Virus record (IMG/VR): IMGVR_UViG_3300011258_000481
Coordinates: 1 to 33,396 of that record
Length of the DNA: 33,396 nt
Reading direction: 5' to 3' (one strand)
Source of the DNA: a virus
A model generated the notes under the pieces. The model saw nothing but the letters and a program-made list of their open reading frames with translations, had not been told where the DNA came from and ran no database searches. Both the position numbers and the translations under genes were made by a program. Below are positions 1 to 33,396 of the stretch, in pieces (position 1 is the first letter of the stretch; every line of letters begins with the position of its first letter).

Positions 1-164
1 AGCATCATGAGCATTATACCTACATCATGCACAGTAAACTCTGTGCCTTTGTAGGCAGACCACAGCTTTGCTAACCTATCGAATGAATCAACTGGCTTGC
101 CATAAGCAACGCCCCTGTCTTTGACAGCTTCACGCGCTTCATCTAATGCAATGTATCTATCCAT
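1..164 (-). CDS. DUF6378-like phage protein, N-terminal part (continues at 33396)
   Basis: The leftward frame opens with ATG at 164 and is still open at base 1 after 54 codons plus two bases. Joined to the complement of 33396 onward, the frame continues cleanly to a TAG at 33240, giving a 106-residue protein. Residues around 18-50 (RGVAYGKPVDSFDRLAKLW, then FTVHDVGIMLMM) and the C-terminal HEDSWVDIAGYAA segment match what I know of DUF6378, a small helical phage family of unknown role. The ATG overlaps the TAA of the upstream gene (TAATG), so translation is probably coupled to it. Family assignment is from memory of the consensus; function is unknown. Confidence 0.85.
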   Translation of the reverse strand, partial: MDRYIALDEAREAVKDRGVAYGKPVDSFDRLAKLWSAYKGTEFTVHDVGIMLMM

Positions 165-412
165 TATAACGCTTCCTGTACTTCAATGAACTCTATGTCA
201 CCGAGAGAACCATTGATGCGTAGGTTATCTGCATCTCTAAAACCATTGACTGATGTTTTTCTTAACCTATTCTCAGCTAACATCTTTGCTTCTGTCTCAT
301 TTTTAGCCAGCAAACTAATGGTTCTGGTGTATTCGCATATGACAACTAACTCATATCGTTGAGCATTATATCTGTTGCCAGTGGTTGTGGTTTGTGTCCG
401 CAGTGTGCTCAT
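164..412 (-). CDS. hypothetical protein, 82 aa
   Basis: I do not recognise this protein. ATG at 412 is preceded by AGGAAG with a five-base spacer, a good ribosome binding site. The product is mixed alpha/beta in appearance, soluble, with a central stretch (YELVVICEYTRTISLLAKNE) that could be a beta-strand pair and a charged helical segment after it; no signal peptide or membrane segment. It is the first gene of a short leftward operon that continues into the DUF6378-like gene with a TAATG overlap. A -10-like TATACT lies at 436-441 and a repressor-type palindrome at 468-479, so it is probably silenced in the prophage. Confidence 0.7.
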   Translation of the reverse strand: MSTLRTQTTTTGNRYNAQRYELVVICEYTRTISLLAKNETEAKMLAENRLRKTSVNGFRDADNLRINGSLGDIEFIEVQEAL

Positions 413-533
413 CTGAACTTCCTTTTTTAAAATGCAGTATAGAAAAAAGAATAAATATCATTAAACATGCATAAATGCACGATGATAGTTATGGCTAAGA
501 TAAGGTATAAGCTATTGTTTTTATGATGGAAAA
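413..533 (-). promoter_or_regulatory. leftward promoter with operator palindrome (468-479)
   Basis: The leftward strand carries TATACT (436-441), a good -10 about 24 bases before the ATG at 412, followed by a clear ribosome binding site. I see no strong -35. The palindrome TGCATAAATGCA (468-479) sits upstream and is one of eight TGCA-N4-TGCA sites in the window. A lone half-site TGCA (433-436) overlaps the -10. Nothing else is seen between this gene and the att site. Confidence 0.5.
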
Positions 534-581
534 TGGTGGAGCGTACTGGGATTGAACCAGTGACCCCTACAATGTCAATGT
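534..581 (-). other. attP: attP: 3' half of a tRNA-Val(GAC) gene
   Basis: Read leftward, this is the 3' part of a tRNA: anticodon loop TTGACAT (578-572, anticodon GAC), anticodon-stem 3' strand TGTAG, variable loop, T-arm ACTGG-TTCAATC-CCAGT, acceptor strand ACGCTCC, discriminator A and CCA (534-536). The 5' anticodon-stem strand (TAACA) no longer pairs fully, so identity to the host gene should end near 580. There is no 5' half of the tRNA. Phage integrases commonly use tRNA 3' ends, and the integrase gene ends 37 bp away. The core restores an intact host tRNA on integration. Confidence 0.8.
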
Positions 582-617
582 TACTTTCGCTTACCTTATC
601 TGTATGATTTTGTTTAT

Positions 618-1577
618 TTATTTCCATGGCATTAGCTTCGCTGTGTCTGCTGTGTGTTCGTTGGATACATCAGCGTAACGCATGACCATGCGTTCAGATG
701 ACCAACCCCCTAATTTCATTAGAGCTTTTAGATTAGCGCCATTCATCATGAGAGTTGAGGCCCAATGATGCCGCCAATCATGTATGGTAAAGTCAAATAC
801 TTCTGCATGAATGCATGCTGTGCGGTGAACGCTACGCAAGTTTTGGGGCTTGGCGTAGCGTTCACCTTGGCTGTTGAGAAACAAATAGTCACGGTCGGAC
901 AGATGTTGGAGGGCATCTGCAACGCGGGGATGGAGGTGGACAACGCGTCTTCGACCATTCTTTGTTTTCTCTAACAGCATTGTACCGTTGTCGAAACTGA
1001 TAAACCTGTTACGCAAGTTAAGCGCCTCCCCTACCCTGATGCCTTGATAAGCTAGAGTAATGAATAGAGGTCTGATAAAATCTGGATAGGCTGACAGCAA
1101 TTGTTCTTGCTTCTCGTAGCTGAGAAACCTGATGCGGTCATCGGCTTGTTTGTTTTTATCTAATGTATGTGTAATCCCTGCATGGCTCATAATAGATATG
1201 AGTGCGCCGCGTACTCTATTTATATAAGAAGGCTTACAAGAATAAAGGTGGCGTTTCTTATATTCTTTCCACACATCATTAGTGATGTCATTTATATTGA
1301 GAGCTGCAAATTCTAATTTGAAACGGCGCGCAAAGTATCTGTCTGTTTCATTGCGAGGTGTAACAGCAAGCCAATCATCAACGACTGTAATGAATGGCAA
1401 CACTTTCGTGCCGCCACTCATATCATTTACGATTGCGTTTTCTACATATCGGCAGACTGTTTCTGCTTGCTTGCGTGTAGACTGTCCTGTAGTGCGCCGG
1501 ACTTTAACCACTCTGTCACCAATGGTGACGGTGCCTCTGATGTGATATATGTCTTTTCTTTTATAGATGGAGAGCAT
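618..1577 (-). CDS. int: tyrosine-recombinase integrase
   Basis: Site-specific recombinase of about 319 residues that should join attP to the host tRNA-Val. The C-terminal catalytic domain shows Arg in AYQGIRVGEAL, Lys in the TKNGRRR beta-hairpin, H-x-x-R in IHDWRHHWAS, Trp in LGGWSS and the nucleophile Tyr in MVMRYADVS. The N-terminal part (residues 1-60) is an Arg/Lys-rich arm-binding-type domain. The start at 1577 has AAGG upstream; an in-frame start at 1622 would extend into the excisionase and lacks support. The first 136 bp overlap the excisionase gene in another frame. It is the last gene of the leftward early operon and abuts the att site. Confidence 0.95.
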   Translation of the reverse strand: MLSIYKRKDIYHIRGTVTIGDRVVKVRRTTGQSTRKQAETVCRYVENAIVNDMSGGTKVLPFITVVDDWLAVTPRNETDRYFARRFKLEFAALNINDITNDVWKEYKKRHLYSCKPSYINRVRGALISIMSHAGITHTLDKNKQADDRIRFLSYEKQEQLLSAYPDFIRPLFITLAYQGIRVGEALNLRNRFISFDNGTMLLEKTKNGRRRVVHLHPRVADALQHLSDRDYLFLNSQGERYAKPQNLRSVHRTACIHAEVFDFTIHDWRHHWASTLMMNGANLKALMKLGGWSSERMVMRYADVSNEHTADTAKLMPWK

Positions 1578-1732
1578 GTCATCGCCTTCTGATATTCTTG
1601 ATACTGTTCTTTTGTGAACCATCTGGCATGGCCTAGCTTACAATAGCTAAGACCATGCTCTTGAATGAGATTGCGAAATCTATATTTAGACATTTTAAGC
1701 TGAAGCGCGATGTCACTAAAATGGTATATCAT
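1442..1732 (-). CDS. excisionase-like HTH protein
   Basis: Small protein (96 residues) whose first 55 residues look like a MerR/Xis-type winged helix: MIYHFSDIALQLKMSKYRF, then a basic helix and HARWFTKEQYQEYQKA. Excisionases of this kind bend DNA and direct the integrase toward excision. The start at 1732 has GAGGAG seven bases upstream. It overlaps the preceding gene by 17 bp and the integrase by 136 bp; the last 45 residues therefore come from DNA also coding for the integrase N-terminus and are probably not conserved. Assignment rests on size, fold appearance and position next to int. Confidence 0.65.
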   Translation of the reverse strand: MIYHFSDIALQLKMSKYRFRNLIQEHGLSYCKLGHARWFTKEQYQEYQKAMTCSPSIKEKTYITSEAPSPLVTEWLKSGALQDSLHASKQKQSADM

Positions 1733-2153
1733 CAATAGGCTCCTCATTTACAACAGGTGCAGGTGCAGGTGCCATAGCATTAGACGCTACTGGCGGCGCA
1801 CCATCTTCCGGCGGTATCCACAAACTCATATATGAATTGCCGGCGGCTGATGTGTTCTTGAATCCTTGCAACCGCTGATTGCCATAGCTACCAGAATAGT
1901 CTGCTTTGGCATCTGGCTTTGTGTTTTCAAACATGATGCCAACTTCCTGATAGATTTTAAAAGTTTTGCCAGCTTTGGTTTCTGTTTTTAACAGCAAAAC
2001 ATTTGGGTTATATTCTGTATCATCAGGCTTGCGTGTCCATTGAGCAGAATTGATTGTGCCGCTTAATGTGGGTGCGCCGAGCTTGTCATAGTCCCCGTCT
2101 TTGATGGGGAATGCACTGCCACGGTTGACATCCATTACATATTTATCACTCAT
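1716..2153 (-). CDS. SSB-like protein with acidic DDIPF tip
   Basis: 145 residues. The body (residues 1-115) has strand-rich stretches (APTLSGTINSAQW, NPNVLLLKTETKAGKTFKIYQ) compatible with an OB-like fold, though I cannot match it to canonical SSB. The end is decisive: a Pro/Ala-rich linker (APAPAPVV) followed by NEEPIDDIPF, the tip by which bacterial SSBs recruit replication and repair proteins. Its position beside ERF-like and exonuclease genes fits single-stranded DNA handling during recombination. Its ATG overlaps the ERF stop codon (TAATG). Role as an SSB is inference from tail and context. Confidence 0.6.
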   Translation of the reverse strand: MSDKYVMDVNRGSAFPIKDGDYDKLGAPTLSGTINSAQWTRKPDDTEYNPNVLLLKTETKAGKTFKIYQEVGIMFENTKPDAKADYSGSYGNQRLQGFKNTSAAGNSYMSLWIPPEDGAPPVASNAMAPAPAPVVNEEPIDDIPF

Positions 2154-2638
2154 TAGAAAGATTCCTTATCTTCTGGTGGAGTTGTTGTTGGGCGTGTTGG
2201 TTTAGCAGAAGCGGCGTTACCGTCGTCGTCTTCTGATGGCAGGCCAAACGCAGATTGTAAGCCATATCTTTTAGCGTAGGTAATACCTGACCCCATCTTC
2301 TGCGGGTCATTATTATCTTTAGACCGAACAGGACATGGGCTGGTGCGCTTCTCACCAGTGGGTGCATGAACAATAGTAGTGTTCACCACTTGAATGATGT
2401 TGCCTTCCAGTACAATGAGGTCGAGTGGCTGGCTGAAATACAAACCAAACTGATTGGCTTGTGTTGCCGCTTCCATCACTGCTTCAAGAGTGGCATATGT
2501 TGAACGGAAGTGGGGGTTATTGCCTGACTTCTTTGCAGATACAGACAGCTTTTGAAATGCCAGCATTGCCTTATCAAAGGTGTCGGGCATTTCATTTTGT
2601 GCTGGTGATTCCAGCTTTGTTACATTAGTCTTCGACAT
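2153..2638 (-). CDS. erf: ERF-family single-strand annealing protein
   Basis: 161 residues resembling the ERF recombinase family (P22 Erf type): an N-terminal helix (FDKAMLAFQKLSVSAKKSG), the typical FRSTYATLEAVMEAATQANQ segment, LYFSQPLDLI, and the SGITYAKRYGLQSAFGLPSEDDDGNAA motif near residues 117-144, which is the family hallmark. ERF proteins anneal complementary single strands and help circularise or repair phage DNA. The exonuclease just upstream would provide the single strands. The C-terminus is a Thr/Pro-rich disordered tail. The leader holds AACAGGATAGGAA, also found before the gene at 6760. Confidence 0.85.
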   Translation of the reverse strand: MSKTNVTKLESPAQNEMPDTFDKAMLAFQKLSVSAKKSGNNPHFRSTYATLEAVMEAATQANQFGLYFSQPLDLIVLEGNIIQVVNTTIVHAPTGEKRTSPCPVRSKDNNDPQKMGSGITYAKRYGLQSAFGLPSEDDDGNAASAKPTRPTTTPPEDKESF

Positions 2639-2661
2639 AACAGATTCCTATCCTGTTAGGA

Positions 2662-2681
2662 GGGGTGGCTTACGCCGCCCC
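2662..2681 (-). other. hairpin over the exonuclease stop codon
   Basis: GGGGTGGC (2662-2669) pairs with GCCGCCCC (2674-2681) around a four-base loop that contains part of the stop codon of the exonuclease gene. There is no T-run, so it is not a standard terminator. A very similar stop-codon hairpin with the same GGCGTAAGCC core lies at 7945-7966. Confidence 0.45.
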
Positions 2682-3458
2682 TTCGTTTATTGAGATGCGG
2701 CATGCACCGCGCTTGTCACGTTTGATGGTAAGCAAATCGCAGAACACTTCGCGTTCATTGTCTTGAACCATTGAGCGTAATTCTTTTTTGATATTTTCAT
2801 GCGTCTTAGCTGTGTGTGATGTGTTCACAAAGTCATGTGCAAGATTCACAAACTCATTGTCTTGATTAGCATCACGGGCAACAAGCCCATTGATGTTCAC
2901 GCTAGACCAATTGATTTTCTTTGCGCTGTAGTTATCAGGCTCTATGCCATCACGCACCATGCACCAGAAAGACCACACTTCATTATGCACTTTCTGCCAA
3001 TAGTCATGATTGTAATCTACAACTACAAAGTCCCATGTGTTGCCAAAGATAACAGACAGATAACATTTCTTAATCTCATGCACCCTCATATACAGATGCA
3101 TCTGAGGCATGTAGCTATCTAACATTTGTGTCATCGTGCGCGCATTACTGGTGTGCTTGCACTCGACAACAAAGTGATTGCCTTCTTCATCTTCTGCTAG
3201 CGCATCAACACGGGCTTGATAAGGAACATCATCAATTGTTTTTGTAGGTAAAGATTCTGGGTGAGAGAGTGATAGCCCTGTCTGTTGCACCAGCCAGTCT
3301 AAATTAAACTGCTCAGTGTATGTGCCAAGATTGACATTAAACAGGTGGCTTAAATCTTCTGACTCTTTGCGCCCCGTTTTGACCAGCCATAGCTCATGCC
3401 AGTCGCCCTTCATAATAGAATAGAGGTCACTGCCTCCAATAAAACCTGTACGTTTCAT
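2670..3458 (-). CDS. YqaJ-like PD-(D/E)XK exonuclease
   Basis: 262 residues counted from ATG 3458, chosen because AGGAG lies upstream with an eight-base spacer; the longer frame to 3482 lacks this. The order of motifs fits YqaJ/lambda-exonuclease-type nucleases: FIGGSD near residue 6, LGTYTE with Glu49, RVDALAED with Asp85 and VVECKH with Glu99 and Lys101, the metal-binding and catalytic set. Such enzymes chew one strand of linear DNA to feed an annealing protein, here the ERF-like gene directly downstream. The pair should act as the phage recombination system. Two operator-like palindromes lie just upstream. Confidence 0.85.
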   Translation of the reverse strand: MKRTGFIGGSDLYSIMKGDWHELWLVKTGRKESEDLSHLFNVNLGTYTEQFNLDWLVQQTGLSLSHPESLPTKTIDDVPYQARVDALAEDEEGNHFVVECKHTSNARTMTQMLDSYMPQMHLYMRVHEIKKCYLSVIFGNTWDFVVVDYNHDYWQKVHNEVWSFWCMVRDGIEPDNYSAKKINWSSVNINGLVARDANQDNEFVNLAHDFVNTSHTAKTHENIKKELRSMVQDNEREVFCDLLTIKRDKRGACRISINEGAA

Positions 3459-3469
3459 GTAATTTCTCC

Positions 3470-3523
3470 TGCATTTATACAAAATATATTATATTTGTTT
3501 ATGTCTTGCAATGCATTTATGCA
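3470..3523 (-). promoter_or_regulatory. paired operator-like palindromes, 42 bp apart
   Basis: TGCATTTATGCA (3512-3523) and TGCATTTATACA (3470-3481, one mismatch in the half-site) lie 42 bp apart immediately upstream of the exonuclease gene. The A/T-rich stretch between them (AAAATATATTATATTTG) could hold a leftward -10 element. The right-hand site lies inside the last codons of the upstream gene. The spacing is the same as in the pairs at 5529/5571 and 7702/7744, which argues that one protein binds all three cooperatively. Confidence 0.55.
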
Positions 3524-4100
3524 GTTCATCAGACATTATTTTACGAGGCTTGGTCATCCATGCGATGTCGGCATCATTGATAAATTCTGCAAGCGAAGGC
3601 CAGAACTTTATGTTGCGCTCGATGTATCCGATAGCACGAATAACAATGTCGGCTGGATATTCAGCCAGTTTATTAGCTAGAATCTCACGCTTGGTTGCCA
3701 ATTGTTTTGCCCCAAAGGATTGCGGTATCGTTAGCACCATAGACATGACTGTAAGCCGTTGGTCTAATTCAGATACAGGCAATGGTATCATGCCTGTTTG
3801 CACTAGCTTGTAGGCTTTTATTAGGTTCTCTAAAGGTGGGTCGCCTTTGATGCTGTAAGATATAAGCTCAAAGTCTTTATTGTACCTACCTTCTAACCGA
3901 ACCAATGAACTCACTCCATCTTCTATCATGGTCGTCCGCTGAAGCGGACTGATAGTTTCGTCCTGCATTTTTTCGAGTGCTGCTTTTTGCACTGAAGGTG
4001 ATAGCGTTAGCGCACCACTTTCTATAGGCGGCGTCGAAGTTTGCGAACTTAGATCCATTTGCGATGTGGTGATTAACGAACTTAACGGTTTCAACGTCAT
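3489..4100 (-). CDS. hypothetical phage protein, 203 aa (overlaps upstream gene)
   Basis: Not firmly recognised. The C-terminal half contains KLAEYPADIVIRAIGYIERNIKFWPSLAEF, an arrangement I know from small phage replication-region proteins of unknown role. The chosen ATG at 4100 has AGGAG ten bases upstream (CAACAGGAG context, the same as the upstream gene). That start makes the first 215 bp overlap the end of the HTH gene in another frame. An internal ATG at 3935 would reduce the overlap to 50 bp but has a weaker ribosome site. No signal peptide or membrane segment. Its place between the HTH protein and exonuclease suggests a role in replication; this is inference. Confidence 0.7.
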   Translation of the reverse strand: MTLKPLSSLITTSQMDLSSQTSTPPIESGALTLSPSVQKAALEKMQDETISPLQRTTMIEDGVSSLVRLEGRYNKDFELISYSIKGDPPLENLIKAYKLVQTGMIPLPVSELDQRLTVMSMVLTIPQSFGAKQLATKREILANKLAEYPADIVIRAIGYIERNIKFWPSLAEFINDADIAWMTKPRKIMSDELHKCIARHKQI

Positions 4101-4506
4101 GGCATACTGTCTCCTGTTGAGCAGTGAACGACACTTCATCTATCGAAGCACACAATTTATCAGAAGGCTTCCAATCAGATGGAACTTCCTTCTTCTTGTT
4201 TAAATTGTTTACTGGTAGTTTAGTGTCGCGCTCTGCGATAAGGTTGTCGCACTCTGCGATAACCAATTGATATCTCGTAGACCTACCCTCAGACCCACGC
4301 AGTCGTTTAATTAGATGAGCTTCTTCTAAAAGTTTTAGCTTACGGCACACCGTAGCGGTATGCATACCAGTTCGGCGCGCTAATGTTGCAATGCTAGGCC
4401 AACAGATATGCGTGTCGTTTGCATGGTCAGCTAGAATAACTAAGAGCCAACGTGACAAAGCATCTGGTGTGTCGGCTTTCATAGCCCAAGATATGTGATG
4501 AAACAT
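3886..4506 (-). CDS. winged-helix replication-type protein
   Basis: 206 residues. The N-terminal half is a clear helix-turn-helix_36-type domain: SRWLLVILADHANDTHICWPSIATLARRTGMHTATVCRKLKLLEEAHLIKR, with a wing GRSTRYQLV. The C-terminus has the FDAAYRKWCANA box typical of phage proteins named replication protein O or DnaD-like, where FxxxxRxW motifs close the protein. Such proteins bind the phage origin and load host helicase. Start at 4506 with AGGAG ten bases away. With no polymerase or helicase gene in the window, this is the best candidate initiator. Its last 215 bp are shared with the next gene. Confidence 0.75.
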   Translation of the reverse strand: MFHHISWAMKADTPDALSRWLLVILADHANDTHICWPSIATLARRTGMHTATVCRKLKLLEEAHLIKRLRGSEGRSTRYQLVIAECDNLIAERDTKLPVNNLNKKKEVPSDWKPSDKLCASIDEVSFTAQQETVCHDVETVKFVNHHIANGSKFANFDAAYRKWCANAITFSAKSSTRKNAGRNYQSASADDHDRRWSEFIGSVRR

Positions 4507-4547
4507 TAATTAAAAACTCCTGTTGCTCTTTGATGATATCACAGGAG

Positions 4548-4576
4548 TTGACAAAAGTATTGCATTAATGCAATAT
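4548..4576 (+). promoter_or_regulatory. rightward promoter with operator in its spacer
   Basis: TTGACA (4548-4553), exactly 17 bases, then CAATAT (4571-4576): a good sigma-70-type promoter facing right. The perfect palindrome TGCATTAATGCA (4561-4572) fills the spacer, extending to a 16-bp TTGCATTAATGCAA core, so repressor binding should block it. Genes to the right are read leftward, so the transcript is antisense to them or ends early at the hairpin at 4619-4659. The predicted start point is about 4583. Confidence 0.6.
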
Positions 4577-4582
4577 CCTACC

Positions 4583-4662
4583 CAGAGCAATTTCTCTCCT
4601 GTTGCCCTGCTCTAAGTGAAGTGAGCGTAGGTTTTTCTCCGTTTTTCCTACGCTCACTTTCC
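4583..4662 (+). ncRNA. candidate small regulatory RNA with anti-Shine-Dalgarno loop
   Basis: From the predicted start of the 4548 promoter, the RNA would fold at once: AGAGCA (4584-4589) pairs with TGCTCT (4608-4613), leaving an 18-base loop that contains CTCCTGTTGC (4596-4605). A second hairpin follows: AAGTGAGCGTAGG (4619-4631) with CCTACGCTCACTT (4647-4659), 13 perfect pairs. The loop is complementary over ten bases to the ribosome-site regions of the genes starting at 4506 (GCAACAGGAG) and 4100 (CAACAGGAGA). Only three Ts follow the second stem, so termination there is uncertain. The existence of this RNA is inference from sequence only. Confidence 0.4.
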
Positions 4663-4986
4663 CAGCCATTTCATTATTTTTTCAACGACTGGATTATTTA
4701 TTTCAATGCAAATAAATGCAGGCCCATTCTTTTGCTTTAACAGATAAAAATCTGCGGGTTGCTTTTTGTGTGTTGTGGTAAGGAAACTAAAGCCCCGCCC
4801 TGTAGCTTGATACTTACTTTCAGCTACCAATCGTCCGTGTCTGGTATCGATGGCAATGTCACTTGCCCACTCACCTCCCAACGCGCCAGATAGCGGTTGC
4901 CTTTTGGCTTCGACGCCTTTGCCTTTGAACCATTCGCACCACCATCTTTCATGATAGCTTCCCTTACTGCGCTGAGATGTTCCCAT
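4654..4986 (-). CDS. PD-(D/E)XK nuclease, Holliday-junction-resolvase-like
   Basis: 110 residues from ATG 4986, which has GGAG eight bases upstream. The sequence carries the metal-binding residues of the small resolvase/endonuclease fold: Glu13 in GSYHERWW, Asp43 in WASDIAI, and Glu56-x-Lys58 in VAESKYQ, followed by a helix (KQPADFYLLKQ) and a strand (AFICIEI). Similar phage proteins are annotated as Hjc-type or generic PDDEXK nucleases; a branch-resolving role would fit the recombination operon. The first 163 bp overlap the zinc-ribbon gene in another frame. A strong hairpin lies over its stop codon. Confidence 0.75.
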   Translation of the reverse strand: MGTSQRSKGSYHERWWCEWFKGKGVEAKRQPLSGALGGEWASDIAIDTRHGRLVAESKYQATGRGFSFLTTTHKKQPADFYLLKQKNGPAFICIEINNPVVEKIMKWLGK

Positions 4987-5153
4987 CCGTAATGCTCCAT
5001 ACAATCTAAACACCACAATCCACCAGCCGCCGTTATAAGATACCAGTGAGTTATTGTTTTACAGTTCATGCATTTCGCAGGCTGACCCTTCTTGTCAGGC
5101 TTGCGTTGCTTTCTATATTTTTTCGGATATTTTAATCTGCGCGCCAAGAGCAT
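4824..5153 (-). CDS. small zinc-ribbon protein
   Basis: 109 residues. A basic N-terminus (KYPKKYRKQRKPDKK) precedes Cys28-x2-Cys31 and Cys48-x2-Cys51, a four-cysteine zinc ribbon with a 16-residue spacer, and then an HYGWEHLSAVREAI helix. The rest is Lys/Ala-rich and shares its DNA with the nuclease gene, so may be loosely constrained. The start at 5153 overlaps the upstream HTH gene by 41 bp and has only a weak ribosome site, suggesting translational coupling. Possibly a DNA-binding or homing-type accessory; exact role unknown. Confidence 0.65.
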   Translation of the reverse strand: MLLARRLKYPKKYRKQRKPDKKGQPAKCMNCKTITHWYLITAAGGLWCLDCMEHYGWEHLSAVREAIMKDGGANGSKAKASKPKGNRYLARWEVSGQVTLPSIPDTDDW

Positions 5154-5361
5154 CCAACCAACAAGAGAACATGAAACCAGATGGCACTCGCTTATGTTGC
5201 TCCCACTTGTGGATCAAAGACGATGTGCATCCGATGCGATGTGCTAATACTTCTTGACTATAACTTTTAGATTTCCGCAGATGTATTAGCTGGTCGACAA
5301 TTTCTTGCCAGCTATTCGTGTTGGCTTTGGGTTGTCGATAATGTGTAAGATAGGATTGCAT
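5113..5361 (-). CDS. XRE-family HTH protein
   Basis: 82 residues from ATG 5361 (AAGG six bases upstream). Residues around 18-65 form a typical XRE helix-turn-helix: WQEIVDQLIHLRKSKSYSQEVLAHRIGCTSSLIHKWEQHKRVPSG, with Q-E-V-L-A-H-R-I as helix 2 and SSLIHKWEQ as the recognition helix. It is a likely DNA-binding regulator, second in the operon controlled by the 5529 operator region. It overlaps the gene before it by 50 bp and the gene after it by 41 bp. Target DNA unknown. Confidence 0.8.
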   Translation of the reverse strand: MQSYLTHYRQPKANTNSWQEIVDQLIHLRKSKSYSQEVLAHRIGCTSSLIHKWEQHKRVPSGFMFSCWLDALGAQIKISEKI

Positions 5362-5515
5362 GTTCAACCTTTATTGCAGTTGAGTAACGCAAATCTTTTC
5401 CTGATAATGCCCTGTAATATGTAGATGTAGGCACGCCCGCATCTTTAAAAAAAGATAATAAAGACAGCCCTGTATTAGCACTGGCCTCATTAAGTTGTGA
5501 TAAATAAGTTTTCAT
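5312..5515 (-). CDS. Cro-like small HTH protein
   Basis: 67 residues from ATG 5515. The segment LSLLSFFKDAGVPTSTYYRALSGKDLRYSTAIKVEHAI reads as a compact helix-turn-helix of the Cro/CI type (helix 2 LLSFFKDAGV, helix 3 STYYRALSG). It is the first leftward gene opposite the repressor, the place of cro in lambdoid phages. No ribosome binding site is visible. An in-frame ATG at 5533 lies seven bases after a TATACT box, so the message may start at or very near an ATG (leaderless) and the protein could be six residues longer. Confidence 0.65.
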   Translation of the reverse strand: MKTYLSQLNEASANTGLSLLSFFKDAGVPTSTYYRALSGKDLRYSTAIKVEHAILSYTLSTTQSQHE

Positions 5516-5518
5516 GAC

Positions 5519-5582
5519 TTGAACATAATGCATAATTGCAGTATATACAAGTTAGAATGGTGCTACCTTTTGCATTAATATG
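5519..5582. promoter_or_regulatory. divergent lysis/lysogeny control region
   Basis: Rightward: TTGAAC (5519-5524), 17 bases, TATATA (5542-5547), a good promoter for the repressor. Leftward: TATACT (5541-5546) overlaps it, with no convincing -35. The palindrome TGCATAATTGCA (5529-5540) sits in the spacer of the rightward promoter and just after the leftward -10, so one bound dimer would block both. A weaker copy, TGCATTAATATG (5571-5582), lies 42 bp to the right. This arrangement resembles the lambda right operator in function, though not in layout. Confidence 0.6.
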
Positions 5583-5603
5583 CCATTCACAAGGAGAGAT
5601 ATA

Positions 5604-5804
5604 ATGCACTATAACGCACTCAGTATTGCGGGTGATGCGGATTGGCCTTGTGCCCCTCCGCGGTTGGTGTTGTCTATAACCCACCAATTAAAATACAAAA
5701 CATGGAAAGTAAAATGGAAACTTTTGAACAACGCGCCATTCGTGTATGGATGCGTACTGTCATGGAGGAGAAAGGCTGGACCGCCAATAAATGGGCGGTT
5801 CTAG
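5604..5804 (+). CDS. possible upstream ORF of the repressor mRNA (66 aa)
   Basis: ATG 5604 has AAGGAGAG (5590-5597) six bases upstream, the best ribosome site on the rightward message. The frame runs to 5804 and overlaps the start of the repressor gene by about 90 bp in another frame. The product (Trp/Pro/Arg-rich end) looks like no family I know, and its last third is read from repressor DNA. It may be a translated leader that adjusts repressor synthesis by coupling. Alternatively, an indel has separated this start from the repressor frame. Confidence 0.3.
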   Translation: MHYNALSIAGDADWPCAPPRLVLSITHQLKYKTWKVKWKLLNNAPFVYGCVLSWRRKAGPPINGRF

Positions 5805-6283
5805 CTGGGACTTCTCCATCTAATATTACAAGATTTTTGAAGGGCAGTAAATTTACGCCCTCGTCTGCAACTGTAGCAAAATTAGCTTATGTAGCAGGGT
5901 CACATCCCTCGTTATCACGCAACGAAATTACAAAAGCTAATGTAAATTCCGTCACTGTGTACGATACAAAAATGAATCGTTTAGGAGTTATATCAGTGTT
6001 CGGTGTGACAGGTTCAGTTAAGGCTTACAAATTAGATAAAGATTTTTTGTCGTGCGATATGATGGCAAAGGATATTATTGTTGTGCGTGATGACAAAACA
6101 TTTAAAGCAAGTGATGTTGTTGCATTCACACATGATGATGAGATTGTGATCACAAAAGCTACAGATAAACAGTCTTTGTTTATGAGTTGTGATACAAATA
6201 ATATTCTAAATAAAAAAGATATGAAATTGCTGGGTCGTGTCGTCCAGATTATTAAGAACCTCGACGACACTGATATTATTTAG
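5714..6283 (+). CDS. CI-like prophage repressor
   Basis: 189 residues from ATG 5714 (GGAAAG four bases upstream; ATG 5702 is an alternative). The N-terminal 50 residues form an XRE-type HTH (MEEKGWTANKWAVLAGTSPSNITRFLKGSKFTPS). The C-terminal 100 residues follow the shape of a LexA/CI S24 domain (FLSCDMMAKDIIVV, KASDVVAFTHDDEIVITKATD), but the usual SMxP/GDSM serine motif is not clear; a Ser (LSCD) and a Lys (VITK) are present at roughly suitable places. The only rightward gene in the early half, it converges on the 6280 gene with a four-base overlap. It is the probable ligand of the TGCA-N4-TGCA sites. Confidence 0.75.
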   Translation: METFEQRAIRVWMRTVMEEKGWTANKWAVLAGTSPSNITRFLKGSKFTPSSATVAKLAYVAGSHPSLSRNEITKANVNSVTVYDTKMNRLGVISVFGVTGSVKAYKLDKDFLSCDMMAKDIIVVRDDKTFKASDVVAFTHDDEIVITKATDKQSLFMSCDTNNILNKKDMKLLGRVVQIIKNLDDTDII

Positions 6284-6516
6284 ACCCCACGGTTTACAGT
6301 CGCCATGGCATTTCTAACATCTCGAGCCATGCTTCGAAGCTGTTTTGCTTTTTCCGTGTGAGAATAGTCTTCATTGGAAAACTGTTCTTCGTGATACTCA
6401 GCAAGGTTTTCAAGATAAACAATCTCTTTGATGCAAAGTCTTTCAATCGTATTGATTGCTTTGCCGTAAGAGTTTTCAGACGTAATGCTAGGCGCACTGA
6501 TTTGTAGCTCGTCCAT
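6280..6516 (-). CDS. hypothetical helical protein, 78 aa
   Basis: Unrecognised. Start at ATG 6516 is fixed by an excellent AGGAGG six bases upstream; the longer frame to 6627 is rejected. The protein is charged and helical throughout (KAINTIERLCIKEIVYLENLAEYHEEQF, then EKAKQLRSMARDVRNAM), probably a small helical bundle or coiled coil. It overlaps the 90-residue gene before it by 29 bp and is last in the DUF932 operon. Its stop overlaps the repressor stop by four bases on the other strand. Confidence 0.7.
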   Translation of the reverse strand: MDELQISAPSITSENSYGKAINTIERLCIKEIVYLENLAEYHEEQFSNEDYSHTEKAKQLRSMARDVRNAMATVNRGV

Positions 6517-6760
6517 CTTGGACCTCCTGATACTCACTATCTGATAATTGCTCAAACCTACGCATGGCATGCATGATGACATGGTTGTATTCATAAGAGC
6601 CTTCGCCAAAGATTTCGGCTGCGACATTCATGAACTCGTTAGGCCATAATGTATTGCCGAATGCGAGGCCAACTTCAGCAAGGTCAACACGGCTTACTTT
6701 AGCTGGTGATTGCAGAGCATTGAACATGCCCTGCTGTTGTGCGAGATGATTTGGTAACAT
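6488..6760 (-). CDS. hypothetical protein, 90 aa
   Basis: Unrecognised. ATG 6760 is preceded by AACAGGATAGGAACTGAAACCA, a leader block shared with the ERF gene (AACAGGATAGGAA). The middle (SRVDLAEVGLAFGNTLWPNEFMNVAAEIF) looks like packed amphipathic helices; no membrane segment or known motif. Second gene of the leftward operon that starts with the DUF932-like gene, with a 25-base gap before it. Role unknown. Confidence 0.65.
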   Translation of the reverse strand: MLPNHLAQQQGMFNALQSPAKVSRVDLAEVGLAFGNTLWPNEFMNVAAEIFGEGSYEYNHVIMHAMRRFEQLSDSEYQEVQDGRATNQCA

Positions 6761-6785
6761 TGGTTTCAGTTCCTATCCTGTTTGA

Positions 6786-7673
6786 TTAAACGAATGTTAG
6801 TTGCTTGATTGCAGATGCAATCTGGTTCTCTCTCAGTCTGCGAGTGTTTGCAGGTGAGCGAGATTCATTAGTGTGCGTAGCCCATTCGGTCATGGTATTA
6901 TACAGCGCCCACTTGTTCTGCCCGACATGAGCAGAATTGTGTTTCCAACCAGCCATCAATGCATCCAGCCGTTTGAAGTTATATTTCTGTTCGCTTGTGT
7001 TGTTCTTCACATCGCATATGGTTGTCTTGAAGAAACCTTCAGCTACAGGTGATGTGACAGGCATGCCCATCCACTGCTGATATTTTTCTTTTGAATTAAA
7101 GAAAGCATCCAGACCCAACTGTATCTTTGCGGCAGACGCTTCAACATTCACATGAGTGGTATGTTTAGCGACTGTCTTAGCTACAGTGTCAGGTGTTGTG
7201 CATCCATTAAGGCACCATAAACGCAAACCTTGTGCTTGCTGTGCAAACGACCAGCTTCCATCATAGCTATTGTAAAACACAACTTGAAAGTTGATGTGGT
7301 CATTCAACTCTGGTTCAATAACAAGGTCAGGAAAGTTGATAGTGCCGCGCATCTTCGCGCCATTATCAAAGACTTCTATATTGTGGGTGAAGTCTTTTGA
7401 TATGTTGGCAGACGATAGCGCGTCAAACACAGAGTTTACAACGGTGTCGTGCTTGATAGCCTTATACTTAGAGCCATGCACACCGAGCATCTGATTGGTA
7501 TCAGTACGCATGATGCCACGCGCCATTGATTGGGGCACTGAGATAAAGTTATTGTCATCCCCATAAAAATCGTCAGTTAGTAAGTCATCATAGGTTGCCC
7601 ATAGGTCAACAGTTTCAACTGGAAAGTCCCAGTCATTTACAAGCACATCATCTGCTTTAATTAGTCCGTCCAT
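6786..7673 (-). CDS. DUF932-like phage protein
   Basis: 295 residues from ATG 7673, with GGAG six bases upstream; ATGs at 7706 and 7682 are less well placed. The sequence follows the DUF932 (phage/plasmid-related TIGR03299) pattern: SVPQSMARGIMRTDTNQMLGVHGSKYKAIKHDTVVN near the start, then GAKMRGTINFPD, DHINFQVVFYNSYDGSWSFAQ and RLWCLNGC, ending in a helical region with an Asn/Arg-rich segment. The biochemical role of the family is unknown; it is common in phage early regions. A pair of operators lies directly upstream. Confidence 0.85.
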   Translation of the reverse strand: MDGLIKADDVLVNDWDFPVETVDLWATYDDLLTDDFYGDDNNFISVPQSMARGIMRTDTNQMLGVHGSKYKAIKHDTVVNSVFDALSSANISKDFTHNIEVFDNGAKMRGTINFPDLVIEPELNDHINFQVVFYNSYDGSWSFAQQAQGLRLWCLNGCTTPDTVAKTVAKHTTHVNVEASAAKIQLGLDAFFNSKEKYQQWMGMPVTSPVAEGFFKTTICDVKNNTSEQKYNFKRLDALMAGWKHNSAHVGQNKWALYNTMTEWATHTNESRSPANTRRLRENQIASAIKQLTFV

Positions 7674-7701
7674 TTCATTCTCCATTTGTTTAATTACATA
7701 C

Positions 7702-7755
7702 TGCATTATTGCACATATTTGTATCTAAAGAAACAATTGATACTGCATTAGTGCA
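7702..7755 (-). promoter_or_regulatory. paired operator palindromes upstream of the DUF932 operon
   Basis: TGCATTATTGCA (7702-7713) and TGCATTAGTGCA (7744-7755) lie 42 bp apart, both intact TGCA-N4-TGCA. On the leftward strand each is followed by GTAT (TGCAGTAT), as at the lysis promoter (31535-31550). A-rich DNA between them could hold promoter elements, but I cannot choose a clear -35/-10 pair. The location fits repression of the leftward DUF932 operon in the lysogen. Confidence 0.6.
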
Positions 7756-7838
7756 TCTTTTTTTCTACAGCTATGAGCAAAGCCACCGCGAAATACATCT
7801 AGTCGAGGCATGGCAGGTTACAGCTACAAGCACACAAA

Positions 7839-7874
7839 AAGCCGCGATGGACAGGGTGTATCCAATCGCGGCTT
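7839..7874 (-). terminator. rho-independent terminator (leftward)
   Basis: On the leftward strand AAGCCGCGAT (7874-7865) pairs with ATCGCGGCTT (7848-7839), extended by TCC/GGA across a one-base bulge, and is followed directly by TTTTTGTG: a classic intrinsic terminator. It is the second of two that close the transcript of the 7954-8442 gene, and it insulates the DUF932 operator/promoter downstream. Confidence 0.8.
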
Positions 7875-7905
7875 CTCGGGGGAGGAATCTGCTGTTAAGA
7901 AAGAA

Positions 7906-7942
7906 GAGAGTGCAGCCTGGCTTTTAGCTAGGCTCCACTCTC
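7906..7942 (-). terminator. terminator-like hairpin (leftward), first of two
   Basis: GAGAGTG (7906-7912), AGCCT (7914-7918) and GC (7920-7921) pair in order with CACTCTC (7936-7942), AGGCT (7930-7934) and GC (7927-7928), giving 14 pairs with two symmetric mismatches. On the leftward strand a T-rich run TTCTTTCTT follows. It lies just after the stop of the 7954-8442 gene. Confidence 0.65.
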
Positions 7943-7944
7943 GA

Positions 7945-7966
7945 GATGATGGCTTACGCCACCATC
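7945..7966 (-). other. hairpin over the stop codon of the 162-aa gene
   Basis: GATGATGGC (7945-7953) pairs with GCCACCATC (7958-7966) around TTAC with one mismatch. The loop contains the stop codon of the gene ending at 7954. It shares the GGCGTAAGCC core with the hairpin at the exonuclease stop (2662-2681). Confidence 0.4.
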
Positions 7967-8442
7967 TTTGCTTTGCGTTCTTCCAGTAATTTCCGGCGCT
8001 GTTCTGGTGTTTGGGCTGACCGTTTGTTCGACGGTTTAGCTGTGAAGACATCACCTGTTAGTTGAAGGAAGGCTTCTTTAGCTGAAGCTATACGGTTGGT
8101 TATGAATGTTATGTCACATTCAGTCTCGAAGGAACGTTCTTCAATGTCGAGTACAAGGTCTTCATCGTAATGTGGGGAACCAATCACGCTATCGTATTTA
8201 GCTGTCATAAGCTGAACTGACTTGCCAAGTGATGCAAACTGTTGGTCGCTGATGTTAGCGCCTTTGATAGTTGCCAAATCGTCTGTCATTTGAGCAACGT
8301 CTTTTTCTTTCATGCCAAGCATCCACTCCATTTGTTCGACATCTTTGCGAATGATTGTTCTGTAGAGATATGGAGAGTTGTTGTGTGAAAGGGGGATATC
8401 ACATGCGATACCCTGTGCGTATTTGTTTAGCTTCTGTGTCAT
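7954..8442 (-). CDS. hypothetical protein, 162 aa
   Basis: Unrecognised. ATG 8442 has AAGGAAA six bases upstream. The protein is soluble and highly charged; its central part (DVEQMEWMLGMKEKDVAQMTDDLATIKGA and SKSVQLMTAKYD-type segments) suggests long helices, and the C-terminus is a basic tail (RSAQTPEQRRKLLEERKAKMVA) that could bind nucleic acid. It is transcribed alone, leftward, from the structured region at 8475-8596, and closed by two terminators. Its position nearest the late genes, opposite the small terminase, would suit an early or replication function; this is a guess. Confidence 0.7.
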   Translation of the reverse strand: MTQKLNKYAQGIACDIPLSHNNSPYLYRTIIRKDVEQMEWMLGMKEKDVAQMTDDLATIKGANISDQQFASLGKSVQLMTAKYDSVIGSPHYDEDLVLDIEERSFETECDITFITNRIASAKEAFLQLTGDVFTAKPSNKRSAQTPEQRRKLLEERKAKMVA

Positions 8443-8474
8443 ATCAAGTTTCCTTTTGCTATGCGGGAGCCATT

Positions 8475-8596
8475 CCCCCGCGTTAAAAACCCGATCTTCC
8501 TAGCCCAAAGAAACGATATGCAAGGGTGAGCTTGCGAACCGAAGGGGTACCCTTGCAAATGGTTTCGGGCTAGGTAGCTTGAGGGTTTAGCGGGGG
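8475..8596. other. large nested inverted-repeat element (RNA, origin or packaging site)
   Basis: Five nested stems fit one structure: CCCCCGC 8475-8481 with 8590-8596; AAACCC 8487-8492 with 8583-8588; CCTAGCCC 8499-8506 with 8567-8574; GAAAC 8510-8514 with 8562-8566; TGCAAGGGT 8519-8527 with 8549-8557; 35 perfect pairs in all. The outer arm has a competing local partner (GCGGG 8463-8467), so two folds are possible. The element fills the gene-free region 8443-8763 between the early and late halves. Being next to the small terminase suggests a cos/pac site; an origin or a structured RNA is equally open. No coding potential is convincing here. Confidence 0.6.
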
Positions 8597-8683
8597 TGGT
8601 GAGTGCATCGCTAACTTGATTGACACTAGCTAAACACGCACAGGGTAAGAGCATGAGGTAGCCCCCGTCCTGTTAGCGTTGCC

Positions 8684-8721
8684 TTTGTGCGTTGACAGTG
8701 TGATTCTGTGAGTGACATATA
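8684..8721 (+). promoter_or_regulatory. late-type promoter before the terminase gene
   Basis: TTTGTGCGTTG (8684-8694) overlaps a consensus -35 TTGACA (8692-8697); CATATA follows after 18 bases (8716-8721). The same 11-mer recurs at 9773, 11876, 14054 and 17300, and close variants at 26859 and 31521. No TGCA-N4-TGCA site lies here. The small terminase ATG is at 8764. Confidence 0.6.
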
Positions 8722-8763
8722 GGGGGGGAATACAAGGGGGGGTTCTTGAATAGGTATGGATAG

Positions 8764-9141
8764 ATGACTGATATAGCGACGAGGCAACCGACAGCCAAAC
8801 AGAGAGCGTTAGTTGATGCGCTCGTAGCAAATGGCTGTAGCATCACAGAAGCGGCTGGTTTGGCTGGTTATGCCTCGGGTGAAAGCGGGAGAGTGACAGC
8901 CAGCAAGAGTTTGCGGCTGGCTCATGTGCAGGCATATATGATGCAGAGAGTGGCCGAGACTATGGGAGTGAGTGCTACGATAGCCGCCGCCAAGCTCGTG
9001 CAGTTAGCTCGTGGTGCCAAGAGTGAGTATGTGCAACTAGAAGCGAGCAAGGATATCCTAGACAGGGCTGGCTTCAAGGCACCAGAGCGACACATGCACA
9101 TGCATGCTGGCGACATATCTGTGTCCATCGACTTATCGTAA
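8764..9141 (+). CDS. terS: terminase small subunit-like protein
   Basis: 125 residues. The N-terminal part (AKQRALVDALVANGCSITEAAGLAGYAS) is the helix-turn-helix typical of small terminases, which recognise the packaging site; the middle helices (VQAYMMQRVAETMGVSATIAAAKLVQLARGAKSEYVQLEASKDILDRAGF) match the oligomerisation part of this family. First rightward gene of the late half, immediately beside the structured element and a late-type promoter. The large subunit lies far downstream (12532), an unusual separation filled by small virion-associated genes. Confidence 0.75.
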   Translation: MTDIATRQPTAKQRALVDALVANGCSITEAAGLAGYASGESGRVTASKSLRLAHVQAYMMQRVAETMGVSATIAAAKLVQLARGAKSEYVQLEASKDILDRAGFKAPERHMHMHAGDISVSIDLS

Positions 9142-9229
9142 GGGGGTGGGGGCCAAAAACCCAGCTTGCCATGCCCTCGACCCGCCTATCAGTCTTATTT
9201 TTGCCACAAAGGTTCGGTAGCATATTTGC

Positions 9230-9769
9230 ATGAAAAAGATAGCTACCATCATTGTTTGTTTGTCGTTGTTTGTAAGCGTTGGTTTGTATCGCTTAAACGA
9301 GCTAAACAAGATACCTGTGCATGTTGATAATTATTCGACATACAATTTAGCAGAGATATATGTGCTTGGTGTGGTTATGTCTGCCCTCGCTTATCCTTTG
9401 TACCCAGAGATTGCTGTAGAGCATATGTCTCTTTACTCGCAAACAAAGCCAGTAAAGCACAGTAATTTTTTTATGCGCTCAAAGGTCGTTCAGAAAGCTA
9501 TTGAAGATTATAGCAAGCCAGTCATGCTCTCATGGCACAGCAAGGACTATATGATTGGCAATAGCGAAGCTAGGGTAGCGCTTGCATTGAATGGTGCAGT
9601 GCTAACAAAGCATGATGACAATATCTTTATAGATGTTCCAATCAAATACCCACGCAACGCTCTTGTTGAATTGTTTCCTATGGTTAAGGTTCAAGAGGGT
9701 TTGTTCTGGGTGCTTCAGCAAAAGGGCTGGTATCATACTGGCACTATGAGGTGGACCCACACCACCTGA
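9230..9769 (+). CDS. hypothetical membrane-anchored/exported protein, 179 aa
   Basis: Unrecognised. Residues 3-20 (KIATIIVCLSLFVSVGLY) form a signal peptide or N-terminal anchor after two lysines; no lipobox cysteine follows at the right place. The mature part has a second hydrophobic stretch (AEIYVLGVVMSALAYPLYP) and then a soluble strand-rich domain ending in WVLQQKGWYHTGTMRW. It sits alone between the small terminase and the late-type promoter at 9773. That position, and an export signal, fit a prophage-expressed accessory (moron) gene or an envelope-acting phage protein; both are inference. Confidence 0.6.
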   Translation: MKKIATIIVCLSLFVSVGLYRLNELNKIPVHVDNYSTYNLAEIYVLGVVMSALAYPLYPEIAVEHMSLYSQTKPVKHSNFFMRSKVVQKAIEDYSKPVMLSWHSKDYMIGNSEARVALALNGAVLTKHDDNIFIDVPIKYPRNALVELFPMVKVQEGLFWVLQQKGWYHTGTMRWTHTT

Positions 9770-9772
9770 TAG

Positions 9773-9809
9773 TTTGTGCGTTGAACAGTTAGATTCTTTT
9801 CTGCATTTA
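9773..9809 (+). promoter_or_regulatory. late-type promoter with degenerate operator
   Basis: TTTGTGCGTTG (9773-9783) overlaps TTGAAC (9781-9786); CATTTA (9804-9809) lies 17 bases on. TGCATTTATTTG (9802-9813) resembles the operator palindrome but has lost its right half. The predicted transcript start is very near the ATG at 9817. Confidence 0.45.
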
Positions 9810-9816
9810 TTTGCGT

Positions 9817-10809
9817 ATGATTAGTCTAAACAACATGCTCACCCTTTTCACGCAAGGCGGCGCTTTATCAGAGCACTATGCATTTTATTTGCGTGGTATT
9901 TTGAACTCTGTCACCCCTACCTTTATTCGCCCCGATGTAGATAGATTGATAACAGAGAACGAAGTCTCTGGCGAATACATAGAAGCATTACGCATTGTAG
10001 CTGACAGGCTTGCTCCAAACTTACGAGAAGGTGAAACTGTATCGGTTGGATATAAGAATGTTCGTGATGCACTAGGTGATGTTGGTAATTACTACAAAGA
10101 CTTTAACATTGATAGCATGGCTAAGAACATCAATAACACTTTAGGTAAGTTTGATATCACAATGAAAAATGGACAACGTATTGTTGACCATGACGCTTAT
10201 GATTACCCCACTGAATTAGAAAATAGAATTCGCAAGGAAGAGGGGCGTAATGCAAATATAATTGATTACGTTAAGCAAGGTTATGAAATTGCAACAAATG
10301 ATAAAGTGTACCCATCTTTAGGCAAAAAGATTCATTACGGCGCTCATCTTGTAGGTGAGTATTTAATGCCAGATACAGATGATGACAATCTCAAAGTACG
10401 CATTGTTATTCCTGATACGCCTACCGTTATAGCCACTGACTATGACGATGACATTCCAGAAACCGCAAGTAATTTTAGTTTCTTTGGTCCGATGACTACC
10501 TTGCGTAAGTCTATCTTTGATGCCTTTGTTTCTTCAGCCCAAGCATCAACAAACGATAATGTTGACCCAATATTGAAGAATGATTTGTCCACCTTTCGTG
10601 CGCTTCAAGTTGAAGGCAAGTCTCCCTTCCCTATGGATGGCAATGACGAAGAAGGCCGCATGAATGAAAAGCAAAGAGAAATAATGGAGGGTGATGCTTC
10701 TGTTAAGCAACCTTTATCTTCTTTTGGGCAGGCGTTTTCTAAAGCTCGGTCTGATGGATTAGAAACATTTACCTTCAAAGGTAAAGAATACACCACGGAA
10801 ATAGCATGA
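9817..10809 (+). CDS. hypothetical virion-cassette protein, 330 aa
   Basis: Not recognised as a whole. The C-terminus (SSFGQAFSKARSDGLETFTFKGKEYTTEIA) matches a short motif common in marine podovirus structural cassettes, usually at the end of small proteins of unknown role. The body is soluble and acidic with many Asp (PDTDDDNL, TDYDDDIPE), possibly metal-binding, and contains a long helical N-terminal half. Start chosen at ATG 9817; TTG 9811 is in frame two codons earlier, and no ribosome site supports either, so the message may be nearly leaderless. Its stop overlaps the next start by four bases. Confidence 0.65.
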   Translation: MISLNNMLTLFTQGGALSEHYAFYLRGILNSVTPTFIRPDVDRLITENEVSGEYIEALRIVADRLAPNLREGETVSVGYKNVRDALGDVGNYYKDFNIDSMAKNINNTLGKFDITMKNGQRIVDHDAYDYPTELENRIRKEEGRNANIIDYVKQGYEIATNDKVYPSLGKKIHYGAHLVGEYLMPDTDDDNLKVRIVIPDTPTVIATDYDDDIPETASNFSFFGPMTTLRKSIFDAFVSSAQASTNDNVDPILKNDLSTFRALQVEGKSPFPMDGNDEEGRMNEKQREIMEGDASVKQPLSSFGQAFSKARSDGLETFTFKGKEYTTEIA

Positions 10810-11147
10810 GTAAGACACCAGCATGGACACGCAAGGCAGGAAAGAACCCATCAGGCGGGTTGAACGCCAAAGGGCGCGCATCGTACCGCACCAAGTCTGG
10901 CAAGAAGGGCAACCTCAAAGCGCCAGTCAAGGGCGGGGCAGACACACCGCAGAAGCTACGCCGCAAGGGGAGTTTTCTTGTTCGCATGGGGTCAGCCAAA
11001 GGTCCTCTAAAGGACGAGAAGGGCAGACCTACCAGACTGAAGAAATCATTAATAGCATGGGGTCACTCTGGTGATAAATCCTCTGCTGTAGCCAAGGGCA
11101 GACGATTACTTGCTCGTTATCAAGCCGCCAAGAAAAGGAAGAAGTAA
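10806..11147 (+). CDS. DUF6321-like basic protein
   Basis: 113 residues, very rich in Lys, Arg and Gly. The blocks AWTRKAGKNPSGGLNAKGRASY and LRRKGSFLVRMGSAKGPLKDEKGRPTRLKKSLIAWG are what I know as DUF6321, found in many marine phages beside structural genes. Function unknown; the charge suggests DNA or RNA binding within or around the capsid. It overlaps the genes on both sides by one to four bases, so it is part of a tightly coupled late operon. Confidence 0.8.
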   Translation: MSKTPAWTRKAGKNPSGGLNAKGRASYRTKSGKKGNLKAPVKGGADTPQKLRRKGSFLVRMGSAKGPLKDEKGRPTRLKKSLIAWGHSGDKSSAVAKGRRLLARYQAAKKRKK

Positions 11148-11374
11148 TGGCTGAAGAAAACATATCTAAAAAAGACTTTATCAAAAGAATGATAATGGCA
11201 AGCCCTGCTTACAAAGCACAGCAGAAAAAGAAAAAAGCTGCCGAGCCTGTTTCAAAAGATAAAGAAAAGATTGTTCGCCGTAAGAAGGAAGCACCTAAAC
11301 AACCAACCCTTCTTTCCAGAAACAATAAGTCTCGCCGTGGTGGGCGTGGCGCTCGTTCACTTCTAAAAGGATAA
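11147..11374 (+). CDS. small lysine-rich protein, 75 aa
   Basis: Unrecognised. The sequence is dominated by Lys/Arg (KAQQKKKKAAEPVSKDKEKIVRRKKE) and ends in NKSRRGGRGARSLLKG; the last block resembles the GxxSLLxGG ends of small podovirus portal-neighbour proteins such as the one at 14115-14366. Its ATG overlaps the upstream stop (TAATG). Probably disordered and nucleic-acid binding. Confidence 0.65.
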   Translation: MAEENISKKDFIKRMIMASPAYKAQQKKKKAAEPVSKDKEKIVRRKKEAPKQPTLLSRNNKSRRGGRGARSLLKG

Positions 11375-11378
11375 TGAT

Positions 11379-11504
11379 ATGCCGCAAGTAGGTAAGAAGA
11401 AGTTTCCATATACAGCCAAAGGCAAGGCCGCCGCTAAGAAAGCCGCCGCTAAAAAGCCAGCCGCAAATCAACCCGCCAAAGGGAAATACTCAAGAGGATA
11501 CTAA
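11379..11504 (+). CDS. small basic protein, 41 aa
   Basis: Starts MPQVGKKKFPYTAKGKAAAK and continues with Ala/Lys repeats to KGKYSRGY. I recognise the VGKKKFPYTAKG opening from tiny proteins in marine podovirus virion cassettes; their role is unknown. It follows the previous gene after a four-base gap and precedes the next by three bases. Confidence 0.7.
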   Translation: MPQVGKKKFPYTAKGKAAAKKAAAKKPAANQPAKGKYSRGY

Positions 11505-11507
11505 GTC

Positions 11508-11948
11508 ATGTTAGCAGAGCTTGCCGCAATCAATGCGGCGTTCGCAATCATAAAGCAAACGGTTGCGAATGGCTCTGACTTAGCAAAAGCAGGGGGCGCT
11601 ATTGGTGACTTTGTATCTGCAAAAGACACACTCGAATCCCGTCATAGAAAAAAGAAAGCCTCACCTTTTGGTGATGAGCTTCAAGAATTTTTGGCACTGG
11701 ACGAAGTGAAGCGTAAAGAAGATGAGCTACGCTCTTATATGAATTTGTATGGGCGCGCGGGCATCTGGAATGATTGGGTCAAGTTCCAAGGACAAGCCCG
11801 CGTTGCCCGCCAGAAAGCACAAGAGAAAGCCAAGCGTAGACGCGCTCACTTAATAGAAACAATCGGCATTGCCTCTTTGTGCGTTGCCTTCATTTGTTTG
11901 TTCTGTGCATTTGCATATTGGATAGCACTAAAGAAAAGGTGGCTGTAA
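11508..11948 (+). CDS. small membrane protein, 146 aa
   Basis: The N-terminal half (LAELAAINAAFAIIKQTVANGSDLAKAGGAIGDFVSAKD) is a helical block found in many marine phage structural clusters. The middle is charged and helical, and residues 118-140 (TIGIASLCVAFICLFCAFAYWIAL) form one transmembrane segment followed by KKRWL. It could be a membrane-associated lysis or DNA-ejection factor, but no function is known to me. TAA overlaps the next ATG. An exact copy of the late promoter 11-mer lies inside it at 11876-11886. Confidence 0.7.
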   Translation: MLAELAAINAAFAIIKQTVANGSDLAKAGGAIGDFVSAKDTLESRHRKKKASPFGDELQEFLALDEVKRKEDELRSYMNLYGRAGIWNDWVKFQGQARVARQKAQEKAKRRRAHLIETIGIASLCVAFICLFCAFAYWIALKKRWL

Positions 11949-12112
11949 TGGCAGTAAATGCGGCTGGTAACTATACCAAACCTACAATGCGTAAAGCATT
12001 ATTCAATCGTATTAAGGCTGGGAATAAAGGTGGTAGCTCTGGTCAATGGTCAGCGCGTAAAGCGCAGATGCTTGCCAAAGCGTATAAGGCTAAAGGTGGC
12101 GGCTACCGATGA
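11948..12112 (+). CDS. small basic protein, 54 aa
   Basis: ATG 11948 overlaps the upstream TAA (TAATG). The product MAVNAAGNYTKPTMRKALFN and its KGGSSGQWSARKAQMLAKAY segment are a type repeatedly seen between marine podovirus terminase and structural genes; role unknown. Basic and Gly-rich, ending GGGYR. The frame can be extended to 11879, but that would overlap the membrane segment of the previous gene and is rejected. Confidence 0.75.
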   Translation: MAVNAAGNYTKPTMRKALFNRIKAGNKGGSSGQWSARKAQMLAKAYKAKGGGYR

Positions 12113-12354
12113 AACCTTCACAGCGTTCATTGCGTAATTGGACAAAGCAGAAGTGGCGTACCAAGTCTGGCAAGCCCAGCACACAAGGCCCAAAGGCTAC
12201 AGGTGAGCGATATCTGCCAGAAGCCGCTATTAAATCCCTCTCCTCTTCTGAATATGCCGCATCAACAGCCGCAAAACGCAAAGCTATTCGTGCAGGCAAA
12301 CAACATTCCAAGCAACCCAAATCAATTGCAAAGAAGACAAAAGCACACAGATGA
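12109..12354 (+). CDS. DUF5872-like basic protein
   Basis: 81 residues: PSQRSLRNWTKQKWRTKSGK, then TGERYLPEAAIKSLSSSEYAASTAAKRKAIRAGKQ and KQPKSIAKKTKAHR. I recall this arrangement as DUF5872, present in many environmental phages and giant-virus sequences, function unknown. Strongly basic, with a helical core. It overlaps both neighbours by four bases. Confidence 0.75.
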   Translation: MKPSQRSLRNWTKQKWRTKSGKPSTQGPKATGERYLPEAAIKSLSSSEYAASTAAKRKAIRAGKQHSKQPKSIAKKTKAHR

Positions 12355-12545
12355 CATTCCTACACACCATTAATAAAGATGAGCGCGCTATGTTGCGTAC
12401 CATTGTTAAGAAAGTTCACCTTGCTTATCACCCAGAACAATTTCAAACAGACCGTGAAGCAGACAAAGTAATAGCTGTTATTGGCCCAGAGATTGTTGAA
12501 CGTATGATTAAGTTCGGGAAAGATAACAAAGTTGACCAGCTTTAA
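12351..12545 (+). CDS. hypothetical protein, 64 aa
   Basis: Small helical protein (NKDERAMLRTIVKKVHLAYHPEQF, then IAVIGPEIVERMIKFGKD). Proteins of this kind sit just before the large terminase in marine podoviruses; no role is known to me. ATG overlaps the previous stop, and its last 14 bases overlap the terminase start. Confidence 0.7.
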   Translation: MTFLHTINKDERAMLRTIVKKVHLAYHPEQFQTDREADKVIAVIGPEIVERMIKFGKDNKVDQL

Positions 12546-14052
12546 ATACAAACCTGATGGGCAAATATTAAAAGACTTTATGAAGAGCGATGTGTTCTTC
12601 CGTGGATTGCGCGGCCCTGTTGGGTCGGGCAAATCTGTATGTTGCTGTGTTGAATTATTTAGACGCGCCTTACAGCAAAAGAAAACAGAGAGTGGTGTTC
12701 GTAAATCTCGTTGGGCTGTTATCAGAAACACCAACCCACAGCTACGCACAACCACAATAAAGACATGGCTTGATTGGTTTCCAGAAGAAGAGTGGGGCAA
12801 GTTCTTATGGTCTGTTCCTTACACTCATCACATCAAACGCAGTGACTTAGATTTAGAAGTTATCTTTCTTGCCCTTGATAGGCCAGAAGATGTGAAGAAA
12901 CTACTGTCATTAGAACTCACTGGCATTTGGATCAACGAAGCCAGAGAGATACCCAAGTCTATTATTGATGCCTGTACTATGCGTGTGGGGCGTTTCCCCT
13001 CTATGAAAGATGGGGGCTGTAGTTGGACAGGAGTAATAGCAGACACGAACGCGCCAGAAGAAGACCATTGGTGGCCCATCATGTCAGGCGAGATACCAGT
13101 GCCAGACCATATTCCAAAAGAAGAAGCAAGGATGTTAGTCAAGCCAGACAATTGGCAGTTCTTCACACAACCGCAAGGCATGAAAGAAACGAAGAACGAA
13201 GACGGCAATATAGAAGGATATGTTCCAAACGAGAGCGCAGAAAACTCAAAAAATATGAGAGCCGACTACTATCCGAATATCGTAATGGGCAAGACGAAAA
13301 GCTGGATAGACGTATATGTGATGAACCGCCTTGGGAGTATTAAAGATGGCAAACCCGTTTATGGCAATTTTGTTGCTGACATCCACGTATCGAAGGAAGA
13401 AATTCCGATTGCGGCAGGTGTGCCTGTTTATGTTGGCCTTGATTTTGGTCTTACCCCTGCTGGTGTTATAGCCCAGAAGGTAAGAGGCAGATGGTTGATA
13501 CTGCAAGAGCTTGTCGCTTTTGATATGGGTATTGTCAGGTTTGCAGAATTATTGCGGCAAGAATTAGCCTCACGCTATTCAACCAATGAAGTTATAATCT
13601 TTGGCGACCCCGCAGGTGACTTCCGCGCACAGACAGATGAGACAACACCCTTTCAGATATTGCGGGGGGCTGGCCTTAGTGCGCGCCCTGCCCCATCCAA
13701 TGATGTATCTTTAAGATTGGAATCTGTATCTGCACCTCTCAGCCGCATGGTTGATGGTCAGTCTGGTGTATTGATTGACTTTAGATGCCGTACAATTATC
13801 AAAGGATTTGAAGGCGGCTATCAATATCGCCGTATGCAAGTATCTGGTGAACGCTATGATGACAAGCCAGATAAGAACCACTTCTCTCACATTCATGATG
13901 CTGTTCAGTATCTAATGCTGGGTGCTGGTGAAGGCAGAGCCATCCTCAGTAATCAACAGCATGCTCCTAAACCATTTCAAGCCAGCACTAACTTCGATGT
14001 CTTCACCCGCAAACCTAAACAACGCAGACAAGGTTTATGGTCAAGAATGTAG
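12532..14052 (+). CDS. terL: terminase large subunit
   Basis: 506 residues; the DNA-packaging motor. The ATPase half has Walker A GPVGSGKS at residues 28-35, a Walker B-like GIWINEAREIP near 130, and a coupling segment VIADTNAP. The nuclease half has YVGLDFGLTPAG (first metal-binding Asp), VIIFGDPAGDFRAQ and the terminal HIHDAVQYLMLG. It begins with TTG (12532) inside the previous gene; no ATG fits the conserved N-terminus better. It is separated from the small subunit by about 3.4 kb. The type is the one I know from marine podoviruses with T7-like heads, not T7 gp19 itself. Confidence 0.92.
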   Translation: MTSFKYKPDGQILKDFMKSDVFFRGLRGPVGSGKSVCCCVELFRRALQQKKTESGVRKSRWAVIRNTNPQLRTTTIKTWLDWFPEEEWGKFLWSVPYTHHIKRSDLDLEVIFLALDRPEDVKKLLSLELTGIWINEAREIPKSIIDACTMRVGRFPSMKDGGCSWTGVIADTNAPEEDHWWPIMSGEIPVPDHIPKEEARMLVKPDNWQFFTQPQGMKETKNEDGNIEGYVPNESAENSKNMRADYYPNIVMGKTKSWIDVYVMNRLGSIKDGKPVYGNFVADIHVSKEEIPIAAGVPVYVGLDFGLTPAGVIAQKVRGRWLILQELVAFDMGIVRFAELLRQELASRYSTNEVIIFGDPAGDFRAQTDETTPFQILRGAGLSARPAPSNDVSLRLESVSAPLSRMVDGQSGVLIDFRCRTIIKGFEGGYQYRRMQVSGERYDDKPDKNHFSHIHDAVQYLMLGAGEGRAILSNQQHAPKPFQASTNFDVFTRKPKQRRQGLWSRM

Positions 14053-14053
14053 T

Positions 14054-14090
14054 TTTGTGCGTTGTGGAGCATCTATGCATGCTCCTATAA
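14054..14090 (+). promoter_or_regulatory. late-type promoter with inverted repeat
   Basis: TTTGTGCGTTG (14054-14064) overlaps the -35 TTGTGG; CTATAA (14085-14090) follows after 17 bases. GGAGCAT (14066-14072) and ATGCTCC (14079-14085) form an inverted repeat in the spacer that contains AGCATCTATGCA, a one-mismatch operator half. It drives the portal-scaffold block beginning at 14115. Confidence 0.55.
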
Positions 14091-14114
14091 GCAGGAGACA
14101 GTTAGGAGTTCTAT

Positions 14115-14366
14115 ATGTGTACTAGGTCCCCAAAGCCAGCAGGCCCACCGCCTTTGACAGCCGAAGAAAAAGCTGAACAGGAAGCTGCGAAGCAACGCGA
14201 AAAAGATGAGCGTGAAGCCGCCGAGCTTAAAGAGAAGCGCGAACAAGACGATGCGCGTGAGAAATCTTTAGAATCAAAAGTTAAGAAAGACCGTAAAGGA
14301 AGTGGCGCGCAATCATTGCTGTCTGGCGGTAAGGGCGGCATAGGTTATTTTGACGAGACGTTATAA
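14115..14366 (+). CDS. small portal-neighbour protein, 83 aa
   Basis: Starts MCTRSPKPAGPPPLTAEEKA, continues as a highly charged single helix (Glu/Lys/Arg) and ends SLLSGGKGGIGYFDETL. Small proteins with an MCxPxPPPP start and a GG-I-G-Y end precede the portal gene in many T7-like marine phages; function unknown, possibly a minor head or connector component. The TAATG overlap couples it to the portal. Confidence 0.75.
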   Translation: MCTRSPKPAGPPPLTAEEKAEQEAAKQREKDEREAAELKEKREQDDAREKSLESKVKKDRKGSGAQSLLSGGKGGIGYFDETL

Positions 14367-15907
14367 TGTCTCAGGTTAAAATGATGCTCGAAAAGTTTGA
14401 GCGCGCGAAAACAAAACGCGCCTCATTCGAATCTCTGTTTGATGAGTGCTACGAATATGCTCTTCCTATGCGGCAGGGTTTTTTCTATGAAGCTAACGGT
14501 CAGCGCAGAGATGATAAAATCTTTGATGAAACTGCTGTAGTCGGGGTGCAAGAGTTTGCGTCACGCCTACAGTCTGGCCTTGTTCCTAACTTTGCAAGAT
14601 GGGCAGACTTTGTTGCTGGTTCTGAAGTGCCAGCAGAACAGAGTGACCAAGTTAATAATCAATTGGATGAAGTCACAGAATATGTATTTGAAGTTCTACA
14701 ATCTTCTAATTTCGGGCAAGAGGTGCATGAATCATTTATGGATTTGGCTGTCGGAACAGGCGTGTTGCTTGTTGAAGAAGGTGACGCAATCAATCCAGTT
14801 CGCTTTAACGCGATACCGCTTCCGACTGTCGTACTTGACACAGGTGCAGATGATAAAATTGACCATGTATTTAGAGAGCGCAAGCTCAAAAATAGTGACA
14901 TCCCTATTGCATTTGAACGAGCAAATATATCAGACCGTCTTGCTAGGGCTATCGAAACTCAGCCACAAGCTGAGTGCTCTATTCTCGAAGTAGTCTGCAA
15001 GAACTACGAAAAGAGAAACGAAGAGCGTTATGACTATTACGTTGTTGATAGAGAGAATGAAGAAGTCATTTTCTATGAGCAGTTTGTAGGCTCTGGCTCT
15101 AACCCATTTGTATGTTTCCGTTGGTCTAAAGCGAGTGGCGAAGTCTATGGACGCGGCCCACTTGTTAATGCATTGAGTGCAATCAAAACAACCAACCTAA
15201 CAATTGAGTTGGTGTTAGAGAACGCACAGATGGCTATCTCAGGTATCTATCAGATGGACGATGACGGTGTTATGAACACCGATACAATCAACCTCGTTCC
15301 AGGGACTATCATTCCAAAAGCTATGGGGTCTATGGGTTTGCAACCTATCAAGGCGGCAGGTGACTTCAATGTTGCCAACCTTGTGCTTGGTGATATGCGT
15401 AACAATATCAAGCGCGCATTATACAATGATATGTTGGGCGACCCAAACAAAACACCTGCTACTGCCACAGAAGTTGCAGAACGTATGGCTGATTTATCAC
15501 GCCGTATTGGCTCTGCTTTTGGCAGATTGCAAGCTGAGATGGTACAGCCCATTCTACAGCGAGTAGTTTATATCTTAAAGAAGCAAGGCCGGATTGATGT
15601 GCCAGTGCTGAATGGCAGAGAAGTGAAGATACGTTCTATCTCTCCACTAGCACAAGCACAGGCCAATCAGGACATCACATCTATTAATAGATATTTACAA
15701 ATGGTAGGCGGCACATTCGGGCCAGAGATTTTAAACCTTCTTATCAAATCCGAAGATGTTGCTGTCTACCTAGCTAAGAAGTTTGGTGTGCCTGATTCAT
15801 TAGTTCGTGATGGCGTTGAGCGAGAGCAGATAGCTATGGCGGCTCAACAATATCAACAAGCACAACAAAGAGGTGAAGTGCCTGATGTCGATGAATTTAG
15901 GTCTTGA
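14366..15907 (+). CDS. portal (head-tail connector) protein
   Basis: 513 residues, the size of T7 gp8. The sequence follows the podovirus head-tail connector family: N-terminal FESLFDECYEYALPMR, FDETAVVGVQEFASRLQSGLVP, then FMDLAVGTGVLLVEEG, YGRGPLVNALSAIKTTNL and, near residue 360, GDPNKTPATATEVAERMADLSRRIGSAFGRLQ in the channel helix region. Twelve copies would form the ring through which DNA is packed and ejected. The end overlaps the next gene by 23 bp. Confidence 0.93.
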   Translation: MSQVKMMLEKFERAKTKRASFESLFDECYEYALPMRQGFFYEANGQRRDDKIFDETAVVGVQEFASRLQSGLVPNFARWADFVAGSEVPAEQSDQVNNQLDEVTEYVFEVLQSSNFGQEVHESFMDLAVGTGVLLVEEGDAINPVRFNAIPLPTVVLDTGADDKIDHVFRERKLKNSDIPIAFERANISDRLARAIETQPQAECSILEVVCKNYEKRNEERYDYYVVDRENEEVIFYEQFVGSGSNPFVCFRWSKASGEVYGRGPLVNALSAIKTTNLTIELVLENAQMAISGIYQMDDDGVMNTDTINLVPGTIIPKAMGSMGLQPIKAAGDFNVANLVLGDMRNNIKRALYNDMLGDPNKTPATATEVAERMADLSRRIGSAFGRLQAEMVQPILQRVVYILKKQGRIDVPVLNGREVKIRSISPLAQAQANQDITSINRYLQMVGGTFGPEILNLLIKSEDVAVYLAKKFGVPDSLVRDGVEREQIAMAAQQYQQAQQRGEVPDVDEFRS

Positions 15908-16133
15908 TGGATATCCACGCGGTAAAGAAGCAGACGAGAAAATATCACAAGATATAAACGCTCTGTTTAAAACACCAAACGGCAAACAAGTATTAAAATA
16001 TTTACGTTCGATAACCATTGAAGCTGTCACTGGACCGAACGTATCTGACGCTGAACTCCGTCATTTAGAAGGACAGCGTTATTTAGTAGGGCTGATTGAG
16101 AGAAGAGCTAAACAATCAGAAAAGGTAAAGTAG
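15885..16133 (+). CDS. Bbp19-like small phage protein
   Basis: 82 residues from ATG 15885 (GAGGTGA upstream). The INALFKTPNGKQVLKYLRSI block and the later ELRHLEGQRYLVGLIERR match the Bbp19 family of podoviruses, whose members lie between portal and scaffold genes; role unknown. Overlaps the portal by 23 bp and ends one base before the scaffold ATG. Confidence 0.75.
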   Translation: MSMNLGLDGYPRGKEADEKISQDINALFKTPNGKQVLKYLRSITIEAVTGPNVSDAELRHLEGQRYLVGLIERRAKQSEKVK

Positions 16134-16134
16134 C

Positions 16135-16839
16135 ATGAATGAAGCAGATAATGTGGAGGTAGCTGTTGAAGCTACAGAAGCACCTGTAACTGAACGACCA
16201 GAATGGTTGCCAGAAAAGTTCAACACACCAGAAGATTTAGCATCTTCATATTCATCACTAGAAGCCAAACTCGGTAAGGGTGATGAAGAGTTACGACAGC
16301 AAATCTATCAAGAGTTAGAAACAAGTGCTCTTGAGAATAGACCTGCTACTGTTGGTGACTATCAAATTCCAGAAACAATCGAAGCTGAAACGGCTATAGA
16401 GAATCCGTTATTCAAATGGTGGGCTGACCACTCTTTTGAGAATGGCTATAGCCAAGATGAATTTGAAGATGGCATTGGAAGATATGCTGAGTTCATTGCA
16501 TCTACACAGCCTGATTTGGAAGCTGAACGCTCAAACCTTGGTGATAATGCTGATGCTCGTATTGAGGCAGTTGATTTATGGGCTAATAAATTCTTCCCAG
16601 ATGAAATGTCTGATGCTGTTCTGCAAATAGGGCAGACATCAAAAGGCATTGAAGCGTTAGAATTCATTATGTCTAAAGTTGGCTCTGCGTCTGTTAGTGC
16701 TGATTCCACACCATTGTCTTCTAATAACCAAGACCAGTTAGCGACAATGATGAATGATGAGCGTTACTGGAACCCAGCTAAGAGAGATGCCGGATATGTC
16801 AAAAAAGTCCAAGAAGGATTTTCCCGCCTCTACAAGTGA
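16135..16839 (+). CDS. scaffolding protein
   Basis: 234 residues, strongly acidic and low in hydrophobic core, as in T7 gp9-type scaffolds. It has PEWLPEKFNTPEDLASSYSSLEAKLG near the start, the segment typical of podovirus scaffolds, a GDYQIPE motif near residue 80 and a long helical middle. The C-terminal DERYWNPAKRDAGYVKKVQEGFSRLYK is the conserved basic capsid-binding end. It guides assembly of the capsid protein encoded two genes on. Its end overlaps the next gene by 44 bp. Confidence 0.88.
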   Translation: MNEADNVEVAVEATEAPVTERPEWLPEKFNTPEDLASSYSSLEAKLGKGDEELRQQIYQELETSALENRPATVGDYQIPETIEAETAIENPLFKWWADHSFENGYSQDEFEDGIGRYAEFIASTQPDLEAERSNLGDNADARIEAVDLWANKFFPDEMSDAVLQIGQTSKGIEALEFIMSKVGSASVSADSTPLSSNNQDQLATMMNDERYWNPAKRDAGYVKKVQEGFSRLYK

Positions 16840-17344
16840 GGCGTTTCACCATGATGGTGATGTAAAGATAGTCAAAGCTACATCTGAGCATGCTGGCTAT
16901 TTGCAACATCACTTACGGCAATCTGATGTACGAGAGTGCATGATATATGGAGCAACGCCTTGGCGGGCGTTGCACATGCCTTTTAAAGACAAGAACGCTA
17001 TGATTTATACAGGCCTCTATAAAGATGAGCCTGCTTGTATGTTTGGCGTATCACCCTTTGATGACATTAAAGATATATATGGCGGCTCTATATGGATGCT
17101 TGCCTCACATACAATTGAAGAACAGCCAAGAAAGTTCTTAAGCGCATCTAAAAAGATGTGTGATTTCATGGTGGATTCTTTTGATTATGTCGAGAATGTG
17201 GTGCCTGTAGACCATGAGAGAACAATACGCTGGCTCGATTGGTTGGGCTTTCAATTTTCAACTCAGCCTGTAACCGTAAATGGTTATCAATGCTACCGTT
17301 TTGTGCGTTGTGCAAAATCCTTAGAAGTGACATTTGAACTATAA
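16796..17344 (+). CDS. T7 gp13-like internal virion protein A (DUF2833)
   Basis: 182 residues from ATG 16796, preceded by GAGAG. The region VKIVKATSEHAGYLQHHLRQSDVRECMIYGATPWRALHM and the later YGGSIWMLASHTIEEQPRKFL followed by VDHERTIRWLDWLGFQF have a GNAT-like layout typical of the T7 gp13 family. In T7 this protein is needed for virion assembly and is not itself retained. Unusually it lies between scaffold and capsid rather than after the tail-tube genes. A late-promoter motif is embedded near its 3' end. Confidence 0.75.
   Translation: MSKKSKKDFPASTSEAFHHDGDVKIVKATSEHAGYLQHHLRQSDVRECMIYGATPWRALHMPFKDKNAMIYTGLYKDEPACMFGVSPFDDIKDIYGGSIWMLASHTIEEQPRKFLSASKKMCDFMVDSFDYVENVVPVDHERTIRWLDWLGFQFSTQPVTVNGYQCYRFVRCAKSLEVTFEL
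17300..17336 (+). promoter_or_regulatory. late-type promoter before the capsid gene
   Basis: TTTGTGCGTTG (17300-17310) overlaps TTGTGC as -35; CATTTG (17331-17336) is 17 bases on. The 15-mer GTTTTGTGCGTTGTG is identical to that at 14052-14066. It lies within the last codons of the gp13-like gene, so the capsid leader would start near 17343. The 98 bp before the capsid gene show no ORF. Confidence 0.45.
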
Positions 17345-17442
17345 CAGCCTGTTTCTATCTGCCAGCCCACTTGGATAACTGATTAAGGTGACGAAACGGA
17401 CAACTGTGTTGAAATGTAACTCTTCTTAAAGGACTGATGATA

Positions 17443-18258
17443 ATGGCAAATACAATTGATGTAGCCTTCATTAAGCAGTTTGAGACTGAAGTTCACATGG
17501 CTTATCAGCGCATGGGGTCTAAGCTCCGCAATACAGTGCGTACTGTTGGTAATGTCCGTGGTAGCGTTGTTCGCTTTCAGAAAATCGGTACTGGCTCTGC
17601 TTCAACTAAAACTCGTAACGGCGATGTAACTGCAATGGAACTGGTCCACACAAATGTGGAAGCAACCATGGCTGATTTCTATGCGGCTGAATATATTGAT
17701 AAGCTGGATGAAATCAAAACAAACATCGATGAGCGTCAAGCTGTAGCACAATCTGCGGCGGCGGCTCTTGGTCGTAAAACTGATGAAATCTTATATGCGG
17801 CAATGGATGCTGGCGCTAACGCAACACAGATTCACGATACTGCTTCTGCTGTTGAAAAGGCCCAACTCTTAGAACTCTTTGAGACATTCGGTTCAGCTAA
17901 CATTCCTGAAGATGGCAATCGCTATTTGGCGATGCACCCTAAAGGATATGCTGACCTGTTTAACATCAATGAGTTTGCATCTTCTGACTTTGTTGGTGAG
18001 CAAAATCTTCCGTTTGCTGGCGGCATGACAATGAAGGAATTCCTTGGCTTCAAGATTTTCTCAACGTCAGCCATCACTGCTGGTAAGAACATGGCTTATC
18101 ACACATCTTCTATTGGCCTCGGAATCAACTCCGATGTGTCAACAGAAATCAACTATGTGCCGCAGAAAGCGTCACATCTTGCAACATCAATGATGTCCAT
18201 GGGCGCGACTGTTATCGATGATAACGGTGTCTATGAAGTCCTTGATAGCAACACATAA
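17443..18258 (+). CDS. major capsid protein
   Basis: 271 residues from ATG 17443 (AAAGGA nine bases upstream; the ATG at 17437 is too close). The arrangement is that of the HK97-fold phage capsid 2 type: FIKQFETEVHMAYQRMGSKLRNTV, GSVVRFQKIGTGSASTKTRNGDVTAM, a spine helix DERQAVAQSAAAALGRKTDEILYAAMDA, then RYLAMHPKGYADLFNINEFASSDFVGEQNLPFAGG and FKIFSTSAITAGKNMAYH. It forms the icosahedral shell. Its own promoter motif upstream and a stable hairpin after the stop fit high expression. Confidence 0.93.
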   Translation: MANTIDVAFIKQFETEVHMAYQRMGSKLRNTVRTVGNVRGSVVRFQKIGTGSASTKTRNGDVTAMELVHTNVEATMADFYAAEYIDKLDEIKTNIDERQAVAQSAAAALGRKTDEILYAAMDAGANATQIHDTASAVEKAQLLELFETFGSANIPEDGNRYLAMHPKGYADLFNINEFASSDFVGEQNLPFAGGMTMKEFLGFKIFSTSAITAGKNMAYHTSSIGLGINSDVSTEINYVPQKASHLATSMMSMGATVIDDNGVYEVLDSNT

Positions 18259-18264
18259 GGAAGT

Positions 18265-18282
18265 GGGGGGCTTCGGCCCCCC
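18265..18282 (+). terminator. GC hairpin with UUCG loop after the capsid gene
   Basis: GGGGGGC-TTCG-GCCCCCC, seven perfect G:C pairs with a UUCG tetraloop, starts six bases after the capsid stop. No T-run follows (GCACCACTG), so it is more likely a partial terminator or a 3' mRNA stabiliser that sets the capsid level apart from the tail genes downstream. Confidence 0.65.
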
Positions 18283-18291
18283 GCACCACTG

Positions 18292-18876
18292 ATGTCGTCA
18301 GCCGCTAACTCAGATATTGATATTGCATCACGCGCCCTTATCCTTATAGGCGCTGAACCAATTACTTCGTTTTCTTCTGATACGACTGAAGCTCTTGTAG
18401 CTTCAAATTTGTATGAGGATATCGTTCGCACCGCTTTATGTAATACACGCTGGCGGTTCGCAACAAATCAGTTTGTGATGAACAGATTGTCTGACAGCCC
18501 TACTGGACGTTTTACATCTGCATATCAAATACCATCTGATAATCTTATGGTGCATGCTGTTACTGTTGATGACCTTATTGTTGAATACACATTGTATGGC
18601 GACAAAATATTCTGTGATGTAAGTGAGACATCACAAGTTGTTGTTGATTACACCTTCCGCGCATTAGAGCAGAACTTCCCAAGCTATTTTACATTAGCTG
18701 TGCAATACGCTCTTGCTTCTAGCTTTGCTATCTCAATTGCTAGAGACGAACAGCTTGCACAGATATTGGATCGTAAATCGATGCAACTGATGCAACAAGC
18801 AAAGACACTTGATTCACAACAGCAGACAACACGCAAACTGACAACATCGAGGTTTATTGTTGAAAGGAGAAGTTAA
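18292..18876 (+). CDS. tail tubular protein A (gp11-like)
   Basis: 194 residues, the size of T7 gp11. The opening DIDIASRALILIGAEPITSFSSDTTEALVASNLYEDIVRTALCNTRWRFA is the family hallmark, followed by YQIPSDNLMVHAV and a C-terminal helix (AVQYALASSFAISIARDEQL). It forms the adaptor ring between portal and nozzle. The TAATG junction couples it to tail tube B. An ATG one codon earlier is absent; the start follows the capsid hairpin closely. Confidence 0.9.
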   Translation: MSSAANSDIDIASRALILIGAEPITSFSSDTTEALVASNLYEDIVRTALCNTRWRFATNQFVMNRLSDSPTGRFTSAYQIPSDNLMVHAVTVDDLIVEYTLYGDKIFCDVSETSQVVVDYTFRALEQNFPSYFTLAVQYALASSFAISIARDEQLAQILDRKSMQLMQQAKTLDSQQQTTRKLTTSRFIVERRS

Positions 18877-21086
18877 TGGCAAGAATAAGAGTGCCGCTGA
18901 ATAACTTCTCTTTCGGTGAAATCAGTCCTTCGCTTACCTCTCGCACCGATAGTCAAGTCTATCAAAATGCCGCCGAAAGCGTTAAAAATTTCTTTATTAG
19001 AGCAGAAGGTGGGGTGATTAAACGCCCTGCCTCTAAACATTTATATGCCTTTGCTGACGTTTATGATGCGTCTCTTACACAGCAGATACGCATTGAGCCA
19101 TTTATATTCTCTGATGATGAGAAATATATTGTTGCCTTTCGTGATGGCAATATTGATACATTCTTTATCCACCCCACAACTGGCGTTGTATCATTCAGCG
19201 CCACTGTTGCGTTTAGTGAGATAACGAATGCGCGCATAAACCAAATTACATTTACACAAGCAGGCGACTTTATGTTCCTGTGTCATGCAGACTTCTTCCC
19301 TGTCATCTTAAAACGGACAGGATTAAACTCATTTGTCAGGCAAGTGTTTGCGTTTGATACATCACTTGATGGCAACCGTATATTCCAGCCTTATTATAAT
19401 TTCCAAGGCAATGGGGTAACACTCACAACCTCTGCGGCATCTGGCAATGGTCGCACTCTTACTACGAGTGCTGACTATTTTGATGCAGGCATGATTGGCA
19501 CAAGATTATTGGTAAGTGATACTGAGATTGTCATTACGGCAGTCACAAACCCGACAACAGCTACAGGCAATATCAAAGGCACTATTCGTAAGCAGTTAGA
19601 TTTTGATGCGTTAGAAACAAAAGATGACAGCAACAAGGTAGAGATAATCCACCCGCAACATGGTTTATCTGCTGGCGCAACAATTGTTATTGCTGAAGCT
19701 GGTACTGTTGGCGGTATTTCACAAGGCAATATCAACGGCACACGCACTATTCACCGCATTATTGATGAGAATAAATATCAATTTACGGCAGGTGCGGCGG
19801 CTACTGGCGGCGCGATAGGTGGTGGCTCTCCTACTGTGCAGTCAAACGCGGCGACATCACAATGGTATGAGCAAGCCTATTCTACATATAGAGGGTTTCC
19901 GGCGGCTATTACATTCCATGAGAACCGTTTGTGGTTTGCTGGCACAGCATCACAGCCTGACGGTATCTGGTCATCTAAGACTGGATTGTATTTTGATTTT
20001 GATACTGATGATGGTTCTGACACAGATGCTATCGACCTTGATGCAACGGCTGGTGTAACCAATCAAATACGCCATCTTGTTTCAAACAGAGACTTGCAGG
20101 TGTTTGCATCGCAAGGTGAGTTCTTTATTCCAAGCTCAACCACAGCGCCGCTGACACCATCTAATGCTAAAGTCTCAGCACAAACGCCATTTGGTACAGG
20201 CTTTGTAAGACCGCAATCAATTGATGGTGCAACTTTGTTTGTTCAATCTACTGGCTCTGCTGTTAGAGAGTTTGTTTTTTCGGATTCAGAAGGTGCGTAT
20301 GTAGGTGGGCAGGTATCATTGCTGTCATCACATTTAGTGCGTGACCCAAAGCAATTAGCTGTTGTTAAAGGCTCATTGGACCGTTCTGGCGCTTATGGGT
20401 TCTTCTTAAATGATGATGGTAAGATAGCTGTTTATTATTCTATTCGTGCAGAGAAGCGTCTGGGCTGGATGAATTGGGATACAGATGGAAAGATTATATC
20501 GATAGCGTCAACTGACAATGCTTTGTTTGCTGTTGTTGCTAGGGACCAAGGCGATGGCACAACCAAATTATTCTTAGAGCAGTTCGATACAGCTTTTCAT
20601 CTTGATAGCGGTGTTAATCTTACAGGTAGTGCTGGTGTATTTACGAAGCCAGCACATCTTGTCGATGGCGCTGTTGTAGATGTAATTGATGGCACAGAAT
20701 ATTTAGGCGCATTTACAATAGCCAATGGTGAGATTGATGTGTCTGCTGTTAGTGCTTCAACAGCTATTCAAGTGGGCTTTAAGTTTGTTCCAGAGTTGAG
20801 AACATTACCGATTGATGCGGCTGTGCAAGGTGGCCCGCTTACAGCCCGCAGGCGTAAGTTATCTTTGGTTGATTTAGATTTGAATGAAACGCTGTCTGTA
20901 TCAGTCAATGGCACAAACATGGTTGTGCGGAATGTAAATTTTGATCCATCACAGCCGCGTGAGAAACAAACAGGAAAGAAAGAGTTTCGTCCGTTGGGGT
21001 ATAGCAAAGACCCTCGCGTGACAATATCGCAGTCTGCTCCACTTGATTTGCAAATCAATGGGCTTGTTATAGAGGTAGCATTCTAA
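18876..21086 (+). CDS. tail tubular protein B (gp12-like)
   Basis: 736 residues, close to T7 gp12. N-terminus NNFSFGEISPSLTSRTDSQVYQNAAESVKNFFIRAEGGVIKRPASKHLY is the conserved nozzle start; later FHENRLWFAGTASQPDGIWSSKTGLYFDFD and GEFFIPSSTTAPLTPSNAKVSAQTPFGTG are typical beta-propeller elements. The C-terminal half is strand-rich. Six copies would form the tail nozzle. Coupled to both neighbours by overlapping stop/start codons. Confidence 0.92.
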   Translation: MARIRVPLNNFSFGEISPSLTSRTDSQVYQNAAESVKNFFIRAEGGVIKRPASKHLYAFADVYDASLTQQIRIEPFIFSDDEKYIVAFRDGNIDTFFIHPTTGVVSFSATVAFSEITNARINQITFTQAGDFMFLCHADFFPVILKRTGLNSFVRQVFAFDTSLDGNRIFQPYYNFQGNGVTLTTSAASGNGRTLTTSADYFDAGMIGTRLLVSDTEIVITAVTNPTTATGNIKGTIRKQLDFDALETKDDSNKVEIIHPQHGLSAGATIVIAEAGTVGGISQGNINGTRTIHRIIDENKYQFTAGAAATGGAIGGGSPTVQSNAATSQWYEQAYSTYRGFPAAITFHENRLWFAGTASQPDGIWSSKTGLYFDFDTDDGSDTDAIDLDATAGVTNQIRHLVSNRDLQVFASQGEFFIPSSTTAPLTPSNAKVSAQTPFGTGFVRPQSIDGATLFVQSTGSAVREFVFSDSEGAYVGGQVSLLSSHLVRDPKQLAVVKGSLDRSGAYGFFLNDDGKIAVYYSIRAEKRLGWMNWDTDGKIISIASTDNALFAVVARDQGDGTTKLFLEQFDTAFHLDSGVNLTGSAGVFTKPAHLVDGAVVDVIDGTEYLGAFTIANGEIDVSAVSASTAIQVGFKFVPELRTLPIDAAVQGGPLTARRRKLSLVDLDLNETLSVSVNGTNMVVRNVNFDPSQPREKQTGKKEFRPLGYSKDPRVTISQSAPLDLQINGLVIEVAF

Positions 21087-21520
21087 TGAGTTTTCAAATT
21101 GGCATGATGGCGTTTAGCGCCTTCACACAAATGCAAGGTATTCAGTCACAAAAAAGAGCAGAGCAAGCGCGCGCTAATTCACTAGAGCGTCAGTCTTATG
21201 ATGAAATGAAGCGCTCTCAGCTTGGCGCACAGCAAGACCATAATGACCGCATTGCCGCTTTCCGTGACTATGAAGAATCTGTTGTGCTTGCAAGTGGCGG
21301 CAGAAACGATAGGTCAATCACTGCAATAACAGAAAGCGCTAGAAATAAAAGCGTGGATGCCCTTCAGCGTTCATCAATTAGGTTTGCTGGTCAGCAGGCT
21401 AAATCTGCCATGCAGGGTGACAATGCCCGCATGGACAGGGCTTATGCATCCATTAATGCGCGCAATAAATCTGTCGGTCTGATGATGCAGACAGGCATGA
21501 GAATGTATCAGGTGACATAA
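21086..21520 (+). CDS. internal virion protein B (gp14-like)
   Basis: 144 residues, a little shorter than T7 gp14. The sequence is a long amphipathic helix rich in Ala, Arg and Gln (QGIQSQKRAEQARANSLERQSYDEMK), with VVLASGGRNDRSITAITESARNKSVDALQRSS and a C-terminal Met-rich helix. In T7 this protein leaves the virion first and forms the outer-membrane part of the ejection channel. Identification rests on position before gp15/gp16-like genes, size and pattern. Confidence 0.75.
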   Translation: MSFQIGMMAFSAFTQMQGIQSQKRAEQARANSLERQSYDEMKRSQLGAQQDHNDRIAAFRDYEESVVLASGGRNDRSITAITESARNKSVDALQRSSIRFAGQQAKSAMQGDNARMDRAYASINARNKSVGLMMQTGMRMYQVT

Positions 21521-23643
21521 TGAAGATACAAAAGTTTAATCCAAAGTCTCCGCTTACAGCACAGATAGGTGTTGTTCAACCATCAAATGCAGCTGTACGT
21601 TCTGCTCAACAGCAACAGCAAACTGCATCTCAATTAGGCCAGATGGCCTTTAGAATGGCTGTGCAAGAGCAACAGGATGTCGGCAGGGAGTACGCTGTTA
21701 ATCTTGTAACGCGCGATGAAAAAACAGGTAGGATTGAATATCAGGAGATACCTGATGCGATGTCTCCGACTGCGCGCCGTACAGCACAGCCGCTTATAGA
21801 TACAAAATATCAAAACTCATTAAAAGCAGACTTGCTTGCAAAGGGTAAGTTAAAGCGCACTAACGAAGATGGCAGTTCAGCTAATTTTGAAGTTTATAAA
21901 ACAGCTATGGAATCATATATTGCTGAAACAGCAAAGCTGAATCCAAGATATGCTGGCTTTATTAATGAGATTGGCGGCGCTGTAGCGGCGCAACATGCAA
22001 CCGACATTCAGATTAAATCTTATGAAGCGGCTATGGCGCTCGATAAGCGCACAAGAAAAAAATATTTTAACAATGAAGCTATACCTGCATTGCGCGCCAC
22101 ATCTGCATCTTCAAGTGGTGATACGCCATCATTTGATAATGATGCTGATGGTGTGGGTGATACGATTGCTGACCAATTATATAGGAATATTTTAGCAGAC
22201 ATTGATGATTATGCCTTAGAGCATAAGCTAGATGCAGAAGAAGAAAATAAATTATTGCAAAGCGCTAAGATGGCGCGCTATGGCGGTCAGATAGATAGAA
22301 TGACTGCTGTTGTTTCTGCACTTGCAGAAAGCCAAAGCCCAGATAATCCATTTAATTTAGAATCTGCTTATCTTAATGCGATAGCAAACGCATTGGATAA
22401 TCCAACTTCATTAGCCGCACAGCCACCAGCAATGCAAGAGGCGCTTGCTGAAATTGGATTTACATCAGAGTTCTTAGAACAAAATGATATGTACGATGTG
22501 CGCGATAAATTATCAAATGAGGTATCTAAGTTTCAAGGAAGGAGAAAAGAGGAGGCTGAAAATTATGCCAATCGAATACGGCAACAGGAAACCGAATATG
22601 ATATAAGCGTCGGCGCTGTGTTAAGCCAGAAGCAAGCTAATGATTATTTTACACAAGTTCTTGGTGTTAAAGATGGCTATGACCTTCTTAACAACCTTGA
22701 CCAGATAATGTCAGACACAGAAGGGGCTGGTTATCAAATTATTATGGGTCGCGGCCCCTTGCCTGAACCTGTAGTAGAAATTTTTACAGACCAAAGCATT
22801 ATTGATTTAGTTGGCGCAGAAAAAAAACTAACAAAATTAGTAGAATTATATCGCAATGTCACAAATGATGGCGCGTCATCCATGTCTCGCGGCATGACAC
22901 AAGAAGCCATAACAAACATGGAAGAGATTAGTGCTTATAATGCTGGCATAGTAACCATGCCGTTTGAACAGTTTCAAACCAGACGAAGAGACTATATGGC
23001 AATACCACTAAATATTCGTAACGATAATTTAAAAGCCGCATTAGGCGATGACCAATCGTTAGGGCAGTTTGTACGGCGATATTTAGACCTTGATGATGAT
23101 GCAACAGGGCAAGAGATTACTCACTTTATGAAGGTAACGCCGATGTTGCTTTATTATCATGGTGAGGAAAAAACAAAAAAGATATTAAGAGAATCCGCTG
23201 ACAGAGTGTTTGCTGAATCAGATTTTATTTATGCGCGTGAAGGTGACAGCACACGCGGTATGTATTCACCAGAAGTGCGTTATGGCAATTACTTTCCTAC
23301 CTTCCGCACCAGTGTCGATTTGAAATTAGCAACAATAGATGGAAATTTTGCTTTAGGCAAAACGCATTCGCTTCTTGCAACAGGACAGGGCGGCGCGAAC
23401 CTTCCTATTTATATCGTTGTTGATAAAGAAACAGGACATCAAGTTATTCATAATGGCGCACCAATGATGGTTGGCGGTAATGCTGTAAGGGCTGAAATGC
23501 AATCAGACCATCGTATGCGCCGCAATAAGGAGAAAGCGCAACTTCGTGATGCAGAATTCAGATTAAATAGCAATAGACAAAGATATGAAAACCCAGAGTA
23601 CAAATCTTTTAAATTTGCACATGAACAGAATGAACAGCAATGA
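21520..23643 (+). CDS. internal virion protein C (gp15-like)
   Basis: 707 residues, the size of T7 gp15 (747). Mostly helical and soluble: a Gln-rich N-terminal helix (RSAQQQQQTASQLGQMAFRMAVQEQQDVGREYAVN), repeated helical hairpins and a long central helical region. In T7 it builds the periplasmic part of the DNA-ejection tube. No catalytic motif is seen. It overlaps the next gene by four bases (ATGA). Identity is by position, length and composition rather than by a specific motif. Confidence 0.75.
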   Translation: MKIQKFNPKSPLTAQIGVVQPSNAAVRSAQQQQQTASQLGQMAFRMAVQEQQDVGREYAVNLVTRDEKTGRIEYQEIPDAMSPTARRTAQPLIDTKYQNSLKADLLAKGKLKRTNEDGSSANFEVYKTAMESYIAETAKLNPRYAGFINEIGGAVAAQHATDIQIKSYEAAMALDKRTRKKYFNNEAIPALRATSASSSGDTPSFDNDADGVGDTIADQLYRNILADIDDYALEHKLDAEEENKLLQSAKMARYGGQIDRMTAVVSALAESQSPDNPFNLESAYLNAIANALDNPTSLAAQPPAMQEALAEIGFTSEFLEQNDMYDVRDKLSNEVSKFQGRRKEEAENYANRIRQQETEYDISVGAVLSQKQANDYFTQVLGVKDGYDLLNNLDQIMSDTEGAGYQIIMGRGPLPEPVVEIFTDQSIIDLVGAEKKLTKLVELYRNVTNDGASSMSRGMTQEAITNMEEISAYNAGIVTMPFEQFQTRRRDYMAIPLNIRNDNLKAALGDDQSLGQFVRRYLDLDDDATGQEITHFMKVTPMLLYYHGEEKTKKILRESADRVFAESDFIYAREGDSTRGMYSPEVRYGNYFPTFRTSVDLKLATIDGNFALGKTHSLLATGQGGANLPIYIVVDKETGHQVIHNGAPMMVGGNAVRAEMQSDHRMRRNKEKAQLRDAEFRLNSNRQRYENPEYKSFKFAHEQNEQQ

Positions 23644-26600
23644 TTGAGTTAGAGCCAAACCCCCGCCCTTACTTACAGTCTATTCCGTCTGAAATGCAGT
23701 TACAAACTGACAGCGGTTGGTGGGATGGCTTCAAAGCGAATGTTGCCTATAACAATATGCCAATGATTGAGAGTGGGCATGAAGCATATCTGTTTGGTAG
23801 CATTGTTAAAGACCCATCATTTAGTGTTGCCGATAATATAAAAGATGAGTACCTGCCCTATTGGGATGATTTGGTGCGCGCTAAGAATATGGATCACCTC
23901 CGTTTCTTAGAGAACCGTGTAGATAAAGTCATTGAACGTAGAGAAATTATGGCAGGTGCACACTGGTCAACAGCTATTGCTGGCGGCATTGCTGACCCAT
24001 TATTTCTTACAGCTTTTGTGCCTGCTCTTAACGCTGTTAATTTAGGCAAGACAGTCTTTCAAGGCGCTACTCGTTTAGGCGCAGTTGGCGGCGCTTATGG
24101 TATTGCGTCTGAGGCCCGTAGAGCGCCGTTTGCTGTAGCAGACGAGGACTATGAGGCGGCATGGAACATAGGCACTGCAACGGCTTTGAGCGCTGTTACA
24201 GGCGGTATTCTGAAAGGGGTTCCAAATGCAGCGCCTTTTATAAAATCATCTACAAAAAAAGCCTGGCTAAAAGCACAAGGAAAACCTTTTAATCACATGG
24301 TTGATGAAGGCAAAGAAGGGCTGAATGTCGGCACAGATAACGCATTTGATTCTAAGATAGAGAATCCATTTGGCTCACCGCTTCAACGGCTGGTATTAGA
24401 CAATAAAAAAGTACCGCAATTTATAAAAGAATATGCAATCAAGATGAATGGTAATTCATCTATCTCGCTTGTAGGTACGGCTGACCAAGCTATTCCTCCA
24501 TCTGTTGGACAACGCTCTGCTGTTTATGATGGCAGAGCTAGGAAAATGGAAGAAACATTGCGTGATTTGCATAAGCAACATGCAACAAATGGTCGGCAAC
24601 AAAAAGCAAGACAGTTTATGGGCGCTTATACAGCAGACTTTAACCCATTTAATCAAGATTTTGATGAGTTTCTTGAAGATTTAATTACAAAATATATTCA
24701 ATCAACATCACCAAGCGCACAGCGCAAGGCTCTTGAGGGGCTAAGTGACCAGCAAAAGCAGGGCTTTACAGCTATTAAAGAGTTCTTTGATGAGTTTGAT
24801 GGTGACATGCGAGAGGTTGGATTACTCAAAGATGATGCCGCAATCAAGCTAGAGATAGAAGCACTCACCGCAAAGATTGAAAAGAAGACAGGTGTATCAG
24901 CAAATATAGAAGCATCTGCTCGTAAAGGCGGCGGTACAACTGCAAAGCAAGGCGGCAAGCTCACAGATATTGATGATGAGGTAGGCGCATTACGCAAACG
25001 CATTGTTGATTTGGAAGATGCATTGCAGTCACCAACACGCAAAGGCTATGTGTTTTCTATCTATTACGACAAGTTGAAGTTGAAAGACCCTGCGGAAGCC
25101 GCGCGATTTAAAGAGATATTTACAACACATTACACAAACAAAGGACTGCCTGATCCAAAGCAAAGCGCAGACAATACATATAACACCATCATGGAAATGG
25201 ATGCAGATGATTTAATTGATGCGCGTCCAGCAGGCATTGCAGGTAATTCTAAACATTTAAAACACCGCAAGACAGACATTGATGAGCATCTTATCAATGA
25301 CTTCATGGTGAAAAATATGGATGTGTTCTACACCTACGCTAATCGTGCTGGTAAGAAGATTGAGTTTCAGCGCGCTTATGATGGTAAGACAATCGATGAG
25401 TTAATAGAAGAAATTGATAAAGGATTACGCAAAGCAAAGTTTGCTGATGAAGATATAGCGCAGATTCGTTCTGCATTTTATGGCGACCATGACCGTCTTA
25501 TGGGTGCATTGATTAGAAGTCCTGATAGATTAGATAATCAGCTGTCAAAGTTTTCTAAGTTTATGTCTGGCATTACCTATCTTGGTGGCGCCGGTATTTC
25601 TGCTGTTACTGACATAGCCACAATTTCTTTCGCTCATGGGTTAAAGCCAACATTAAAAGCTGGTGTTGCAATGTTAAATGCAAACACACGCAATGCTACT
25701 TTCAAGCAAGCAAGGGAAGCTGGTACTGCGCTCGATATGGCGCGCAACATAGCACAGCGAAAGATATTAGGAGATTCTTTGCGTAGTGTTCAGCCGAACA
25801 AGCTCGAGCGAACACAAGAGATAGGCTCTCGTTTCTTTTATACGGCTAACTTTCTTGGTCCGATTACCACAACTTACAAAGTATTAGACCAAATATTAGT
25901 GAATGATAAATTCATACGGCTTAGTAAGAAGTTAGCTGATGGTACAATTGATGCGCGTGATAAAGAATATTTATTCCGTTATGGCATTGATGAAGAATTG
26001 GCTGCTTACATAAATAAGATGCCAACAGAGCGCGCTGAAGCTGACGACTTCATGCTTGCTAATACAGATGCATGGCCTCGTAAGACACCCAAAGACCGTG
26101 AGATGATACGCAGATATCAAGCGGCAACTAATGCTCACGCTGATAATGCTGTTGTTATGGGCACAGCTTTTGACCGCCCTCTTATTATGGATGGCGTTAC
26201 TTACATTAAAGATAATGCTTACACACAAGCTATGCGTAAGCAGTTTCCAAAACTATATGAGATTGATGAGAAAGCATCGACTGCACAAACAAAGATGGTG
26301 CGTCTTGAATCTGGCACAATGACCCTGCCCTTCACCTTTATGAATTTTGCGTTTGGTGCAAACAATAAAATCTTAGGTGCAATGCGTGACCCTGCCCGCA
26401 AACATAGAATGCAAGGTGCTATCTCATTGATGGCAATGTCTTACATTACGTTAGAGATAAAAGACCGCTATTGGTGGCGGCAGGCAAAAGATAATTGGAC
26501 TGATTCACCTGACATGATAGCGCGCTTGGTAGACCATTCTGGTTTAACTGGCATCTATTCTGACCTTGGTTATTTAGGGCTTTCTATGGCGGCTAATTTC

Positions 26601-26855
26601 TCTGATAGCCCAGAAGATTTTGTTATCTCACCACGTTATTTAAATCCAGACAGGAAGCAAAGATTTGCAGATGGTTTAACTGAACCATTTGGCGCTCCTG
26701 TTGGGTTAGGACTTTCTTACTTCAGAGCCACGCGTTCATTTCTTGATGGCGACTTTAATGAAGGAAGCAAAGAATTATTTTATAGCTCACCATTTGTAGG
26801 GTTGCCGCTTATTCGTGATGATATGCGTGACCTTGTACTTGGATCAAGACGATAA
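23640..26855 (+). CDS. internal virion protein D (gp16-like ejection protein)
   Basis: 1071 residues; T7 gp16 has 1318. The opening (GWWDGFKANVAYNNMPMIESGHEAYLFG) and the early hydrophobic stretch (AGAHWSTAIAGGIADPLFLTAFVPALNAVNLG) are typical of gp16-like ends that insert into the inner membrane. I find no lysozyme-like (SLT) motif at the N-terminus, which T7 gp16 has and many marine podoviruses lack. Middle region has long charged helices with a coiled-coil segment (LEIEALTAKIEKKTG); C-terminus ends FVGLPLIRDDMRDL. Expected to cross the cell envelope with the genome. Confidence 0.82.
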   Translation: MIELEPNPRPYLQSIPSEMQLQTDSGWWDGFKANVAYNNMPMIESGHEAYLFGSIVKDPSFSVADNIKDEYLPYWDDLVRAKNMDHLRFLENRVDKVIERREIMAGAHWSTAIAGGIADPLFLTAFVPALNAVNLGKTVFQGATRLGAVGGAYGIASEARRAPFAVADEDYEAAWNIGTATALSAVTGGILKGVPNAAPFIKSSTKKAWLKAQGKPFNHMVDEGKEGLNVGTDNAFDSKIENPFGSPLQRLVLDNKKVPQFIKEYAIKMNGNSSISLVGTADQAIPPSVGQRSAVYDGRARKMEETLRDLHKQHATNGRQQKARQFMGAYTADFNPFNQDFDEFLEDLITKYIQSTSPSAQRKALEGLSDQQKQGFTAIKEFFDEFDGDMREVGLLKDDAAIKLEIEALTAKIEKKTGVSANIEASARKGGGTTAKQGGKLTDIDDEVGALRKRIVDLEDALQSPTRKGYVFSIYYDKLKLKDPAEAARFKEIFTTHYTNKGLPDPKQSADNTYNTIMEMDADDLIDARPAGIAGNSKHLKHRKTDIDEHLINDFMVKNMDVFYTYANRAGKKIEFQRAYDGKTIDELIEEIDKGLRKAKFADEDIAQIRSAFYGDHDRLMGALIRSPDRLDNQLSKFSKFMSGITYLGGAGISAVTDIATISFAHGLKPTLKAGVAMLNANTRNATFKQAREAGTALDMARNIAQRKILGDSLRSVQPNKLERTQEIGSRFFYTANFLGPITTTYKVLDQILVNDKFIRLSKKLADGTIDARDKEYLFRYGIDEELAAYINKMPTERAEADDFMLANTDAWPRKTPKDREMIRRYQAATNAHADNAVVMGTAFDRPLIMDGVTYIKDNAYTQAMRKQFPKLYEIDEKASTAQTKMVRLESGTMTLPFTFMNFAFGANNKILGAMRDPARKHRMQGAISLMAMSYITLEIKDRYWWRQAKDNWTDSPDMIARLVDHSGLTGIYSDLGYLGLSMAANFSDSPEDFVISPRYLNPDRKQRFADGLTEPFGAPVGLGLSYFRATRSFLDGDFNEGSKELFYSSPFVGLPLIRDDMRDLVLGSRR

Positions 26856-26858
26856 TAA

Positions 26859-26891
26859 TGTGCGTTGATACCTGCATTTATGCATGATAGG
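26859..26891 (+). promoter_or_regulatory. tail-fibre promoter with operator
   Basis: AATGTGCGTTGATA holds a TGTGCG element (26859-26864) and -35-like TTGATA (26865-26870). The perfect palindrome TGCATTTATGCA (26873-26884) follows and GATAGG (26886-26891) is a possible -10, only 15 bases from the -35. The lysis promoter at 31521 has the same TGTGCG to -10 distance (27 bases) and also an operator. A repressor bound here would block initiation. Confidence 0.5.
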
Positions 26892-26899
26892 GGAACAGA

Positions 26900-28720
26900 A
26901 TGACAATTAGTTTAACAGATAATTCACCAAGAATAGCAGTTGATTTTGGCTCTGTAACACTGGGCCAAACTCATAAGAGCTTTACTGTGAGCTTTGAGTT
27001 CTTCGATGCGGCTGACTTGAATGTATATATCAATGGTACATTAAAGACATTAACAACTCATTACACTGTAACAGGCGGCAATGGTTCTACTGGCACAATT
27101 TCTCTTTCAACAGCAGGCACATCTGTTACAGATAAAGTTGTTATCACAAGAGATATTGCATTAGCTAGAACGACAGATTTTCCAACATCAGGCCCATTTG
27201 ATGTTACGTCATTAAACTTAGAATTAGATAAATTCATTGCTATCTCTGCTGATTTGAAAGACCAAGCTAGTCGCGCCTTACAGCTAACAGACTTTGATGT
27301 TAATGCTAATCTAACATTGCCTGCCTTAGATGACCGTAAAGGCAGAGTGCTTGCATTTAATTCTACCACTGGTGAATCTGAAGCTGGGCCTAGCATTGGT
27401 AATGTTTCAAGCATATCAGCAATAACAGCAGACATTAGTACATTAGCTGATATTGAAGATGGAACGGATGCTACAGATGCGATCCAAACCGTTGCAGGTA
27501 TATCTGGCAACGTTACTACGGTGGCTGGCGTCGCGGCTAATGTAACTACTGTTGCTGGGATATCTGGCAATGTTACAGCGGTTGCTGGTGATGAAGCAGA
27601 CATTGGAACTGTTGCAACAAATATTGCTAACGTAAACACTGTGGCTGGTATAGACGGTAATGTAACTACGGTTGCTGGAATACAGGCTAATGTTACTACT
27701 GTTGCTGGCATACAAGCTAACGTAACTACAGTTGCAAGCAATGATGCAAATGTTACGGCTGTTGCTGGTAATGCCGTAAACATTAACACTGTTGCTGGTC
27801 AGACTACTAACTTACAGAACGTAACCAACAATTTAACAGCTATTCAAAATGCAGCGCAGAATGCATCAAACGCATCTGCTGATGCGATAGCGGCGGCGGC
27901 TAGTGCTTCTGCGGCGGCAAACTCATTCGATGACTTTGACGACAAATACTTAGGCTCAAAGGCTCTGGCGGCTGACGCAAATCCAACAGTGGACAATGAT
28001 GGCAATGCATTAGTTACAGGTACGCTTTATTTCAATCAGTCTGCAAACGAAATGCGGGTCTACGATGGTGGCTCATGGATTGCCGCATCTTCTGCTGGCG
28101 GTGCATCTCTTCTTGAATATAAATACACAGCTACGGCTGGTCAGGTTACATTTACTGGTTCTGATGATGCGAGTAATATTCTCAGCTACACAGTTTCTAA
28201 TCTTATTGTAATCTTAAACGGTGTTATTCTTGAAAATGGTGGAGATTATACAGCCACTAACGGCTCAAGCATAGTGCTTACAACTGGTGCGACTGTAAAT
28301 GATGAGCTAAACATCATAGCATTTAAGTCATTCACTGTGGCTGACATGGTTAGCAAAACTAACGGTGGTACTTTCGGTGGTAACGTAGACTTTGGTGCTG
28401 GCATTGATGTTACAGGAAACATTACAGTTACAGGTACAGTTGATGGTCGTGATGTAGCGGCTGATGGCACAAAGCTAGACGCTATAGAGGCTTCAGCAGA
28501 CGTAACTGACACTGCAAACGTGACTTCTGCTGGTGCATTAATGACAAGCGGCGGAACTCTTACTGGTGCGCTTAACTTTGGTACATCTAAATGGAGCATC
28601 GAATTAGACGCAGGGGATAACGACCTAAACTTTAAGTATAACGGAACGACTGTATTCAAACTGGCAAGCAATGGGGCGGTAACATCTGCAAATGACGTTA
28701 CAGCGTTTGGCTCTCCGTAA
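26900..28720 (+). CDS. tail fibre protein (T7 gp17-type N-terminus)
   Basis: 606 residues. N-terminal 130 residues match the T7 tail-fibre anchor pattern (FEFFDAADLNVYINGTLKTLTTHYTVTGG, GTISLSTAGTSVTDKVVITRDIALARTTDF, LNLELDKFIAISADLKDQASRALQL), which docks to the tail. Residues about 197-305 are some eleven copies of a ten-residue repeat NVTTVAGIxx, likely a trimeric shaft. An Ala-rich helix (ADAIAAAASASAAA) and strand-rich distal domains follow. The last 47 residues are repeated in the gene at 29961-30320. ATG 26900 has GGGGAA upstream. TAATG junction to the glycine-rich tip gene. Confidence 0.88.
   Translation: MTISLTDNSPRIAVDFGSVTLGQTHKSFTVSFEFFDAADLNVYINGTLKTLTTHYTVTGGNGSTGTISLSTAGTSVTDKVVITRDIALARTTDFPTSGPFDVTSLNLELDKFIAISADLKDQASRALQLTDFDVNANLTLPALDDRKGRVLAFNSTTGESEAGPSIGNVSSISAITADISTLADIEDGTDATDAIQTVAGISGNVTTVAGVAANVTTVAGISGNVTAVAGDEADIGTVATNIANVNTVAGIDGNVTTVAGIQANVTTVAGIQANVTTVASNDANVTAVAGNAVNINTVAGQTTNLQNVTNNLTAIQNAAQNASNASADAIAAAASASAAANSFDDFDDKYLGSKALAADANPTVDNDGNALVTGTLYFNQSANEMRVYDGGSWIAASSAGGASLLEYKYTATAGQVTFTGSDDASNILSYTVSNLIVILNGVILENGGDYTATNGSSIVLTTGATVNDELNIIAFKSFTVADMVSKTNGGTFGGNVDFGAGIDVTGNITVTGTVDGRDVAADGTKLDAIEASADVTDTANVTSAGALMTSGGTLTGALNFGTSKWSIELDAGDNDLNFKYNGTTVFKLASNGAVTSANDVTAFGSP
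27490..27810 (+). repeat. 30-bp tandem repeats in the fibre shaft
   Basis: The coding sequence repeats a 30-bp unit translating to NVTTVAGIxx with variations (NVTAVAGDEA, NVNTVAGIDG, NINTVAGQTT). Third codon positions vary widely between units, so the repeats are old or under protein-level selection rather than a recent expansion. Copy-number changes here would alter fibre length. Confidence 0.75.
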
Positions 28721-28810
28721 TGGCGTTGCAAGGTAGTGGCGCAATTACCCTATCGAATATTCAGACTGAGTTCGGTGGGTCTAACCCTATTTCACTTAGC
28801 GAATACTATG
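28577..28810 (+). repeat. duplicated fibre-tip cassette, copy 1
   Basis: A direct repeat spanning a gene junction: the last 47 codons of the tail fibre plus the first 30 or so codons of the next gene. It matches 30177-30410. By eye the fibre-end parts share 38 of 47 residues and the next-gene starts 24 of 30. The 5' end of the match lies at FGTS codons. Confidence 0.8.
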
Positions 28811-29661
28811 ATGCTTCATCGGGAATACCTGCAAGCGGTGAGATAGATATATCTGATTTCTACGGAGCATCAGCGGCTATTACTGTTGAATATATGCTTA
28901 TCGCTGGTGGCGGTGGTGGTGCTTTTTATGGGGGTGCTGGGGGCGGTGCTGGTGGACTTTTATCTGGTTCATTTGATATTGCCAGTGGCGTATCCAAAGC
29001 CATCACTATCGGGGCTGGTGGTACTTCTTTTGTAGCCGCTAATAACTCCAACAATCACGGCGCTAATGGTACTAACTCAGTAATCGCAGGTGTTGGCACA
29101 GCCATTCGTGGCGGTGGTGGCGCAGGTGGTTTGAACTCAGGACGCAATGGACGTTCGGGGGGTTCTGGTGGCGGTGGACAAGGCCATCCGGGAACGGGTT
29201 CTGGGGGTGCTGGAACTTCTGGACAGGGCAATCGTGGCGGGAACGTAGTGAATGACTACCACGGCGGAGGCGGTGGGGGAGCAACTCAAGTCGGCGCAGG
29301 TGGAAACAATCCCAACGGCGGTAATGGCTCATCAGCTTTCTCAGCTTGGGGTGCGGCTACATCTTCTGGTGAAAACATCGGTGGCACTCGCTGGTTTGCA
29401 GGTGGCGGCGGCGGTTATAACCGAGATGCTACACACGGCGTAGGCGGTAAAGGCGGTGGGGGAGATTATGGCTCAAACTCTAACGGCATTAATGGCACAG
29501 GTGGCGGAGCAGGTGGTGATGGTGGAAACACGAAATCTGGCGGCAACGGTATTTGCCTGTTGAGATACGCAGGTTCACAGGTTTGCTCTGGCGGAACGGT
29601 CTATAGTTCGGGCGGTTATACCTACCACAAATTCACATCATCCGGCACATTTACAGGATAG
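28720..29661 (+). CDS. glycine-rich tail-tip/adhesin protein
   Basis: 313 residues. The first 60 residues (MALQGSGAITLSNIQTEFGG, then EIDISDFYGAS) are a module common in marine phage tail-tip genes and are repeated in the gene at 30320. The rest is exceptionally Gly-rich (runs of GGGG with Asn, Ser, Ala), ending in a strand-rich cap (ICLLRYAGSQVCSGGTVYSSGGYTYHKFTSSGTFTG). Such sequences can form polyglycine-II helix sandwiches, as in the gp38 adhesins of some T-even phages, that present variable loops to the host. Receptor recognition is thus likely, by inference. Confidence 0.75.
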   Translation: MALQGSGAITLSNIQTEFGGSNPISLSEYYDASSGIPASGEIDISDFYGASAAITVEYMLIAGGGGGAFYGGAGGGAGGLLSGSFDIASGVSKAITIGAGGTSFVAANNSNNHGANGTNSVIAGVGTAIRGGGGAGGLNSGRNGRSGGSGGGGQGHPGTGSGGAGTSGQGNRGGNVVNDYHGGGGGGATQVGAGGNNPNGGNGSSAFSAWGAATSSGENIGGTRWFAGGGGGYNRDATHGVGGKGGGGDYGSNSNGINGTGGGAGGDGGNTKSGGNGICLLRYAGSQVCSGGTVYSSGGYTYHKFTSSGTFTG

Positions 29662-29664
29662 GCT

Positions 29665-29964
29665 ATGGGATATTATGCAAAAGTTATCAACGGCACTGTT
29701 GAGGAAGTAATTGTAGCTGACCAAGACTTTATTAATACGCTTCCAGAAGAAGAAGATTGGAAGGCTTGTATTGAACTTACAGGTAACGGCTTTGTCTACG
29801 ACTATACAGACCAAGCCTTTTACCCACCACAACCGTGGCCTTCTTGGACGCTTAACAAAACACTGCGTGAGTATGAACCTCCAGTGCCATTCCCTGATGA
29901 CTTTAGCCTTATGGCTTATCATTGGGATGAAGATAATCTCCAATTTTTGAGGACAAATATATGA
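29665..29964 (+). CDS. tail-fibre-associated small protein, 99 aa
   Basis: The start MGYYAKVINGTVEEVIVADQ, then YDYTDQAFYPPQPWPSWTLNKT and PPVPFPDDFSLMAYHWDEDN, is a familiar layout in cyanophage and other marine phage tail regions, where it is annotated as hypothetical or fibre-assembly related. AGGAT lies before ATG 29665. The Pro/Trp-rich middle suggests a binding surface. It overlaps the next start by four bases. Role inferred from location only. Confidence 0.65.
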   Translation: MGYYAKVINGTVEEVIVADQDFINTLPEEEDWKACIELTGNGFVYDYTDQAFYPPQPWPSWTLNKTLREYEPPVPFPDDFSLMAYHWDEDNLQFLRTNI

Positions 29965-30320
29965 CAAAAGCAAGAGATATGGCAGATATTGTAGGCGGTG
30001 GCTTTGCCATTCCGTCAACATCGCTTGGCAACGCTGTGCCAGCAGATGGTTCGATAACTTCTGCGAAACTGGCTGTTGATGCTATTACTCCGTCTGCGCT
30101 TCCAGATGAGCTAGTCGTAAGCGATACGTCACCACAGCTTGGAGCTACGCTAGACACGAATGGACACGCTATTCAGTTTGGTACATCTGCTTGGACTATC
30201 GAACTTGATACAGGCGATAACGACCTTCTATTCAAATACAATGGAACAGCAGTCTACAAGTTAGCATCTAACGGAGCAGTCACTTCGGCAAACAATATGA
30301 CTGCCTTTGGTTCAGTCTAA
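29961..30320 (+). CDS. free-standing fibre-tip linker protein, 119 aa
   Basis: Starts MTKARDMADIVGGGFAIPST, then SLGNAVPADGSITSAKLAVDAITPSALPDE, segments typical of marine phage tail fibres. Its last 47 residues (from FGTSAWTIELDTGDNDLLFK) repeat the very end of the tail fibre at 26900-28720 with about 38 identities. It thus looks like a fibre end detached from a shaft. TAATG leads into the LamG-like gene exactly as the fibre leads into the glycine-rich gene. Confidence 0.7.
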   Translation: MTKARDMADIVGGGFAIPSTSLGNAVPADGSITSAKLAVDAITPSALPDELVVSDTSPQLGATLDTNGHAIQFGTSAWTIELDTGDNDLLFKYNGTAVYKLASNGAVTSANNMTAFGSV

Positions 30321-30410
30321 TGGCTTTACAGGGTAGTGGCGCAATCAGTTTCGCCAATATACAAACTGAGTTCGGTGGCTCTAACCCAATAGGTATAAAT
30401 GAGTATTACA
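30177..30410 (+). repeat. duplicated fibre-tip cassette, copy 2
   Basis: Second copy of the cassette at 28577-28810, 1.6 kb downstream and in direct orientation, again crossing a TAATG gene junction. Recombination between the copies would remove the glycine-rich tip and the 99-residue gene and join the main fibre to the LamG-like tip. Confidence 0.8.
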
Positions 30411-31195
30411 GAAATGGTGCTAACGTAACTGGCAATAACACCAGCGTTCCTACGTCTGGTACGATAGACATGGCTGACTTCTATGGCACTTCGCTATTAC
30501 AGCCTTATGAAACGACAGACCTGTTTGGTGATAACTCTGGTGTGTTCTTATTCAGACTGAACAACACCACAGCAGAAGCACAAGGCAATGCAGGGGCTAT
30601 GTCTGCGTTTGGTGGTAGTGGAAGTATTAACTATTCTACTGATACACCCAATAGCAGTAAAATCAGCCACAGCTTTAATCACCTCACAAACGGTAGGTCA
30701 TTGCGAACAACAAATACTGGTTCTGTCAACGATAGTTCGTTCACGATATCAATGTGGATGAAGAGTGCTTTCCACGGCAGTAATGATTTTGCGATGTTTC
30801 AGTTTGACGATGGAAGTAATGTGAATGGTAGCTGGTTTGGCAAGGCCAACCACGGTGCTGAAGTAGGTTATTTCCCAAGAAACACCAGCGGCGGTGGTGG
30901 TTTTAATAGAATGTCTAATTCTTCTAGTCAGCTTTTATTAAACAACACATGGCAACACTTTATGTTTACCGTCAACGGGTCTGGTAATAGTTCTAATTTT
31001 TATATTGATAATGGTTTGCGAGGCAAAACCGTAGGTTCAAACACCCCACCAGAAACAGAATCTAAATTCTTACTTGGTATTCGCCGTGATTCAAATGCAG
31101 GTCAGCGTAAGAACTGGAAGGTGTGTCAAGTTCGCCTATTCAACAAAGTGCTTAGTTCTTCTGAGAGAAGCACAGTTTATAATGAATTGCTTTAG
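30320..31195 (+). CDS. LamG-like tail-tip protein
   Basis: 291 residues. The start (MALQGSGAISFANIQTEFGG) and TIDMADFYGTS are paralogous to the glycine-rich tip gene. Residues about 75-290 form a concanavalin/LamG-type beta-sandwich (LRTTNTGSVNDSSFTISMWMK, then NNTWQHFMFTVNGSGNSSNFYIDNG and NWKVCQVRLFNKVLSSSERSTVYNE). Such domains bind sugars, so this is a second, different receptor-binding candidate. It closes the fibre operon; the next ATG is ten bases downstream after AGGAG. Confidence 0.75.
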   Translation: MALQGSGAISFANIQTEFGGSNPIGINEYYRNGANVTGNNTSVPTSGTIDMADFYGTSLLQPYETTDLFGDNSGVFLFRLNNTTAEAQGNAGAMSAFGGSGSINYSTDTPNSSKISHSFNHLTNGRSLRTTNTGSVNDSSFTISMWMKSAFHGSNDFAMFQFDDGSNVNGSWFGKANHGAEVGYFPRNTSGGGGFNRMSNSSSQLLLNNTWQHFMFTVNGSGNSSNFYIDNGLRGKTVGSNTPPETESKFLLGIRRDSNAGQRKNWKVCQVRLFNKVLSSSERSTVYNELL

Positions 31196-31204
31196 GAGAA
31201 CGTC

Positions 31205-31372
31205 ATGACAGAAACATATGAATGGGATTATTGTCATCAATGTGAACATCAGACAGTGTTTTGCAAAACGTGCAGTGCTTCTGTTTGCTTTTACTTAGAC
31301 GCTGACAACGAAGACTTTACTTGTGATGCCACTTGTCCAGCTAGAGTAGCTTATGCGGCAGGGCAAGACTGA
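31205..31372 (+). CDS. cysteine-rich small protein, 55 aa
   Basis: ATG 31205 with TTTAGGAGAACGTC in front. Eight cysteines: CHQC, FCKTC, VC, TCDATC. The spacing C-x2-C, C-x2-C would suit one or two zinc sites or, less likely inside the cell, disulphides. Acidic otherwise. TGA overlaps the next ATG (TGATG). No family recognised; it sits between fibre and lysis genes. Confidence 0.65.
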   Translation: MTETYEWDYCHQCEHQTVFCKTCSASVCFYLDADNEDFTCDATCPARVAYAAGQD

Positions 31373-31512
31373 TGAAGGATGCACACACAGACATAGCTAT
31401 TGCAGGCGGCGGCATCTCTGCTCCTCTTTGGTTGCCTGCTCTTAATGAGTGGATCGCATTAGTTCTTGGTGTGCTTTCTATCTTATATGTATTGCGTAAG
31501 CTATTAAAGTAG
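31372..31512 (+). CDS. small membrane protein, holin-like (46 aa)
   Basis: M-K-D-A-H start, a Gly-rich turn (AIAGGGISAPLWLPALNEW) and one clear transmembrane segment (IALVLGVLSILYVLRKLLK) with a positively charged C-terminus inside. Size and position before another lysis protein and the endolysin suggest a holin or antiholin. Translationally coupled to the gene before it. Not a firm family match. Confidence 0.6.
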   Translation: MKDAHTDIAIAGGGISAPLWLPALNEWIALVLGVLSILYVLRKLLK

Positions 31513-31520
31513 TTACAAAA

Positions 31521-31553
31521 TGTGCGTTTTGTAATGCACTAATGCAGTATAGT
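31521..31553 (+). promoter_or_regulatory. lysis promoter with operator
   Basis: TGTGCGTTTTG (31521-31531) corresponds to the late motif with a changed end. The palindrome TGCACTAATGCA (31535-31546) is followed by the -10 TATAGT (31548-31553). The next gene's ATG is at 31562, so a start seven bases after the -10 would give a message with almost no leader. The -35 is poor, suggesting activation in the lytic cycle and repression in the lysogen. Confidence 0.55.
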
Positions 31554-31561
31554 GTAACACC

Positions 31562-31906
31562 ATGTTACCTTTATTAGTCAAAGCAGTAGCCGGTATAGCT
31601 GGCTCATGGGTTGAATCCAAAGTCGAAACAGCCAAAGCTAAAACTGCTGTTGCCAAGCGGGTTGCCGCTGGTGAACAGGAGTGGAATCTTGAACAAGCAA
31701 AGAATAGTAACCAATCGTGGAAAGACGAATGGCTTACTGTGCTTGTATCTATCCCCCTCATCTTAGCCTTCACAGGGCATGAAGACATTGTTGAGCGTGG
31801 CTTTAATGCGCTTGAAGCAATGCCGGATTTTTATAAGACAGCGGTTGGCGTGGTGTTTGCCGCTAGCTTTGGTGTGCAACAATTAACAAAGATGTTTAAG
31901 AAATGA
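31562..31906 (+). CDS. holin (GTA 3TM holin-like)
   Basis: 114 residues. The C-terminal half DEWLTVLVSIPLILAFTGHE, then ALEAMPDFYKTAVGVVFAASFGVQQLTKMFKK matches the holin family first described in gene-transfer agents (GTA holin, three-TM type). Two transmembrane segments are clear (TVLVSIPLILAF and TAVGVVFAASFGV); the N-terminal LLVKAVAGIAGSWV may be a third, weak one. Holins permit the endolysin, encoded next with a four-base overlap, to reach the wall. No ribosome site precedes the ATG. Confidence 0.8.
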   Translation: MLPLLVKAVAGIAGSWVESKVETAKAKTAVAKRVAAGEQEWNLEQAKNSNQSWKDEWLTVLVSIPLILAFTGHEDIVERGFNALEAMPDFYKTAVGVVFAASFGVQQLTKMFKK

Positions 31907-32316
31907 ACAAATCAGAATTTGCAGCTTTAGTTGCAAAACATGAAGGCCTTCGGCTGGATATGTATATGGATACTGTGGGTGTGCCGACAGTTGGTTATGG
32001 TCACAACATGCAACAGCCTATCTCAGAGAGGGCGGCGCTTGTTATCTTAGAAGATGACATTGAGATTGTGCTCAATGAATTAGATGAACGCATGGAATGG
32101 TGGAGAGATTTACCAGAAGAGGCGATGAAGGTCGTAGCTTCTATGGTGTTTAATCTAGGCTGGCCCCGCTTCTCTCGCTTTAAGAAATTTATATCTGCAC
32201 TCGAAGACCGTGACTATGAACGTGCGGCTCTTGAGATGGAAGACAGCTTATGGTTTCAGCAGATTAAAACACGCGGCCCCGAACTGAAACAGATGATGTT
32301 AGATAGTCATGACTAA
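31903..32316 (+). CDS. endolysin, GH24 lysozyme
   Basis: 137 residues. The T4-lysozyme catalytic arrangement is exact: Glu14 (AKHEG), eight residues, Asp23, five residues, Thr29 (VGVPT), followed by VGYGHNM. The remaining helical lobe has ASMVFNLGWPRFSRF and a final WFQQIKTRGPEL. It cleaves the glycan chains of peptidoglycan at lysis. No signal peptide, so release depends on the holin. It overlaps both neighbours by a few bases. Confidence 0.93.
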   Translation: MNKSEFAALVAKHEGLRLDMYMDTVGVPTVGYGHNMQQPISERAALVILEDDIEIVLNELDERMEWWRDLPEEAMKVVASMVFNLGWPRFSRFKKFISALEDRDYERAALEMEDSLWFQQIKTRGPELKQMMLDSHD

Positions 32317-33325
32317 AACAATTGAAGTTAAAGAGAATGATAACAGAATAGCCATAGAATTTTATAATGAACATGGCAGTATTCAAGCAGGTGCAGATGC
32401 ATTAGGCATTTCTAAATCAGAGTTTCATCGCCGCTTACAGCAAGGCAAACGTGATACATACGTTCTGCCTGAGATACCGCAAGATGATATGCCTGTCGAA
32501 GAGATAGTCGAGCATCTTCATTCTCGTTTTAAGATAAGAAAAAACCATAGAGAAGAGACACGCTGGCACGATATTAAGATGAAGAGCGATGACCCTATCG
32601 CCCTACTCTGGCTTGGCGACCCACACATCGATGACAATTATTGTGATTGGGATTCATTGCGGCGCGACATATCGATTATAGACTCACACACGCACATCTA
32701 TGGATGTTCGGTAGGTGACTACCAAAACAATTGGGTCGGGCGTCTGGGGCGCATATACGGCGAACAGGACACATCTCACAAGACAGCGTGGAAATTAGTT
32801 GAGTGGTTGATTAGCCAGATAAATCCTCTCGTTCTCATTGGCGGCAATCATGATATGTGGTCTGGTGCTGGCGACCCTCTCAAGTGGATTGCTGGTGGGC
32901 ATACGATTCACGAAGATTGGGAGAGCCGTATCGCACTTCACTTTCCAAATGGAAGAGAGTGCAGAATACATGCGGCGCACGATATGAACGGTCATTCCCA
33001 ATGGAATTCGCTTCATGCCCAGAACAAGATGGCGCGGTTCAAGAGCCATGCTGACTTGTATATCAGTGGACACAGGCACAACTGGGGTCTGGCTCAAATC
33101 GAGGACGTGGAAAACAAACGAGTAGCTTGGCTTGCTAGAGCGCGTGGCTATAAATTCCATGACACTTACGCCATGGTCAAGGGCTTTGACCAACAGAACT
33201 TTGGACAATCCATTATGCAAGTAATCGACCCTCATAATCCTAGTCCTTGTTCATGGTCACAATGTTTTGTGGATCCACAGGAAGGTGCTGACTACCTTGA
33301 TTATCGGTTATCGCTTCGCAAGTAA
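32309..33325 (+). CDS. calcineurin-like metallophosphoesterase with N-terminal HTH
   Basis: 338 residues. Residues about 8-48 look like an HTH (NRIAIEFYNEHGSIQAGADALGISKSEFHRRLQQGK). The catalytic domain has the family motifs in order: LLWLGDPHIDD, a GxxxG-D segment YGCSVGDYQNNW, LIGGNHDMW, HAAHDM and LYISGHRHNW, coordinating two metals. Substrate unknown; related proteins in marine phages are thought to act on nucleotides or DNA. Last gene of the late half, just after lysis genes; its end overlaps the opposite-strand DUF6378-like gene by 86 bp. Confidence 0.88.
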   Translation: MTKTIEVKENDNRIAIEFYNEHGSIQAGADALGISKSEFHRRLQQGKRDTYVLPEIPQDDMPVEEIVEHLHSRFKIRKNHREETRWHDIKMKSDDPIALLWLGDPHIDDNYCDWDSLRRDISIIDSHTHIYGCSVGDYQNNWVGRLGRIYGEQDTSHKTAWKLVEWLISQINPLVLIGGNHDMWSGAGDPLKWIAGGHTIHEDWESRIALHFPNGRECRIHAAHDMNGHSQWNSLHAQNKMARFKSHADLYISGHRHNWGLAQIEDVENKRVAWLARARGYKFHDTYAMVKGFDQQNFGQSIMQVIDPHNPSPCSWSQCFVDPQEGADYLDYRLSLRK

Positions 33326-33396
33326 CAGCCGCATAGCCTGCTATATCTACCCATGAATCTTCGTGCGTCTCATCATTCATGAGGCGCGCCATCTTC
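33240..33396 (-). CDS. DUF6378-like phage protein, C-terminal part (continues from base 1)
   Basis: This is the second half of the gene that starts at 164. The last two bases of the first part (CT) plus the first base here (G) make a Leu codon, followed by KMARLMNDETHEDSWVDIAG and a further 31 residues before TAG at 33240-33242. The HEDSWVDIAGYAA block is the conserved end of the family. Its last 86 bp overlap, on the opposite strand, the 3' end of the metallophosphoesterase gene (stop at 33325). The final 20 or so residues therefore share DNA with that gene and may be little constrained. Confidence 0.85.
   Translation of the reverse strand, partial: KMARLMNDETHEDSWVDIAGYAAVTCEAITDNQGSQHLPVDPQNIVTMNKD

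Follow-up and report, generated by a model that had tools for sequence, protein, structure and literature searches.

A dispersed palindrome as the likely operator of a CI-like repressor at early and some late promoters of a temperate marine virus

Introduction

The palindrome TGCA-N4-TGCA recurs along the genome of a temperate marine virus (IMG/VR record IMGVR_UViG_3300011258_000481; the window is the whole stretch of DNA analysed, 33,396 nt), raising the question of which protein recognizes it and which genes it would control. An earlier note proposed that one repressor silences the entire prophage from these dispersed sites, as L5-type phages do with stoperators. The analysis presented here makes it very probable that a CI-like repressor encoded by the phage itself uses this palindrome as its operator, which is spread over early and some late promoters.

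Results and Discussion

Number and position of the sites

Nine copies of the motif were counted in the window, comprising the eight intact sites of the earlier note, each at its listed position, and a further copy at 804-815. These and associated features are as follows, with those lacking a sign given without a strand:

468-479: putative operator TGCATAAATGCA, adjoining an att-like sequence and the integrase end and preceding the leftward gene 164-412 by 62 nt; the place is also occupied in relatives G030 (778) and G031
618-1622, minus strand: tyrosine integrase
804-815: ninth motif copy, within the integrase coding sequence; 0.25 expected at its score
3470-3481: imperfect putative operator TGCATTTATACA, one mismatch, 42 bp from 3512
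3512-3523: putative operator TGCATTTATGCA, upstream of a yqaJ-type nuclease gene
4561-4572: putative operator TGCATTAATGCA, ahead of the gene for the replication initiator
5113-5358, minus strand: second small HTH protein (HTH_31/HTH_3)
5312-5515, minus strand: Cro-like small HTH protein (HTH5312) with recognition-helix-like PTSTYYRAL, kept in relatives lacking the repressor (Rep-)
5529-5540: putative operator TGCATAATTGCA, between the repressor gene and the Cro-like gene
5571-5582: degenerate counterpart of 5529, three mismatches, 42 bp away
5714-6283, plus strand: putative repressor gene, Cro/CI-type HTH and LexA-like C-terminal domain, no conserved catalytic Ser
7702-7713: putative operator TGCATTATTGCA, upstream of a DUF932 gene
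7744-7755: second putative DUF932 operator TGCATTAGTGCA, 42 bp from 7702
14056-14064, plus strand: TGTGCGTTG box after the terminase gene, without intact operator
26859-26867, plus strand: TGTGCGTTG box, fibre late promoter
26873-26884: putative operator TGCATTTATGCA within the tail-fibre late promoter, 21 nt upstream of the gene start
31521-31528, plus strand: TGTGCGTT box, lysis late promoter
31535-31546: putative operator TGCACTAATGCA within the late promoter of the lysis gene, 21 nt upstream of its start

The chance expectation given previously, about 0.5 sites, was too low, with dinucleotide shuffles yielding a mean of 2.6; none of 100 such shuffles reached nine, and a Markov simulation of the whole window gave a probability of 0.001 for nine or more. 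Outside coding cores, six sites were found against 0.38 expected, the maximum in 2000 simulations being three. When spacers of 0 to 24 were compared, N4 was the one with the most TGCA pairs. As the earlier note held, the eight listed sites lie at or near gene starts, with 17-62 nt between operator centre and nearest mapped start: 62, 60 and 61 nt for 468, 3512 and 4561; 20, 17 and 59 nt for 5529, 7702 and 7744; and 21 nt for both 26873 and 31535. These short distances suggest control of initiation. The copy at 804, which among the records examined is kept only in the near-identical G031, is probably due to chance.

Imperfect copies were scored with an 18-bp matrix built from other phages only, by which the nine window sites rank first. 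Four imperfect copies had been put forward, of which that at 3470 is likely real (13.0 bits, 1.2 expected by chance), its 42-bp distance from 3512 being a typical pair spacing. The copy at 5571 has three mismatches in the eight fixed bases and is not in the top matrix list; it may be a decayed operator, kept only as a positional remnant, because its distance from 5529 is exactly 42 bp and G030 carries an intact site (5919) at this very spacing from its own 5877 site. The remaining two were rejected: 9802 also has three mismatches in the eight fixed bases and is absent from the top list, while 14068 scores 6.8, a noise level at which 14 are expected by chance.

Conservation in repressor-carrying relatives

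Relatives of the 5714-6283 protein are encoded by 80 viral loci at 31-99% identity, in nearly all of which a site lies just upstream of the repressor gene. Among 5,376 inverted repeats examined in 28 non-redundant repressor loci, the palindrome is the most over-represented (165 copies against 27 expected), and it is 10.6-fold denser outside coding cores. Its symmetrised 18-bp consensus, TACTGCATTAATGCAGTA, is a symmetric palindrome. Looking for the same sites in related phages, as the earlier note advised, showed that the same promoters carry them again, at constant distances and in phased pairs, the spacings of which cluster at 31-32, 34-35 and 41-42 bp. At orthologous genes the distance to the start is kept, at 19-20 nt for the Cro-like gene and 21 nt for the fibre and lysis genes, and such fixed spacings persist down to about 31-55% repressor identity.

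The sites occupy at least five promoter regions, including late ones, and are not confined to two clusters. The 3512 site, which falls within the 3′ end of the gene preceding yqaJ, is syntenic in G030, G436, G446, L200 and L212, and the 4561 site in G030, G031, G436, G437 and G438. HTH5312 is divergent from the repressor gene, and its promoter (5529 type) bears the site in 22 of 22 repressor-carrying (Rep+) records. The lysis site at 31535 is intact in G031, G436 and G437, and also stands before the corresponding genes of other relatives. The earlier reading of a dispersed operator family, present at two late promoters as well as at the early ones and around the repressor gene, is supported and extends to relatives.

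Integrase genes were found in 34 of 39 repressor-carrying records, versus 4 of 49 in a broader set; all four integrase-bearing records of the latter belong to the repressor lineage.

The 5714-6283 protein

The AlphaFold2 model of this protein (pLDDT 90.5) matches the lambda-186 hybrid repressor (E = 3.3e-7, Foldseek), LexA and lambda repressor, and contains one HTH and a LexA-like domain, with no second DNA-binding domain. The repressor family matches a LexA profile (E = 1.3e-5), and HTH_26/HTH_3 was found in 13 of 26 members; the window's own protein falls below every Pfam cut-off, with weak PHROG matches. Across the family the HTH is near-invariant, including a conserved helix TSPxNITRFL, and the C-terminal part is divergent. 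The LexA self-cleavage residues are missing from the family alignment, in which the consensus at the catalytic Ser position is a residue other than Ser (mostly Gly) and that at the catalytic Lys position a hydrophobic one. As modelled, the protein is a repressor of lambda CI/LexA type that lacks the catalytic Ser. No homologue was found in 50,697 phage records, and isolates gave no match.

Late promoters and relatives lacking the repressor

The fibre-promoter operator is present in 12 of 15 Rep+ records versus 0 of 11 Rep- records, the latter retaining the TGTGCGT box of this promoter without an operator there. On the TerL tree this association corresponds to about three supported independent contrasts, none contrary, and is not significant because the independent contrasts are too few. 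Site density is 0-0.16 sites/kb in Rep- relatives, near chance, versus 0.12-0.46 in those with the repressor. Late operators are missing in the Rep+ phages G447, G454 and G467. In the window itself the late boxes at 8686, 9775 and 14056 carry no intact operator, so that the proposed silencing of the entire prophage is not upheld.

Generic sigma-70 scans detected promoters no more often than chance, and therefore promoter placement here follows conserved spacing rather than mapped starts; terminator scans were uninformative, and an Rfam search returned no match. Reading the TGTGCGT late promoters as TTGNNN-17-TANNNN was rejected, the spacing being wrong for the fibre and lysis promoters, and TGTGCGT is treated only as a conserved box. 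The 5529 operator can be read within a 17-bp spacer in both directions, between putative boxes TTGAAC-17-TATATA (rightward) and TTGTAT-17-TATGTT (leftward).

Alternative explanations and known systems

The sites might instead be primarily operators of the Cro-like protein, whose gene lies 20 nt from the 5529 site and whose PTSTYYRAL helix resembles the SPSNITRFL of the repressor. The Rep- relatives G011, G024 and G033 have kept HTH5312 together with the sites at yqaJ and at the HTH5312 promoter, and this retention of early-promoter sites implies that another protein also uses them. However, the HTH5312 promoter lacks an intact site in seven Rep- relatives that have the gene (G034, G040-G043, G046 and L255), and sites at the fibre promoter are restricted to records with the repressor or of unknown repressor status. 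Use of the sites by both proteins is the better fit, and primary use by the Cro-like protein is unlikely. The location of the palindrome at promoters, adjoining TGTGCGT boxes in the late ones, could also suit a positive element bound by an activator, but Rep- relatives retain the box without the palindrome, and at the 5529 and repressor-region promoters the palindrome is flanked by putative -35 and -10 boxes, so that a bound protein would block polymerase; we consider this reading improbable. It is hardly credible that TGCA is in excess merely by chance or that the palindrome is a site for a host factor: TGCA is indeed common (214 copies in the window) and 2.6 sites are expected, but over-representation, intergenic position, positional conservation, co-occurrence with the repressor and the near-chance density in Rep- relatives all speak against it.

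The stoperator comparison made earlier draws on dispersed sites and a single immunity repressor (here inferred), as in L5 and Bxb1, and on mostly intergenic positions. In those phages, the 13-mer stoperators lack symmetry, are aligned with the direction of transcription and are recognized by a monomer that has two DNA-binding domains (PMC9283540, PMC6550527). Here the sites are symmetric 12-18-bp palindromes, which allow no orientation, lie at promoters 17-62 nt from gene starts, and accompany a protein of CI/LexA fold modelled with one HTH and a LexA-like C-terminal domain rather than the second DNA-binding domain described (PMC9283540). On site symmetry, position and protein fold, elements blocking elongation along transcription units were rejected as very improbable, slightly more so than an activator site.

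A CI-like repressor acting at dispersed operators combines traits of several known systems. The HTH with LexA-like C-terminal domain, symmetric operator, divergent Cro-like gene and phased operator pairs resemble lambda and 434 CI (OL/OR), however the operators here are dispersed singly or paired genome-wide, including at late promoters, and the LexA-type catalytic Ser is not conserved. In phage P1, a single repressor, C1, acts on 22 operators widely dispersed over the genome (PMC8546580), and here too one motif marks many lytic promoters, but the P1 operators are asymmetric 17-mers and P1 late genes depend on the activator Lpa, whereas some late promoters here carry the operator. The SPbeta master repressor MrpR recognizes a repeated element, SPBRE, in prophage promoter regions (PMC10516654), an arrangement like that seen here; MrpR differs in its tyrosine-recombinase fold and its unrelated 15-bp motif. 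The closest isolate by terminase (67.6%) and structural gene order is Pelagibacter phage EXVC031P Hodr, in which no integrase, repressor homologue or TGCA-N4-TGCA site was found. No cultured temperate member of this marine phage group was found, the search of 50,697 phage records having returned no repressor homologue. Bacterial TerL matches are MAG contigs of mixed taxonomy, and a search of 385 genomes, of the same class as a Rhodobacterales MAG, did not turn up the att-like tRNA 3′ end.

Proposed mechanism and significance

We infer that a repressor dimer binds the 18-bp palindrome through its conserved HTH (TSPxNITRFL helix), perhaps cooperatively where operators are paired. Single or helically phased paired operators in or beside promoters would serve the replication/recombination operon, the repressor/Cro-like region, the DUF932 operon and the gene on the att side; many members also have them at late promoters, namely those of the tail fibre, lysis, portal operon or capsid. 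While lysogeny lasts, the repressor would keep transcription from starting at every operator-bearing promoter, so that early, replication, tail-fibre and lysis genes are probably silenced directly, some late genes thus not just through loss of early activators. The Cro-like protein 5312-5515 probably shares the operator with the repressor, binding the same early sites during lytic growth.

There is about an even chance that, in this large family of uncultured temperate marine podoviruses, the repressor silences late promoters directly, operator gain and loss records passage between temperate and lytic life, and induction does not proceed by RecA-stimulated cleavage. If so, late operators (tail fibre, lysis, portal operon and capsid) adjoin a conserved late box, and late promoter boxes persist while operators come and go between lineages; a repressor lacking the LexA-type self-cleavage Ser would need another route to induction. 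Because Rep- relatives keep promoters without operators, the group offers a natural experiment on lytic/temperate switching. The repressor family and its putative operator define, by sequence, an immunity system for uncultured temperate marine phages, and the motif can serve to recognize temperate members, predict shared immunity and test operator gain and loss at late promoters.

Genome organization

The window, a record of 33,396 bases, is a temperate podovirus-like phage with genes arranged in the blocks listed below; the SSB, ERF, lysis and structural labels, among others, were read from sequence and synteny.

Left third of the window, leftward: early block encoding an integrase, SSB- and ERF-like proteins, a YqaJ-type nuclease, a replication initiator, two small HTH proteins and a DUF932 protein
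5714-6283, plus strand, divergent from the early block: repressor gene
Right two thirds of the window, rightward: structural and lysis genes

In the near-identical record G031 the window's two ends lie side by side (11794-12392 and 12394-12993), so the window represents, in essence, a complete genome with an arbitrary start point. The nearest isolate is Pelagibacter phage EXVC031P Hodr (terminase 67.6% identical), in which an integrase, a repressor homologue and the motif TGCA-N4-TGCA were looked for and none found. Integrase is encoded by 34 of 39 repressor-carrying records and by 4 of 49 records of a broader set, all four from the repressor lineage. An att-like sequence at 533-580 resembles a tRNA 3′ end (reverse strand) and is common to the related records G030 (94%) and G459 (87%), with no match in the 385 genomes searched. 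A related 58.6-kb contig (G446, loci L391-L393) carries one early region between two tandem late regions ~89-94% identical, possibly tandem prophages or an assembly of two strains. The tail-fibre gene of the window contains, at 27480-27800, many short repeats coding for NVTTVAGI-type units.

Distribution of the putative TGCA-N4-TGCA operator

Nine copies of the palindrome are present in the window, beginning at 468, 804, 3512, 4561, 5529, 7702, 7744, 26873 and 31535, a number reached in none of 100 shuffles. The shuffle mean is 2.6; the chance figure of 0.5 in the earlier note was too low because TGCA is frequent. The eight copies it listed do lie near gene starts (17-62 nt away), and the ninth (804) sits within the integrase gene. 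Six sites fall outside coding cores, against 0.38 expected and a maximum of 3 in 2000 simulations, and among spacers of 0 to 24 it is N4 that gives the most TGCA pairs in the window. A matrix made without the window places its nine intact sites on top; of the imperfect copies proposed earlier, 3470 scores near the intact sites, but 5571, 9802 and 14068 do not.

Adjacent intact sites are separated by 8, 26, 31-32, 34-35 or 41-42 bp and never by 36-40 bp, and the window doublets are all exactly 42 bp apart (7702/7744, both intact; 3470/3512 and 5529/5571, each with one degenerate partner). Dimers spaced three or four helical turns apart (31.5 or 42 bp) would share one DNA face, and this phasing suggests that they may bind cooperatively, the 34-35 bp spacing being an exception to the helical-turn rule.

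Conservation in related phages

Used as a query, the single repressor protein matches only near-identical relatives; a five-member alignment retrieves 80 loci in viral contigs (31-99% identity), nearly all of which carry the palindrome a short distance upstream of the repressor gene. When all 256 four-base words were compared at spacers of 0-20 in 28 loci with repressors less than 75% identical, TGCA-N4-TGCA ranked first (165 copies versus 27 expected), with overlapping forms of itself next in rank. Outside coding cores, where 124 of 166 sites lie, density is 10.6-fold higher, and the symmetrised operator consensus is TACTGCATTAATGCAGTA. The proposed operator family holds up in related phages, where orthologous genes carry sites too; in G030, with a repressor 46% identical, 7 of 7 sites match window positions. 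In nearly all phages, 19-20 nt separate the operator centre from the start of the Cro-like gene; for fibre and lysis starts the distance is 21 nt.

At 5529, two opposed promoters that overlap, TTGAAC-17-TATATA (rightward) and TTGTAT-17-TATGTT (leftward), can be read around the single operator; from there the repressor would regulate its own gene and control that of the Cro-like protein, a small HTH product (5312-5515, minus strand). Three repressor-less records (G011, G024 and G033) retain sites mainly at early promoters, from which we infer that the Cro-like protein probably uses the operator as well. In many relatives (e.g., L320, L331, L335, L356 and L379) this intergenic region also holds a second palindrome, TTGYGCAA, ~13 bp from the centre of the operator; it may be bound by another regulator or form a -35 region. 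The interval from the operator to the repressor start contains a small ORF with an APP-containing stretch (5580-5804), and this ORF reaches or overlaps that start; a similar ORF occupies the equivalent place in L306, L311, L313 and L328, and a leader peptide is possible.

Late promoters

A conserved box, TGTGCGTTG, comes after the stop codon of the terminase gene in most of a set of 80 relatives. In the window, TGTGCGTT occurs seven times on the plus strand, versus 0.75 expected, and once on the minus strand.

8686, 9775, 14056, 26859 and 31521, also 11878 and 17302, plus strand: box TGTGCGTTG, immediately downstream of terL and upstream of the terS, fibre and lysis genes

At the fibre gene, seven bases separate the box from an operator behind it in 12 of 15 repressor-carrying versus 0 of 11 repressor-less records (Fisher 5e-5), and several repressor-less records keep the box there despite the absent operator. 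The box is possibly a late activator site or an unusual promoter element. Operators are also found at lysis and portal-operon promoters of repressor-carrying phages, and at capsid promoters in three records. The repressor label switches about six times on the terminase tree; supported independent contrasts between repressor and fibre operator number only about three, none contrary, too few to reach significance.

At 8686-8724 and upstream of terS in repressor-carrying loci, TGTGCG is followed directly by TTGAC(A), ~18 bp, (C/G)ATA(A/T)A and a G-run, an arrangement resembling that of a strong promoter for terS that escapes repression. The window carries an inverted repeat, GGAGCAT-CT-ATGCATGCTCC, at 14056-14092, the place of the operator in many relatives. 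Hairpins of varying sequence occur downstream of terL in different phages, with GTTGCTTT...AAAAGCAAC in L004-L006.

The repressor and its proposed mode of control

In the AlphaFold2 model of the repressor (mean pLDDT 90.5) a helical HTH domain forms the N-terminal part and a beta domain the C-terminal part, with best Foldseek matches including the lambda-186 hybrid repressor, LexA and lambda repressor. The family profile also matches LexA (E=1.3e-5); the family consensus is non-Ser at the LexA catalytic Ser and hydrophobic at the Lys, making RecA-stimulated self-cleavage unlikely. Across the alignment the HTH is conserved and the C-terminal part divergent, as expected if one operator is read by all members.

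The best explanation, judged from sequence, is a putative CI-like repressor with dispersed operators. Such a system resembles lambda CI in the fold of the protein and the symmetry of the operators, P1 C1, with its 22 dispersed operators (PMC8546580), in operator distribution, and SPbeta MrpR, with SPBRE in promoter regions (PMC10516654), in site distribution. The comparison with L5-type stoperators drawn in the earlier note is not borne out; the system of the window is not of that type (PMC9283540, PMC6550527). Acting on its dispersed operators, the repressor would control transcription initiation at early and regulatory promoters and at some of the late ones.
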